In this document: piece after piece, positions 1 through 44,861 of the stretch
Position numbering within the stretch: position 1 is the stretch's first letter
Layout of the letters: every line of letters begins with the position of its first letter
Origin: a virus
DNA length: 44,861 nucleotides
Reading direction: 5' to 3' (one strand)
IMG/VR virus record: IMGVR_UViG_3300036832_000955
Coordinates: 1 to 44,861 of that record
Made by a program: the position numbers and the translations under genes
Notes under the pieces: model-generated
The model's input: the letters and a program-made list of their open reading frames with translations, nothing else
Databases searched by the model: none
Told to the model about the DNA's origin: nothing

Positions 1-115
1 GTGTACGCAAAGCGTAGAAACCGGCTGTCACACATTTTGTTGCAACCCTGAGGAACCGAGCGATGTCCATCTACGAACGCACTTCCCCGCCGAGCCCCTA
101 CTGGTACATCCGCTT
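1..115. repeat. Terminal direct repeat, left copy (circular-assembly overlap)
   Basis: Bases 1-115 are identical to 44747-44861. The repeat begins in the integrase promoter spacer and runs into the integrase gene. An exact repeat that breaks a gene at the contig end is typical of a circular assembly written with a k-mer-sized overlap, so the real unit is probably 44,746 bp. A true terminal redundancy cannot be excluded, but it would be odd for it to split int. Confidence 0.93.
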
Positions 116-1319
116 TTCGTGGAAGGGCGAGACCGTCAACCAGAGCAGCCAAGTCCTCATCGGCAAGACGGCGGCCGAGCGCAAGGCGTCGACGGCCGAC
201 GCCGAGGCCATCGAGGTCAAGCTCCGCGCCGGCATCACCGCCCGTCAGAAGGGCGGCTTCACCAGCGGCATGACCTTGGGCGATGCCTGCACCCGGTACC
301 ACGACGACGTGCTGATGATCAGCCCTCCGGTGCTGAACGCCATCGAGCGCGGCGAAGACCCGGCCAAGATTTCCGTCGTCCGCAATTTCATCTCGATGGG
401 CGACCGCCTGTGCGACGCCTTCGGCGAGACCCGCGTGCTGGACGACATCACCGACCTGATGATCGTGGAGCAGCGCGACCGCATGCTGAAGACCGGCCGC
501 CGGGTCGCCACCAAGGGCGTGGCCGACGGCACCAAGACGGAGCTGCGCGGCCAGGGTCTGTCGGTCGGCTCGGTCAACGCCTACCTGCGCCTGCTGTCGT
601 CGATCCTGGGCTACGCTCACAAGGACTGGAAGACGCTGGCCGTCCGCCCCAACGTGCAATGGTTCGGCAAGGGCAAGGCGCCGAAGGTCAAGAAGGCCAA
701 GTGCCTGAGCGACGATCAGGTCGACCAGTTACTGGCTGCCGCCCGCGCCTACAACGGCGCTGGCGCCCACTGCGAGCGGGCGCTGCTGTTCCTGTTCAAC
801 ACGGGCGCGCGCAGGACCGAGGCGTTCGCCCTGACGTGGCCCCGCATCGACCTCGCCTCCAATGGCCCGGCGCACGTTCACTTCATCGACCAGACCAAGC
901 GCGACAAGGACCGCTTCGTGCAAATCCCCGAGGGGCTGCGCGCGATGCTGCAGCAGATGAAGGCCGAGCAGATCAAGGGCGGCTACAAGGGCGACAAGGT
1001 CTTCGCCTACCGTCACCCGCGCAACAACAGCTGGGTCGAGCCCAAGGGTCTGGAGAGCCAGCTCGACGCGATCCGCAAGGCGGCGGGCGTGCCGAAGTTC
1101 ACGCAGCACATCGCCCGTCATACCTTCGCCAGCCGCGTGCTGCGCCATGGCAAGGGCGCCCGCCTGCAGCACGTCAAGGAGCTGCTCGGCCACGAGGACA
1201 TCAAGACCACGCAAATCTACGCCAGCTACGAGCAGAAGGACCTCGACGCCGTCGTGTCGTTCCTCGACGCCAAGTGGAAGGCGCCTAGCGATGCCGCCGC
1301 TTCGCCAGCAGCCGACTAA
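63..1319 (+). CDS. int: Tyrosine-family site-specific integrase
   Basis: A 418-residue phage integrase that would recombine attP with a host attB. The N-terminal part (about 1-65) is the arm-binding type beginning SPYWYIRFSW, residues 66-200 are the SAM-like core-binding domain, and 215-405 is the catalytic domain. The expected catalytic set is visible: R250 in TGARRTEAF, K279, H349 and R352 in QHIARHTFASR, H377 in LLGHEDIKTTQ and the nucleophile Y386 in IYASYEQ. The ATG at 63 has TGAGGAA 7 bases upstream. Its promoter lies across the contig join (44738-44766). The end overlaps the convergent HTH gene by 35 bases, an arrangement typical of int/xis pairs. Function is secure; the att site is not known. 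Confidence 0.96.
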   Translation: MSIYERTSPPSPYWYIRFSWKGETVNQSSQVLIGKTAAERKASTADAEAIEVKLRAGITARQKGGFTSGMTLGDACTRYHDDVLMISPPVLNAIERGEDPAKISVVRNFISMGDRLCDAFGETRVLDDITDLMIVEQRDRMLKTGRRVATKGVADGTKTELRGQGLSVGSVNAYLRLLSSILGYAHKDWKTLAVRPNVQWFGKGKAPKVKKAKCLSDDQVDQLLAAARAYNGAGAHCERALLFLFNTGARRTEAFALTWPRIDLASNGPAHVHFIDQTKRDKDRFVQIPEGLRAMLQQMKAEQIKGGYKGDKVFAYRHPRNNSWVEPKGLESQLDAIRKAAGVPKFTQHIARHTFASRVLRHGKGARLQHVKELLGHEDIKTTQIYASYEQKDLDAVVSFLDAKWKAPSDAAASPAAD

Positions 1320-1545
1320 ACGACTTGCCATCGGACACGACCAGGGGCGGCCCACCAGGGCCGCCCCTTTTGCGTTGCCCTGGCGTCGTGCTGAACCGCG
1401 CCATGTACTCATCGAGGGTGACCCGCGAGTAGCGTGGGCTGTTGCCCAGCACGGTGCGCGGCAGGCCCAGGCGGTTGAGCTGGCGCACCGACACCCGCAG
1501 GTAGTCGGCCGCCTCCAGGCGGGTCATCCACTCCACGTCATCCAT
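1285..1545 (-). CDS. Excisionase-like winged-helix DNA-binding protein
   Basis: An 86-residue protein. Residues 5-52 (WMTRLEAADYLRVSVRQL, then a Y-x-R-V-T-L-D-E-Y segment) match the HTH_17/MerR-like fold used by phage excisionases and AlpA-type regulators. The C-terminal third is basic and low in complexity (GQRKRGGPGGPP). It lies convergent to int, overlapping its 3' end by 35 bases, and is the last gene of the minus-strand cluster. Position and fold suggest the recombination directionality factor, but a plain regulator is possible. Its start overlaps the preceding gene remnant by 22 bases. Confidence 0.75.
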   Translation of the reverse strand: MDDVEWMTRLEAADYLRVSVRQLNRLGLPRTVLGNSPRYSRVTLDEYMARFSTTPGQRKRGGPGGPPLVVSDGKSFSRLLAKRRHR

Positions 1546-1724
1546 CCTTGGGCTGTAGCGTGTAGACGGGCGTCTCGCGACCGTGGCTCTTCAGGTCGCG
1601 CATGTGTTGCGAAGGCACGCGGGTACCAGTCGCCGGCATTGCGCAGCACCCGCTCTAAGGCTTCGTCGCGCAGCGTCTCGGCGGTGACGAACATATCCAT
1701 CTGGGCCGGGCCGGGCTTAGGCAT
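1524..1724 (-). pseudogene. Probable remnant of a small phage protein (internal deletion or frameshift)
   Basis: The open frame gives 66 residues starting MPKPGPAQMDMF, with a start overlapping the upstream stop by 8 bases. After ALERVLRNAGDWYPRAFA the composition turns unnatural (THARPEEPRSRDARLHATAQG). The next frame over the same bases reads TRVPSQHMRDLKSHGRETPV and ends in VYTLQPKDG directly at the following gene. That resembles the usual C-terminus of small phage HTH proteins that finish SHGRE-x-x-VY. I infer that an N-terminal and a C-terminal piece have been joined out of frame with the middle lost. The alternative is that both frames are coincidental and this is simply a short hypothetical protein. 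Confidence 0.5.
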
Positions 1725-2202
1725 TGTCGAACAGGCCGGGCGGCGTCGACTGTGGGCGCCCAGGTGGCGGCGCATACCCGCGCACCTTCGCGAGCTGCTC
1801 CATCCAGGCGATGACCTCCACGATGGTCTTGTGCTGCTCATTGAGCCGCTCGACAAAGGCGGTGAGATGTCCGTCGATCTTGCTGAGCCGCAGCTCGATC
1901 CTGTCGACATCGTTCTCAAGGTCTTTGACGCGCTGAACCAACAGCTGGCTCACCGACATCGTCTTCTCTTCGCGCGCCTTGCGTACGTTGCCGAAGAGGT
2001 CTTTGCGCATCGACTGGACCGACGCCATGTGTATGACCTTGTCGGGGTCTGGATTGTTTGCGTTGACCTCGGCGAGGATGCGCTGCTCGTCCCAGCCGTC
2101 AGCATAGACCGCGTAGTCGCCCACTCTGCTGCAATGTGCGCGCACCAGATCACCGATGACGAGATTTTGTCGCTTGGTCGCATTGTGCCTCTTGGTCTTC
2201 AT
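1717..2202 (-). CDS. Hypothetical protein with C-terminal coiled coil
   Basis: A 161-residue protein starting MKTKRHNATKRQ. The ATG at 2202 is preceded by GGAGGAT and overlaps the NinB stop as ATGA, so it is translationally coupled. The first 80 residues contain no motif I recognise. Residues about 85-140 (VQRVKDLENDVDRIELRLSK and onward) form a long heptad-like helix, so oligomerisation is likely. The tail is proline-rich. It sits downstream of ninB in the recombination cluster; the role is unknown. Confidence 0.82.
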   Translation of the reverse strand: MKTKRHNATKRQNLVIGDLVRAHCSRVGDYAVYADGWDEQRILAEVNANNPDPDKVIHMASVQSMRKDLFGNVRKAREEKTMSVSQLLVQRVKDLENDVDRIELRLSKIDGHLTAFVERLNEQHKTIVEVIAWMEQLAKVRGYAPPPGRPQSTPPGLFDNA

Positions 2203-2600
2203 GCATCCTCCTTCAAGGTGATATTGCGCACGGCGCACCACGCCGCTTGGTAGTCGAGCAGATCGCTCATGTCGGTTTTCGAAAGGTCGCGACTGTGTTT
2301 CATCAGCGACACGCGCTCGCCCTCGATGCCGAGCAGTAGGTGCATCGGGTGTTGTTTGATGACGTGCCAGCCCGACAGCAGCAGGTCGTGCCAGCCTTGC
2401 TTGTCGTGGCGCATGCCGCCCCAGGTGTAGGTTGTCTTCGCGATCTCGCCACACGCCGCCCAGAACCGGCTCGACTGATCGAGGGTGCGCGGCGGCTCGC
2501 CGATCCTGACGAGCCAGCCCTCAGGCGCCGACTGCACGAGCTGGCAGGCGACCGCCCTGGTGTGGTCGCCCATCAGCCGGATGGTGGCGCCGTCTGGCAT
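2199..2600 (-). CDS. ninB: NinB-like recombination protein
   Basis: A 133-residue protein of the lambda NinB (Orf) family, which in lambda helps RecF/RecO/RecR-type functions load recombinase on SSB-coated DNA. The family pattern is visible: SSRFWAACGEIAKTTYTWGG, then DKQGWHDLLLSGW, then GIEGERVSLMKHSRDLSKTD and a helical DLLDYQAAWCA. I chose the ATG at 2600, which overlaps the previous stop as TGATG; a GTG at 2603 is also possible. Its neighbours are an exonuclease and an uncharacterised protein, giving a compact phage recombination module. Confidence 0.85.
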   Translation of the reverse strand: MPDGATIRLMGDHTRAVACQLVQSAPEGWLVRIGEPPRTLDQSSRFWAACGEIAKTTYTWGGMRHDKQGWHDLLLSGWHVIKQHPMHLLLGIEGERVSLMKHSRDLSKTDMSDLLDYQAAWCAVRNITLKEDA

Positions 2601-3157
2601 CACTGCAGCTCCGGGCCAGGGTCGCCCGGTTCGGGCGGCGGTGGCTCGGCCGCCGCCGGCTTGGCGATCTCGTCCCAGGTGCGGGCCGCCTCCTTGGCGA
2701 ACACGGCAATCTCCGAGGCCGCCTTGCCGGCCTCCATGGCGCCGGCAACCACCTCGCTGATGAACATCTCCCGTGGCGTGCGGAACGGGGCCTGCTGGGG
2801 CTGCCCCTGACCCTGGCCTCCCTGTACGACCCGTGGCTGGAAGCCCGTATTTGGCCGTACAGCTGTTTCACGTGAAACATAGGGGGTCTGGGCACCCTGG
2901 CCGTACGGGGCCTGTACGCCCTGGATTTGGCTCCCCTGGGCGAGCATCGGCCCGGTGGTGGCCACGGTGACCGCCATGGCGGTCGGCGTGCCAGCTCCCC
3001 AGGTCTGGTCCTTGGTGCCAATTTCGCACGCCATGCCGATCCTGAATTGGGCCAGCAGGTCTTGCGGCGCCCAGATGGTCTTGCCGTCGGCGGTGGCGAG
3101 CTTGCCGTACTTCCCGCCAGGGCGGGGAAAGGTCACGTTGGTGATGGTCACGAACAT
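2600..3157 (-). CDS. Hypothetical protein of the recombination cluster; carries a parS sequence
   Basis: A 185-residue protein with a compact N-terminal part (1-65, MFVTITNVTF then GGKYGKLATADGKTIWAP), which looks like a small beta-barrel. A G/Q/P-rich linker follows (75-125), then a helical segment (128-165) and an acidic proline-rich tail. The layout of a beta domain plus a disordered acidic tail, beside an exonuclease and NinB, recalls phage single-strand-binding proteins, but no signature proves that. Codons 94-98 (VSRET) contain an exact 16-bp parS palindrome. Confidence 0.8.
   Translation of the reverse strand: MFVTITNVTFPRPGGKYGKLATADGKTIWAPQDLLAQFRIGMACEIGTKDQTWGAGTPTAMAVTVATTGPMLAQGSQIQGVQAPYGQGAQTPYVSRETAVRPNTGFQPRVVQGGQGQGQPQQAPFRTPREMFISEVVAGAMEAGKAASEIAVFAKEAARTWDEIAKPAAAEPPPPEPGDPGPELQ
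2864..2879. promoter_or_regulatory. Perfect parS (ParB-binding) palindrome inside a coding region
   Basis: The 16 bases TGTTTCACGTGAAACA form a perfect palindrome and equal the bacterial chromosomal parS consensus bound by ParB (Spo0J). Seen on the minus strand it encodes VSRET. I found no parA or parB gene in this phage, so any binder would be the host protein. Two bases to the left ends a 19-mer (2844-2862) that recurs with one change at 15443-15461. The match is seen directly; use as a ParB site is inference. Confidence 0.75.
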
Positions 3158-3160
3158 CGA

Positions 3161-3955
3161 TCACTCCACAGCATGCAGGGGTTGATGGTTGCGCTCGCCC
3201 GGCAGGACGCGCGCGGCCTTGGCAGCCCGCACGGCCTCGGCCATGGGCGGGCTGAAGTGAAAATCCGTGTAGTCGGGGGCGAACATGCTGAGCGCGTCGT
3301 GGGCGCCGTCGACCCTGGAGAGGAACGAGCGCACCGCCTGGGCGGTCTCGATCAGCCGGTCCCAGCCCTCGGCCGCCATGCTGGCGGTGACCTCGTAGCG
3401 GGTCCATTTCTTGTTGGTGACGTAGGTCAGGCTGAACGGCTTGCCGCTGCACATGGCATAGAAGGCCACCTGCTCGACGTGGTCGGGCGTCGGCGAGCTG
3501 GGCATGCGCCACGTGGTCTTGAGGTCGGTGCCGTGGTCAGGGAAAACCCAGTCGGCGAAGCCGAGCAGGGGCACGCTGATGCCGGGCAGCGTCAGCTCCA
3601 TGCGGGTCTGCCGGGTGAGCGGCACCGGCATGCTGGCGAAGGCGAGGGCGGCTTGGTCGAGGAACGCGTCGAGCGCGTCACTCTCCTTGGCGACGTTGGG
3701 CTCGATCAGGCCTTGCGCGAGGTCGTCCCATTTCTGGCGCATCGCCGCCCTGGCGGCCTCGATGCCCAGGTTGAACAACAGCCGGTCGACGCCGGCCTCG
3801 ACCGCCTGACCACGCCACGCGCCGGGGCCGACCTCGTCGGTGGCGCGCAGCAGATACTTGCCGATCCAGACCGACGGCGCGTCACGCCAGAGGCGCAGCG
3901 ACGACGGGGAGAGATGGGTGATGCCGTGCCGTTCAAACGGGTCGCTGGTTGCCAT
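3161..3955 (-). CDS. PD-(D/E)XK exonuclease (RecB/Cas4-like)
   Basis: A 264-residue nuclease of the PD-(D/E)XK superfamily, likely the 5'-3' exonuclease of the phage recombination system. The N-terminal ITHLSPSSLRLWRDAPSVWI is the usual opening of RecB-like phage exonucleases. The active-site strands are visible as GFADWVFPDHGTDLKTTWR: an aspartate, then D-L-K, at about residues 133-147. A conserved helix with H-V-E-Q-V-A-F-Y-A follows at 159-167. The start ATG at 3955 has a strong GGAGGTAACG site. It follows the small gene 3933-4151 with a 23-base overlap. Confidence 0.85.
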   Translation of the reverse strand: MATSDPFERHGITHLSPSSLRLWRDAPSVWIGKYLLRATDEVGPGAWRGQAVEAGVDRLLFNLGIEAARAAMRQKWDDLAQGLIEPNVAKESDALDAFLDQAALAFASMPVPLTRQTRMELTLPGISVPLLGFADWVFPDHGTDLKTTWRMPSSPTPDHVEQVAFYAMCSGKPFSLTYVTNKKWTRYEVTASMAAEGWDRLIETAQAVRSFLSRVDGAHDALSMFAPDYTDFHFSPPMAEAVRAAKAARVLPGERNHQPLHAVE

Positions 3956-4151
3956 CGTTACCTCCGGTGGGTTGCTCCAGGGAGGTATTGGCCGCGTCTT
4001 CCGCCGCGTGCTGCTGTGCAGCGGCGTCCAGGGTGCGCTTCAGGTCGGCAACCGCTTGAGCCAGACCCTCGACATCCTCTCCTTGCGAGAGCAGGCCGGC
4101 GAAGATGCGGCGAAAGATTGCGAGAAGCGCAGCGTGTTCAGCGCGGGTCAA
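3933..4151 (-). CDS. Small hypothetical helical protein
   Basis: A 72-residue protein. The frame is open further upstream, but I chose the TTG at 4151 because GGGAGGA lies 6 bases before it and the product then begins MTRAEHAALLAIFRRIFAGL, a natural amphipathic helix. An upstream TTG at 4232 lies in the terminator hairpin and is unlikely. It is the first gene after the repressor terminator and overlaps the exonuclease start. The function is unknown. Confidence 0.7.
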   Translation of the reverse strand: MTRAEHAALLAIFRRIFAGLLSQGEDVEGLAQAVADLKRTLDAAAQQHAAEDAANTSLEQPTGGNDGNQRPV

Positions 4152-4226
4152 ATTCGGTCCTCCCGAATGCAGTGCGCAAACGGTAAACCGATCAACCAAA
4201 ATTTCAGTGAAGATCGTACAAAATTT

Positions 4227-4258
4227 CCCCAACCCACATTCCCAGGTGTGGGTTGGGG
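4227..4258 (-). terminator. Hairpin terminator after the repressor gene
   Basis: A perfect 12-bp inverted repeat, CCCCAACCCACA and TGTGGGTTGGGG around an 8-base loop. Read on the minus strand it is followed by AAATTTTG. It stands 12 bases past the repressor stop and before the recombination genes, so it could end most repressor transcripts or act as a leaky attenuator. The weak U-tract makes it moderate. Confidence 0.7.
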
Positions 4259-4269
4259 AAGGCGCCTAC

Positions 4270-4965
4270 TTACCTTAGGACTTCATCCCAGGTCAGGACG
4301 CGGTACATGCCCGAGACCGCCTTGGCGTCGATCTCGGTATCGCGCCTGGGGTTGTGCTGGCGCAGGCAGACCTTGCCGGTCTTTTGGTTGTCCACAAGCT
4401 GGCGCACCATCACCGGCTTTTTTTCCTCGTCGTCGTGGAGGTAGATGACGACGTAGTCCCCAGCCTTTGGTGGTCGTGCTTTTTCGAACAGCACGAGGTC
4501 GCCAGCCTCGCGCCAGGGCACCATTTTCGACCCGTGCTGGTACACGCCAGCGATGTCGGTGCGCCCTTCGAACGCCGGCAGCTGCCGGGCGATGCGCAGG
4601 GTCTCGCCGGTCAGCAGGCTGTCGCAGCAGGGTTTCGTCACGGGCGTGGTGCCCAGCACCCGGATCACGTCGAGGATCGCCGACATGCCGCTGGTGTTCG
4701 CGCCGTGGCTGATGAAGGCACCCTTGGGCAGGATGCCCTTGGTCGGCAGCACCCGCTGCTGAGCGGGTAACCGCTGCAGCAGCTCCTCGGTCGACCAGCC
4801 GAGAAATTCGGCGGCCGGTGCGATCTCGTGAGGCTGTATCCCCCGTCGACCCCCGATCATTTCGTAGACACGCGGCGGGGCGATATTCAGTTGCTCCGCC
4901 AGCGCGGCAGGCGTCCTCCCAAGTTTCCTCAGTCGAGCCTTTAACCACGGCATTTTAGGCTTCAT
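4270..4965 (-). CDS. S24/LexA-fold phage repressor (CI-like)
   Basis: A 231-residue repressor with an N-terminal HTH (about 6-58, TPAALAEQLNIAPPRVYEMI) and a C-terminal S24 fold (about 120-230, GVYQHGSKMVPWREAGDLVL then KAGDYVVIYL). The ATG at 4965 follows GAAGGAAGGTGAAT. S146 is a possible nucleophile, but the sequence reads GSKM rather than GDSM. The position of the general-base lysine (VKRL in LexA) is VRQL here, with R188. Self-cleavage may therefore be lost. It is divergent from a Cro-like gene, the classic immunity switch. An operator-like 13-mer (5006-5018) lies 41 bases upstream of the start. Confidence 0.88.
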   Translation of the reverse strand: MKPKMPWLKARLRKLGRTPAALAEQLNIAPPRVYEMIGGRRGIQPHEIAPAAEFLGWSTEELLQRLPAQQRVLPTKGILPKGAFISHGANTSGMSAILDVIRVLGTTPVTKPCCDSLLTGETLRIARQLPAFEGRTDIAGVYQHGSKMVPWREAGDLVLFEKARPPKAGDYVVIYLHDDEEKKPVMVRQLVDNQKTGKVCLRQHNPRRDTEIDAKAVSGMYRVLTWDEVLR

Positions 4966-5171
4966 CAATTCACCTTCCTTCCTCACACCGCGACACTTTA
5001 GCCGATACCGATTGCGTATCGCAATGCCGCTCTGCGGAGCATGCGAACTACAACTTATGGGGCCGGGCAATCAGCGCGCCAGAACCTATTGGGTTGCATT
5101 TTTTTCTGTGTGTAAATTTTACGAAACGAGTAACGTCACGGACTTGTAAGCATTCGCTAAGGGGCAATCGA
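4966..5171. promoter_or_regulatory. Divergent immunity control region between repressor and Cro-like gene
   Basis: A 206-base AT-richer gap between divergent genes, expected to hold PRM- and PR-like promoters. Visible elements: the palindrome ATTGCG-TAT-CGCAAT (5011-5025); overlapping it, TACCGATTGCGTA (5006-5018), a minus-strand member of the dispersed 13-mer family; CCGC-TCT-GCGG (5027-5037); and GTAAATTTTAC (5112-5122) next to a T-run (5098-5105). I cannot place the promoters with confidence. Confidence 0.75.
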
Positions 5172-5426
5172 ATGCAGCGTCCAGTGGATTTTGAGAAGGC
5201 GGTCGAAGCGTACGGAACCTATACCGGCCTCGCCCGCCGACTGAAGGTCCCGATCACCACCGTCCACGGCTGGGCACGGCGCAGCAAGCTGCCCGACTGG
5301 CGCGCCAAGCAGATCGCCGTCGTCGCCAAGCGCGACCGCAAGGACGTTTTCAAAACCAAAAAACAGATTGCCGCCGAAGCTGTTGCGGCGAAAGCCGCTG
5401 CCAAGAAAAAGCGGAAGGCGAGTTGA
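5172..5426 (+). CDS. Cro-like HTH regulator
   Basis: An 84-residue protein. Residues 5-45 (FEKAVEAYGTYTGLARRLKV then PITTVHGWARR) form a Cro/YdaS-type HTH that pairs with the divergent repressor. The tail after residue 55 is very rich in lysine and alanine, which may bind DNA non-specifically. I chose the ATG at 5172 with AAGGGG upstream rather than more distal starts, because the HTH begins directly after it. It probably shuts down the repressor and starts the early plus-strand operon. Confidence 0.8.
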   Translation: MQRPVDFEKAVEAYGTYTGLARRLKVPITTVHGWARRSKLPDWRAKQIAVVAKRDRKDVFKTKKQIAAEAVAAKAAAKKKRKAS

Positions 5427-5575
5427 TGGTTGGCGACGCCCTCGTGGAGGTCGGGACCTTCGCGATGCTCGTCGTCGTTTTGCCGGCCATCGTCTGGTGG
5501 CTAGCCAAAAGGTGGGGAAACCGAGATGAGCAACGAACCTTTGGGTATCGTGGAGGAAGGTCGCCGCAAGGCTGA
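5426..5575 (+). CDS. Small single-span membrane protein
   Basis: A 49-residue product whose ATG overlaps the Cro-like stop as TGATG. One hydrophobic helix (FAMLVVVLPAIVWWLA, about 12-27) is followed by a basic segment AKRWGNRDEQR. The last 50 bases overlap the DnaA-like gene in another frame. It is an early-expressed small membrane protein of unknown role. Confidence 0.55.
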   Translation: MVGDALVEVGTFAMLVVVLPAIVWWLAKRWGNRDEQRTFGYRGGRSPQG

Positions 5576-6080
5576 GTACTACAGCCACCACAATACACGG
5601 CAACGCATCCTGAACGTCGGGCCGATCCGCAACGGCAGCCCGTACAGCGAGCCGATCAATCCGTTCGGCCCACGCGGCCTGCTAAGGCTGCGCAACAATC
5701 GCAAGCCATATTTTCTGACCGGGATTTCAGCCCGGCGCCGGCCGATCTGGCCCGAGCATCGCCTCGGCATCGACATCGAGCGCGTGGTGCAGGCGGTCTC
5801 CCTGGAGAGCGGCGTGCCGATCAGCAATCTGGTGTCGTGGCATCGCGAGCGCCGCGTGTCGATGCCGCGCCACGCCGCCATGTACCTGATCGACCGCTAT
5901 TGCCCGGAGTATTCGCTGCCCGACCTTGGCTACATTTTCCATCGCGACCACACGACGGTGATGCACGCCATCGAGGCGACCAACATCCGGCTAGATACCG
6001 GCGATGTCTACATGACCAAGCTGATCAAAAATGTCCGCGCGCGGCTCAATGCCATCGCCGAGGCGAGCCAACATGAGTGA
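5526..6080 (+). CDS. DnaA domain-IV-like protein, probable replication initiator
   Basis: A 184-residue protein. Residues 84-155 match the DNA-binding domain IV of DnaA: a helix (RHAAMYLIDRYCPEYSLPDL) then GYIFHRDHTTVMHAI, which carries the DnaA signature RDHTTV-x-H-A at 140-148. There is no AAA+ ATPase domain. Residues 1-80 are basic and unlike DnaA domains I-III. It lies just before the nuclease and primase-helicase genes, so it probably marks the origin or recruits host factors. I saw no clear DnaA boxes (TTATCCACA) nearby, so its target may be non-standard. A regulatory role is also possible. Confidence 0.82.
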   Translation: MSNEPLGIVEEGRRKAEYYSHHNTRQRILNVGPIRNGSPYSEPINPFGPRGLLRLRNNRKPYFLTGISARRRPIWPEHRLGIDIERVVQAVSLESGVPISNLVSWHRERRVSMPRHAAMYLIDRYCPEYSLPDLGYIFHRDHTTVMHAIEATNIRLDTGDVYMTKLIKNVRARLNAIAEASQHE

Positions 6081-6552
6081 GCATGCGCTGCAGGTCGCCG
6101 TCGCCCATCTGCTGACGGTCTGCCTCGATCCCGAGAAGACGTGGTGGTCGGCCATCGACCACGGCGCCGGCAAGATGGCGAAGCGCGCCGCCGGCATGAT
6201 GCGCGCCCGTGGTGTGAAGCGTGGCCTGCCCGACTTCATCGTGCTGTCGAGGGAGCGCATGACGGCCATCGAGTTGAAGGCCGACAAGGGCAAGCTGAGC
6301 CCACCGCAGGTCGAGCTGGCGGTCAAGTGGTCGGCGCTCGGCTTCCCGGTCTACGTCGCGCGCAGCCTGGAAGAGGTGCAGGAAATTCTCGAGTTCCGCC
6401 GCATCCCGATGCGCAACCGCATGGTGTTCCTGGGAGGTGCCAATGGACGTGATGGACGAGCTGCGCCACCTCGGCATCGTCGTGCGCGCCCTGCCCGGAA
6501 ATCAAAAAACCGTCTGCCCGTGGTGCAGCTCGGAGCGACACAAAAAGTTTGA
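6073..6552 (+). CDS. VRR-NUC family nuclease
   Basis: A 159-residue protein; the ATG at 6073 overlaps the previous stop. It matches the VRR-NUC fold (PD-(D/E)XK clan, related to phage Holliday-junction or flap nucleases): KRGLPDFIVL gives D54, TAIELKADKGKLSPPQ gives E67, K69 and Q79, and GFPVYVARSLEEVQEIL closes the core. The domain ends near residue 107; the basic remainder (RHRRARPARKSKNR) runs over the next gene in a different frame for 110 bases. It probably processes branched replication or recombination intermediates. Confidence 0.85.
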   Translation: MSEHALQVAVAHLLTVCLDPEKTWWSAIDHGAGKMAKRAAGMMRARGVKRGLPDFIVLSRERMTAIELKADKGKLSPPQVELAVKWSALGFPVYVARSLEEVQEILEFRRIPMRNRMVFLGGANGRDGRAAPPRHRRARPARKSKNRLPVVQLGATQKV

Positions 6553-6727
6553 CCGGTGTTTGTCTGTACTGATCGAGGGCGGCCATGCGCGATGGCACTG
6601 TTGGCACTGCGGCGCGAAGGGTGGAGTGGGAGATGGACGAGGCGCACGGCCTCGCCCTAGAGCAGCGCGGGCTCAGCGTCGAGCTGGCAGTGAGGCATGG
6701 CTGGCGACCCTGCAGCGGCCCTACTGA
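6443..6727 (+). CDS. Primase zinc-ribbon protein (split from the primase-helicase)
   Basis: A 94-residue product starting MDVMDELRHLGIVVRALPGN. It carries a zinc ribbon: CPWC near residue 24 and WHCWHCGAKGG near 52-60, the template-recognition module at the N-terminus of T7 gp4-type primases. The ATG at 6443 has GGGAGG 6 bases upstream. After the ribbon this frame becomes an arginine/alanine-rich shadow, while the TOPRIM-helicase continues one frame over, overlapping by 95 bases. The ribbon is therefore a separate polypeptide, unless a frameshift joins the two. Confidence 0.75.
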   Translation: MDVMDELRHLGIVVRALPGNQKTVCPWCSSERHKKFDRCLSVLIEGGHARWHCWHCGAKGGVGDGRGARPRPRAARAQRRAGSEAWLATLQRPY

Positions 6728-8060
6728 CGGGCTGTGGATCGCCATCCCGATCATCGACAAGGGCAAGCGCGTCGGCACCAAGTACCGCACCATCACCGGG
6801 GAGAAGCGGTTCTCCCAGGACGCCGGCACGCCGCAAATTTTCTGGAACGTCGACTGCCTGCGCGACCCATCGCTGGCCGGCTTTCCGCTGATCATCACCG
6901 AGGGCGAGATGGATGCCCTGGCGGCGCTGCAGTGTGGTTTCCCCAAGGTGGTGTCGGTGCCGGGCGGCGCGCCCGAGCGCGACGCCCACGAGGGCATGCG
7001 CTGGAATTTCCTGACCCACGCCCATGCCGAGCTGCGCGGCGAGCGCACGGTCATCCTGGCGGTCGACAATGACCGCAATGGCGATGTGCTCCAGGCGGGG
7101 CTGGCGCGCCGCCTGGGCAAGTCACGCTGTCAGGTGCTGGAGTACCCGACCGGCAAAGACCTCAACGACGTGCTGCGCGACCACGGCGCCGACGCGGTGC
7201 GCACGACCATCGCCCAGGCGCACTACCTCCCGGTGCCGGGGCTGGTGCGGCTGATCGAGGCGAAGGAGGCGCCGCTGCGCCGGGCGCTCGACAGCTGCAT
7301 CCCCGGCCTGGAGCCACATCTGCGCGTGCGGCGCGGCGATCTCATCGTGGTCACTGGCCCCCCAGGCCACGGCAAGAGTTCGTTCGTGAACAATCTGGTG
7401 TGCAACATGGCATGGCACTGGGCGACCACGGCGGTGATCTGCTCGCTGGAGCAGCCGGTGGTGCCCGACCTGCGCCGCGTCTTCCGCAGCTTCCGCGCCG
7501 AGTGCCTGGAAAAATTCATGAGCGAAGACCAGCAGCGGCAGGCGGACGACTGGATCAACCAGAATTTCCTGTTCGTTGAGCCAGATGAGGATGAGGACAC
7601 CACGCTCGACTGGATGCTGGAACGGTTCGCCGTGGCGGCGCACCGCCATGGCGCCACGGTCTGCGTCATCGACCCGTGGAACGAAGTGTCGACCAGCGAC
7701 AAACCGGACGAGTGGACGGTCGAGCAGTTCGTCAGCCAGTCGCTGCGCGCCATCAAGCGGTTCGCCCGCAAGCACGACGTGACCATGATCGTGGTGGCGC
7801 ACCCGCGCAAGATGAGCCGCGACAAGAGCGGGAAGATGCCGAAGCCTTCGCTGTACGACATTGCCGATAGCGCAGCGTGGTTCAACCGGGCCGACCTGGG
7901 CGTGGTGGTCTATCGGCCCGATCTGCTGAACGAAAGCCTGACAGAAATTTCCGTGGAGAAAAGTAGAAACTTTTACGTTTTGGGTATTCCTGGCATAGTC
8001 ACGCTGCAGTGGCAGCCCGAGGTGTCGCGCTTTATCAAGCCTTGGCACTCTCCCATCTGA
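6633..8060 (+). CDS. TOPRIM primase - DnaB/gp4-type helicase
   Basis: A 475-residue replicative primase-helicase of the T7 gp4/DnaB class without its zinc ribbon. Domains: primase core 1-200 with LERGLS-type helix, TEGEMDALAAL (E90) and AVDNDRNGD (D145, D147); helicase 215-475 with Walker A GPPGHGKSS (242-250), Walker B VCVIDPW (D347) and IVVAHPRKM. I chose the ATG at 6633 with GGAG 6 bases upstream; GTG 6621 and ATG 6585 are in frame. It would unwind the fork and prime lagging strands. No phage DNA polymerase is seen, so the host polymerase is presumably used. Confidence 0.92.
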   Translation: MDEAHGLALEQRGLSVELAVRHGWRPCSGPTDGLWIAIPIIDKGKRVGTKYRTITGEKRFSQDAGTPQIFWNVDCLRDPSLAGFPLIITEGEMDALAALQCGFPKVVSVPGGAPERDAHEGMRWNFLTHAHAELRGERTVILAVDNDRNGDVLQAGLARRLGKSRCQVLEYPTGKDLNDVLRDHGADAVRTTIAQAHYLPVPGLVRLIEAKEAPLRRALDSCIPGLEPHLRVRRGDLIVVTGPPGHGKSSFVNNLVCNMAWHWATTAVICSLEQPVVPDLRRVFRSFRAECLEKFMSEDQQRQADDWINQNFLFVEPDEDEDTTLDWMLERFAVAAHRHGATVCVIDPWNEVSTSDKPDEWTVEQFVSQSLRAIKRFARKHDVTMIVVAHPRKMSRDKSGKMPKPSLYDIADSAAWFNRADLGVVVYRPDLLNESLTEISVEKSRNFYVLGIPGIVTLQWQPEVSRFIKPWHSPI

Positions 8061-8083
8061 AAACAAACCCCCAGGAGGACAAC

Positions 8084-8464
8084 ATGCCGTTCGATAACAT
8101 GCCATCCATCCTCAAGACCGACGCCGATTTGCTGCGCGCCGCCAAGGCGCGCATCGATCATCCGTCGAAGTGGTGCCAGAACAGCTTCAGCAGCCTGCGT
8201 GGTGATGGCATGCACATCTGCACGCTGAGCGCCCTGAACATTGCGCTGGGCTGTGAGCCGGGGGCGGTGATCGTGCCCGCGCTGCACAGCACGCGCCGCC
8301 GGCTGGCCAAGCGGTTGGTGGAGGCGTGGGGCGGCACCGACTGGCGCGCCAACGTCTTCCGCAGCACCGACGCCGAGCATGGCGTCTGCGCCATGAACAA
8401 CGATGTCGGGCATCGCGAGCTGATGGCGATCTTCGACAAGACCATCGAGAAGGCCGAGGCATGA
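8084..8464 (+). CDS. DUF6197-like hypothetical protein
   Basis: A 126-residue protein with a CAGGAGGACAAC ribosome site. The pattern PSKWCQNSF, then GMHICTLSALNIALG, then VCAMNNDVGHRELMAIFDKT is that of the phage-borne DUF6197 family (a W-x-Q, a central C-x-L, and an N-D-x-x-x-H-x-E near the end). The family function is not known to me. It starts the tightly packed accessory tail of the early operon. Confidence 0.78.
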   Translation: MPFDNMPSILKTDADLLRAAKARIDHPSKWCQNSFSSLRGDGMHICTLSALNIALGCEPGAVIVPALHSTRRRLAKRLVEAWGGTDWRANVFRSTDAEHGVCAMNNDVGHRELMAIFDKTIEKAEA

Positions 8465-8805
8465 CCTACAACGTGACCTTCACGCCGCTCGCCGCTGCCT
8501 TCGCTGAGAAGGCGGGCGGCTTGCCGGCGCTGGAAGAGCGGGTGCGCGGCGAGATCGCCGAGTTCACGCTGACCCATCCGTACAAGGCGGGCGACGCGCT
8601 GCTGCACGTGCTGAATTACACCGGCGAGGAGCAGCTCTTCGTCATCACCGGCATCGAGGACGGGCTGCTGGTCGACACCGGCCACTACGAGGCGGGGCCG
8701 ATCCTCGACGCCGGCCCGTTCAAGGGCAAGCAGATGATGTTCCCGCGCGGCGACAGCGACGACTACGAACCTGCGCCGCCAGCACTGGAGGGCGACGAAA
8801 CATGA
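8461..8805 (+). CDS. Hypothetical protein
   Basis: A 114-residue acidic protein; its ATG overlaps the previous stop as ATGA and its end overlaps the next start in the same way. Residues 35-75 (THPYKAGDALLHVLNYTGEE, then LFVITGIEDGLLVDTGH) look like a compact beta fold. I do not recognise a family. Confidence 0.75.
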   Translation: MTYNVTFTPLAAAFAEKAGGLPALEERVRGEIAEFTLTHPYKAGDALLHVLNYTGEEQLFVITGIEDGLLVDTGHYEAGPILDAGPFKGKQMMFPRGDSDDYEPAPPALEGDET

Positions 8806-9044
8806 TCAAGCTCAGCGGCGTACAGGGGGATGGCCGACCGATTATCATCTTGGGGCTCAGCGAGATGAACGTGACCAAGCTGCGCGAGAAAATGCCGATC
8901 CACATCAACGCCGATGAGCTGGGCTTCCCCGGCGAGATCGTCATCATCTTGGGCGACACCGAGGACAGCCTCGCCAAGGAGCTGCACGAGCTGATCTCTG
9001 AGCGCACGCGCGTCGCCGATCATCGTGGCGAGAAAAGGAGCTGA
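8802..9044 (+). CDS. Hypothetical protein
   Basis: An 80-residue protein, coupled by ATGA overlap. It has alternating strands and helices (PIIILGLSEMNVTKLREKMP, then GEIVIILGDTEDSLAKELHE) and reads as a small alpha/beta domain. A related small phage protein type with this ILGLS start is familiar from phage genomes, but I know of no function. Confidence 0.75.
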   Translation: MIKLSGVQGDGRPIIILGLSEMNVTKLREKMPIHINADELGFPGEIVIILGDTEDSLAKELHELISERTRVADHRGEKRS

Positions 9045-9046
9045 CG

Positions 9047-9511
9047 ATGGCTGAGACCCCGCAGATGCTCAACTACGCCCACACGTCGAACACCTACGAT
9101 GGCGCCGCCGCGTTCGGCAGCAACATCAACCAAGCGGTCGGCAGCAGTGCCGCCCTTGGCGACACTGTCGCCAAGGAGATGCTGGCGCGTGGCATGCTGC
9201 TGCCGCAGCAAGCAAGAGCAATATCCCAGAAGGAGGAAATCATGGCCCGTCGTCTCGTTCAGGTCTTCATCGCCGATCCCGATCCCAACGTGCCGCTCGC
9301 CGACTGCCTGCTCTACAGGGGCGAGCAGATCGTAACAGACGCGACCGATCAGGAATTGTTTTTCGACATCGATCTCAAGGCGGCGCTCGATCAGCACAAC
9401 ACGAAGCGCACGACGCTGGTCAACAAAAAGGTCAGGGAGCGCGTCGAGCATCTGGAGCCGGCGCGCATCCGCGATCTCAAGATGACGGTGGTCGAAATTG
9501 CCAAGTTCTGA
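9047..9511 (+). CDS. Hypothetical protein with a strong in-frame internal start
   Basis: The full frame is 154 residues from the ATG at 9047 (MAETPQMLNYAHTSNTYDGA). At 9242 a second in-frame ATG follows AGAAGGAGGAAATC, a far better ribosome site, and would yield an 89-residue protein starting MARRLVQVFIADPDPNVPLA. The two halves differ: the N-terminal 65 residues are flexible and alanine/glycine-rich, the rest a compact alpha/beta segment. Either two nested products are made, or two genes have fused. Confidence 0.7.
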   Translation: MAETPQMLNYAHTSNTYDGAAAFGSNINQAVGSSAALGDTVAKEMLARGMLLPQQARAISQKEEIMARRLVQVFIADPDPNVPLADCLLYRGEQIVTDATDQELFFDIDLKAALDQHNTKRTTLVNKKVRERVEHLEPARIRDLKMTVVEIAKF

Positions 9512-9755
9512 TCCCCGTTCGCAGGCCGCCATCGAGCTGGCCGACAAGGTCGCGCCGATCCTGTTCAAGGACCAGCGGTCCGGCGTGTCAGGAGCGGCAC
9601 TCGCGCAGCTCCTGGCGGTCTGGCTGGTCGCACATCCAGAGGAAGGGCGCACCGAGCTGCTGCTCATGCACATGACTTCGGTGATGCGTATGGTTCCCGT
9701 TGTCGAGGCTACACTAGAGGAGGGAAGAAATGGCCAAGGTAAATCCCAAGCGTAA
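9498..9755 (+). CDS. Small hypothetical helical protein
   Basis: 85 residues from a TTG at 9498 that overlaps the previous gene by 14 bases; no better start exists before the helical core (SQAAIELADKVAPILF, then AALAQLLAVWLVAHPEEG). The 3' end overlaps the next gene by 26 bases. The function is unknown and the start uncertain. Confidence 0.6.
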   Translation: MPSSDPRSQAAIELADKVAPILFKDQRSGVSGAALAQLLAVWLVAHPEEGRTELLLMHMTSVMRMVPVVEATLEEGRNGQGKSQA

Positions 9756-10209
9756 GCCGGTCGCGCCGCGCGACAAGTTCATGGGCCGTCCGATCTACGA
9801 TAGCGGCGAGCCGCTGACCGCGCACATCTCCAGGGCTGACATCAGGGGCGCCAAGATACAGAGCCCCGATCAGTGCGCAGCGGCGCGCTGCCTGATGCGC
9901 CAGGGTAAGGCCGAGGGCGTGCAGGAGGTGCATGTCTTCCGGTCGGTCACCCTGGTGGTGAAGCAGGATCGCGTCGAGCGGTACACCACGCCCGAGGCGC
10001 TGCGCAACGAGACGGTGATGTACGACCGGTCGGGCATGTTCGAAGAGGGCGACTATCACCTGAGGCCGCCGGTCGGCAAGCGCAAGCTCGGCACCGATTG
10101 GCGCCGCTCTGATCGTGGCGGCGGCGCCGACAAGCGGCGCGCCGCGCCCCACATGCCGAGCGACGTGCGGCCGAGGGCGCCCGCCTACACCGAGCGTGGT
10201 GGCCGATGA
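9730..10209 (+). CDS. Hypothetical protein, paralogue of the gene at 41613-42047
   Basis: A 159-residue protein with GGAGGGAAGAA before the ATG. Residues 33-115 align with the protein at 41613: shared features are ADI, a C-AAAR-L segment, V-V-F-R-VT, RY-T-L-R-ET, DR-G-F and G-Y-L. The C-terminal 45 residues are basic and disordered. Two diverged copies in one phage suggest an ancient duplication or two acquisitions. The function is unknown; the shared core may be a small beta-rich domain. Confidence 0.8.
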   Translation: MAKVNPKRKPVAPRDKFMGRPIYDSGEPLTAHISRADIRGAKIQSPDQCAAARCLMRQGKAEGVQEVHVFRSVTLVVKQDRVERYTTPEALRNETVMYDRSGMFEEGDYHLRPPVGKRKLGTDWRRSDRGGGADKRRAAPHMPSDVRPRAPAYTERGGR

Positions 10210-10430
10210 CCAGCGCCTACAAAGCCTACCGCCGCAAAAATGCATCGGTCGAGATGCGCCCGTTCGTACCTGGGGAACGCCTGCCGGGCCATGTCGTGAT
10301 CACCAAGCTCGACCGCGACAACGGCTCGCCCAAGCGCGGCGACATGATCGTGCGCAACCGGCTGGACTTCGAAGACCAGTGGCTGATCGCGGCGAAGTAC
10401 TTCAAGGACAATTTCGAAGAGGACGACTGA
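10206..10430 (+). CDS. Small hypothetical protein
   Basis: 74 residues, ATGA-coupled to the previous gene. The segment PGHVVITKLDRDNGSPKRGD then MIVRN-x-x-DFEDQWLIAAKY is characteristic of small phage proteins that sit in early accessory operons. No function is known to me. Confidence 0.78.
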   Translation: MTSAYKAYRRKNASVEMRPFVPGERLPGHVVITKLDRDNGSPKRGDMIVRNRLDFEDQWLIAAKYFKDNFEEDD

Positions 10431-10666
10431 TGAACAACATCGATCTGTTCTACAGCGCCGTCGTCGTCGCGCTGGGCGTGATACAAATCTTCACGAGCTA
10501 CTGGCTGTTCAAGTGCCGTGACCTGATCGACCGGCAGACGGCGCAGCTCACTGTCGCCATGACGATGATCAGCGAGGCGAGCGCAACGATCATCGCCCAG
10601 CATCAGACGCTGCAGGCGCAGGACGCAACCATCGAGGCCTTGAGGGGGCAATTAGGGAGGGCGTGA
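10430..10666 (+). CDS. Small membrane-anchored coiled-coil protein
   Basis: 78 residues with TGATG coupling. One N-terminal membrane helix (YSAVVVALGVIQIFTSYWLF, about 8-27) is followed by a long soluble helix with heptad character (TAQLTVAMTMISEASATIIA and onward). The topology resembles spanin or Rz-like proteins, but it lies in the early operon away from the lysis genes, so I leave the function open. Confidence 0.72.
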   Translation: MNNIDLFYSAVVVALGVIQIFTSYWLFKCRDLIDRQTAQLTVAMTMISEASATIIAQHQTLQAQDATIEALRGQLGRA

Positions 10667-10944
10667 TGCAGACCACCATCATGAACGACGCGCGGACGAT
10701 CACCGAGGCGTGGGAAAAATACGCGGCCGAGGTGATCCCGCCGCAGGCGACCGATCACCAGCACGCCGCCATGCGGCAGGCGTTCTTCATCGGCGCGCTG
10801 GTCATCTTCAACCGGGTTTTCGAGGCTGACTTCAAACACCGCAAGCAGGAGCAGTTCACGGCGATGCGCCAGGAGCTGGCCGGCTTCGTGGCCGAGTGCC
10901 TGCACGATGCCGATGGCGAGACGCTGGTCGGCCCACCTCACTGA
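10666..10944 (+). CDS. Small hypothetical helical protein
   Basis: 92 residues; the ATG at 10666 overlaps the previous stop as TGATG (a GTG at 10663 is also in frame). Mostly helical (AWEKYAAEVIPP, then HAAMRQAFFIGALVIFNRVF); the pattern of an AMRQAFFAGA motif is common in small phage proteins of unknown role. Last gene of the early plus-strand operon; its 3' end meets the convergent minus-strand genes with a 7-base overlap. Confidence 0.75.
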   Translation: MQTTIMNDARTITEAWEKYAAEVIPPQATDHQHAAMRQAFFIGALVIFNRVFEADFKHRKQEQFTAMRQELAGFVAECLHDADGETLVGPPH

Positions 10945-11243
10945 TCGATCAGCGCCATGACATGCGCGACGGCGCGCTCGTGCATGTCGATGGCCTCCTC
11001 CCAGGTGCCGCAGCGTTCCTGATATTCGGCGCCGCCGAAGATCATGGTCTCAAACAGGATGGGCAGCTCGCCAAAGAGATTGTGGTCGACGCCGAGGAAG
11101 ACGGTGCTGATCACATAGCGGCCGAGCTGCTCGACGGCGACGATGCGGTCGCGGCTGGCGAACATCTCGCCCCATTCCTCGATGGTCTCGACCGGCACGG
11201 CGAGGCGCCCGCGCAGGACGTACAGGCCGAGCGGTCGTGTCAC
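10938..11243 (-). CDS. Conserved phage hypothetical protein
   Basis: 101 residues starting at a GTG (11243) that overlaps the SLOG stop as GTGA. The second half, VISTVFLGVDHNLFGELPIL then FETMIFGG and a TWEEAIDMHERAV helix, is a pattern widely seen in phage proteins of unknown function. It is coupled to the SLOG gene, which suggests a joint role. The open frame extends further upstream but only as a shadow of the SLOG gene. Confidence 0.78.
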   Translation of the reverse strand: MTRPLGLYVLRGRLAVPVETIEEWGEMFASRDRIVAVEQLGRYVISTVFLGVDHNLFGELPILFETMIFGGAEYQERCGTWEEAIDMHERAVAHVMALIDQ

Positions 11244-11665
11244 GGCTCGTTGCCGTTGTGCTTGTTGCTGGCGATGTAGCCGGCGAGGATGGGGATGTTG
11301 GCTTGTTTGCACCGTGCGACCATGTCGGCGGTGCCGTTGCCGCCCGGCATGGCGACGCAGATATCGGGGTGATGGCAGTCGAGCATGCGTTGGTTGCGCC
11401 GGGGGCCGGCGGCCTTGCCGTCGCGTATCCAATTTGCATGTACGGTGATGCAGACGATGTTGTGGATTTGCGCCCAGGCCCAGGCAAATCTGTCGGCGCC
11501 TCGCGCCCCGCCCTGGATAACCTTCATGTCGATGTGGCGCTCTTTGCACTGATCGAGCAGTCCGTCGAGCGCCGTGTGAAGAATGGCTGGTTGATCGAAA
11601 CGCCGCCCGCCTGTCACGAGAACGACCATGACATCGGGCCGACTGGTTGGGACCACGAGGTCCAT
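11240..11665 (-). CDS. SLOG/DUF2493 (YspA-like) nucleotide-binding protein
   Basis: A 141-residue Rossmann-like SLOG protein. VLVTGGRRFDQPAILHTALD is the diagnostic start, then VIQGGARGADRFAWAWA with the G-G-A-x-G-A-D phosphate-binding loop, and PGGNGTADMVARCKQA near the end. SLOG domains bind or process nucleotide-derived ligands, and in phages they occur among accessory or defence-related cargo. GGGAGGAG precedes the ATG at 11665; a second methionine 13 residues in is an alternative start. A 13-mer operator-like site lies 67 bases upstream (11732-11744). Confidence 0.85.
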   Translation of the reverse strand: MDLVVPTSRPDVMVVLVTGGRRFDQPAILHTALDGLLDQCKERHIDMKVIQGGARGADRFAWAWAQIHNIVCITVHANWIRDGKAAGPRRNQRMLDCHHPDICVAMPGGNGTADMVARCKQANIPILAGYIASNKHNGNEP

Positions 11666-11731
11666 ACGCTCCTCCCTGTTTTTGCGCTTTAGGCTACTAC
11701 AGTAGAAGACGCGCCGCTGACTACGCCAGAG

Positions 11732-11744
11732 TACGCATATGGTA
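11732..11744. promoter_or_regulatory. Dispersed 13-mer site TACGCA-N4-GTA
   Basis: TACGCATATGGTA in the intergenic region upstream of the SLOG gene. It shares TACGCA and GTA at the same spacing with five other intergenic sites but is only partly palindromic. A nearby pair CTACT-AC-AGTAG (11695-11706) is a weaker inverted repeat. Confidence 0.55.
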
Positions 11745-11778
11745 ACAGCGTTCAGGCAGCATGCTTGATATTTCTCAA

Positions 11779-11808
11779 CAAAAAAAGAGCCGCCCGTGGG
11801 CGGCTCTT
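11779..11808 (-). terminator. Rho-independent terminator
   Basis: Stem AAGAGCCGCC / GGCGGCTCTT (11785-11808, 4-base loop) followed on the minus strand by a run of T (complement of 11779-11786). It ends the transcript of the small Cys-rich peptide gene and insulates it from the SLOG gene. Confidence 0.88.
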
Positions 11809-11833
11809 CTCGTGATTGTGATTTGGCGAACAG

Positions 11834-11965
11834 TTAGTAGCAGGTGGTGTTGCAGTACTGCTGTTTGCCGACCCAGTAGCACGACGTGTTGCAGGTGTAC
11901 GCCTGGGCGGCGCCGGCCAGGAGCGACAGGGCGATGGCGGCGGCGATTAGGTAACGGTTCTTCAT
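11834..11965 (-). CDS. Tiny exported cysteine-rich peptide
   Basis: 43 residues: a classic Sec signal peptide (MKNRYLIAAAIALSLLAGAA, cleavage after AQA) and a mature part of only about 20 residues with four cysteines (YTCNTSC, then YCNTTCY). GGAGAG precedes the ATG at 11965. It has its own terminator, so it looks like an independently expressed lysogenic-conversion (moron) gene. Four cysteines in so short a peptide imply two disulfides in the periplasm or outside the cell. No family recognised. Confidence 0.75.
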   Translation of the reverse strand: MKNRYLIAAAIALSLLAGAAQAYTCNTSCYWVGKQQYCNTTCY

Positions 11966-12010
11966 AACACTCTCCAGAATACGGGCGCCGGAATTGGCCC
12001 CTACTGCCTT

Positions 12011-12039
12011 AGGCCCGCTCAGCATGCGCTGGCGGGCCT
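12011..12039. repeat. Intergenic hairpin, copy 1 (AGGCCCGC stem)
   Basis: AGGCCCGC and GCGGGCCT enclose an inner CAGC/GCTG stem. The same outer stem recurs at 12354-12382. No T-run follows on either strand, so it is not a standard terminator; RNA processing, attenuation or mRNA protection are options. Confidence 0.6.
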
Positions 12040-12061
12040 GTATGGGGCGTGACGAGGTGGT

Positions 12062-12319
12062 CTAGTCACGAGGCCAATTGCGGGCGCGTGAGCGGGCGTC
12101 ATCGAGGCGGGTGCAGCGGCCATAGCCGGCCTGCTGGATCGAACCATCGGCCATCCGCACGAGTACGTGCCAGCAGCACAGCCCGTGGTCGCGGTTGATG
12201 GTGGCGACGAGCTGACCGCCAACGTCGTAGCCGCTCCAATCGCAGGCCCGCACGGGCCGCTCATCGAGCAGGCCGGGCAGCGGGGCGCCGCCGTAGTTCT
12301 TCGTCCACTTGATCTTCAC
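12062..12319 (-). CDS. Small hypothetical protein
   Basis: 85 residues from a GTG at 12319 with GGAGAC upstream (start MKIKWTKNYGGAPLPGLLDE). It reads as a compact beta-rich domain (GYDVGGQLVATINRDHGLCC, then WHVLVRMADGSIQQAG) with a basic C-terminus. Earlier in-frame starts lie in the preceding hairpin and are rejected. Unknown function; one of a series of separately ribosome-bound small genes. Confidence 0.68.
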   Translation of the reverse strand: MKIKWTKNYGGAPLPGLLDERPVRACDWSGYDVGGQLVATINRDHGLCCWHVLVRMADGSIQQAGYGRCTRLDDARSRARNWPRD

Positions 12320-12353
12320 GTTCAGTCTCCTCGGGTTGGTCTCGTGACGCCTA

Positions 12354-12382
12354 AGGCCCGCATCCATTTCTGGAGCGGGCCT
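12354..12382. repeat. Intergenic hairpin, copy 2 (AGGCCCGC stem)
   Basis: Same 8-bp stem AGGCCCGC/GCGGGCCT as 12011-12039 with an unrelated 13-base loop. Both copies sit directly after a minus-strand gene and carry CCTAAGG or CCTTAGG next to the stem. Confidence 0.6.
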
Positions 12383-12400
12383 GGGTGGGTGAGCTGGTGA

Positions 12401-12649
12401 TCAGAAGGGTATGTCGGCGTCGAGCGGCAGCAGGCGACCGCAGTGCTTGCTGTGGTCGTAGGGGCTCGCACCCTGCGGCACGACCACGTAGTGGATGCCG
12501 TCGTTCCACGGCCGGTTGCCGTACAGGTCGCCCACGGCGAGAGCGCCGTCGCGGGTCACGAAGGCGTAGGGGTGAGCGTGGGCGCTGCTGCCGACGATGG
12601 CATCGCGGTCGTCGTAGGTCGGGCGGATCGCGTAGAGCTGGTAGAACAT
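12401..12649 (-). CDS. Small hypothetical protein
   Basis: 82 residues starting MFYQLYAIRPTYDDRDAIVG, with GGAGACCATC before the ATG at 12649. It is rich in aromatic residues and histidine (AHAHPYAFVTRDG, then GIHYVVVPQGASPYDHSKHC). No family recognised. It is followed by the hairpin at 12354-12382. Confidence 0.7.
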   Translation of the reverse strand: MFYQLYAIRPTYDDRDAIVGSSAHAHPYAFVTRDGALAVGDLYGNRPWNDGIHYVVVPQGASPYDHSKHCGRLLPLDADIPF

Positions 12650-12669
12650 GATGGTCTCCTGAGGGTTGG

Positions 12670-12804
12670 TTAGCGGAGGATGTTGGCGAGGCCGAGCTGG
12701 ACGACCAGCTTGCGCGCCCACACGGCGGCGTCTTCGTCCTTGCCGCACAGCTTGTAGGCGATGGCCTTGGCGAGGCTGCGGGCGAGTTCTGCACGGTCGA
12801 TCAT
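12670..12804 (-). CDS. Small helical protein (44 residues)
   Basis: Frame MIDRAELARSLAKAIAYKLC then GKDEDAAVWARKLVVQLGLA, ending NILR. The ATG at 12804 has an excellent GGAGGAACCT site. An amphipathic helical mini-protein, first gene of the minus-strand cargo operon, opposite the regulatory gap 12805-12977. Confidence 0.68.
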   Translation of the reverse strand: MIDRAELARSLAKAIAYKLCGKDEDAAVWARKLVVQLGLANILR

Positions 12805-12977
12805 AGGTTCCTCCGGGTTGGCGTCTTCGACAGGCACACTTCTACGCCCAGGCAGACATCTGTGTCCAGCCCTAATTACGCATTCCGTAAAAACTTTCTA
12901 CGGAAACCTCGAGCCGCTGGACATAGATGAGTGCCGGGCATATATCTGTGCCCAGAGACCAACCCCTGGAGGATGCA
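12805..12977. promoter_or_regulatory. Divergent promoter region with clustered inverted repeats
   Basis: This gap separates genes leaving in both directions. It holds TACGCATTCCGTA (12877-12889), a member of the dispersed 13-mer family, inside TTACG-CATTC-CGTAA, and TTCCGTA-N9-TACGGAA (12883-12905). It also has three copies of a 12-mer: ATCTGTGTCCAG (12858-12869), its inverted form CTGGACATAGAT (12917-12928) and ATCTGTGCCCAG (12944-12955). TAAAAA (12888-12893) on plus and TAATTA on minus flank the 13-mer like -10 hexamers. Confidence 0.7.
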
Positions 12978-13448
12978 ATGGCTTTCCTTTTCGAGACCGA
13001 GACCTGCGGACGCTGCGGCGGCACGGGAAACTACAGCTACAATCGGATGCATGGCACGGTGTGCTACGGCTGCGCCGGCAACAAGGTGCGCCTGACCAAG
13101 CGCGGCAAGGCCGCCCAGGCGTGGCTGGTCGCCCAGCAGTCGGTGCCGGTGTCGGCGTTGCAGGTCGGTGACTTGGTCCGCGAGGAGGATTTCTTTGCGG
13201 GTGTGGTGGCCTGGATGCGGGTCGATGGCGTCGAGGCCGAGGGCCAGGGTTTCCGCCTGCAGCTATCTTACCAGCGCAAGCATGAGGCTGATCGCCGGCA
13301 GCTCGACATGGTGGCGCATGCGTCGGCCACCAAGCGGGTGCGCTCGGCCGACAAGACGGTGCGGCTGTGGCAGCAGATGGTGGCCCTGGCTTATCAGGCC
13401 TCGCTGACCAAGGACGGAAAGGCCCGGCGGTTGCGCCGGGCCGCCTGA
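12978..13448 (+). CDS. DnaJ-type zinc-finger protein
   Basis: A 156-residue protein; CTGGAGGATGCA precedes the ATG at 12978. Residues 10-35 hold two CxxC pairs (ETCGRCGGTGNY, then VCYGCAGNKV) of the DnaJ zinc-finger style. The rest is a basic domain (VSALQVGDLVREED, then RLQLSYQRKHEADRRQ), with a lysine/arginine-rich end. It probably binds nucleic acid or protein; no specific function is claimed. First gene of a short plus-strand operon under the 12805-12977 control region. Confidence 0.75.
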   Translation: MAFLFETETCGRCGGTGNYSYNRMHGTVCYGCAGNKVRLTKRGKAAQAWLVAQQSVPVSALQVGDLVREEDFFAGVVAWMRVDGVEAEGQGFRLQLSYQRKHEADRRQLDMVAHASATKRVRSADKTVRLWQQMVALAYQASLTKDGKARRLRRAA

Positions 13449-13487
13449 CCGGGCATACATTCCTGCCTACGCATTGAGGAGATTGAA

Positions 13488-13703
13488 GTGACCGATCTGC
13501 AGAAGTTTCAAAAGAGCTGCGCTGCCCTCTGGGGGCCGCAGTACAAGTCCGAGGCGGCGCGTCAGCTGCAGGCGGGCCTGCGCTCGGTGATGCGGTGGGA
13601 TGCCGGCGAGCGGGCGGTGCCGGCGGACAAGCTGGAGCGGCTGCAGGTGCTGCTGCTGCGGCGCCAGGGCGAGATCGCCAAGCTGCTGGAGGTGCTGCCA
13701 TGA
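13488..13703 (+). CDS. Small HTH-like regulator
   Basis: 71 residues starting at GTG (13488) with GAGGAGATTGAA upstream. The segment YKSEAARQLQAGLRSVMRWD then AGERAVPADKLERLQVLL fits a Cro/XRE-like HTH. A half-site TACGCA (13468-13473) lies 15 bases upstream. It is coupled to the next gene by ATGA overlap. Confidence 0.7.
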   Translation: MTDLQKFQKSCAALWGPQYKSEAARQLQAGLRSVMRWDAGERAVPADKLERLQVLLLRRQGEIAKLLEVLP

Positions 13704-13876
13704 GCCGCCTGGGCAAGCCTGTCGAGATCGATGAGCTGAAGGATGCGATCCTGCGCATGATGGTGCTGGAGTTCCCAGGCCGCAGCCTGGACTACCTGAC
13801 GGTCGAGGCGGCGCTCAAGCTGGTCAATTTCGAAGTGAAACAGATGGCGATGTTCGCCGCCGGAAAGGAGCCATGA
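13700..13876 (+). CDS. Small hypothetical helical protein
   Basis: 58 residues, ATGA-coupled (ATG 13700). Helical and amphipathic (DELKDAILRMMVLEFPGRSL, then VEAALKLVNFEVKQ). No family recognised. Confidence 0.68.
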   Translation: MSRLGKPVEIDELKDAILRMMVLEFPGRSLDYLTVEAALKLVNFEVKQMAMFAAGKEP

Positions 13877-13986
13877 TGGAACATATGATCGAGCAGGCCA
13901 TCATTGGCGGCCTGGGCGTCTACGCCGCCTTCGGCGTGCTGGTGATCGTGAGCTGGTTGATCGTGAAAATACGCGGGTGGGACTAG
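13873..13986 (+). CDS. Small single-span membrane protein
   Basis: 37 residues. GGAG lies 4 bases before the ATG at 13873, which overlaps the previous stop (another ATG is at 13876). One membrane helix (GGLGVYAAFGVLVIVSWLIV) and a short basic end (KIRGW). Unknown function; coupled to its neighbours. Confidence 0.6.
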   Translation: MMEHMIEQAIIGGLGVYAAFGVLVIVSWLIVKIRGWD

Positions 13987-13990
13987 CGTC

Positions 13991-14272
13991 ATGAACCCGC
14001 CGCATGTCGACCGTGAGATACGCTACGCCATGGCCGAGCGGCTCAATCGGTTACGACGCGCCCATGGTCTGTCGCTGGTGACGGCAGCTCGCGAGGTGGG
14101 TGTGTCGCAGCAACGCTGGAGCAATTACGAGAGCGGCACGCGGACGATCTCGCTCATGGTGATCATCAAGCTCTGTGAGGTATTCGGCGTGACGACCGAC
14201 TACCTCATTCGCGGCAGCGTGGTCGGCGTTGCCGAGGCGACCTTGAAAAGATTACGCAAGCTGCGAGACTGA
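13991..14272 (+). CDS. XRE-family HTH regulator
   Basis: A 93-residue XRE protein: residues 16-75 (LRRAHGLSLVTAAREVGVSQ, then QRWSNYESGTRTISLMVIIK) form a complete Cro/C1-type HTH, followed by DYLIRGS. It closes this plus-strand operon just before a strong terminator. It is a second transcription regulator besides the Cro-like and S24 proteins and a candidate binder of the dispersed 13-mers. Confidence 0.85.
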   Translation: MNPPHVDREIRYAMAERLNRLRRAHGLSLVTAAREVGVSQQRWSNYESGTRTISLMVIIKLCEVFGVTTDYLIRGSVVGVAEATLKRLRKLRD

Positions 14273-14300
14273 GCTGCTTGTCATTGCTACCCTTGCCTCA

Positions 14301-14327
14301 GGCCCGCCGATCAGGCGGGCCTTTTTT
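14301..14327 (+). terminator. Rho-independent terminator
   Basis: GGCCCGCC-GATCA-GGCGGGCC followed by TTTTTT. It ends the 12978-14272 operon; the minus-strand gene 14326-14595 stops at its edge. Confidence 0.92.
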
Positions 14328-14595
14328 ATCGCGGCAGGATGAGGTGCTGCATGATGTGGTCGCGGCAGCGTTCCAGCATGACGAGCATGCGGCCGGCATC
14401 ACAGGTGGTCGAGGCGAAGTAGAAGCGCGCGACCTCAGAAGGCGCGTCGTCGGTGTAGCCGACGACGATGCACTCCACGACCTCGGCGGCTTTGGCGCCG
14501 TCGAGGACACGCTCGGCCGGGATGTCGAGCGTGGTGGTGACGGGGAGGACGACGACGTTGGAGTTGTCATTGTCAGACAATGACTTGTCGTTCAC
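14326..14595 (-). CDS. Small hypothetical protein
   Basis: 89 residues from a GTG at 14595 overlapping the upstream stop as GTGA. It reads VVVLPVTTTLDIPAERVLDG then VVECIVVGYTDDAPSEVARF and a C-terminal helix. This set resembles small phage proteins of unknown function with a V-L-x-G-A-x-x-A core. Last gene of the minus-strand operon. Confidence 0.75.
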   Translation of the reverse strand: MNDKSLSDNDNSNVVVLPVTTTLDIPAERVLDGAKAAEVVECIVVGYTDDAPSEVARFYFASTTCDAGRMLVMLERCRDHIMQHLILPR

Positions 14596-14864
14596 TCGGG
14601 CAGCTCGATGCCGGCCTCGCGCGCTTCGGCGATGGCCTTGTCCATGCTGTCGAGCGAGATGGGCGGCATGCGGTCCCGGTTGGCTTCCATCCAATTGCGC
14701 ATGTTGACCAAGCCGCGCAGCAGCTTGCGGCCGGCGACGAGCTGTTGGCGGATGCCGGCGACTTCCTCGGGCGCCGGATCAGGATATGGCCTGAAGTCGG
14801 GCCTGATCCTGGGCTTGCTGGCGACCTCGGGGACCTTGGCCTTGGCTTTGGGTTTGTGTCTCAT
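14592..14864 (-). CDS. Small basic helical protein
   Basis: 90 residues, MRHKPKAKAKVPEVASKPRI at the start, then a helical body (EEVAGIRQQLVAGRKLLRGL, then VNMRNWMEANRDRMPP). Overlaps both neighbours by 4 bases, so it is fully coupled. The basic N-terminus may bind nucleic acid. Function unknown. Confidence 0.75.
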   Translation of the reverse strand: MRHKPKAKAKVPEVASKPRIRPDFRPYPDPAPEEVAGIRQQLVAGRKLLRGLVNMRNWMEANRDRMPPISLDSMDKAIAEAREAGIELPE

Positions 14865-15058
14865 GCGAGGGGGTCTTCGGGTGCAGGCGGTGGTGACGGT
14901 GGGGTGGGCGGTGTTGGTGCCTGGGCGCCTTCGGGGAGCGGCATCTGATCCTGGGGCGGGACGGTCTCGCCGGGTGGCTGGGAGGGCGAGATTTCTTCGA
15001 AGTCGTGCGGCTCGCCAGGGACGGGCTCTTCGCCCGGCTTTTCGTTGATGTGCGGCAT
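14861..15058 (-). CDS. Small acidic proline-rich protein
   Basis: 65 residues, ATG at 15058 with GAGGAGAGGATC upstream. Starts MPHINEKPGEEPVPGEPHDF; about one third is proline and there is no globular part. Probably disordered. The frame stays open upstream but without natural composition. Confidence 0.65.
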   Translation of the reverse strand: MPHINEKPGEEPVPGEPHDFEEISPSQPPGETVPPQDQMPLPEGAQAPTPPTPPSPPPAPEDPLA

Positions 15059-15093
15059 GATCCTCTCCTCAGTCGCGATTTGATTACAAACGC

Positions 15094-15318
15094 TTAGGCG
15101 TTGGGTGGGACGGTGATCGAGACATCCTCGACAACCGGCGGCGGGGCCTTGTCGAAGCCGTCGTAGTTCACGAACACGATCCGGGTGTCGTGCATGACGA
15201 GCTGCAGAGCGGCCAAAATCTCGGGCCAGCGCATATCGTCGTAGGGCGCCGTGTGCAGGACATCGATGATGGCGGCGCGCAGCGCCTGGACATCTTCGCT
15301 TGGTGTGGTGTCGGCCAT
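15094..15318 (-). CDS. Small hypothetical protein
   Basis: 74 residues starting MADTTPSEDVQALRAAIIDV, with GGGAGGGATACC before the ATG at 15318. A helical N-terminal half and a strand segment (TRIVFVNYDGFDKAPPPVVE). Unknown function. Confidence 0.7.
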   Translation of the reverse strand: MADTTPSEDVQALRAAIIDVLHTAPYDDMRWPEILAALQLVMHDTRIVFVNYDGFDKAPPPVVEDVSITVPPNA

Positions 15319-15435
15319 TGGTATCCCTCCCAGGTGTGTGGGGCGCTGGCCTTGGCGGGGTATCGAGCCGCTGTACCGACCGGAACCATGTGACGGCCTG
15401 AAGCCCATAGCTGACGGGCACGCCCCGACACAGTC

Positions 15436-15448
15436 TACGCGTCCCGTA
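15436..15448. promoter_or_regulatory. Dispersed 13-mer site in the gap 15319-15534
   Basis: TACGCGTCCCGTA. Read on minus it is followed by TAGACT, a possible -10, with TGTACG 17 bases further up, so it may control 15094-15318. A 19-mer at 15443-15461 (CCCGTATTTGGTCGTACAG) overlaps it and matches 2844-2862 at 18 of 19 bases. I see no gene in the rest of this 216-base gap. Confidence 0.5.
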
Positions 15449-15534
15449 TTTGGTCGTACAGCGCGATGGCGCCTCGGCCTGGGCCGATGGCCCAGGTCTG
15501 CAGATCAGCTCGCCACGGGCCTCTAATCCGCAGG

Positions 15535-15759
15535 TCAGGGCGATGGTGGCTTGGCCGTCTCCCAGGCCTCGACCAGCTCGGCGTCGGTGGCGCTGACCAC
15601 GACGCCCTCGCGCTGGATCAGCAGCACCATGCGGGCAGGCAGCGACAGGATGATGTTGCCCTCGGCATCCTTGGCCGTGATGCCATGCGCCGTGGTCACC
15701 AACCACGTCGCCTCGACCTCGATCATCTTGCCGGTCACCAGCAGTAACTTCCAATTCAT
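15535..15759 (-). CDS. Small hypothetical protein
   Basis: 74 residues, MNWKLLLVTGKMIEVEATWL then VTTAHGITAKDAEGNIILSL: a small beta-barrel-like sequence with a helical end. Its ribosome site GGGAGGG lies inside a 9-bp hairpin (15760-15784) next to the ATG, so translation may be gated. First gene of the minus-strand operon 15759-14326. Confidence 0.75.
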   Translation of the reverse strand: MNWKLLLVTGKMIEVEATWLVTTAHGITAKDAEGNIILSLPARMVLLIQREGVVVSATDAELVEAWETAKPPSP

Positions 15760-15784
15760 GGCGCCCTCCCTCGGTGAGGGCGCC
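15760..15784 (-). promoter_or_regulatory. Leader hairpin enclosing a ribosome site
   Basis: On minus, GGCGCCCTC-(7-base loop)-GAGGGCGCC directly abuts the ATG of 15535-15759, and the GGGAGGG ribosome site falls in its loop and 3' arm. In RNA this could hide the start. Confidence 0.55.
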
Positions 15785-16261
15785 AGCCTGCCACAAGGGA
15801 CATTGTGGAAAACCCCATTTTATTTTCGGATCGCTCGTACAAATGCAGTGACAAGTCGCCTGACCCCATTGCCTGAAGCCGCCGCCACGAGCACGCTGCG
15901 CAAGATTGTTCCGCGCGCATTCTCATACTGATGAAACACCATTACTGATCTAACAAATGATTAATCCAGGCCGCCCGGAGTGGCGGCCTGAAATGGATTA
16001 GATGATCCATTCTTAAAGCTCTTTTTTTGTTCGATCAGTACTGTTGCCGCGCGCGAGGCACGCGGCTCAGCCCCCAGCATGAGCTGGCGCTCACTTCCTG
16101 GCGCAGTACGGAACCCGTACAATCCAGGCGTCTCCTGCAACCAGACAGGGCGCGTACCGTAATGCCCATATCTCGCCGTACAGAGCCTTGGCATTGCCCC
16201 GGCTGTTCCCACCTCCCCAACAATCCATCGCCCTGTACGGCGGGATACAGCCCTCCTGGCC
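15785..16261. other. Non-coding region before the late operon
   Basis: 477 bases with no convincing gene on either strand and AT-richer than the surroundings. Contents: CCACAA-N6-TTGTGG (15791-15808); a large imperfect hairpin TAATCC-AGGCCGCC / GGCGGCCT-GAAAT-GGATTA (15962-16000); a T-run (16022-16028); the perfect palindrome GTACGG-AAC-CCGTAC (16106-16120) followed by TACAAT (16118-16123), a plausible -10 for the late operon; and further CCGTACAG/CTGTACGG repeats near 16170 and 16232. Being next to terS, it may hold the packaging start or a late promoter. Confidence 0.6.
16107..16119. promoter_or_regulatory. Dispersed 13-mer site upstream of terS
   Basis: TACGGAACCCGTA, within a perfect 15-base palindrome. 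The first 15 bases (TACGGAACCCGTACA) occur again at 25228-25242. The TACAAT that follows could be a -10, giving repressor control over late genes. Confidence 0.55.
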
Positions 16262-16795
16262 ATGCCCATGGCTAAGACCACCTCCAAACCGAAGCGCGTG
16301 GTCTCCCAGGAAACCCGACAGCGTCAGTCCAGAGCTGCCCTCAGCTTGAAACAGATGCGCTTCGTCAAAGAGTACGCTGCCCTCGGCAACGGTGCTGAGG
16401 CTGCCAGGAAGGCCGGATACAAGAACGGCAACAGCATCCACCAGCAAGCTCACGAGAACTTGAGAAAGCCTGAGATTGCACGTGCAGTTGAGGGTGAATT
16501 GGCCCGGATTGCGCTGGAAGTATCGCCAAAGCGGGTGCAGCGCCGCCTCGACGAGATCAGCCACGCGGCGCAGGCCGACGGGCAGTACGGCCCGGCGGTG
16601 CGGGCCGAGGAGCTCCTCGGCAAATCCATCGGCATGTGGATCGATCAGAGCCTGCAACTCACGGGTGCACTGAGCGACACTCACATCGCTGCCCTGGTCG
16701 ACATGGCACGGCGCCGGCAGCAGGAGCCTGTCGACCTGGGCGATGATGTCGAGCGTGACAGAAAGCGTGACAGTGACATGGGCGAGGAGCGTTAG
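16262..16795 (+). CDS. terS: Terminase small subunit
   Basis: A 177-residue protein of the Terminase_2 family, which recognises phage DNA for packaging. LSLKQMRFVKEYAALGNGAE then AARKAGYKNGNSIHQQAHEN is the N-terminal HTH, KPEI follows, and the middle is a helical oligomerisation segment. ATG at 16262; a second at 16268 is possible. It starts the plus-strand late operon, with terL next. Confidence 0.88.
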   Translation: MPMAKTTSKPKRVVSQETRQRQSRAALSLKQMRFVKEYAALGNGAEAARKAGYKNGNSIHQQAHENLRKPEIARAVEGELARIALEVSPKRVQRRLDEISHAAQADGQYGPAVRAEELLGKSIGMWIDQSLQLTGALSDTHIAALVDMARRRQQEPVDLGDDVERDRKRDSDMGEER

Positions 16796-16851
16796 ATGCC
16801 CGTATTTACTGCATCAAACGCATCAGCAGTCCCTTATAACGGAGAGTGTGC

Positions 16852-18819
16852 GTGAGCGCGCGTACGCAGCGTGCGTCTACGTCCAGGCGCAGCAGGCCCA
16901 ACGCAGGCCACGCACGCGATGCGAGCGTGGCGACGGCGGACGTGGACGCGCGGCAGGATGCTGAACGTGGCGCCCGCGATCTCGAAACACCCCCCGCCCC
17001 GGTGACCACCTCGGTGCGCGCCCTCGGTCGCGACCCACCGGTCCCTGTAAAAAATAATCACGGCCCGACGGCGCAAGTTGGCGAGCGTGCCGAGAAAAAT
17101 AATCACGAGGGTGCCCAGACGAGCGTGGTTGCGCCCGCGAGCGCGCCACAACCCGGTGCTAGTAGCCTAGCACCTGATCTGGCTATTCCTGATTTTTTGC
17201 GACGTGGTTCAGGATGTAGTCCGCCAGATCGCGAACGGCTTGGCTTGCCTGACGGCAGCGGCGCATCAGCTCTTGGTCCGAGTGATACTCCGGCGGCAGG
17301 ACGGCAATCGTCTTTGCCAGCTGGCGAAGCGAAAGAGCTGCTTTCCGAATATCCTGCTTCGGGTTCATCGCCACCTCCTCCTGAGCGTTCTGACGCTCCC
17401 CCTGAGAAGCCTACGCAAACGGTAGGAATATGGACCACGATCATCGAGACCTACAAGGACAGGCCGGTGGCGTTTGTCGAGGACTTGCTGGTTCGGAATT
17501 ATCCGAATTTTCGGATCGAGGATTGGCAGAAGCGGTTTTTGAAGGCTGTGGCCAGGGGTGAGCGGCGGATCAGCGTCAGGGCTGGACACGGTGTCGGGAA
17601 GTCGGCGGCGTGCTCGTGGGCGCTGATCTGGTTCATGTTCACGAGGTATCCGCAAAAATCTGTGCTGACGGCGCCGACCGAGAAGCAGTTGTTCGATGCG
17701 CTGTTTGCCGAGATCAAAAGGTGGATTAACGAGCTGCCTCAGTTCATGCGCGATCAGGTGACGCTGTTCAGTGATCGTATTGAGCTGAAGGCGTCGCCGG
17801 AAAATTCGTTCATGTCGGCCAGGACGAGCAGCAAGGAGCGGCCCGAGGCGATGGCGGGTGTGCATAGCGATCACGTGCTGCTGGTGTGTGACGAGGCGTC
17901 GGGCATTGACGAGGTGGTGTACGAGGCGGCGGTCGGTTCGATGTCGAGCTTCAATGCGACGACGATTTTGATCAGCAACCCGACGCGCAACACCGGATTG
18001 TTTTTCGACACGCATCATCGTCTGGCGCATCGCTGGTTCCGCATGCATGTGAGCTGCATTGGCAGTCGATTGGTCGAGCCGGATTTTGTCCAGCAGGTGA
18101 TCGACCAGTATGGCGAGGGCAGCCCGCGCTATCAGGTGCGTGTGCTGGGCGATTTCCCGACGCGGGAAGACGACGTGCTGATCCCGGCCGAGCTGGTCGA
18201 TGCGGCGATGTCGAGGGATGTGGTTCTCGATGGGACGGAGCCGCTGGTCTACGGGTTGGACGTGGCGCGCTTTGGCGATGACCGGACGGTGCTGCTCAAG
18301 CGCCAGGGCAATGTGGTTCTCGAGTACAAGGTTTGGTCAGGCCAGGATTTGATGGCGACGGTTGGTCGGGTGATGCACGAGGCGTCTATCGATCAGCCGG
18401 CTGAGATCATGGTCGACAGCATTGGCCTGGGTGCTGGTGTTGCGGATCGCCTGCGTGAGCAGGGCATGAACGTGCGCGACGTCAACGTCGCCGAGATGTC
18501 GGCGATGAACCCGACGGCGGCCAAACTGCGCGACGAGCTGTGGCTCACGCTCAAGGATTGGCTCAGCAAGCGGGCGTGTCGTCTGCCCAAGGACGAGGAG
18601 TTCCGGGGCGAGCTGGTCGGGCCGACCTACTCGTTCATGTCGAACGGCAAGCTCAAGGTCGAAGCCAAGGTCGACATGAAGCGACGCGGTCTCAGAAGCC
18701 CAGACGTGGCCGATGCGCTGTGCCTGACGTTTGCCGGGGCCGCCGCCCTGGTCGGCGGCCGAGCGAGCTTCTGGGTCAAGGGCAAGCCCCTGCAGCGGTC
18801 TATTCGGGGGATCGTCTGA
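16852..18819 (+). CDS. terL: Terminase large subunit with a long low-complexity N-terminal extension
   Basis: The packaging ATPase-nuclease. Counting from the GTG at 16852 (GGAGAG 5 bases before), the ATPase core starts near residue 190: WQKRF, Walker A AGHGVGKS (K250), Walker B LLVCDEAS (D347, E348), then the RNase-H-like nuclease with YGLDVARFGDD (D470) and MKRRGLRSPDVADA near the end. Residues 1-189 are disordered, rich in P, A, S and R, and lie opposite a well-formed minus-strand gene (17183-17368). The only common start after that gene is GTG 17467, which would cut off the conserved YKDRPVAFVE. The core is certain; the start is not. Confidence 0.9.
   Translation: MSARTQRASTSRRSRPNAGHARDASVATADVDARQDAERGARDLETPPAPVTTSVRALGRDPPVPVKNNHGPTAQVGERAEKNNHEGAQTSVVAPASAPQPGASSLAPDLAIPDFLRRGSGCSPPDRERLGLPDGSGASALGPSDTPAAGRQSSLPAGEAKELLSEYPASGSSPPPPERSDAPPEKPTQTVGIWTTIIETYKDRPVAFVEDLLVRNYPNFRIEDWQKRFLKAVARGERRISVRAGHGVGKSAACSWALIWFMFTRYPQKSVLTAPTEKQLFDALFAEIKRWINELPQFMRDQVTLFSDRIELKASPENSFMSARTSSKERPEAMAGVHSDHVLLVCDEASGIDEVVYEAAVGSMSSFNATTILISNPTRNTGLFFDTHHRLAHRWFRMHVSCIGSRLVEPDFVQQVIDQYGEGSPRYQVRVLGDFPTREDDVLIPAELVDAAMSRDVVLDGTEPLVYGLDVARFGDDRTVLLKRQGNVVLEYKVWSGQDLMATVGRVMHEASIDQPAEIMVDSIGLGAGVADRLREQGMNVRDVNVAEMSAMNPTAAKLRDELWLTLKDWLSKRACRLPKDEEFRGELVGPTYSFMSNGKLKVEAKVDMKRRGLRSPDVADALCLTFAGAAALVGGRASFWVKGKPLQRSIRGIV
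17183..17368 (-). CDS. Small helical protein antisense to the terL 5' end
   Basis: 61 residues starting MNPKQDIRKAALSLRQLAKT; the ATG at 17368 is preceded by AGGAGGAGGTGGCG, the strongest ribosome site in the region. The product is a clean all-helical protein (YHSDQELMRRCRQASQAVRD, then LADYILNHVAK), whereas the opposite frame is low-complexity. A member of the 13-mer site family (17412-17424) lies 44 bases upstream. I infer a real moron-type gene inserted between terS and terL. Confidence 0.7.
   Translation of the reverse strand: MNPKQDIRKAALSLRQLAKTIAVLPPEYHSDQELMRRCRQASQAVRDLADYILNHVAKNQE
17412..17424. promoter_or_regulatory. Dispersed 13-mer site upstream of the antisense gene
   Basis: TACGCAAACGGTA; differs from the integrase-promoter site only by exchange of two bases (GC to CG). 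It lies in the terL frame but is placed as an operator for 17183-17368 on minus. Confidence 0.5.
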
Positions 18820-20327
18820 TGGCTGGCGCCACTGCCAAGATCAGCGAGCTGGACGTCGCCACCCAGGCGCACACCACCGACCAGCTGGAGGCCAATCAGG
18901 CCGGCAGCAGCCGCTCGATCACCGTGCAGCAGCTCGCCGACGCCATCCGCGTCAATTACGGCGCCGGCATCCTGGCGTTCTTGCAGAACCCGACCTCGGC
19001 CAACCTCGCGGCGGCGATGACGGATGAAACCGGCACGGCGGGCGCCCTGGTGTTCAGCGGCGCGCCGACCATGACCAATCCCAACGTCGGCAACCAGACG
19101 ACGGGCGACAACAGCACCAAGGCGGCCTCGACTAATTTCGTCCAGGCAGCCATCGCCGCCATCCCGCCGGTCACCGGCTTCCTGCCGATCAACAATCCGA
19201 GCGCCACCGGCCAGCTCACCGTCACGGGCGCCACGCAGACGCCAGTCTTCGCTGCCCATGGCACGCTGAACAGCAGCGCCGCCATCGATGTGCTGTCGAT
19301 CAACGTCGATGACCAGACGGCCGGCGGCTCGGGCGCCCTGTTCCGCGTCAAAGGCGGCGTCGGCGCCAATACCAACCTGATCGTCATCGACCGAGCCGGC
19401 GATCTGCAGGTCGGCGGCTACACCAACACCTTGGGCGCGCTGCCGCTGCAGACCAATGGTGCCGACTACTTCGCCTACACGCTGGGCAACGGCGCGGGCG
19501 GCAACATCGGCGTCTATGCCGGCCTCAGCAACCCGACCTTCTCGACGTTCGGTCGCTACGGCTCGATCTACCTCAACGGCGCATCGCCCGGCCTGCCCTA
19601 CTACAACAACAACGGCACCACCGGCTGGGATCGTCTGGTCGGCGAGACGGCAACGCAGACGCTGACCAACAAATCGGCGACCACGCCATCGCCCGGCGAC
19701 AACACCACCAAGGTCGCCACCACCGCCTTCGTCGCCGCAGCGATTGCTTCGGGCGCATCGATCAGCGTCGGCACCACGCCGCCTGGATCACCGAATGCCA
19801 ATCAGCTGTGGTGGTCGAGCGAAGCCGGCCAGATGTTCATCTACTACAACGACGGCAACAGCTCGCAGTGGGTGCCTGCATCGCCTGCAACGACGACAGC
19901 GGTGCCCGGTGCCGATCCCGGCTGCAAGACGACGTTCCTGACCGGCGCCAATGTGGCGGTTTCTTCCATTCCCGCTACGCCGACTGCCATCGTCAATACA
20001 GGGTCGATTGGCGGCTCCGGTCAAACCTGGAAAATTTCGGCAACCGCATGCCTAGGCAGCGTGAGCGCCTCGGTGTTGTACTCAGCGGCTATTTCCAATG
20101 GGACCAGTGTCGTCGCCTCTGGCGAGGCATTGGGGCCAGCGACAAATCAAGCGTGCGTTGTAACGCTCGAAGCAATTGTTTCTCTCACGGCAGCCACGAC
20201 CTTTACATTGCTTGTCGCCGGTAACGCGGGCAACGGCAATGCGCTGCGTGCGCCGCTGGTCAATACGACCTTCGCGCCCTCGATGAACGACAAAATGACC
20301 TCGATCACCGCCGTGAGGATCGCCTGA
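18819..20327 (+). CDS. Virion structural protein, fibre-like
   Basis: A 502-residue protein, TGATG-coupled to terL. It has Ala/Thr/Ser/Gly-rich fibre composition and repeated modules: TTGDNSTKAASTNFVQAAIA and PGDNTTKVATTAFVAAAIAS, both of the tail-fibre type. A segment PPGSPNANQLWWSSEAGQMF then IYYNDGNSSQWVPASP follows, common in phage fibre and appendage proteins. The C-terminal 150 residues look like a beta-sandwich head. Probably a head or tail fibre; placement right after terL is unusual for a tail fibre. Confidence 0.72.
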   Translation: MAGATAKISELDVATQAHTTDQLEANQAGSSRSITVQQLADAIRVNYGAGILAFLQNPTSANLAAAMTDETGTAGALVFSGAPTMTNPNVGNQTTGDNSTKAASTNFVQAAIAAIPPVTGFLPINNPSATGQLTVTGATQTPVFAAHGTLNSSAAIDVLSINVDDQTAGGSGALFRVKGGVGANTNLIVIDRAGDLQVGGYTNTLGALPLQTNGADYFAYTLGNGAGGNIGVYAGLSNPTFSTFGRYGSIYLNGASPGLPYYNNNGTTGWDRLVGETATQTLTNKSATTPSPGDNTTKVATTAFVAAAIASGASISVGTTPPGSPNANQLWWSSEAGQMFIYYNDGNSSQWVPASPATTTAVPGADPGCKTTFLTGANVAVSSIPATPTAIVNTGSIGGSGQTWKISATACLGSVSASVLYSAAISNGTSVVASGEALGPATNQACVVTLEAIVSLTAATTFTLLVAGNAGNGNALRAPLVNTTFAPSMNDKMTSITAVRIA

Positions 20328-20788
20328 TGGCCGCCATCGACATTTACCTGAACCGCATTCTGGCTCGCAGCAAACGCGATCCTGCAACGGGATGCCTGCT
20401 GCTGTGGCAGGGCGCGATCAAGGATGGGTACGGCTGGATGATGGGGCCAGAGCGAAAGCCTGATCGTGTTCATCGAATTATCTGGCGCGCACGCAAAGGA
20501 CCGATCCCGGTCGGCTTGTGCGTTTGCCACACCTGCGATGTTCGTAATTGCGGCGAGGAAACGCACCTGTTCCTCGGCACCAACAAAGACAATGTCGATG
20601 ACAAGATGCGGAAGGGTCGGCTGGATCGTCGCGACGGCGAGCACAACGGTCGAGCCAAGCTGACGGCGACGCAGGTTCTGCGGATCAGGCGGGACCACCG
20701 GCTGCATCGAGAGATTGCTACTCAGTATGGCGTGACGCGCACGATGATCTCGAACATCAAGCGCGGCGACAGCTGGGCTACGGTTTAG
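20327..20788 (+). CDS. HNH homing endonuclease with C-terminal HTH
   Basis: 153 residues. The HNH_3 motif is present: RVHRIIWRARKGPIPVG, then CHTCDVRNCGEETHLFLGTN and KDNVDDKMRKGR. After RDGEHNGRAKLT, residues 115-150 (IATQYGVTRTMISNIKRG) form an HTH. The first codons ATGGCCGCCATCGAC nearly repeat the start of the next virion gene (ATCGCTGCCATCGAC at 20799), so this looks like a mobile gene inserted at that gene's start codon. Confidence 0.9.
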   Translation: MAAIDIYLNRILARSKRDPATGCLLLWQGAIKDGYGWMMGPERKPDRVHRIIWRARKGPIPVGLCVCHTCDVRNCGEETHLFLGTNKDNVDDKMRKGRLDRRDGEHNGRAKLTATQVLRIRRDHRLHREIATQYGVTRTMISNIKRGDSWATV

Positions 20789-20798
20789 GGAGGCTCCC

Positions 20799-21914
20799 AT
20801 CGCTGCCATCGACTTCCCCGCCAGCCCGACCGCCAACCAGCTGTTCGCCGCGCCGAATGGTGTCGTCTATCGCTGGCAGTCGACGCCCGGCATGTGGGTG
20901 GCGCAGCAGGTCACCAGCAGCGGCGGCGATTTCCACGCCTACAACAATGCATCGGCTGCATTGGGTGCCAGTGTAACGACGCAGCTCATTCCCAACACAA
21001 TCTATTCGGGCAACGCGGGTGGCTGGTACAGCACCAGCACGGGACGCTACACGCCACCGGCCGGTCGCTATCTTCTGATGGCCAGCGGTACTTTCGGCTC
21101 ACCGGGCGGTCCGACATTGGTGCAGCTTTGGCTGCGCAAGAACGGTGTGACTTTGGCCGGTGGTTTTACGGGCACAGCCATTCAAACTCCGGCGACGAAT
21201 AACTATTTTGGCGATCCGCAGGGCACGGCCATCGTCGATGCCAACGGCACCGATTACTTCGACTATGCGGTCAACGCCAATGCCGCCACGACTGTTTCGT
21301 CTTTCTGGTTCGCCGCCTTCCCGATCAGCGGCATCAAAGGCCCGCAGGGCGACCCCGGCCAGCTCGGCTGGCGGCTGCTCCAGCGCACCGTGGTGTCGAG
21401 CGCGCAGGCGAGCGTCGACCTGCTGCCCGCTAACCTGCCGGGCGACATCAACGATCTGGAGGTGACGTTCGATCTGCTGCCGGTGACCAACGATGTCGAT
21501 CTGTACTTCCAGTTTTACGGCGCGACCGGCGTGCTCGATGCAACGTCTGGGCATTATTCTTGGGTGCTCATCGGGAATAGTGCCCAATCGGCGGGCAACA
21601 CCTTCCAGAGCAACACGAGCGGAAACGCAGGTCTCACGGGTAGCATCCTGTTGGATTATGGCTCGGCCAATTTGCGGGTCGCCAACACGGCGGGCATGGG
21701 CATCAAGGGCTACTTCAAGGTGCCCAATATAAGAGCTTCAAACACCAAGGGTGTTCTCGCTCAATCGCAATATCTGCGAGGAGATGGCACGAATTATACG
21801 GGCTGGTCGATCCAAGGTAATCGCGTCACTTTGGAGGCGATCACCGGCCTGCGCCTGTCGTTCAGCAGCGGCAACATCGCCAGCGGCACGTTCAGCGTGT
21901 GGGGCTCGCCATGA
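20799..21914 (+). CDS. Virion fibre or appendage protein with a disrupted start
   Basis: About 371 residues if read from the ATC at 20799; otherwise 340 from the ATG at 20892. The residues between (DFPASPTANQLFAAPNGVVY then RWQSTPGMWV) are the usual start of this protein type, so the true N-terminus is upstream of 20892. The codon in the expected start place, 5 bases after GGGAGG, is ATC instead of ATG. The body has a C1q-like segment, then GIKGPQGDPGQ (collagen-like) and a beta-rich end. Translation could use ATC weakly, use 20892 without a ribosome site, or be impaired by the HNH insertion. Confidence 0.75.
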   Translation: MAAIDFPASPTANQLFAAPNGVVYRWQSTPGMWVAQQVTSSGGDFHAYNNASAALGASVTTQLIPNTIYSGNAGGWYSTSTGRYTPPAGRYLLMASGTFGSPGGPTLVQLWLRKNGVTLAGGFTGTAIQTPATNNYFGDPQGTAIVDANGTDYFDYAVNANAATTVSSFWFAAFPISGIKGPQGDPGQLGWRLLQRTVVSSAQASVDLLPANLPGDINDLEVTFDLLPVTNDVDLYFQFYGATGVLDATSGHYSWVLIGNSAQSAGNTFQSNTSGNAGLTGSILLDYGSANLRVANTAGMGIKGYFKVPNIRASNTKGVLAQSQYLRGDGTNYTGWSIQGNRVTLEAITGLRLSFSSGNIASGTFSVWGSP

Positions 21915-22099
21915 GCTGGACCCCCGACCTTCACCCGACCGGCGTGTGGGATGTCAGCGCCACCGGCAACGACACCACGCGCATCACCGAGGATGGCCGC
22001 ATCCGCCTCACCGAGGACGGGCGCATCCGCATCATCGAGCGCAGGTCCATCGACTGGACGATCACCACGTCACCGACCGCACCCTGGACGCCCAGCTAG
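21911..22099 (+). CDS. Small protein with internal repeat
   Basis: 62 residues, ATGA-coupled. It starts MSWTPDLHPTGVWDVS and contains tandem RITEDGRIRLTEDGRIRI. A short beta-repeat protein, probably virion-associated given its position before portal genes. Confidence 0.65.
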   Translation: MSWTPDLHPTGVWDVSATGNDTTRITEDGRIRLTEDGRIRIIERRSIDWTITTSPTAPWTPS

Positions 22100-22108
22100 G
22101 AGGAACCC

Positions 22109-22420
22109 ATGGCACTCAACAAAAACCATCAAGCGCATCTCGACATGATGGGCGCCTTCGAAAGCGCCGACAAAAACACGCCGCGCAATGCGCTGGGCAA
22201 CGCCACCTACACCATGTCGCCCGGCACTGGCATGCCGCGCACGCCGGCACAGATGGCGAGCGTGAAGAAAGCCGCGACCAAGTCGGCCCAGGCGCGCGGC
22301 CAGCGCGCCGCTGCACCGGCCATCGCGCGCTCGCCCACCGCACCAACCCAGCCCGCTCCTGGCGTGGCGACCGGCTCCATCGGCATCGCCAAACCCAAGA
22401 AGGGCCTGCTCTCGCTCTAG
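22109..22420 (+). CDS. Small late-operon hypothetical protein
   Basis: 103 residues with an AGGAGG site. Starts MALNKNHQAHLDMMGAFESA; the rest is Ala/Pro/Lys-rich and probably disordered. A short gene just before portal; unknown, perhaps a head-assembly helper. Confidence 0.7.
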   Translation: MALNKNHQAHLDMMGAFESADKNTPRNALGNATYTMSPGTGMPRTPAQMASVKKAATKSAQARGQRAAAPAIARSPTAPTQPAPGVATGSIGIAKPKKGLLSL

Positions 22421-22442
22421 CGTTTTTTGAAAGGCCGCGTAC

Positions 22443-25001
22443 ATGGCCGAAGCTAATGTCTATGCAGTAACCGGCAAGCCTGATCCGACCAATCTGGATG
22501 CCGACCGAGGGGCGGACAACGGTCCGACCCCGATGGACGACGAGCAGTTCGCTGCCGCCGTCAAGCAAGCCGTCGATGACGCCGTCGATTACATCGACGG
22601 ATGGGTCGCGCGCCAGCGCGCCGACGCGACCTCGTTCTATCGTGGCGACGCCTTCGGCAATGAAGAGGCCGGGCGCAGCCAGATCGTCATGACCGAAGTG
22701 CGCGATGCCGTGCTGGCGCAGATGCCGAGCCTGCTGCGGATTTTCTGCAGCTCGGAGCAGGTCGCGTCGTTCGAGCCGCGCACCGCCGACAAGGTCGAGA
22801 TGGCCGAGCAGGCGACCGATTTCATCAACTACATTTTCTACAACGACAACGACGGCTTCTCGATCCTCTACAACGCCATGAAGGATGCGCTGGTGCGCAA
22901 GTCGGGCGTGCTGAAGTGGTGGTGGGACGACAGCATCGAGATCAGCGAGTACTCGTTCACCAATCTCGATGACGGGCAGATGCAGCTGCTGCACAGCGAC
23001 CCCGACACCGACATCATCGAGCACAAGAGCCGGCCGGTGCCCGGCTGGACGCCGCCGCCACCGATGCCCCCGCCGCCGGCTATGCCGCCTCCTGGCATGC
23101 CTCCAGGCGGCCCAGGCGGGCCGCCTGGAGCGCCGCCGATGGCTGGCCCGCCGCCGGGTGCCATGCCGCCAGGAGCGCCTCCTGGCCAGGGTCTGACGGC
23201 AGGCCCGGCAACGCCGATGGCGATGTCGCCCGAGGCGATGGAGCCGCCGGCCCCGATCAAGCCACCGCGCCTGCACGACGTGCGCGTGCGGCGCCATCGC
23301 AAGAAGAACCGCGTCAAGGTCGAGTGCGTGCCGGTCGAGGAGCTGCTCGTGGCGCGCGCCGGTCGCGACATCGCGACCTCGCCGCTGGTCGCCCACCGCA
23401 GCCTCAAGACCTACAGCGACTTGGTGAAGATGGGTTACGACTTCGACCGCGTGAAGGAGATCAGCGGCCTGGGCGATACCTTCATGACCAACTACGAGGC
23501 GACCGTCCGCAACCCGGCGATCAACGCCTTCAGCCAGACCTTCGACATCAACGACGAGAGCGCCACCAAGGTCGTCTACGTCGAGAGCTACATCCTGATC
23601 GACAAGGACGGCGACGGCATCGCCGAGCGGCGCCGCGTCTGCATGGTCGGCAACACCGTGCTGCACGACGAAGTGACCAACGACGTGCCGATGGCGATCC
23701 TTTGTTGCGACCCGGAACCGCACATGATCATCGGCGGCTCAGTCGCCGATCAGACCATGGACCTGCAGATGCTGATGTCGGCGGTCGTGCGCAACATGCT
23801 CGACAGCCTCGCCCAGTCGATCCACCCGCGCACCGCCGTGGTCGAAGGCCAAGTCAATATGGATGACGTCATGAACGTCGAGACCGGCGCCATCATCCGC
23901 ATGCGCGCGCCCGGCATGGCGCAGGAGTTCAACACCACCTTCGTCGGCCGCGAGGCCATGCCGATCCTGGCGTGGCTCGATGAGGTCAAGGCGAAGCGCA
24001 CCGGCATCGTGCCGGCGTCAGCCGGCCTCGATCCCGATGTGCTGCAAAGCACGACCAAGTCGGGCGTCGATGCCACCATCCAGGGCGCCCAGGAGCGCAC
24101 CGAGATGACGGCCCGCTTGTTCGCCGAAAACGGCCTCAAACCGATGATGAAGGGCATCCTCAAGCTGGTCTGCGCCAACCAAGACCAGCCGCGCATGATG
24201 CGCCTGCGCGGCAAGTGGGTCTCGGTCGACCCGCGCATCTGGGACGCCGACATGGATGTGCTGGTGCACGTCGCCCTCGGCCGAGGCACCGATCAGGACC
24301 GGCTGATGGCGCTGAACGGCATCGCCACCAAGCAGGAAGCGGCGATGCAGAACATGGGCGGCGTGGTCAACCCGCTGGCGCCGCTCGACCGCTACCGCAA
24401 CACCCTGGCCAAGATGACCGAGCTGCTCGGCTACAAAGACGTCGACCAGTTCTTCGCGCCGGTCACGACGCAGACGGTGCAGCAAATCTCGCAGGCCGCG
24501 CAGCAGCACCAGCCGCCGCCCGACCCGAATATGATTGTCGCCCAGGCGCAGCAGGCCAAGGTGCAAGGCGAGCTGCAGATGAAGCAGCAGCAGCTCCAGC
24601 TCGACCAGGGCCGTCTGCAGTTCGACCAGCAGCAGCAACAGATCGATGCCCAGCAGAAGACCCAGCAGCAGCAGATCGACGCCCAGCTCAAGCGCGAGCA
24701 AATGCAGCTCGATGACCAGCAGAAGCGCGATCAAGCGCGCCTCGATGCGGTGATCCGGCTGCAGGGCCTGGAGCTTCAGTACGGCACGGCAGTGACGTCG
24801 AGCGACACCGAAGCCGAGCTGGAGCGCGCCCGGCTGATCAGTGAACTGGCCCAGCACAAGGAGAGCCTCGACCGCGAGGAAGAGGCGCACGTGCGCGAGC
24901 TGCACGCCGATCTGGCGAAACATCAGATGACCGTCGACCAGAAGGCCGAGGCGGCCAAGCTCGCCGCCCAGGCCAAGAAGGAGCAGCCCAGTGCTGAGTG
25001 A
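22443..25001 (+). CDS. Portal protein
   Basis: An 852-residue portal, the dodecameric DNA gate of the head, of the large podovirus type: FYRGDAFGNEEAGRSQIVMT, then CDPEPHMIIGGSVADQTMDL and TGAIIRMRAPG. An unusual proline/glycine/methionine-rich insertion occupies residues about 200-275, with PPPPMPPPPAMPPPGMPPGG. The C-terminal 170 residues are a glutamine-rich coiled coil (MKQQQLQLDQGRLQFDQQQQ and onward), comparable to the long barrel helices of P22-type portals. Flanked by head genes. Confidence 0.88.
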   Translation: MAEANVYAVTGKPDPTNLDADRGADNGPTPMDDEQFAAAVKQAVDDAVDYIDGWVARQRADATSFYRGDAFGNEEAGRSQIVMTEVRDAVLAQMPSLLRIFCSSEQVASFEPRTADKVEMAEQATDFINYIFYNDNDGFSILYNAMKDALVRKSGVLKWWWDDSIEISEYSFTNLDDGQMQLLHSDPDTDIIEHKSRPVPGWTPPPPMPPPPAMPPPGMPPGGPGGPPGAPPMAGPPPGAMPPGAPPGQGLTAGPATPMAMSPEAMEPPAPIKPPRLHDVRVRRHRKKNRVKVECVPVEELLVARAGRDIATSPLVAHRSLKTYSDLVKMGYDFDRVKEISGLGDTFMTNYEATVRNPAINAFSQTFDINDESATKVVYVESYILIDKDGDGIAERRRVCMVGNTVLHDEVTNDVPMAILCCDPEPHMIIGGSVADQTMDLQMLMSAVVRNMLDSLAQSIHPRTAVVEGQVNMDDVMNVETGAIIRMRAPGMAQEFNTTFVGREAMPILAWLDEVKAKRTGIVPASAGLDPDVLQSTTKSGVDATIQGAQERTEMTARLFAENGLKPMMKGILKLVCANQDQPRMMRLRGKWVSVDPRIWDADMDVLVHVALGRGTDQDRLMALNGIATKQEAAMQNMGGVVNPLAPLDRYRNTLAKMTELLGYKDVDQFFAPVTTQTVQQISQAAQQHQPPPDPNMIVAQAQQAKVQGELQMKQQQLQLDQGRLQFDQQQQQIDAQQKTQQQQIDAQLKREQMQLDDQQKRDQARLDAVIRLQGLELQYGTAVTSSDTEAELERARLISELAQHKESLDREEEAHVRELHADLAKHQMTVDQKAEAAKLAAQAKKEQPSAE

Positions 25002-25254
25002 CGATCAGATCGAAGAGGTGCGGGCGTTCTTCACCAGCCCGACCGGCATTGCCGTCTTCCAGCAGCTGCAGGCCACCCAGGTCGCCAGCTGGATGACGAG
25101 CCACGACACCAAGGAGCGCGAGGAGTGCTGGCGCCTGCTGCAGGCCGTCCTGCAGCTGGAGGCAGCCCTACGCGACGCCGAGGCAATGAAAAAGCTGACC
25201 CAGCGTACCCAGGATCGCCGGGCTGTTTACGGAACCCGTACAGCAGGAGTATGA
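24991..25254 (+). CDS. Small hypothetical protein between portal and scaffold
   Basis: 87 residues from GTG 24991 (AAGGAG upstream), overlapping the portal end by 11 bases. Helical (LSDDQIEEVRAFFTSPTGIA, then ECWRLLQAVLQLEAAL). Position suggests a head-assembly role. Its last codons include the 13-mer site 25228-25240. Confidence 0.75.
   Translation: MLSDDQIEEVRAFFTSPTGIAVFQQLQATQVASWMTSHDTKEREECWRLLQAVLQLEAALRDAEAMKKLTQRTQDRRAVYGTRTAGV
25228..25240. promoter_or_regulatory. Dispersed 13-mer site before the scaffold gene
   Basis: TACGGAACCCGTA, a 5-3-5 palindrome identical (with two more bases) to the terS-upstream site 16107-16121. It lies 20 bases before the scaffold start, inside the 3' end of 24991-25254. 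Confidence 0.5.
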
Positions 25255-25259
25255 TCCCA

Positions 25260-26264
25260 ATGCCGACCACCAAAGCTGACCCGGCCCCCCAAGGCCCCAG
25301 CCTGGAGGAAGCGGCCGTCAGGATGGAAGCTCTCCTCGATTTTCGCGAAGGCGAAGCAAATCAGGAAGCGACCGACACGGCCGACAAGGAAGCCCCCGAC
25401 ACCGAAGGTGGCGAGGGCGTTGCTGCCGAAGCCGAGCCCAAAGAGACCACCGAAGACAAATCGGATGCGGGCGAAGCAGAGGCGACCGCTACCGATGATG
25501 ATGCCGAAGCGACCGCCGACAAGAACCAGCTCATCACCGTCACTGTCGACGGCAAGACTGAGCAGATCACTCTTGAAGAGGCCGCCAAGGGTTACCAGCG
25601 GTGGGGTGACTACACCCGCAAGACCGCCGAGCTGGCGAACGAGCGACGTGAGCTTGGTAAGCACGCAGACGCGGTCAAGGAAGAGCGTCAGACCTACGCC
25701 ACCATGCTTGGGGCACTCAGGGACCAGCTGCAGGCGTTGCAGCCCCAGGAGCCCAACTGGGAAGAGGTGTACAGGAACGACCCGGTTGGATATGCGCGGC
25801 AGCGCGACGAATGGCGCGACAAGCAGGACAAGATCGCTGCGGCGAATTTTGAAATGCAACGCCTGCAGTCCCTGCAGCAGAAGCAGAATGCGGAGAACCT
25901 CGCCAAGATCGTGGCTGATGGCCGGGCCAGAATGCTCGACCTCAACCCGGCCTGGAGGGACCAGAAGGTCTGGGAGGCCGACCGAGGCGCAATAGTCGAG
26001 TACGCGCGCAAGGTTGGTTACACGCCCGAGGAGATCGCGCAGGCCTACGATCCGCGCGCCATCGTTTTCATGAACAAGGCGCGCCTCTACGACGAGCTGA
26101 TGGCCAAAAAGCCCCAGCCTGTCGTGGCGAGGGGACCGAGGGTCGCTACTGCCGGCGCAGCACCCGCGAGTGCCAACATCACTCGGCTCAATGCGGCTCA
26201 GCAACGTCTCGCCAAGAGCGGTCGTATCGATGATGCGGCCAAGGTGTTTGAGCAGATCATCTGA
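25260..26264 (+). CDS. Scaffolding protein
   Basis: 334 residues starting MPTTKADPAPQGPSLEEAAV; an in-frame ATG at 25251 is too close to AGGAG. An acidic disordered first 100 residues (EAEATATDDDAEATADKN) precede ITVTVDGKTEQITLEEAAKG with a YQRWGDYTRKTAEL segment, then a long helical domain and a basic end. This layout, directly before the capsid gene, is that of phage scaffolding proteins, which guide procapsid assembly and then leave. Confidence 0.82.
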   Translation: MPTTKADPAPQGPSLEEAAVRMEALLDFREGEANQEATDTADKEAPDTEGGEGVAAEAEPKETTEDKSDAGEAEATATDDDAEATADKNQLITVTVDGKTEQITLEEAAKGYQRWGDYTRKTAELANERRELGKHADAVKEERQTYATMLGALRDQLQALQPQEPNWEEVYRNDPVGYARQRDEWRDKQDKIAAANFEMQRLQSLQQKQNAENLAKIVADGRARMLDLNPAWRDQKVWEADRGAIVEYARKVGYTPEEIAQAYDPRAIVFMNKARLYDELMAKKPQPVVARGPRVATAGAAPASANITRLNAAQQRLAKSGRIDDAAKVFEQII

Positions 26265-26287
26265 TCTGTTGAGTTGAGGGCGTACCA

Positions 26288-27262
26288 ATGGCGTTGATTA
26301 CCAACACGTTCACGCGATACGACGCGACCCGCGCCGTGCGTGAAGACCTTTCGAACATGATCTACAACATTGCTCCAGTCGAATGCCCGATGATGAGCAA
26401 CGCTGGCCGTGACACGGCCAAGCAAACCCTTTTCGAATGGCAGACTGACGGCCTCGCCACGCCGGCCAACAACCCGGTGCTGGAAGGCGACGACATTGTC
26501 GGCACCGTCGACCTCCGCGCGCCGACGACCAGGGTGAACAACTACACGCAGATCAATCGCAAGATCGTCGCCGTCACCGGCACCCTCGAAGCGGTCGACA
26601 AGGCCGGCATGCGCAGCTACCTCGCCTACGAGCTGAGCAAGGCGGCGAGCGAAATGAAGCGCGACATGGAGACCGCCGTCACCGGTCTGCAGATTGGTGT
26701 CGCGGGTTCCAACACCGTCGCGCGTAAGACCGCCGGCATGGGCGCGTGGATCATCACCAACTACCTGCCGGGCGCGACCGGCGTGGCGCCGATCATGTCG
26801 GCGGCCAATGGCAACGGCACGCCGGGCACTGCCGCCGTGCCGGGAACCTCGCGCGCCTTCACCGAGGCACTGCTCAAGTCGGGCATGCAGGCGGTGTGGT
26901 CGCAGGGTGGCGACCCCAAGTCGGCGTTCATGAACGCGACGCAGAAGGTGGCGTTCTCGGCGTTCGCCGGCATCGCCACGCGCTACCGCGACGTGCCGGC
27001 CGGCAAGCAGGCCCAGATCATCGGCGCGGCCGATCTCTACGTTGGCGATTTCGGAACGGTGGCGGTCGTGATCGACCGGTTCATGCCGCTGAGCATCGTC
27101 TACGTCGGCGACCCTGAGTACGTCTCGCTGGCCTACCTGCGGCCCTTCCGCACCGAGGTCATGGCGAAGACCGGTGATAGCGAGAAGCGCATGATCCTCG
27201 CCGAGTGGGGCGTGCGCATGAAGTCCGAGAAGTCGTGGTCGGCCATCGCTGACCTCACCTGA
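26288..27262 (+). CDS. Major capsid protein (SU10/DUF5309 type)
   Basis: 324 residues; the pattern DLSNMIYNIAPVECPMMSNA, then LFEWQTDGLATPANN, then VNNYTQINRKIVAVTGTLEA and GMRSYLAYELSKAASEMKRD matches the DUF5309/SU10 major head protein with HK97-like fold. ATG at 26288 follows TTGAGGGCGTACCA. It lies after scaffold and is followed by a double terminator, fitting its need for high expression. Confidence 0.92.
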   Translation: MALITNTFTRYDATRAVREDLSNMIYNIAPVECPMMSNAGRDTAKQTLFEWQTDGLATPANNPVLEGDDIVGTVDLRAPTTRVNNYTQINRKIVAVTGTLEAVDKAGMRSYLAYELSKAASEMKRDMETAVTGLQIGVAGSNTVARKTAGMGAWIITNYLPGATGVAPIMSAANGNGTPGTAAVPGTSRAFTEALLKSGMQAVWSQGGDPKSAFMNATQKVAFSAFAGIATRYRDVPAGKQAQIIGAADLYVGDFGTVAVVIDRFMPLSIVYVGDPEYVSLAYLRPFRTEVMAKTGDSEKRMILAEWGVRMKSEKSWSAIADLT

Positions 27263-27276
27263 TCCTTTTCTGGGGG

Positions 27277-27302
27277 CTCCCCGTCCACGCACGGGGAGTT
27301 TT
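27277..27302 (+). terminator. Terminator after the capsid gene
   Basis: CTCCCCGT-CCACGC-ACGGGGAG followed by TTTT. Placed 15 bases after the capsid stop, it would reduce downstream expression relative to the capsid. Confidence 0.85.
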
Positions 27303-27306
27303 CACT

Positions 27307-27338
27307 GGAGGTGGGCAGCGTAGCGTACGCCCACCTCC
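27307..27338 (+). terminator. Second hairpin after the capsid gene
   Basis: A perfect 10-bp stem, GGAGGTGGGC / GCCCACCTCC with a 12-base loop, followed by TCTTTTCC. It directly follows the first terminator and may be a second, weaker terminator or a processing signal. Confidence 0.55.
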
Positions 27339-27359
27339 TCTTTTCCAGAGGAGGGATCG

Positions 27360-27668
27360 ATGACGAGGCGTTTGCTCGGCGTCGACCCGCTCACGGGCAC
27401 GGCGCAGTACTCAGACTACGACGAAGGCGACGATACGTTCCGCTACAGCCAAGAGCAGAACGTCGATGCGCTGATCGACTGGAACCGCCGGCTCTACAAC
27501 GAGCCCAAGGGCCGCCACGGCGAGAGCATGACGCGCGTCGCCTCGGTACCGATGACGCTGTATTTGGAGCTGCAGCAGCAGGGCATCCTCGATGACCCGG
27601 TGCGGCTCAAGCGGTGGCTCAACGATCCTGACAACCGTGCCTTCCGCACGCACCCCGGTGCCGTGTGA
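27360..27668 (+). CDS. Hypothetical late protein
   Basis: 102 residues, AGAGGAGGGATCG before the ATG. Ends LKRWLNDPDNRAFRTHPGAV, a pattern repeatedly found in small phage proteins between capsid and adaptor genes. Unknown function, probably head completion. Confidence 0.78.
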   Translation: MTRRLLGVDPLTGTAQYSDYDEGDDTFRYSQEQNVDALIDWNRRLYNEPKGRHGESMTRVASVPMTLYLELQQQGILDDPVRLKRWLNDPDNRAFRTHPGAV

Positions 27669-28306
27669 TGGCGGTCCAGATTGTCGACTACACGAGCCTG
27701 CTGGCGGCGTCGGCCGACTGGCTCAACCGCGCCGATCTGACCGACCAGCTGCCGGCGTTCGTCACGCTGACCGAGGCGCAGTTCAATCGCGACCTGCGCG
27801 TGCGCGACATGATGGTGCGCGCCACGACCACGTCGAACCTTGAGAACGTCGACCTGCCGCCCGATTGGCTGGAACACTATTCGCTGGTGATCGCGCCCGG
27901 CGGCCCGCCAGGGCCGCCGCTGCGCTACATCAGCGAGCGCGAGAGCAACGACGTGAAGGCCGAGGCCGTCATGACGTGGAATGGCGTCCCCTTCGCCTAC
28001 ACGATCATCGGCAACGCCATCGAGCTGGTGCCGGCGCCGGCCAACGATGTCGACCTCAACATGGTCTACTACCAGCGCATCCCCAGCCTGGGCGCGATCA
28101 ACACGACCAACTGGCTGCTCGCCAAATCGCCCGACCTCTACCTCTACAGCGTCCTCATGCAGTCGGCGCCGTACCTCAAGGACGACGACCGGCTGGCGAG
28201 CTGGGCGCAGCTGCGCGCTGCCCTGGTCGAAGGCATCCGCATGGAGAGCGAGGCGTCGCTACGCCCGCGCTCCGGTTTGGTCGCTCGACCCAAACAATCT
28301 TTCTAG
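27668..28306 (+). CDS. Head-tail adaptor protein (P22 gp4-like)
   Basis: 212 residues starting MAVQIVDYTSLLAASADWLN; then TEAQFNRDLRVRDMMVRATT and a helical end with LLAKSPDLYLYSVLMQSAPY. This matches the phage adaptor family (P22 gp4-type), which docks below the portal. TGATG coupling to the previous gene. Confidence 0.82.
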   Translation: MAVQIVDYTSLLAASADWLNRADLTDQLPAFVTLTEAQFNRDLRVRDMMVRATTTSNLENVDLPPDWLEHYSLVIAPGGPPGPPLRYISERESNDVKAEAVMTWNGVPFAYTIIGNAIELVPAPANDVDLNMVYYQRIPSLGAINTTNWLLAKSPDLYLYSVLMQSAPYLKDDDRLASWAQLRAALVEGIRMESEASLRPRSGLVARPKQSF

Positions 28307-28316
28307 GGAGGCGAAC

Positions 28317-28496
28317 GTGAACATCCTGATCTTCGCCCTGATCGTTCTACTCGTCGTCGTCATCGTGTGCTGGGTGATCTACCTCGTGCCGTTCCCGCCG
28401 GGTGGCCCGTCGTGGCTCAAGAACCTGCTGATGGCGGTGATCGCCATCATCGCCCTCATCGTCATCCTGATGCGGCTGCCGGCTGGCGTGCTGTGA
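28317..28496 (+). CDS. Small two-span membrane protein, candidate holin
   Basis: 59 residues from GTG 28317 (GGGAGGCGAAC upstream). Two membrane helices (LIFALIVLLVVVIVCWVIYL and NLLMAVIAIIALIVILMRL) with a short loop PFPPGGPSWLK. It resembles the Thivi_2564-type small membrane proteins found beside phage lysis genes. Being two genes before an endolysin, it is the best holin candidate. Confidence 0.72.
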   Translation: MNILIFALIVLLVVVIVCWVIYLVPFPPGGPSWLKNLLMAVIAIIALIVILMRLPAGVL

Positions 28497-28735
28497 ACCT
28501 GCTGCCGGCCGCCACCTACCTCATCGTGCTGCACTCGGTCGATGGTTTCGAGATCAGCGTCAACCCGGCGCAGATCACCCAACTGCACCCGACCCGTGAA
28601 AGCCGGCCGGTGCCCATGCCCAACCAAGTTATCGCGCCCGGCATCCGCTGCGTCATCGCACTGACCGACGGCAAATATTTTTCGGTGGTCGAGGACTGCG
28701 CGGTCGTTCGCAAAAAACTTGAGGAGGCGAAATGA
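28493..28735 (+). CDS. Small FlbD-like hypothetical protein
   Basis: 80 residues from GTG 28493, GTGA-coupled. YLIVLHSVDGFEISVNPAQI then RCVIALTDGKYFSVVEDCAV recalls the small FlbD-like beta proteins common in phages. It lies between candidate holin and endolysin; function unknown. Confidence 0.72.
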   Translation: MNLLPAATYLIVLHSVDGFEISVNPAQITQLHPTRESRPVPMPNQVIAPGIRCVIALTDGKYFSVVEDCAVVRKKLEEAK

Positions 28736-29343
28736 CGACCTACTCGCAGGCCGAGGTTGTCGACTGGCTGGAGGAGCTGGCCGCCGGCCAGCTCGACCTC
28801 TACGACGACAACATGGGTCTCGCCCAGGCGGCGATTGTGCTGCTGCAGGGTGATCAGCCGGCGCCCGAGCCATTGCCCGAGGGCAACCTGTCGCCCCACT
28901 TCACGCTGGCCGAGATGATCTACAGCGAGACCGCCGACGCCAACGGTCTCAGCAACGACCCGCCGGCCGCTGATGTCGATGCGCTTGAGGCGCTGTGCAA
29001 CGACACCCTGGAGCAAATCCGCACGCTGTGCGGCGACAACCCGGTGGTGATCTCGTCGGGCTATCGCAGCCCGGCGGTCAACGCCCTGGTCGGCGGCGCG
29101 TCGAACTCGGCGCACCTGTACGGGTGTGCCGCTGATTTTACGATCCCGGCGTACGGCAGCGTCACCGAAGTCTGCAACCTGCTGCAGGGCCACCTCCACG
29201 AACTGGAGATCGACCAGCTCATCAAGGAGAGCGGCGGCGGCGCGACCTGGGTGCATGTCGGTCGGGCGATCCCGCCCTCGACCGAGCCTCGCTACGAATG
29301 CCTGACCATCAACGACAGCGGGACCTTCAACGGCATTGTCTAG
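28732..29343 (+). CDS. Endolysin, M15A-type peptidase
   Basis: 203 residues. The zinc peptidase core is clear: LSPHFTLAEM, then PVVISSGYRSPAVNALVGGA with SNSAHLYGCAADF giving H128 and D135 (H-x6-D) and H175 in WVHV. It cleaves peptidoglycan cross-links or stems at lysis. GAGGAGGCGAA precedes the ATG. The 50-residue N-terminus has a helix but no signal peptide, so release would need the holin. Confidence 0.88.
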   Translation: MTTYSQAEVVDWLEELAAGQLDLYDDNMGLAQAAIVLLQGDQPAPEPLPEGNLSPHFTLAEMIYSETADANGLSNDPPAADVDALEALCNDTLEQIRTLCGDNPVVISSGYRSPAVNALVGGASNSAHLYGCAADFTIPAYGSVTEVCNLLQGHLHELEIDQLIKESGGGATWVHVGRAIPPSTEPRYECLTINDSGTFNGIV

Positions 29344-29353
29344 GGAGAGGTGC

Positions 29354-30313
29354 ATGAGCTTCATCGACCAACTCACCACGGCCATCACCAGCGGCGAATG
29401 CCTCGTGTGGCGCGATGGCGATGTCACGCTGCCAGAGCCGGTGTGCATCGATGTTCCTCACCACGCCATCGGCAGCGGCCTCGACATGCAGGGCGCCCGC
29501 CTGATCTGCGGCTTCGGCGATCCCGAGCAGGACATGCTCAAGATCAGGCTGCCCCAGAACGGCATCCAGTTTCGCGGTTTTCAATTCCGCAACATCCGGC
29601 TGTCGGGCGAGCAGGCCTGCCGCAATGGGCTGGTGCTGGAGAACCCCTACGTCAGCTCGGCGATGTACGCCGGCACGATCAGCAACGTCTACACCGAGGC
29701 CTGCCTGGGTTCGGGCCTGCAGCTCGCCGGCTGCGTCTTCGAAACCATGGTGAGCAACTGTGGTGCGCTCGACTGTGGCAACGCCGGGGTCGAGGTGCGC
29801 AACGTCGGCCAGGGGATCAACAGCGACATCCGCATCATCGGCGGCACGTTTTCCCAGTGCGGCTATGGCATCTCGGCGACCGCCGATGTGACCTACCGCG
29901 AGCCGCCGATCCGCATCGCCCACGCCTACATCGGCCGCAACAAGGGCAACGGCATCAGCGCCCTGGGCGGTCTCGATCTCGCGTTCGACGTCACCTTGGA
30001 GAACAACTGCGCCGAGGCGGCGACCGAGGGCAGCATTCACCTGGGCGAGGACATGGCGATCTACGCCCGGAATTTCAGCCGGCTCTCGGATTGCAAGGCC
30101 GTCGGCAACAGCTCGACGCAGCTCTACCTGCTGGCGCAGGGCAATGGCGCGGCGAGCCTCACCCGGTCGTGGGTCGACATGCCCAACGCGCCCAACTGCA
30201 AGACGGTGCTGGCCAAGGGGCCCATCGACGTCACCCTGACGCCGCCGCTCACCATCGAGGATGTCGACACCAGCGGCCACGACTGCACTGTGCGCATCGT
30301 GGTGGCCCAGTAG
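29354..30313 (+). CDS. Beta-helix tailspike-like protein
   Basis: 319 residues, ATG 29354 after GGGAGAGG. Repeated short strands with N/G/C turns (FRGFQFRNIRLSGEQACRNG, NVYTEACLGSGLQLAGCVFE, IIGGTFSQCGYGISATADV) indicate a right-handed beta-helix as in pectate lyase-like tailspikes. It may be a receptor-binding or depolymerase spike; I see no clear catalytic pair. No capsid-binding head domain is present, so it may attach through another protein. Confidence 0.8.
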   Translation: MSFIDQLTTAITSGECLVWRDGDVTLPEPVCIDVPHHAIGSGLDMQGARLICGFGDPEQDMLKIRLPQNGIQFRGFQFRNIRLSGEQACRNGLVLENPYVSSAMYAGTISNVYTEACLGSGLQLAGCVFETMVSNCGALDCGNAGVEVRNVGQGINSDIRIIGGTFSQCGYGISATADVTYREPPIRIAHAYIGRNKGNGISALGGLDLAFDVTLENNCAEAATEGSIHLGEDMAIYARNFSRLSDCKAVGNSSTQLYLLAQGNGAASLTRSWVDMPNAPNCKTVLAKGPIDVTLTPPLTIEDVDTSGHDCTVRIVVAQ

Positions 30314-30333
30314 ACGACCTCTGTCGCGAAGCG

Positions 30334-30346
30334 TACGATGGTCGTA
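30334..30346. promoter_or_regulatory. Dispersed 13-mer site upstream of the tail-fibre gene
   Basis: TACGATGGTCGTA, a perfect 5-3-5 palindrome in the gap 30314-30401. TAGTAC at 30345-30350 sits where the integrase site has its -10. Confidence 0.5.
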
Positions 30347-30369
30347 GTACGGGATAGGGCCGCCCGGTT

Positions 30370-30396
30370 CCCCGTTGACCGACCGTCAACGAGGGG
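30370..30396 (+). promoter_or_regulatory. Leader hairpin at the tail-fibre ribosome site
   Basis: CGTTGAC-CGACC-GTCAACG, extended by CCC pairing with GGG past one bulged A. The GAGGGG ribosome site of the gene starting at 30402 is in the 3' arm, so the hairpin could limit its translation. Confidence 0.55.
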
Positions 30397-30401
30397 CACC
30401 C

Positions 30402-31355
30402 ATGGCGGATAGTTTTACTCCCAACCTCAATCTCAGAAAGCCGGAAGTCGGCGCCGCGTTCGACACCTGGGGTGGCACGGCGGGCCTCAACAACGACCTC
30501 GACCTGCTCGACGCGGTGTTCCTGGCGACCGGCCTGGGCACGGGCGTCGGCATCCATATCGGCGCCACGCAGACCCTGTTCTGCGAAGGCACGCTGCAGA
30601 TCGCCGACACCACCGACAACACCAAGGTGCTGGAGTTCGACGCCAGCGGCATCACGACCGGCACGACGCGCACGCTGTCGGCGCCCGATCAGGATGGCCA
30701 GATTGCGCTTAGGGCCGATGTCCTGGCGCGCATGCCCACGGGCACGCAGCTCAACGGCTACTACGCCAGCCTTCCGCCCGGCTTCGTCTGGGCGGCCGGC
30801 AAGACCATCGGCAGCGCGGCGTCGGCCGCGACCGAGCGGGCGAACGACGACACGCTGCCGCTCTTCACCAATCTGTGGCTGCTCAACTTCGGCGTGGTCG
30901 GTGGGCGCGGCGCCAGCGCCGCCGCCGACTGGGCGGCCAACAAGCAGCTCACCCTGCCCGACCACAGCGGCCGCGTGGCGGCGGGTCGCGACGATCTCAG
31001 CGGTACCAATCGCGGCATCCTCAGCCCGAGCGGCATCGCCAGCACGACCAAGGGCGCGGTCGGCGGCTCACCGACCGAGGCGGCCAGCGTCAGCGTCAGC
31101 GGCAGCATGGGTGTCACCACCTCGGTCAGCGTCACCGTCAGCGGTGTGCTGAACGGTAGCATCGTCGGCGCGACGACGACCGCCGATGGCGCGACCGGTG
31201 GCTACGCGCGACTGGGCGATCCGGTGCAGGTCAGTGGTTCACTGGGCGGCGGCGGCTCGGGCAGCGGCACTGCCAGCGGCACCCTGAACGGCGGCACTGC
31301 CACCGTCACCAACACGCAGCCGACCATCGTCTGCGACTGCATCATCGCGCTGTAG
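30402..31355 (+). CDS. Tail fibre protein
   Basis: 317 residues. The start SFTPNLNLRKPEVGAAFDTW then GGTAGLNNDLDLLDAVF is the common anchor of T7-like phage fibres. Residues 125-210 (GYYASLPPGFVWAAGKTIGS, then WAANKQLTLPDHSGRVAAGR) match the tail-collar domain, and the end is a serine/glycine-rich repeat that closes TVTNTQPTIVCDCIIAL. Likely a receptor-binding fibre. Confidence 0.82.
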   Translation: MADSFTPNLNLRKPEVGAAFDTWGGTAGLNNDLDLLDAVFLATGLGTGVGIHIGATQTLFCEGTLQIADTTDNTKVLEFDASGITTGTTRTLSAPDQDGQIALRADVLARMPTGTQLNGYYASLPPGFVWAAGKTIGSAASAATERANDDTLPLFTNLWLLNFGVVGGRGASAAADWAANKQLTLPDHSGRVAAGRDDLSGTNRGILSPSGIASTTKGAVGGSPTEAASVSVSGSMGVTTSVSVTVSGVLNGSIVGATTTADGATGGYARLGDPVQVSGSLGGGGSGSGTASGTLNGGTATVTNTQPTIVCDCIIAL

Positions 31356-31357
31356 CC

Positions 31358-32896
31358 ATGAAGCTCATGCCCGTTCAAATCCCGGCCGGCTTGGAGCGCA
31401 ACGGCTCGCCCTACGACACGCCGCGCAGCTTCTGGGATTGCAACTTGATGCGCTGGCAGAGCGACAGCGCGCGACCGATTGGCGGATGGGTGCGCAAGAC
31501 CGAGGCGCCCCTGGCCGATGCCATCCGCCGGATTTTCACTTGGCGGACCAACGACGACACGCCCAGCACCCTGGTCGGCACCGAGACCAAGCTCTACGCT
31601 GACTTTGCTGGCGGTTGGCTCGACATCACGCCTTCCGGCATCGTGCCGCCCGTCATCACCCTGGCCGGTGGCTACGGCACCGGCCCGTACGGCATGGACA
31701 ACTACGGCACGCCGCGCGCGCCCGGCGTCAGCACCGCCTATGCGCCCAGCTATGCGCTGTGGTCGTTTAGCAACTGGGGCGAGGACGTGCTGCTGCTCAG
31801 CAGCCGCGACAATCGTCTCTTCCACTACATTGCCGCGACGCCTGACGTGGCGCCCATCGTCATCCCCAATTCGACGGTGTCCGGTGCGCCGCCGATGCCG
31901 CTGGCCAATGCTGTGGCCGTCACCGACGAGCGCCACGTCATGATCGTCGGCCCGACCATCGGCGGCGTGTACTACCCGCACCGCGTCGCCTGGGCGAGCC
32001 GCGAGACCCTCGATGATTGGGATTTCAGCAGCGTCACCAACACGGCGGGCTTCCTCGATCTCAAGTGCACGTCGCCGCTTAACTTCATCGTCAACGTGCG
32101 TGAGGGCGTGCTGCTGTTCACGCAGACCGAGGTCTTCCTCGGCACCTACGTCGCCTCGCCGTACATCTATGGCTTTCAGAAAATCGGCGAGATGCCGATG
32201 TACCACCCGTATTCGGTGGCGACGTTCGGCGGTCAGGCGATGTGGCTGTCGATGCGCGCGGCGCATGTCTACGGCTCGGGCGTCGTCAACCCGATCAAAT
32301 GCCCGCTCTACAACGACGTCGTCATCGATTTCTCGCAGACCTGGGGCCGCTACCGCACGCACGCATCATCGAACGGGCGGTATCCCGAAATTTGGATGTT
32401 CTGGCCGTCGCTCAACGCCATCGAGTGCGACCGCTACATGATCTACAATTACCTTGAGGGCTGGTGGGCCTGGGGCTACCTCAGCCGCAGCGCCATGGTC
32501 GGCAGCGGCCCGCTGCGCCTGCCGCTGATGGGCGACGCCACCGGCACGATCTTCGAACACGAGAACGGCTGGACGAACGCCGGCATCCCGATCCTCGGCA
32601 ATCGCTGGCTGGAGACCGGCGCGCTCGGCATCTCGCCGGGCAGCAACGTGGTCGACATCAAGCAGGCGTTGCTCGCCACTGATGAGCGCAAGCAGAGCGT
32701 CAAGCTGCAGTTCTACGGGCAGTACGCACCGGACGGCAACGAGCGCGTGTTCGGTCCCTACACGCCGCGCCTCGATGGCTACACCGACGTGCGGGTGAAC
32801 GCGCGTGAAGCGCGCGTTCGCTATGTCGGCAACGTCGATGACATCTTCGAAGTCGGCCTGCTGCGCCTCGATGTCAGCGGTGGAGGCAACCGATGA
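31358..32896 (+). CDS. Packaged-DNA stabilization / tail hub protein (P22 gp10-like)
   Basis: 512 residues. VQIPAGLERNGSPYDTPRSF then WDCNLMRWQSDSARPIGGWV, followed by beta-propeller-like repeats (WSFSNWGEDVLLLSSRDNRL, VAWASRETLDDWDFSSVTNT), matches the gp10-type proteins that plug the adaptor and keep DNA in the head. It lies two bases after the fibre gene. Confidence 0.82.
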   Translation: MKLMPVQIPAGLERNGSPYDTPRSFWDCNLMRWQSDSARPIGGWVRKTEAPLADAIRRIFTWRTNDDTPSTLVGTETKLYADFAGGWLDITPSGIVPPVITLAGGYGTGPYGMDNYGTPRAPGVSTAYAPSYALWSFSNWGEDVLLLSSRDNRLFHYIAATPDVAPIVIPNSTVSGAPPMPLANAVAVTDERHVMIVGPTIGGVYYPHRVAWASRETLDDWDFSSVTNTAGFLDLKCTSPLNFIVNVREGVLLFTQTEVFLGTYVASPYIYGFQKIGEMPMYHPYSVATFGGQAMWLSMRAAHVYGSGVVNPIKCPLYNDVVIDFSQTWGRYRTHASSNGRYPEIWMFWPSLNAIECDRYMIYNYLEGWWAWGYLSRSAMVGSGPLRLPLMGDATGTIFEHENGWTNAGIPILGNRWLETGALGISPGSNVVDIKQALLATDERKQSVKLQFYGQYAPDGNERVFGPYTPRLDGYTDVRVNAREARVRYVGNVDDIFEVGLLRLDVSGGGNR

Positions 32897-33108
32897 ACAC
32901 TCAGTTCCCGGTCGCGCCGATGCAGTACACGCCCGGCTTTTTCAATCTGCTACTGATACAGCTGCGCGCCTACTTCAACCAAGCGACCGCGAAAGACGAG
33001 GAAGCGCCGCGCATCATCTTGCGCTCGCCCAACGGCACCAACTACGACGTCACCGTCAGCGATGCTGGCGCGCTCGTCGTCACGGCGACGGTGAAGACCC
33101 GTGCATGA
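32893..33108 (+). CDS. Small virion-region hypothetical protein
   Basis: 71 residues, ATGA-coupled. MQYTPGFFNLLLIQLRAYFN then NGTNYDVTVSDAGALVVTAT is a helix plus beta-hairpin found in small proteins next to gp10-like genes in this type of phage. Role unknown. Confidence 0.72.
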   Translation: MNTQFPVAPMQYTPGFFNLLLIQLRAYFNQATAKDEEAPRIILRSPNGTNYDVTVSDAGALVVTATVKTRA

Positions 33109-33562
33109 CATCATCCCCCTGCACACGCGCCTCAAGCCGTCGAGCGAGCTGGCCATCGACCGCGTGCGCCGCTTTGGCGAGATGCTGCTGCAGCTGCCGC
33201 AAATCCCGTTCGTCACTGAACACCTGCTGCACGGCGGCATGTACACGCGGACGGTGCGCCTGCCGCCCGACACCGCCATCGCGGCCGTGCTGATCAAAGG
33301 CCCGACCGTGCTGATCACGATGGGCGAAGGAAAAATCTACACGGGCGAGGAGGTCATCCACGTCCAGGGCTACAGCGTTTTGCCCGGCAGCGCCGGGCGC
33401 AAGTGCGCGTGCATCACCGAGAGCGAGTTCGCAGTGTCGATGGTCTTCGCGACCACGGCGACGACCATCGAGGAAGCGGAGAAGGCGTTCACCGATGAGG
33501 TTGACCTGCTGATCCCGCTCACCGCCGTCGGCAAGCACGAGTTCTTGGTTACAGGAGAGTAG
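33101..33562 (+). CDS. Cupin-like phage protein
   Basis: 153 residues from GTG 33101 (overlapping the previous gene by 8 bases). The central part, LHGGMYTRTVRLPPDTAIAA, then VLIKGPTVLITMGEGKIYTG and YSVLPGSAGRKCACI, is a cupin-like beta barrel known in podovirus structural operons, followed by a TTIEEAEKAFTDE helix. Metal ligands are not obvious, so it may be structural. Confidence 0.78.
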   Translation: MHDIIPLHTRLKPSSELAIDRVRRFGEMLLQLPQIPFVTEHLLHGGMYTRTVRLPPDTAIAAVLIKGPTVLITMGEGKIYTGEEVIHVQGYSVLPGSAGRKCACITESEFAVSMVFATTATTIEEAEKAFTDEVDLLIPLTAVGKHEFLVTGE

Positions 33563-33565
33563 AGT

Positions 33566-34669
33566 ATGTCCGGCATCATCGCGGCGGCTGGCGTCACGGC
33601 GGCGGCCGGTATCGGCAGCACGCTGCTGGCCAACAAGGGCAGCGGCGGTACGCAGACGCAAACGCAGCAGCAGCAACTGCCCGACTGGATGCAGAACGCT
33701 GCGATGTGGAATTACGGCGATGCCACCCAGGCGTCGTACAACCTCATGCCGCCCTACCCCGGCCAGCGCGTCGCCGATCAGACGCCGGGCATGGTGCAGG
33801 ACATCAACGCCCTGCAGAACAACGTCGGCTCGACGCAGCCTTGGTATCAGGCGGCGCAAAATCAGACGAACGCGCTGATGGGTTACAACCCGTCGATGAT
33901 CAGCCCGCAGTCGCTGGCGAGTACGAGCCTCCAGCCGTACATGAACCCTTTTACTCAGTCCGTCATCGACCCGTCGATGCAGCTGCTCAATCAGCAGCGT
34001 ATGCAAGGGCTCAATCAGATTGGCGATCAGGCGGCGGCGAACAAAGCCTTCGGCGGCTCGCGCCAGGGCGTTGCCGAAGGCGTGACCAACGCGCAGTCGG
34101 CGCTCCAGGCCGGGCAGCTCGGCGCGCAACTGTGGGGCCAGAACTTCAATCAGGCGCAGACGGCGGCGACTGGCGACATCACGCGCAACCTGACGGCGCA
34201 GCAGAACAACCAGCAGTACGGCCTGCTCGGCGCCCAGTTCCAGGGCCAGATGGCGAACCAGCTCGGCAACCTCGCGACGCAGGGACAGAACGCCTACCTC
34301 ACCGGCTTGCAGAACGCGATGGTCGGCCAGCAGTCGCTGCAGCAGCAGCAGCAGGCGCAGCTCGACGCGGCGCGCCAGTACTACACCGAGCAGCAGCAAT
34401 ACCCGCTGCAGCAGCTGCAGATCAGGCAGAGCGCGCTGTCGGGCTCGCCCTATGGCACGACCAGCCAGACGACCGGCCCCGGCCCGTCGACCAATCCGAT
34501 GCTGAGCGGCCTGGGCACGGCGGCGACCGTCGCCGGTCTCGCCGGTCAGTTCGGCCTGCTCAACAAGAACAACAGCAACGCCGTCGCCCAGTCCAACAAC
34601 CCGGCGAACACGCCGTTCTGGAACCAGCTGTCGGGCCAGATGGCGGCTGATGGGACCTTCGTGCCGTGA
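33566..34669 (+). CDS. DNA-ejection pore-type protein, Gln-rich
   Basis: 367 residues. A hydrophobic small-residue start (MSGIIAAAGVTAAAGIGSTL), then long glutamine/asparagine-rich helices (QSLQQQQQAQLDAARQYYTE) and a second Gly/Ala hydrophobic stretch near the end. Composition and location match internal virion proteins that form the ejection conduit in short-tailed phages. First of five ejection-region genes. Confidence 0.75.
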   Translation: MSGIIAAAGVTAAAGIGSTLLANKGSGGTQTQTQQQQLPDWMQNAAMWNYGDATQASYNLMPPYPGQRVADQTPGMVQDINALQNNVGSTQPWYQAAQNQTNALMGYNPSMISPQSLASTSLQPYMNPFTQSVIDPSMQLLNQQRMQGLNQIGDQAAANKAFGGSRQGVAEGVTNAQSALQAGQLGAQLWGQNFNQAQTAATGDITRNLTAQQNNQQYGLLGAQFQGQMANQLGNLATQGQNAYLTGLQNAMVGQQSLQQQQQAQLDAARQYYTEQQQYPLQQLQIRQSALSGSPYGTTSQTTGPGPSTNPMLSGLGTAATVAGLAGQFGLLNKNNSNAVAQSNNPANTPFWNQLSGQMAADGTFVP

Positions 34670-35352
34670 GCGCGCCGTCGATCCTCTCCACCATCATGCG
34701 CGTCGAGAGCGGCGGCCGAAACGTGCCGCAGTCGCTCAGCACGCGCGACGTCAACAACAACTATGGCCAGGGCGGTGGCGATCCGGCGCAAGGCTACTAT
34801 CAGATCACGGGCGGCACGTGGAACGAGTTCGGCGGCAACAAGACGGGCTACCAATCGGCGATCAACGCGCCCTATGAGATGCAGGTTCAGGTCGCGCAAA
34901 ACATTCCCGTCGCGCGCTGGGGACCAGCGACGCAAGCTGCCCTTGAGGCGAACGGCTACAAGCCGCTGCCCGGCGAGACGCTCGGCCAGATGCTGGCGCG
35001 CTACGGCGAAGACGCGACAGCGACCAAGCCGAGCGACGCCGGCCAGGGCGTCGGCACGCCCACGGCGGCGCCTACCGCGCAGCTGCCGCCGCCGCCTACC
35101 GCGTCTTCGTCGCCCTACGCCGGGCTGCTGGCGGCGCAGACGGCGCGCCAGGAGGCCGATGACGAGGCCAAGCAGCAGGCCAAGAACGCGGCGATGACGA
35201 AGGAAGGCCTGGGCCTGCTCGGCCAAGCGACGACGCCTGCGCCGGCTGTTCAGGCCGCCCACGCTCAAGTGGTCGTGCCGAAGCAGCCCGGTGTTCCGAT
35301 GCCTGACTTTCTTCAGATGCTCGCGCAGCAACGACTGCAACGGAGTACGTGA
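34666..35352 (+). CDS. Virion lytic transglycosylase-like protein
   Basis: 228 residues from GTG 34666. The first 100 residues are lysozyme-like: ILSTIMRVESGGRN with E14 as candidate catalytic acid, then GGGDPAQGYYQITGGTWNEF and a helical end. Residues 130-228 are a proline/alanine linker and short helices. It would open the peptidoglycan during DNA entry. Coupled to both neighbours. Confidence 0.8.
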   Translation: MSAPSILSTIMRVESGGRNVPQSLSTRDVNNNYGQGGGDPAQGYYQITGGTWNEFGGNKTGYQSAINAPYEMQVQVAQNIPVARWGPATQAALEANGYKPLPGETLGQMLARYGEDATATKPSDAGQGVGTPTAAPTAQLPPPPTASSSPYAGLLAAQTARQEADDEAKQQAKNAAMTKEGLGLLGQATTPAPAVQAAHAQVVVPKQPGVPMPDFLQMLAQQRLQRST

Positions 35353-36770
35353 TGGCCGGTCTCCTCGATTTCCTCCAGGCCGACGACACCGACAAGGACC
35401 AGTACGGCATGACGCAGGCCGACCGCCGGCAGTCGATGTACTCCGGTCTGATCAAGGCTGGGCTGCTGGGCGTGGCGGCGGGTGGCAACCTGATGCCGGC
35501 CGACCGCGCCAAGTATCTGGCGGGCGCAGGCGAGGCGCTGGGCAACATTCCCGACGACATGATCAAGCAGCGGTCGGCGATGGCGCAGGATCAGCTGCGC
35601 CGGCAGCAGACGCAGCTCGGCCAAGTCGAGATGCAGGGCAAGCAGGCCGACCTCGCGCAGACGGCGAAGTGGCGCCAGTACGCCGACAGCCCGGAGTTCC
35701 AGCAGGCGATGACGCAGGCGCAGGCGACGCCGGCCGAGGTCATGGCGGCCAAGGCCGCCGCCTATAAGGGTGACTTCGCCACGGTGCAGAAAATCCTCGA
35801 CCCGAAGCGCAACCGGCCACCACTGGGCGGCGGCCTGTTCTACACGAAGGATGGGTCGGTGATGAACAGCGCGGGTCGTATTCTCATGGGGCCGGATGGC
35901 AAGCCACCGGCTGCTGGATCAGGCGGCAACGATACGTTCGATGCTTCGCAGCCCAATGTTGGCGGCGTTGACCGGCTGAATTTGACGCCGCTGCAGGGCG
36001 TGCGTCATGCGGATGCGGTTCGGGCATTGCGCATTGCGCGCGGCGAGGATGCACCGCTGCCGCGAGGCAATCCTGATGCGCCGTATATCAACGATCTCGC
36101 CTCTCAAGTCGCTGGTGCCAACGGCACGTCGTTCGCCGTGCGCAATGCTTTCGAGAAGTCGCTCAGCTCTGGCGACCTGAACAAGACCGTGACCGCTCCC
36201 TGGTCGGCCTCGATGCAGCACGGCCAGGAGGCGATGGAAGCCTACGATGACCTGATGAACAGCGACGGCGGCAAGTACGCGCAGCTGATGAACAAGGCGC
36301 GCAATACCTGGGGCACAATCGATGACCCCGAGCTGCAGCGCAAGATCGCACGGTACGAGAAGGCGATGAGCAACTACACCAAGGAGGCCGAAAAGCTGAT
36401 CGCTGGTTCCGGTCAGATCACCGATGCCGTGCGTGCTGAGGTCGCGCCGCTCTCCGATCCGAGCAAGACCCCGGCGCAGCAGGTCGGTCTCATGCAGGCG
36501 ATGATTGGTCAGTCGCATGCGCGGCTTGCCCAGCCGCTCCAGCAGGCGCGCATCCTGCGTCACGACGCCAGTATCGACCAGACGAAGCTCGGCCTGTCGC
36601 CCGAGGGCATCTCGTCCTATCAGTGGCTCAACAATCGCATGCAGACCGGTCCCGGCACGACCAGCGCCAACATCCCGACAGTGAACACGCCGGCAGAGGC
36701 AGAGGCGGCATTCAAGGCTGGCGCCAAGCAAGTGAAGCGCGCCAGTGATGGCGCGATCCTTTCGAGGTAA
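35352..36770 (+). CDS. Ejection-region internal virion protein
   Basis: 472 residues starting MAGLLDFLQADDTDKDQYGM; residues 25-60 have a small-residue hydrophobic segment (GLIKAGLLGVAAGGNLMPAD), followed by glutamine-rich helices (QLRRQQTQLGQVEMQGKQAD) and a long helical body. Consistent with a P22-like ejection protein. No enzymatic motif seen. Confidence 0.75.
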   Translation: MAGLLDFLQADDTDKDQYGMTQADRRQSMYSGLIKAGLLGVAAGGNLMPADRAKYLAGAGEALGNIPDDMIKQRSAMAQDQLRRQQTQLGQVEMQGKQADLAQTAKWRQYADSPEFQQAMTQAQATPAEVMAAKAAAYKGDFATVQKILDPKRNRPPLGGGLFYTKDGSVMNSAGRILMGPDGKPPAAGSGGNDTFDASQPNVGGVDRLNLTPLQGVRHADAVRALRIARGEDAPLPRGNPDAPYINDLASQVAGANGTSFAVRNAFEKSLSSGDLNKTVTAPWSASMQHGQEAMEAYDDLMNSDGGKYAQLMNKARNTWGTIDDPELQRKIARYEKAMSNYTKEAEKLIAGSGQITDAVRAEVAPLSDPSKTPAQQVGLMQAMIGQSHARLAQPLQQARILRHDASIDQTKLGLSPEGISSYQWLNNRMQTGPGTTSANIPTVNTPAEAEAAFKAGAKQVKRASDGAILSR

Positions 36771-36772
36771 CG

Positions 36773-39406
36773 ATGGCGACTTGGGACGACTTCAAAGTGG
36801 TGCAGCCGGCGCAGCCGGCGGCAAGCACGGGCGGTGACGACGGTTGGGGCGCGTACAAGACCGTCACGCCCGGCGCTGCGACCGAGAAGAAGGACGCCAA
36901 GGAGCCGGCGTACAAGGTGCCCTTCCAGGGTCTGCACGATGCGCCCTACACGCGCCCGCTGGAGTTCCCTGATGCGCCGACGACGGGCCGCATGCCGCTG
37001 CCCGGTCTCGCGCTGCCGTTAAACGACGGCAAGGACACCGAGGGCAACGAGGGACTGTCGGTTGGTGGCAAGGCGGCGACGCTGTTCGGCACGCTGGCGA
37101 CCGCCAGCCCGAAGGCGCGCCAGGAAATCTACCTTGAGCATCTGCCGGGCGCGACGAAGCACGACGACAAATACGGCAACCCCGGCATCGATTACAAAGG
37201 CAAGTTCTATTACACGAGCCGCCCTGGTGAGTTCGACGCCATGGATGCCGGGCGTCTGGCGCTCGGCACGGCGGCGACGCTGCCAGCGATGGCGGCGGCG
37301 CCCGTGAGCGTGCCCGGCATGGCGGCGGTCGGCGCCCTCACTGGAGGGGCACAAAGCGTGCTGGAGGACGTTGGTTCAAAGGCGGCTGGACGTAGCGGCC
37401 CCTGGATCGACCCCGCCAAGGCGGCCACTTCTACCGCTATAGGCGCCATCCTGCCGCCGGTCATGGTCAAGGCGCTGATCCCGTTCGCCGGCTACCTCAA
37501 CTCGCTGCGCGGCGGCAGCCTGCCCGACGCGGCGTTCCAGGCGATGGGCATCGACGCCAGCAAGCTCACGCCCGAGCTGCGTGAGAGCATCACGCGGGCG
37601 GCGCGGCGGACGTTCAGCCAGCCCGAGGCGGTGCAGGCCGCGCTGCGCCAGGGCGTGGCCAAGGAGTTCAACACCGACCTGACGCGCGGCGAAGCTCTGG
37701 GCAACCGAGGCGATCTCTTCATCGAGAACAAGCTGGCGGCGCCCGGCAGCGAAAAGACGGCCGATGCACGGCAGGTCTTGCTCGACAAGCGCGCGGCCCA
37801 GGATGCGCAGCTCAGTCAGGCGCAGAGCGTGCTGCGCGCGCAGCCGGGCCAGCCGCCGCTCTCACCCAACGACGCCGGCACCATTCTCAAGAAGGGCTAC
37901 GCCGACGCCGACGAAGCGGCGAAGGCGAACGTCAACGACCTGTACGATGCTGCCAAGAGCCCCTTCTCGCTGGAGGCGCTGGGGCTGCCAACGGCGGCGC
38001 CAGCGACGCATGTCGGCCAGCTCGGCGGCGTGACGAAGGAGGCGCTGAGCCAGACCGGTGTCGGCCGCACCGTACTAGGCGAGCAAGGCGCCAGCCTGAC
38101 GCCCAACGCGACGAAGGCGTTTCAGCTCGTCCAAGATTTGTCGAAGAGCATGCCGCGCGCCACGCCCACGGCGGGCGGTGCGCTGCCGTCGCATGTCACG
38201 TCGCCTGCGCAGTCGACCTACAGCCCGACCGGCTTGCTCGATGCGCTGCCGCCTGGAGCGACGCGCACGCCCGTGGCGATCAATGAGCCGGGCGCCATCA
38301 TCCACCAGCCGGCCGTGCCGGCGAGCCCTGAGGCGCAGCTGTCGGCCACGGTGAACGCGCCAGGGCCGGGTGCGCCGCGCATGATGGGGCCGAGCCCGAC
38401 CGGCCTGTCGACCTCGCCGGCCGAGGTCAACTGGACGAAGATCAACGACGTCCGCAAGCAGCTCACCATCTTGGAGGAGCAGGCCAACAAGAGCGGCACG
38501 GCGACCGACGCGGCGGCGGTCAGGGAAGTGGTCAAGTCTTTCGATGATCACTTCGGCCCGCTCAACCCGCTGCTGGAGCCGGCGCGCGCGGCGCACGCCG
38601 AGCGCATGTCGACGTTCGCGCCGGGTGGCAGTGACACCCAGGACAAGGCGACCACGGCGGCGCTGAAGGCACTGTCGGGACCAGAGCCTGGGCCGGCGGT
38701 GGTCAACACCCTGTTCGGCAATTCGGTGTCGAAGGGCGAAGCCGTGCAGATGATGGATCATCTGAACAGCAAGGTCTTCCCCGACAACCCGGAGGCGCAG
38801 GACGCTATCAAGCAGATGGCGCTGCGCCGGCTGACGACCGACGCCGAAGGCAAGACGCTGTCGCCGCAGAAGATGGCGACGGCGATTGAGAAGGCGTTCA
38901 GTGAGCGCGAGGCGCCGCTCTATCAGCGACTGTTCAGCGGCGAGGATTTGGCTGAGCTGCGGCGCTTCCACGAGCTGGCGAAGATGATGGCCGAGAGCAG
39001 GTCGCCGATGAACCCGCCCAACAGCGGTTGGCTCCAGCGGTCGGTGATGGAGCTGGCGCGGGCAAAGAACGTCGCCGGCCTCGTCGGTGCTGGTGGCGGT
39101 GGTCTTCTCGGCTTGGGCGTCGGTGGTCTTCCGGGGGCCGCGACGGGCGCCGGCATCGGCGGTGTCATCGGCAGCAGGATTGGCGAAGCGGCGGGCGCTG
39201 CGCGGCCGATGGCCCAGGCGGCGCGCGCCGTCAACGTGCCGCCCAATGTGATGCCGCCAGCTGCGCGCAGCGTGCCCGGCATCCTGGGCGCCACCGGAGC
39301 GGTGCAAGGCGCGCGCGATCCGGCGGCAGCTAACGCTGCAGCGGCGCCCAGCCTGCTCAACCAATTCTGGCAGGGTCAGGGTCTGCCGCCGCCAGGAGGG
39401 CAGTGA
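36773..39406 (+). CDS. Large ejection-region internal virion protein
   Basis: 877 residues starting MATWDDFKVVQPAQPAASTG, a start typical of large phage internal proteins. It is helical throughout, with proline-rich linkers around 470-550 and two glycine/alanine hydrophobic segments: GTAATLPAMAAAPVSVPGMA near 165 and VGAGGGGLLGLGVGGLPGAA near 770, which could cross a membrane. Probably part of the injected channel. Confidence 0.75.
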   Translation: MATWDDFKVVQPAQPAASTGGDDGWGAYKTVTPGAATEKKDAKEPAYKVPFQGLHDAPYTRPLEFPDAPTTGRMPLPGLALPLNDGKDTEGNEGLSVGGKAATLFGTLATASPKARQEIYLEHLPGATKHDDKYGNPGIDYKGKFYYTSRPGEFDAMDAGRLALGTAATLPAMAAAPVSVPGMAAVGALTGGAQSVLEDVGSKAAGRSGPWIDPAKAATSTAIGAILPPVMVKALIPFAGYLNSLRGGSLPDAAFQAMGIDASKLTPELRESITRAARRTFSQPEAVQAALRQGVAKEFNTDLTRGEALGNRGDLFIENKLAAPGSEKTADARQVLLDKRAAQDAQLSQAQSVLRAQPGQPPLSPNDAGTILKKGYADADEAAKANVNDLYDAAKSPFSLEALGLPTAAPATHVGQLGGVTKEALSQTGVGRTVLGEQGASLTPNATKAFQLVQDLSKSMPRATPTAGGALPSHVTSPAQSTYSPTGLLDALPPGATRTPVAINEPGAIIHQPAVPASPEAQLSATVNAPGPGAPRMMGPSPTGLSTSPAEVNWTKINDVRKQLTILEEQANKSGTATDAAAVREVVKSFDDHFGPLNPLLEPARAAHAERMSTFAPGGSDTQDKATTAALKALSGPEPGPAVVNTLFGNSVSKGEAVQMMDHLNSKVFPDNPEAQDAIKQMALRRLTTDAEGKTLSPQKMATAIEKAFSEREAPLYQRLFSGEDLAELRRFHELAKMMAESRSPMNPPNSGWLQRSVMELARAKNVAGLVGAGGGGLLGLGVGGLPGAATGAGIGGVIGSRIGEAAGAARPMAQAARAVNVPPNVMPPAARSVPGILGATGAVQGARDPAAANAAAAPSLLNQFWQGQGLPPPGGQ

Positions 39407-41256
39407 TGGGTTATCTGGACGACGCCCTGGAGTACCTCAGGCAAAAGCCGGGTGGCCTGCTGAACGACATCCCCTACCCGTGGGACGTCGCCAGGAACGT
39501 CGGAAAGTCGCTCCTGGCGTCACCAGAGCCACGCCCAGGCTATGACGCCACGACGGCGCCGCCGCGCCTGCAGGGGCTTTATAGCGATCTGCAGCCCGAT
39601 CCTAATGCCGACTACGGCAGGATGCCGTGGGCGCCATTCGCTCGTGACCGGACGACCGGCGAGACGCGCTGGGCGATGCCGTCGTCGGTGCGCCAGGGTC
39701 TGCTTGGTGGCCTTGATCTGTTGGCCGGCACCGAGACCGGCGCGGTGACGCCGCGCGCCCTTGACACGCTGAACACGGGCAGCGCCCTGGTCGGTGGCAC
39801 GCTGTCGGCGCCTGGGGCGCTGGGCGCTGGCGGCGCCCGGCGCGCGCCCTTCCGCGTGCCTCAGGTGGCGAGAGCTGACCTCGATGTCGCGCCGGCCGGC
39901 ATCGGCCACAACATGCCGCCGGTCACCACGCCCGCGTACCTCGACGCCGAGGGCAACGCGATCAAGGGCGCCGCGTACAGCAAGGCGTCGAAGGCGGCGC
40001 TCGACCAAGTGAAGGAGGCCGGCGTTGGCGCCGGCCCGCTCGACCTCAGCGGCAACCAGCGCATCCCCGGTATCCTGCAGGAGGACATCCCGCGCTACGA
40101 TCCCAACGGCCCCCGGCGCCATGGCGTGTCGCAGGCCATGCAGGACGCGCTCGTGAGCAACGACGTGCGCCAGGGCGTCCTCGACAGCATCGACGCCGGC
40201 ACCAAGATGGGCGCCGGCAAGTGGTACCACAACAAGGCGCTCTACGACGCCTTCGTTCAGGAGCTGGGGCCCGACGAAGGGCACAAGCAATTCCAAAAAT
40301 ATATGGACTATCAGTCGGCCGCTTCGCCGCGCAGCGACGTGCCGACCAATATACGCAACGCGTCTTTCTACTACGTCAACCAGGGCCGCATCCCCGGCCC
40401 CCAGGTGGGTGGCGAGCCGGGGCTGGACTTCGTTGACCTGAGATCAAACCCCTACCCCTACGGCCATGTCGGGCAGAAGCTGCATCGACAGAACGCCGAC
40501 AAGATGGCGGCCGACCAGGGCGACTGGGGCGGCTACGATCCGCTCGAAAATCCGAAGCCGCCGAGCTATGGCACCAACCTGGGCGGCAACCTGCAGCCGG
40601 TCGCGGCCGACACGCACGCCTTCAGGAACATCGTCATGCGCACGCGCGATCCGCGCTTCCTGGCGACGCAGATTGATGAGACCTCGCCGCGCAACCCATT
40701 CGCTGAAGATGTCGACACCAGCAAGATGACGCCAGATGAGATCGCCGACCTCAGCAAGGCGCGGCGCTACGGCGAGCTGGTGATGGGCAAGGACGGCAAG
40801 CCGATGGTGAAGGACGGCAATTACAAAATCCGCTACCGGCCGCAGAAGCTCTACGACCAGGGCAAGCTGACCATGGACGACGCGGTGAACCAGCCGACGA
40901 TGTGGCGCAGCGACCCCAACGACAACGAGTACAAGGCGGTCGAGGATTTCTATGCTGAGCTGGGCAGGCAGCGTGGCCTCACGCCGGCCGAGGCTCAGTC
41001 CGCCGCCTGGGCAGGCGGCGGCGGCCTTACCGGCCTGGGCACGCCGTCGAACCGCACGTTCGGTCAGATGCACAATGAGAGATTGCTCTACACCTCGATC
41101 ATGCGCGGCGAGAACCCGAAGGAAACGCTGCGCGCCCTGATCCGTCGTGAGCGACCGCTGCTCACGACGCCTGGAGGTGGAATGCCGGCTGGGCTGCTGA
41201 GTGGTGGCGACCAGTCTCAGTCTGAGGTGACGCCGATGAGCGAGCGCAGCTACTAG
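39406..41256 (+). CDS. Large virion-associated protein of unknown activity
   Basis: 616 residues, TGATG-coupled, last gene of the late operon. A central domain (about 265-330, GAGKWYHNKALYDAFVQELG, then YMDYQSAASPRSDVPTNIRN and ASFYYVNQG) is recognisable in large phage proteins and looks like a self-contained, possibly enzymatic, unit, but I cannot name the activity. No membrane span. It may be delivered with the DNA. Confidence 0.7.
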   Translation: MGYLDDALEYLRQKPGGLLNDIPYPWDVARNVGKSLLASPEPRPGYDATTAPPRLQGLYSDLQPDPNADYGRMPWAPFARDRTTGETRWAMPSSVRQGLLGGLDLLAGTETGAVTPRALDTLNTGSALVGGTLSAPGALGAGGARRAPFRVPQVARADLDVAPAGIGHNMPPVTTPAYLDAEGNAIKGAAYSKASKAALDQVKEAGVGAGPLDLSGNQRIPGILQEDIPRYDPNGPRRHGVSQAMQDALVSNDVRQGVLDSIDAGTKMGAGKWYHNKALYDAFVQELGPDEGHKQFQKYMDYQSAASPRSDVPTNIRNASFYYVNQGRIPGPQVGGEPGLDFVDLRSNPYPYGHVGQKLHRQNADKMAADQGDWGGYDPLENPKPPSYGTNLGGNLQPVAADTHAFRNIVMRTRDPRFLATQIDETSPRNPFAEDVDTSKMTPDEIADLSKARRYGELVMGKDGKPMVKDGNYKIRYRPQKLYDQGKLTMDDAVNQPTMWRSDPNDNEYKAVEDFYAELGRQRGLTPAEAQSAAWAGGGGLTGLGTPSNRTFGQMHNERLLYTSIMRGENPKETLRALIRRERPLLTTPGGGMPAGLLSGGDQSQSEVTPMSERSY

Positions 41257-41495
41257 CTGTGCAGCGGCACGACGGTGTCGTCGTAGTCGATGGTGTGATC
41301 CTCGACCACTTCGGGGTCGCCCGAGGACAGGGCATAGACCGCCGCTAACCGCTTGCGCAGATCAGCGATCTCGCGGGCCGCATCGCGGCGGTCCTGCTCG
41401 TATTCATCGATCACCATCTGGGGCTCTTCGTTGCAGGTGCCCTGATCATGGTGGGAGCGCAGGCGGCTGAGGATGTCTTGCTTCCGGGGGGCCAC
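41253..41495 (-). CDS. Small hypothetical protein
   Basis: 80 residues from GTG 41495 with AAAGGAAT upstream. Starts MAPRKQDILSRLRSHHDQGT and contains a helix VIDEYEQDRRDAAREIADLR. Convergent with the late operon, overlapping its stop by 4 bases. Its pattern of a basic start plus one long helix is common in small phage proteins; function unknown. Confidence 0.72.
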   Translation of the reverse strand: MAPRKQDILSRLRSHHDQGTCNEEPQMVIDEYEQDRRDAAREIADLRKRLAAVYALSSGDPEVVEDHTIDYDDTVVPLHS

Positions 41496-41548
41496 GGGCC
41501 TATTCCTTTAGGGGTTGAAATTTATAACAAAACGCGCAGACTATTTAC

Positions 41549-41561
41549 TACGCACTGCGTA
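41549..41561. promoter_or_regulatory. Dispersed 13-mer site, most symmetric member
   Basis: TACGCACTGCGTA, six paired bases each side of one centre base. It lies 52 bases upstream of the start at 41613, with TTGAAA at 41514-41519 and TATTTG at 41560-41565 nearby, in an AT-rich promoter-like gap. Confidence 0.6.
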
Positions 41562-41612
41562 TTTGGTGCAAGACCCCAAACTCCCACACCCTCACGTCCT
41601 AAGGAGGCTTCC

Positions 41613-42047
41613 TTGGCAATTAAGATTGGCACCGCGAAGATTTCCAACTCATACCGAGGTCTTCGGTTCACTATCGGCGCGGCCGACATCAAGAACGGCC
41701 AGCCAAACGATCCCTGCAATTGCGCAGCGGCGCGCGCGTTAAAGAAACACTTCGACGCCCGCGAGGTCTTCGTGTTCAGGGATGTCACCTACATCCTGCG
41801 CAAGGATGGCAACGCGCTGCGCTACCACACCAGCGCACCGCTCCGTCTAGAGACCATCGTATTCGATAGAAATGGTGAATTTTTCCCAGGGGAATACGAC
41901 CTCGATCCCGCGCCCCTGCAGCAGGCCAAACCGAAGACGAAGGGCGCGCGCTCCAGCTCATCGAGCGGCCGGCGCAATTCCAAACGCGAGTATCGGGGCA
42001 TCCCCAACGTGCGCCCGACCGCCTCCCAAAAACTGCCAACCGTGTAG
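41613..42047 (+). CDS. Hypothetical protein, paralogue of the gene at 9730-10209
   Basis: 144 residues from a TTG at 41613 after AAGGAGGC. It shares with 9730-10209 the core ADI-x-CAAAR-L, V-FR-VTY, RY, LR-ETIVFDRNGEF and GEYDL. Its C-terminus is basic and serine-rich. First gene of the right-end plus-strand operon. Confidence 0.78.
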   Translation: MAIKIGTAKISNSYRGLRFTIGAADIKNGQPNDPCNCAAARALKKHFDAREVFVFRDVTYILRKDGNALRYHTSAPLRLETIVFDRNGEFFPGEYDLDPAPLQQAKPKTKGARSSSSSGRRNSKREYRGIPNVRPTASQKLPTV

Positions 42048-42054
42048 GTGACCC

Positions 42055-42609
42055 ATGCCGAAGGGTGGCTATCATGTCCTCACCAAAGTGGACCTGCGCG
42101 ACCGGATCAAAGAGATCGAGGAGCGCATCAAGCAAATGGACCGGCGCGAGAAGGCGCTGGGCGATCTGAAAAAGTGGCTGGCCAATCGCAAGCTCTCGCC
42201 GACCGACCTGCTGTGGATGCTGCGGCAGATGCGACCCAAGCGGGCCGACGCGCCGGTCAAAAGCAAGAGGCCGCTGAAGCCGACCAGCGGTCGCTTCGCC
42301 GACCGGTCCGTCATTCACGGCGGCAAGGAGATCGAGCGCAAGGGCGACCCGGCGTTTCGCGAAGCCATCCGCAAGGCGCGCATCGATGCCGGCTTGGTCT
42401 ACGAAGACCTCGCCAAGAAGTGCGGCGTCAGCGGCGCCACGATCCACAATTGGGAACAGGGCCGCTACGTTCCGAAAAATGCGGCGCGCATCAAAATCCT
42501 GAAGGTGTTGGAGCTGCCGCCCGACCTGGGCGAAGCGGCGTCTCTGGAAATGGAGAAGACCTTCGGGGGCGGGAAGCACGTGCGCAATGGTACGGGCGCG
42601 CTGCTCTAG
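42055..42609 (+). CDS. XRE-like HTH protein with N-terminal coiled coil
   Basis: 184 residues. An N-terminal coiled coil (DLRDRIKEIEERIKQMDRRE) and SPTDLLWMLRQ are followed by a basic linker. Residues 95-150 (EAIRKARIDAGLVYEDLAKK, then CGVSGATIHNWEQGRYVPKN) form an XRE HTH. It is another candidate reader of the 13-mer sites. Confidence 0.82.
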   Translation: MPKGGYHVLTKVDLRDRIKEIEERIKQMDRREKALGDLKKWLANRKLSPTDLLWMLRQMRPKRADAPVKSKRPLKPTSGRFADRSVIHGGKEIERKGDPAFREAIRKARIDAGLVYEDLAKKCGVSGATIHNWEQGRYVPKNAARIKILKVLELPPDLGEAASLEMEKTFGGGKHVRNGTGALL

Positions 42610-42624
42610 CAAGGGAGGAACGCC

Positions 42625-43068
42625 ATGGACATGACACGTGCAGAAGCGGCGGCGTACCTCACGACGAAGGGTCGACCCTGCAAGGTGTCGACCTTAGCCA
42701 AGTACGCCCAGGGCACAGCCGGGCCGCCTTTCGAGAAGGGCGAAAGAAACCGGGTGCAATACAAGCAGGCCGATCTGGATGAGTGGTTAGCAAAGCCGCC
42801 AGCCCCTCACGGCAGGGTCAACAAGCGGAAGTACAGGCGCAAGGCCAATGGTGCGCAGGCGCCAGCTGCTCATCCGCTGCTCGCGGCGGTCGAGGCGTTC
42901 GCCGACATTAGCATGCGGGCGATTACGGGCGAGGGTTCGGTGATCGATGGCATCCACTACAGCCAGAGCCTGGAGGCCTTGCGGGCGTTGGCGCGCGAGT
43001 TCACCTCGACCCGCCAACGCACCCCCGTGCGTTCCACCCCAGGCGGGTCGGCAGGGGGCACTGGATAA
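42625..43068 (+). CDS. Excisionase/MerR-like HTH protein
   Basis: 147 residues with GGGAGGAACGCC before the ATG. Residues 1-56 (MTRAEAAAYLTTKGRPCKVS, then LAKYAQGTAGPPFEK and LDEWLA) give an HTH_17-like fold. A basic segment follows, and the tail is less ordered. A second excisionase-type gene near the att side; a regulator is equally likely. Followed by a terminator. Confidence 0.78.
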   Translation: MDMTRAEAAAYLTTKGRPCKVSTLAKYAQGTAGPPFEKGERNRVQYKQADLDEWLAKPPAPHGRVNKRKYRRKANGAQAPAAHPLLAAVEAFADISMRAITGEGSVIDGIHYSQSLEALRALAREFTSTRQRTPVRSTPGGSAGGTG

Positions 43069-43084
43069 GCAAGCCCAGTCCCCG

Positions 43085-43118
43085 GCGGGCGGCGGTCCTC
43101 GGCCGCCGCCCGTTTTTT
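43085..43118 (+). terminator. Rho-independent terminator
   Basis: CGGGCGGCGG-TCCTCGG-CCGCCGCCCG followed by seven T. It ends the 41613-43068 operon; the next gene starts 14 bases later. Confidence 0.93.
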
Positions 43119-43131
43119 TAGAGAGGCAAAA

Positions 43132-43587
43132 ATGAATTTCAAATCCCCACCCCCGCATCGCCGCAGCAGCGGCGCGACAGGCGGTCGAGGCATCGTCCCG
43201 CCAGTGCTGCGTGACTTTGACCGCTACGTCAAAAAGTACGGCTACAGCAAGATACCGCTGCATGACGAGACGCTGCGCCCGCTGCTTGGGGTGCTGTGGC
43301 GGGTCCAGGAGCAGGTGCCTGAAGTGATGGTGGTCTGCTTCGATCTCGGCAAAGGCGACGAACCGATCACGCGCCTCTATCCCGGCCTGCAGATGCCGGT
43401 CACGGTGATCACCAAGGTGCAGACCATCCTGACCGAGGAGCTGAAGAGCGACGCCTGCCGGGCCATCGCCCTGGCGAGCCCCGGCGGGGTCGGCCAGATC
43501 GAGTTGATGCTGAAGGGCGGCCAAGGTTTGGCCTATCACAAGCAACTGTGGTGCCCGGCCGACGCGCTGGGCAAGCGGAGGAATTGA
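43132..43587 (+). CDS. Hypothetical protein
   Basis: 151 residues, AGAGAGGCAAAA before the ATG. A basic start, then alpha/beta segments (LRDFDRYVKKYGYSKIPLHD, then VMVVCFDLGKGDEPITRLYP). No family recognised. It is separated from the previous gene by a strong terminator, so it needs its own promoter or read-through. Confidence 0.72.
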   Translation: MNFKSPPPHRRSSGATGGRGIVPPVLRDFDRYVKKYGYSKIPLHDETLRPLLGVLWRVQEQVPEVMVVCFDLGKGDEPITRLYPGLQMPVTVITKVQTILTEELKSDACRAIALASPGGVGQIELMLKGGQGLAYHKQLWCPADALGKRRN

Positions 43588-43814
43588 TGAGCCACGAGTT
43601 CATGACGACCGAGGGCGACCGCAGCGGCGTCGCCACGCCCAGCAAAGACGAGAAGGCGCACAACAGGCTGAAGGCGCTCATCGTCCACCTACAGACCGTC
43701 GACCGCGACTGGGACCGGGTGTCGACCACCCTGCGCTCTATCGCGATCTCGGAGGCGCGGCACAATCTGGCCAGCGTCGTCACCATCCTCATGGGCGGCG
43801 AAGGAGAGACCTGA
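43587..43814 (+). CDS. Small hypothetical helical protein
   Basis: 75 residues, ATG overlapping the previous stop as TGATG. Helical core HNRLKALIVHLQTVDRDWDR then VSTTLRSIAISEARHNLASV. Unknown. Confidence 0.72.
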   Translation: MSHEFMTTEGDRSGVATPSKDEKAHNRLKALIVHLQTVDRDWDRVSTTLRSIAISEARHNLASVVTILMGGEGET

Positions 43815-44098
43815 TGGAAGCTGACGCCAAGATGGCCGAGCATCGCGTGTGGCAGACGGCGCTCAACGATGCGCTGACGCCGCTGTTGGGCGACAAGCTG
43901 GGCATCGTCTGCATGCGCGTGTTCTATGCCGTGCGCCATGCCAACGGTGATCTGTCGATAGGCCAAGCCGGCCTGACGCCGCAGGACGAGATCGCGACCG
44001 GGCACCAGCTCATCGCCGCCATCACCACCGTGCTGCGCGATCCCGAGGGCAACCACGGCACGGTGCGGATCGACGTGCCGGGCGGGGGCAAACAATGA
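43814..44098 (+). CDS. Small hypothetical protein
   Basis: 94 residues, TGATG-coupled. MAEHRVWQTALNDALTPLLG then MRVFYAVRHANGDLSIGQAG: a mixed alpha/beta protein. Unknown function. Confidence 0.72.
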   Translation: MEADAKMAEHRVWQTALNDALTPLLGDKLGIVCMRVFYAVRHANGDLSIGQAGLTPQDEIATGHQLIAAITTVLRDPEGNHGTVRIDVPGGGKQ

Positions 44099-44134
44099 CG
44101 CGCGAACCCACAATGGGGTCACCTATGCTGAGGC

Positions 44135-44359
44135 ATGGCCAAATACCAGCGAGTGATCGAGGGCGTGGCGCGCGACCTGGGCGCCACGGTCCAGTGGCAC
44201 GCCGGCCGGCAGAAGCACCGGCACTACACGCTGGTCTTACCGGACGGCACGGCGCTGCAGCTGCAGGTCTCCTCGACCAATTACAACGATGCACACAAGA
44301 TAAAAACCTGGGCCCACCAGAACATCCGCAGGCTGCTGGCGCGCGAGCGCCGGCAGTAG
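44135..44359 (+). CDS. Small dsRBD/HicA-like protein
   Basis: 74 residues. A short alpha-beta-beta-beta-alpha pattern (YQRVIEGVARDLGATVQWHA, then HRHYTLVLPDGTALQLQVSS and KTWAHQNIRRLLA) resembles the small HicA/dsRBD-like fold of phage proteins. No HicB partner follows, so a toxin role is not supported. Confidence 0.7.
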   Translation: MAKYQRVIEGVARDLGATVQWHAGRQKHRHYTLVLPDGTALQLQVSSTNYNDAHKIKTWAHQNIRRLLARERRQ

Positions 44360-44363
44360 GCTC

Positions 44364-44495
44364 GTGAGGTACGTGGCCGCCGCCGTGCTGGCCGCCGTCG
44401 TCGCCTTCTCGGTGGTGTTCATCTTGGCGGTGGCCCGCGCGCCCAGGCAGCCGCCGCCCTACACGGCGCCGACCCTGCCGGTGGCGCCACGATGA
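44364..44495 (+). CDS. Small membrane protein
   Basis: 43 residues from GTG 44364: one membrane helix (YVAAAVLAAVVAFSVVFILA) and a proline-rich tail. The stop overlaps an ATG (44492) that opens a 20-codon frame ending in the terminator stem (44554); that short frame may be chance. Confidence 0.5.
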   Translation: MRYVAAAVLAAVVAFSVVFILAVARAPRQPPPYTAPTLPVAPR

Positions 44496-44539
44496 AGGTC
44501 GGCGACTTCACCTTGCTGGCCGTCATCGACTGGAAAGTG

Positions 44540-44568
44540 GGCCGGGTTCAATAGAACCGGGCCTTTTT
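44540..44568 (+). terminator. Rho-independent terminator at the right end
   Basis: GGCCGGGTTC-AATA-GAACCGGGCC with one G-G mismatch, followed by TTTTT. It ends the right-end operon before the integrase control zone. Confidence 0.88.
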
Positions 44569-44746
44569 GCTGTTACAACTTCTGTGACAACACAGCGGCC
44601 CAAGGGGGCCTAAACAGGCCCAGTCAGACACCTGAAAGCCCAGCAAATATAGGCTTTTAGAGTTGCCCTACCCTATTCTGGTTAATACAAGGTTGGTACA
44701 GCGGCCGGCTCGACAAAAGCCCGCCGAATAAGGGCTATTGACGCCT
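44569..44746. other. Candidate attP / integrase control zone
   Basis: 178 non-coding bases upstream of int. TGTTACAAC (44571-44579), TGTGACAAC (44583-44591) and, beyond the join, TGTTGCAAC (38-46) look like integrase arm-type repeats. AAAGCC-N11-GGCTTT (44635-44657) with an AT-rich centre could be the core-type crossover site. The int -35 box is at 44738. No tRNA-like sequence is visible. Confidence 0.5.
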
Positions 44747-44766
44747 GTGTACGCAAAGCGTAGAAA
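44738..44766 (+). promoter_or_regulatory. Integrase promoter with operator-like 13-mer in the spacer
   Basis: TTGACG (-35), exactly 17 bases, then TAGAAA (-10). The palindrome TACGCAAAGCGTA (44750-44762, equal to 4-16) fills the spacer and enters the -10, so a bound protein would block RNA polymerase. The int ATG is 42 bases after the -10. Confidence 0.75.
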
Positions 44767-44861
44767 CCGGCTGTCACACATTTTGTTGCAACCCTGAGGA
44801 ACCGAGCGATGTCCATCTACGAACGCACTTCCCCGCCGAGCCCCTACTGGTACATCCGCTT
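44747..44861. repeat. Terminal direct repeat, right copy
   Basis: Identical to 1-115. Position 44747 corresponds to position 1 of the next turn of the circle. Confidence 0.93.
44809..44861 (+). CDS. int: Integrase 5' end repeated at the contig edge (partial)
   Basis: The first 17 codons of int (from 63) occur again and are cut by the end of the window. It is an artefact of linearising a circle, not a second gene. Confidence 0.9.
   Translation, partial: MSIYERTSPPSPYWYIR

Follow-up and report, generated by a model that had tools for sequence, protein, structure and literature searches.

Most of what is known about immunity through dispersed operators comes from P1, phiC31 and the Cluster A mycobacteriophages. 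The repressor sites of phiC31 are inverted repeats. The C1 repressor of P1 has 22 dispersed operators, which are 17 bp long and asymmetric (PMC8546580), and for phiC31 and L5 together a figure of 18–30 dispersed repressor sites has been given (PMC4557955). Mycobacteriophage stoperators are asymmetric sites to which a monomer binds; they follow the direction of transcription and lie mostly away from promoters (PMC6550527, PMC4557955).

Here, we describe a family of 13-bp palindromes, putatively dispersed operators, in a 44,861-nt stretch of viral DNA that was analyzed over its full length (IMG/VR record IMGVR_UViG_3300036832_000955; hereafter, the window). Functionally, the closest described system would be P1 C1, with the dispersed sites of phiC31 and L5 alongside. 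P1 is similar in that one repressor acts through many operators over the early, late-control and repressor promoters of a proteobacterial phage (PMC8546580), but it has a plasmid prophage and the modulators Coi and Lxc, whereas the sites in the window are 13 bp long and symmetric, in a phage with a tyrosine integrase. The Streptomyces phage phiC31 likewise has multiple repressor sites over its genome, but its repressor is from another family, with three isoforms and an unrelated sequence, and its host is from another phylum. L5 and Bxb1 (Cluster A) share with the window 13-bp sites that are spread genome-wide, some of them off promoters (PMC6550527). A preliminary description of this DNA had compared the sites to mycobacteriophage stoperators, but that likeness is loose. 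In place of an asymmetric, monomer-bound site there is a symmetric 6-1-6 palindrome, which can have no orientation, and the sites are mostly promoter-associated, 10 of 12 being intergenic and close upstream of genes. The window resembles lambdoid phages in that the repressor and Cro genes diverge from operators of a shared type, that a leftward operon has operators of its own, and that the repressor has an HTH with, putatively, an S24-like domain. In lambda, however, the operators are clustered at OL and OR, whereas here single sites, one per promoter, are scattered over genes that include those for integrase and terminase, and the putative S24-like domain is without the catalytic dyad.

The virus and its relatives

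Positions 44747-44861 of the window are a copy of positions 1-115. Because of this 115-bp terminal redundancy, we take the genome to be a circle or closed molecule of 44746 bp, and the site at 4-16 recurs at 44750-44762. Sinorhizobium phage phiM5 and an environmental phage each have a terminase with 67% identity to that of the window. A near-DNA search of the head-gene half of the window against named phages gave no match, nor did a tblastn search of the repressor against named phages; scans of genome contigs with the repressor HTH and with the helicase found no prophage.

Relatives were retrieved from the IMG/VR virus records with several proteins as queries, among them the terminase and the repressor HTH, and gene calls were made within the present analysis. 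They form one lineage that comprises G002 (44 kb, closed), G003 (31 kb), G004 (17 kb), G005 (5 kb), G006 (31 kb), G007 (which overlaps G006) and G010 (24 kb); five of the six that bear the motif (G002-G006 and G010) are partial contigs. As far as the contigs reach, the capsid, terminase, helicase, nuclease, repressor and Cro genes are common to the window and its relatives, with ~45–82% protein identity. The virus is an uncultured temperate virus of bacteria. The sites and the lineage appear to be new, and we found no report of either in the open-access literature.

A palindromic motif shared by the lineage

We searched the intergenic DNA de novo, with no motif presupposed, for inverted dyads of every 3-mer and 4-mer. 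Two dyads ranked first in the intergenic DNA of the window: TAC-N7-GTA (11 observed, 0.72 expected; P = 4e-10) and TACG-N5-CGTA (6 observed, 0.06 expected; P = 9e-11). TAC-N7-GTA was also the top 3-mer dyad in the intergenic DNA of G002, G003, G004 and G006. The preliminary description had listed ten 13-mers of this kind. All ten are present where it placed them, but the list was incomplete, since the sites at 4173, 5120, 7974 and 13468 had been overlooked. Its claim of six strict TACGCAN4GTA sites stands as well: a scan gives eight hits that represent six distinct sites, because the site at 41549 is scored on both strands and that at 44750 duplicates the site at 4. It had estimated 0.2 chance occurrences of the strict form; the figure is lower, at 0.04 per shuffled genome (the mean in dinucleotide shuffles, with a maximum of one), and none of 100 shuffles reached eight. 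What had been called a looser 5-3-5 palindrome is in fact a 6-1-6 palindrome, TACGCA-W-TGCGTA.

Two checks proposed with the preliminary description were a matrix scan against shuffled sequence and a search for the sites in related phages, and the motif withstood both. A matrix trained on the relatives only found 12 window sites with at least 12 bits; the corresponding numbers were 0.33 for shuffled sequence and 0.60 for matrices with permuted columns. G002-G006 and G010 are all motif-rich, often with the perfect palindrome TACGCA-W-TGCGTA, and positions are kept. The matrix scan showed an excess in six of six relatives of the lineage and in none of seven control records. The controls are without this repressor/Cro pair, and what they share is a terminase or a distant match to the repressor or to Cro. 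We conclude that the motif is real and conserved, and the available sequence tests point to function.

Sites upstream of genes

The placement of the 12 sites found with the matrix is far from random (ten intergenic, with 9.6% of the genome intergenic; P = 4e-9). The preliminary description had put all of its sites at gene starts or in gaps; this is true of most, but the site at 25228 lies within the last codons of gene 24991-25254. Whether a window gene has an upstream site predicts whether its orthologue has one (18 of 27 cases, versus 5 of 64; Fisher P = 1.8e-8), with the proviso that such P values overstate independence because the relatives share ancestry.

Compared with copies of these 13-mers placed at random intergenic positions, the real intergenic sites overlap better σ70-like promoters (P = 1.3e-5), these promoters being predictions from an E. 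coli matrix that may not be that of the host. In the commonest geometry, the operator fills the promoter spacer, and its last TA forms the first two bases of the −10 element. A position in the spacer is suited to blocking RNA polymerase, not to activating it. The putative integrase-promoter operator at 4-16 (TACGCAAAGCGTA), which lies within the 17-bp spacer of TTGACG-N17-TAGAAA, has this geometry in the window, and its counterparts in G003 and G002 share it. The first gene behind it (63-1319, plus strand) encodes a tyrosine integrase (Pfam Phage_integrase, 1.2e-23), with the site at −53 in the window and at −48 and −53 in relatives.

Two putative operators occupy the gap between the divergent repressor and Cro genes. 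That of the repressor promoter (5006-5018; TACGCAATCGGTA, minus strand) lies between TTGCGA and TAAAGT of a leftward promoter, at −47 from the gene in the window and at −70, −45 and −50 in relatives. That of the Cro promoter (5120-5132; TACGAAACGAGTA; 15.3 bits), which is new relative to the preliminary description, is at −46 in the window and at −47, −51 and −82 in relatives. In all five genomes with the pair, the two sites are 110–123 bp apart, one per promoter; divergent genes with operators of a shared type between them, as in a CI/Cro switch, are thus found in five of five. Further left, a weak site at 4173-4185 (TGCGCAAACGGTA; 9.7–10.2 bits) lies 21 bp upstream of gene 3933-4151 (minus strand) and would be a PL-like site of the leftward operon, and the corresponding locus of four relatives has two strong operators 63 bp apart.

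Other putative operators precede accessory and terminase genes. The site at 11732-11744 (TACGCATATGGTA) is upstream of a leftward SLOG/YspA-like gene (11240-11665), at −73 in the window and at −66 and −62 in relatives. The site at 12877-12889 (TACGCATTCCGTA; 20.5 bits with the relatives-only matrix) is between the divergent genes 12670-12804 (minus) and 12978-13448 (plus), and that at 41549-41561 (TACGCACTGCGTA; 18.9 bits) is between the divergent genes 41253-41495 (minus) and 41613-42047 (plus), 58–60 bp from both gene starts and overlapping promoter-like sequence. The site at 17412-17424 (TACGCAAACGGTA; 16.5 bits) separates gene 17183-17368 (minus) from that for the terminase large subunit (plus); in G003 and G006, too, terL is closely preceded by sites. 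A weaker site at 13468-13480 (TACGCATTGAGGA; 12.7 bits), likewise new, overlaps the likely ribosome-binding site of gene 13488, the orthologue of which is preceded by sites in G002, G004 and G006 as well. Two sites are weakly supported as operators. One, at 15436-15448 (TACGCGTCCCGTA; 13.3 bits), is less certain, its position not being conserved in the compared relatives; the other, at 30334-30346 (TACGATGGTCGTA), is a loose palindrome of only 5.3 bits before tail gene 30402. G002 carries a better site (TACGGTCACCGTA) at −61 of the orthologous tail gene, compared with −62 for that at 30334.

A subset of sites has the form TACGG-N3-CCGTA (GG-type). The lineage has ten such sites, of which most precede late genes. 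A GG half is paired with another GG half more often than expected (10 sites, versus 2.5), and the centre is less rich in A/T (0.47, versus 0.86). Both GG-type sites of the window read TACGGAACCCGTA: one, at 16107-16119 (15.5 bits), is in the gap before the terminase small subunit gene, and the other is at 25228-25240. G002 and G006 have GG-type sites 32–41 bp before terS, and G010 has one before its terS orthologue.

Sites inside genes

A putative intragenic operator at 7974-7986 (TACGTTTTGGGTA; 14.5 bits), absent from the preliminary description, lies 74 bp before the end of a DNA primase/helicase gene (6585-8060, plus strand; PHROG primase/helicase, 8e-62; 67–73% identity among relatives). 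The genomes share a peptide, Y-x-[IL]-G, at this position, so a coding coincidence had to be excluded. The site falls on the same codons in five of five genomes, where it is spelled with rare synonymous codons, and the codons used differ (GTT TTG GGT; GCA ATC GGT; TCA ATC GGT; TCA CTC GGT). The chance of an equal score by synonymous choice alone is 7.5e-4 to 1.3e-2 per genome; these tests are not independent across genomes, owing to kinship, yet different codons and residues give one DNA pattern. With a mean of 16.4 bits, the site is also an outlier among the 1398 aligned windows of the gene, the runner-up scoring −1.1. The synonymous test and this outlier status rule out a pure coding explanation.

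For the site at 25228, which is within the last codons of gene 24991-25254 and centred 26 bp before the scaffold gene, the effect is weaker: synonymous choice alone gives P = 0.003 in the window, 0.017 in G006 and 0.064 in G002. A pure coding explanation is only partly ruled out here; the site encodes YGTR in the window and G006, and YATR in G002. Its distance to the scaffold gene is −26 in the window and G002 and −40 in G006, and it is absent in G003. At most one or two sites (7974 and perhaps 25228) could act as elongation roadblocks, with 7974 as the best candidate for a roadblock-like site.

Candidate binding proteins

Three regulators had been named in the preliminary description as possible binders, of which the S24-like repressor remains, while the XRE protein at 13991 and the HTH protein at 42055 are set aside on phyletic grounds. 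The XRE protein is an unlikely binder, with only a weak match (32%) in one relative, G002. The HTH protein is also unlikely. Among the relatives it is found only in G002, and it is missing from G003, which is sequenced through the stretch between the tail gene and the integrase and retains the motif at this locus.

The repressor (4270-4965, minus strand; 231 aa) is a CI-like lysogeny repressor and our proposed operator binder, with an HTH, a putative, degenerate S24-like domain and a PHROG assignment as transcriptional repressor. Orthologues with 48–59% identity are found in G002, G003 and G006, all of them full of the motif; repressor and Cro are present in every relative that covers the locus, and the repressor HTH and the motif occur together in all of these. 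The HTH is clear, whereas the S24 match is below the Pfam cut-off and model confidence is low in the C-terminal half. The AlphaFold model (mean pLDDT 60.6, low confidence beyond the HTH) served solely as support for the HTH fold. Among solved structures, this HTH comes closest to the HigA/GraA antitoxins, whose targets are short palindromes (PMC6987408). Those are members of toxin-antitoxin pairs with TTAAC-GTTAA sites, and no toxin-partner role is suggested here. In three S24-like orthologues, a distant alignment with lambda CI and LexA has the catalytic Ser replaced by K, A or V, and the catalytic Lys by R; the Ser-Lys dyad of a lambda-type autocleaving S24 repressor is thus lacking, and SOS self-cleavage is unlikely. 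The repressors of G006 and G010 have the same HTH with a different C-terminal domain, while their operators are unchanged; this suggests that it is the HTH that reads the site.

Two further proteins, neither of them named as a binder in the preliminary description, are possible co-binders. A Cro-like HTH protein (5172-5426, plus strand; 84 aa), the likely second binder, is conserved in G002, G003, G006 and G010 and has a weak PDB match to the Cro protein 3bd1. A small HTH-like protein of 71 aa (13488-13703, plus strand; PHROG 3626/12690, with no function assigned), an alternative or additional binder, is conserved in motif-bearing relatives. Because all three families co-occur equally faithfully with the motif, they are inseparable by sequence alone; conservation between relatives is highest for the repressor HTH.

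Discussion

The excess of sites, their intergenic placement, promoter overlap and conservation, the kept distances to orthologous genes and the synonymous constraint are features of the genomes themselves, and, apart from the last, they bear out the earlier suggestion that a phage regulator controls many transcription units. As in other phages with dispersed repressor operators, there are many near-identical sites over several transcription units, at predicted promoters of lytic genes and of the repressor itself. We propose that the sites are dispersed dimer operators of the phage's own CI-like repressor, a reading in which we have considerable confidence, with Cro probably sharing them.

How would such operators work? 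Which protein binds, that it binds as a dimer and represses, and what each site does are inferred, as follows. The proposed target of the repressor is the 13-mer TACGCAATGCGTA, to which a dimer would bind with one recognition helix per TACG half; the invariant TAC and GTA ends, ~10 bp or one helical turn apart, would lie on the same face of the DNA. In the prophage, bound repressor would occlude the spacer or the −10/−35 elements of the early rightward (Cro), leftward, integrase, accessory and terminase promoters, and at its own promoter it would mediate autoregulation. Cro probably competes for the sites of the repressor. The site in the helicase gene, and perhaps that before the scaffold gene, may catch escaped transcription.

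Alternatively, the chief reader of the sites could be a lytic-phase regulator, Cro (5172-5426) or the 13488-13703 protein, instead of the prophage repressor. Both are present in every motif-bearing relative with the locus covered, and the genes of the 13488 family themselves carry upstream sites. We nevertheless regard this as unlikely: the repressor and Cro promoters both have a site in all five genomes, sites occupy promoter spacers, none of the three families is as well conserved as the repressor HTH, and in the classical CI/Cro arrangement both proteins share operators. A role in RNA, as hairpins that act as terminators or processing sites, is very improbable. The palindromes are able to pair, one leftward-region site in relatives is the core of a longer conserved inverted repeat, and one site in G003 and G002 is followed by a T run. 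However, extended repeats occur at one locus only, sites are in promoter spacers, and many position-conserved sites have mismatched halves (TACCG...GCGTA, TACTC...GCGTA), which break the stem, such that a hairpin is rejected for most sites. The probability of a chance or composition artefact is negligible, this being ruled out by the shuffles, the column-permuted matrices, the relatives and the synonymous constraint.

The GG-type sites may represent a weaker variant of this operator, or else a second protein may bind them. If the latter, there would be two overlapping families: an early one, TACGCA-W-TGCGTA, for the repressor, and a late one, TACGG-N3-CCGTA, for a regulator of late genes. The excess of GG/GG pairing, the GC-rich centres and the placement before terS, scaffold and tail genes make this plausible. 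We lean against it, since many sites mix half types (GC/GG, GG/TC), and only ten GG/GG sites are known, of which several are intragenic and one is in an early gene (G003, 7456). Two families would be a refinement of the repressor explanation, and are compatible with it.

Repression by the phage's own repressor, as judged from sequence, is very likely the mode of control here, and it is a style of control known from other phages. Less usual are the codon-embedded operator and the degenerate or swapped induction domain. The C-terminal domain is putatively a degenerate S24 domain in some relatives, and the domain found in the G006 and G010 repressors is a separate small protein in others; this stand-alone version (13700-13876) could be an antirepressor or co-repressor. 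A broader picture, which we offer tentatively and with some doubt, is of a new temperate podovirus-like lineage in which almost all transcription modules belong to one operator regulon under a single non-cleavable repressor HTH. The regulon would include an elongation roadblock embedded in coding sequence where the replicative helicase gene ends, and this network would stay fixed while the C-terminal (induction) domain of the repressor swaps between relatives. A symmetric-operator case across an uncultured lineage offers a clean comparison with the few phages in which dispersed-operator immunity has been worked out: the operator is constant, positions are kept, codon choice preserves one site within a gene, and the induction domain varies. 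TACGCA-W-TGCGTA is also a sequence tag for finding further members and for predicting cross-immunity.

Predicted operator pairs beside the repressor gene

Four relatives carry a pair of operators, spaced exactly 63 bp apart, adjoining the 3ʹ end of the repressor gene (L019:7741-7816 in G002, L021:8797-8872, L023:5621-5696 in G006 and L040:8654-8729 in G010). In all four, both operators form the cores of longer inverted repeats, and the flanking stem varies in sequence while its pairing is largely kept. One operator of the pair is followed by a T run in G003 and G002, an arrangement that resembles an intrinsic terminator. In the window, this locus holds just one weak site, at 4173, and a separate hairpin at ~4227-4258.

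Tracts of short repeats of the GACGTAGGCGTAGACGT type, imperfect in sequence, surround operator-like sites in G006 (L024:1200-1300, G006 ~17200-17300) and G010 (L040:19150-19230). Intergenic DNA of G006 (L023/L024) also contains seven copies of a second palindromic dyad, CATA-N4-TATG, versus 0.04 expected. This is possibly the site of another regulator.

Candidate operator-binding proteins

The 71-aa HTH-like protein encoded at window 13488-13703 is conserved among the relatives that carry the motif, and G006 and G010 have second copies of it. A weak match to Aca2/YdiL-like proteins in one orthologue (E 0.008) may point to a connection with anti-CRISPR operons.

In G006 (L023:5690-6154) and G010 (L040:8758-9204), the repressor HTH carries a fused C-terminal domain that is found elsewhere as a separate small protein. 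In the window, the stand-alone counterpart is a 58-aa protein adjoining the 13488 gene (13700-13876); in G002, its gene immediately follows that of the repressor (L019:7507-7725). The domain may serve in multimerisation or act as a co-repressor or antirepressor module.

Both the catalytic Ser and the catalytic Lys are missing from the S24-like domain of the repressor (window 4270-4965) in three orthologues. Hence, prophage induction probably does not proceed through RecA-stimulated self-cleavage.

Follow-up and report, generated by a model that had tools for sequence, protein, structure and literature searches.

The window analysed here spans positions 1 to 44,861 of IMG/VR virus record IMGVR_UViG_3300036832_000955 (64.7% GC). 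One of its genes, for a 185-aa protein, contains an exact copy of the 16-bp palindrome TGTTTCACGTGAAACA, the chromosomal-type parS (Table 1). The gene sits between a PDDEXK or Cas4-like nuclease, which is a syntenic upstream neighbour, and a NinB/Orf recombination mediator, and its description as a recombination-cluster gene in an earlier, sequence-only reading of this DNA is therefore fair. As that reading had stated, the site is the canonical parS 16-mer and a perfect palindrome; nothing else in the whole window matches it at up to three mismatches. The expected number of exact copies per window is 1.5e-6 for independent bases, 2.8e-6 under a first-order and 2.0e-6 under a second-order Markov model, close to the earlier estimate of about one in a million.

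Table 1. Features of the parS locus and of the phage genome, in window positions.
Feature	Position	Strand	Basis or remark
Chromosomal-type parS palindrome TGTTTCACGTGAAACA, exact	2864..2879	.	Sequence match
parS-bearing gene, 185-aa protein	2600..3157	-	ORF; homologues in G001, G002 and G007 49-54% identical
In-frame codons GTT TCA CGT GAA ACA, encoding VSRET (residues 94-98)	2864..2878	-	ORF translation
Low-confidence linker codons, predicted disordered, parS inside	2789..2956	-	Length and sequence vary among homologues
PDDEXK / Cas4-like nuclease, syntenic upstream neighbour	3161..3955	-	64-73% in relatives
NinB/Orf recombination mediator, downstream neighbour	2199..2603	-	
Repressor-like protein	4270..5070	-	HTH and peptidase S24-like, both under Pfam cut-off
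Tyrosine integrase	63..1319	+	Temperate lifestyle
Terminase large subunit (TerL)	17431..18819	+	Query for clade; 66-67% to Sinorhizobium phage phiM5
Exact 115-bp repeat of window 1-115	44747..44861	.	End comparison; contig closes to circle

Perfect symmetry is not peculiar to this site, a point on which the sequence-only reading needs correction, since the window has other perfect palindromes of 16 bp or more. One of them, the GC-rich 16-mer GACCGCCATGGCGGTC at 2969-2984, shares its gene with parS and is some 90 bp away from it. The longest in the window is the 18-bp GCCGAGGAGCTCCTCGGC at 16604-16621, also GC-rich and some 0.8 kb ahead of the gene for the terminase large subunit. To our knowledge, neither of these two resembles any known site.

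The identical 115-bp ends, together with a relative (G001) that is colinear but circularly permuted, show that the window represents an entire phage genome, circular and 44,746 bp long. G001 is likewise circular, with a 123-bp end overlap. Because the genome is complete, missing partition genes carry meaning. Profile searches of the window at E<=1 found neither ParB_N (PF02195) nor ParA-type AAA_31 (PF13614), and neither profile was found in the relatives G001, G002, G007 and G008. The earlier statement that no ParA or ParB is encoded thus holds for a closed genome, and this phage has no parA and parB genes of its own. The structural genes are similar to those of Sinorhizobium phage phiM5, and the host is probably alphaproteobacterial. 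When a close prophage was sought as a pointer to the host, the best genome matches had TerL identities of only 32-54%, and the nuclease protein gave only weak matches, in 2 of 385 Alphaproteobacteria genomes. As tRNA or attP clues to the host, a tRNA and a T-loop-like motif near the integrase were looked for, and neither was found; nor was there any Rfam match.

Protein and DNA at the site

AlphaFold2 models built from four sequences predict a five-stranded, OB-like N-terminal domain (residues 1-67, pLDDT about 80), a linker of pLDDT below 50 (residues 68-123) and two C-terminal helices (128-164). VSRET falls within the predicted disordered linker. The OB resemblance is weak (best Foldseek E 0.026), and a role in single-strand binding for the 185-aa protein is therefore a guess. 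The three homologues align with it over the N-terminal domain, the block RxNTGFQPR and the C-terminal helices. In this alignment no VSRET-like segment is present in the homologues of G001, G002 and G007, and the segment ahead of RPNTGFQP varies in length and sequence.

All five codons used for VSRET are rare in the window, and given the window's codon usage the joint probability of GTT TCA CGT GAA ACA for this peptide is 6e-7. This codon choice, together with homologues that lack VSRET, means that the DNA is not accounted for by the protein, as had been proposed when the site was first read in frame. A pattern in which relatives keep VSRET and lose the palindrome had been named as evidence against recruitment of host ParB; in this gene relatives keep neither. 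Since the homologous genes have no such insert, synonymous-site conservation at the orthologous place could not serve as a measure.

Sites in relatives, bacterial chromosomes and other viral contigs

A clade of related phages was found through TerL (ten IMG/VR contigs at 67-83%, with a close clade at about 80%); single-query searches with the parS gene or its nuclease neighbour yielded no confirmed relatives. None of the relatives has an exact parS. Members of the close clade carry parS-like sites (GTTTCMCGKGAAAC) with one to three mismatches at other places in their genomes, none orthologous in position to the window site. Two of these, TGTTTCACGGGAAACC and CGTTTCCCGTGAAACG, are in G001 (up to three mismatches from parS), one of them directly preceding an ATG. 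A third, TGTTTCCCGTGAAACA, within the same limit, is common to G007 and G008, where it opens a small ORF (MTDVSRETFTC...).

The motif GTTTCNCGNGAAAC has five matches in the clade, the window included, versus none for all 19 permuted half-sites; outside the window there are three non-redundant matches against 0.006 expected under a second-order Markov model, for a motif that was chosen after the matches had been seen. With the original 16-mer at up to two mismatches the clade gives three matches, two of them independent. When 209 permuted palindromes were put through the same clade test, 206 had no match and one had two. Among more distant relatives, 30 full records contain no parS-like site at up to two mismatches, and the same is true of about 0.85 Mb of further loci. 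The trait is therefore recent or turns over.

Exact parS is present in six of eight alphaproteobacterial genomes, and a site with at most one mismatch in seven of eight, in a class that is a candidate for the host. The relatives' site TGTTTCCCGTGAAACA, read on the opposite strand as the G variant TGTTTCACGGGAAACA, occurs seven times in 142 alphaproteobacterial genomes. G079 has two copies 5.5-6.5 kb from parB, one of them between gidB and parA, and G133 has one where mnmG and gidB meet, at 1.9 kb from parB. From these positions beside parA or gidB and near parB in two genomes, TGTTTCACGGGAAACA is plausibly a chromosomal parS variant. The G variant also occurs within an internal-virion-protein gene (L324 6440-11017, G115:C7) on a 38-kb phage-like contig of an alphaproteobacterial MAG; in the chromosome of that MAG, an exact parS and parB are some 1.5 kb apart.

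Across IMG/VR, many of whose contigs are fragments, exact parS was found in at least 120 contigs and at least 145 distinct sites. A scrambled palindrome with permuted bases was found in three contigs, a contrast that is overstated because the one-base variant TGTTTCACGAGAAACA occurs in 94 contigs and 62 distinct sites, as counted in a complete scan that took in two orientations. Loci with two or more sites number 17 of 120 among the parS matches listed, versus 0 of 94 for TGTTTCACGAGAAACA (p 4e-5). ParB_N was found at E<=0.001 in 4 of 50 parS records examined, mostly the longest contigs among the matches listed, leaving 46 of 50 without it. Host oriC DNA mislabelled as viral was considered as a source of these sites and rejected, since none of the 120 parS loci among the matches listed has a ParA, GidB or MnmG homologue; the listed loci are thus not mislabelled origin regions.

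The window site resembles a group of viral sites that are read in the VSRET frame and have disordered flanks. Within ORFs of 150 aa or more, strongly disorder-promoting flanks were found for 15 of 34 parS sites read in that frame among the matches listed, and for 3 of 27 control-variant sites (p 0.006). Family matches mark some carrier genes as phage-like (primase/helicase, transglycosylase/tail and polyvalent proteins). We tentatively consider, at somewhat less than even confidence, that the orphan chromosomal-type parS is a general and repeatedly acquired phage trait, placed in permissive linkers or gene ends of phages without their own ParB, whose genomes would thereby be handled by the host ParABS/SMC machinery or would jam it.

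Two viral contigs (L017 2657-3444 and L044 10535-11462) each contain five exact parS within about 0.9 kb, with no ParA, GidB or MnmG homologues in the locus, and look like centromere-like arrays in putative phages. L012 (42-4064, plus strand) encodes a polyvalent-type phage protein of 1341 aa that matches the PHROG 'ParB C-terminal domain', and the gene for this protein itself contains an exact parS.

What the orphan parS may do

Most bacteria segregate their chromosomes by means of ParABS. A CTP clamp of chromosomal ParB is loaded at parS and then spreads, and ParA moves the resulting complex (PMC12704722, PMC7333895). The reading that we favour, with confidence about equal to our doubt, is that the orphan parS is kept for its DNA sequence, and that its primary effect would be to couple the phage genome to host ParABS through loading of host ParB. 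The phage would keep the site where an early gene encodes a disordered and permissive linker. From there the host ParB-CTP clamp would load and spread across neighbouring phage DNA, so that the circular genome, whether infecting, excised or replicating, would become coupled to host ParA and perhaps to SMC. Such coupling could yield nucleoid or polar positioning and partition of the phage genome, which would also compete with the host's own centromere for ParABS.

Because parS is present and the phage has neither ParA nor ParB, it probably borrows the host ParB machinery. We infer ParB loading on phage DNA because parS is strongly conserved across bacteria; the benefit to the phage is a further presumption. 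What is gained may be the inheritance and positioning of unintegrated genomes, a jamming of segregation in the host, or the two together, which is the case for SGI1. The favoured reading is supported by an exact and improbable site, the lack of peptide constraint, the absence of parAB, recurrent sites in relatives and the viral excess. Against it stand the single site per genome, an exact copy in only one clade member, no orthologous position elsewhere, and the 30 more distant full records with no parS-like site at up to two mismatches; moreover, to judge from a plasmid in Caulobacter, carriage of parS should exact a cost, except at low copy number or where damage to the host is the purpose. 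The sequence-only reading, in which the phage recruits host ParB to place or partition its genome, to hold an episomal prophage or as a decoy, survives in part. The presence of a host-type parS in a phage that lacks a ParB, and importance of the DNA rather than the peptide, are both supported. As the phage has an integrase gene and a repressor-like gene, its prophage need not be permanently episomal.

The same loading might serve takeover instead. Replicating phage copies of parS would soak up ParB (and with it MipZ in Alphaproteobacteria) and stall host segregation or division, partition not being the point. In Caulobacter, a strong parS on a plasmid lowers viability up to about 1000-fold, at a cost that tracks affinity and arises because the plasmid competes for segregation, and ParB recruits MipZ (PMC5815017). 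The parS mimics of SGI1 bind the ParB of an IncC plasmid, stabilise SGI1 and destabilise that helper plasmid (PMC10954446), and the phage site is a perfect consensus. Yet titration would call for more than the one site that each genome has, and an integrase-bearing phage would also weigh on the lysogen it forms, except when integrated near ori or ter, where extra chromosomal parS are tolerated in Caulobacter (PMC5815017). A synthetic lambda-parS phage also gathers P1-type CFP-ParB and still replicates and lyses normally, although that ParB is not a chromosomal one (PMC13190303). Taken together, we regard takeover as unlikely, if the strongest of the competing accounts. Only slightly less credit goes to chance, by which a random 16-mer without a selected role was spotted because many windows were read. 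For chance speak this look-elsewhere effect, the lack of conservation at the orthologous place in any relative, and the 30 more distant full records with no such site at up to two mismatches. A chance origin must nevertheless accommodate an expectation of 2e-6 in this genome, the independent parS-like sites of the close clade and the general parS excess in viral contigs.

Operators usually come in several copies and near promoters. An operator for a phage regulator (a repressor or other HTH protein) that is like parS by accident would fit the perfect palindrome and the presence of a repressor-like gene, but here there is one copy, mid-gene, with none else at up to three mismatches, and on bacterial chromosomes the same motif, G variant included, is a mark of parB/parA loci. 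This makes an operator improbable. We hold it still less probable, indeed very hard to credit, that selection acts on the peptide VSRET with the parS DNA as a by-product. For such selection speak some phage proteins that keep VSRET at homologous positions (...QARVSRETQLDQIKMQE, with the G variant, in L452, L460, L492, L500 and L507); in the present gene it is contradicted by the homologues without VSRET, the predicted disorder of the segment and the improbable codons. Peptide selection was thus rejected for this gene and accepted as real for some G-variant carriers, such as the ...RVSRETQLDQIK... proteins. The five loci just named encode homologous phage proteins with the conserved, helix-like ...RVSRETQLDQIK... 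over TGTTTCACGGGAAACA, where the thing conserved may be the peptide and not parS. The viral count of the G variant was accordingly left out of the evidence.

Known systems and what the site would mean

The closest precedent is the SGI1 family of integrative mobilizable elements, which likewise carry parS without their own matching parB; the ParB of another replicon binds these copies, and the ParABS of that replicon is both used and disturbed (PMC10954446). The phage shares with them a parS-like site in an element that lacks a matching parB. The differences are that SGI1 addresses a plasmid ParABS through two parS-like repeats and the Sci protein and is supported by experiment (PMC10954446), whereas the phage has one chromosomal-type parS in a coding region and a putative role deduced from sequence. 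Chromosomal parS of the Caulobacter and Bacillus type has a 16-bp sequence identical to the phage site, and it too can be intragenic, being read as VSRET in gidB (L313, L322) and occurring in essential genes in Caulobacter (PMC5815017). Unlike chromosomal parS, the phage site is not near oriC, has no parAB on its replicon, and is carried by a phage without a ParA or ParB domain.

Phages P1 and N15 and the extrachromosomal prophages of mycobacteriophages also have a centromere site on the phage genome (PMC7157519); these plasmid-prophages encode their own ParA and ParB with the cognate sites, while the present phage has neither domain and does have an integrase. In the synthetic lambda-parS reporter, ParB assembles on the injected phage genome and development continues, but that system combines an engineered P1-type site with ectopic ParB (PMC13190303), in contrast to the natural chromosomal-type site described here.

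It is already known that phages can encode a parABS of their own, and that an integrative element can turn parS mimicry against a plasmid. In the openly licensed literature we found no report of phage genomes that naturally carry an orphan chromosomal parS. Nor did we find there such a site in a complete phage genome that lacks parAB, with sites in relatives and a collection-wide excess. If phages commonly carry a host centromere, then host ParB, ParA and SMC would be direct players in infection and lysogeny. Prophages would, if this is true, be a source of ectopic parS able to perturb segregation and division, and parS hijacking would extend from SGI1 versus plasmid to phage versus chromosome.
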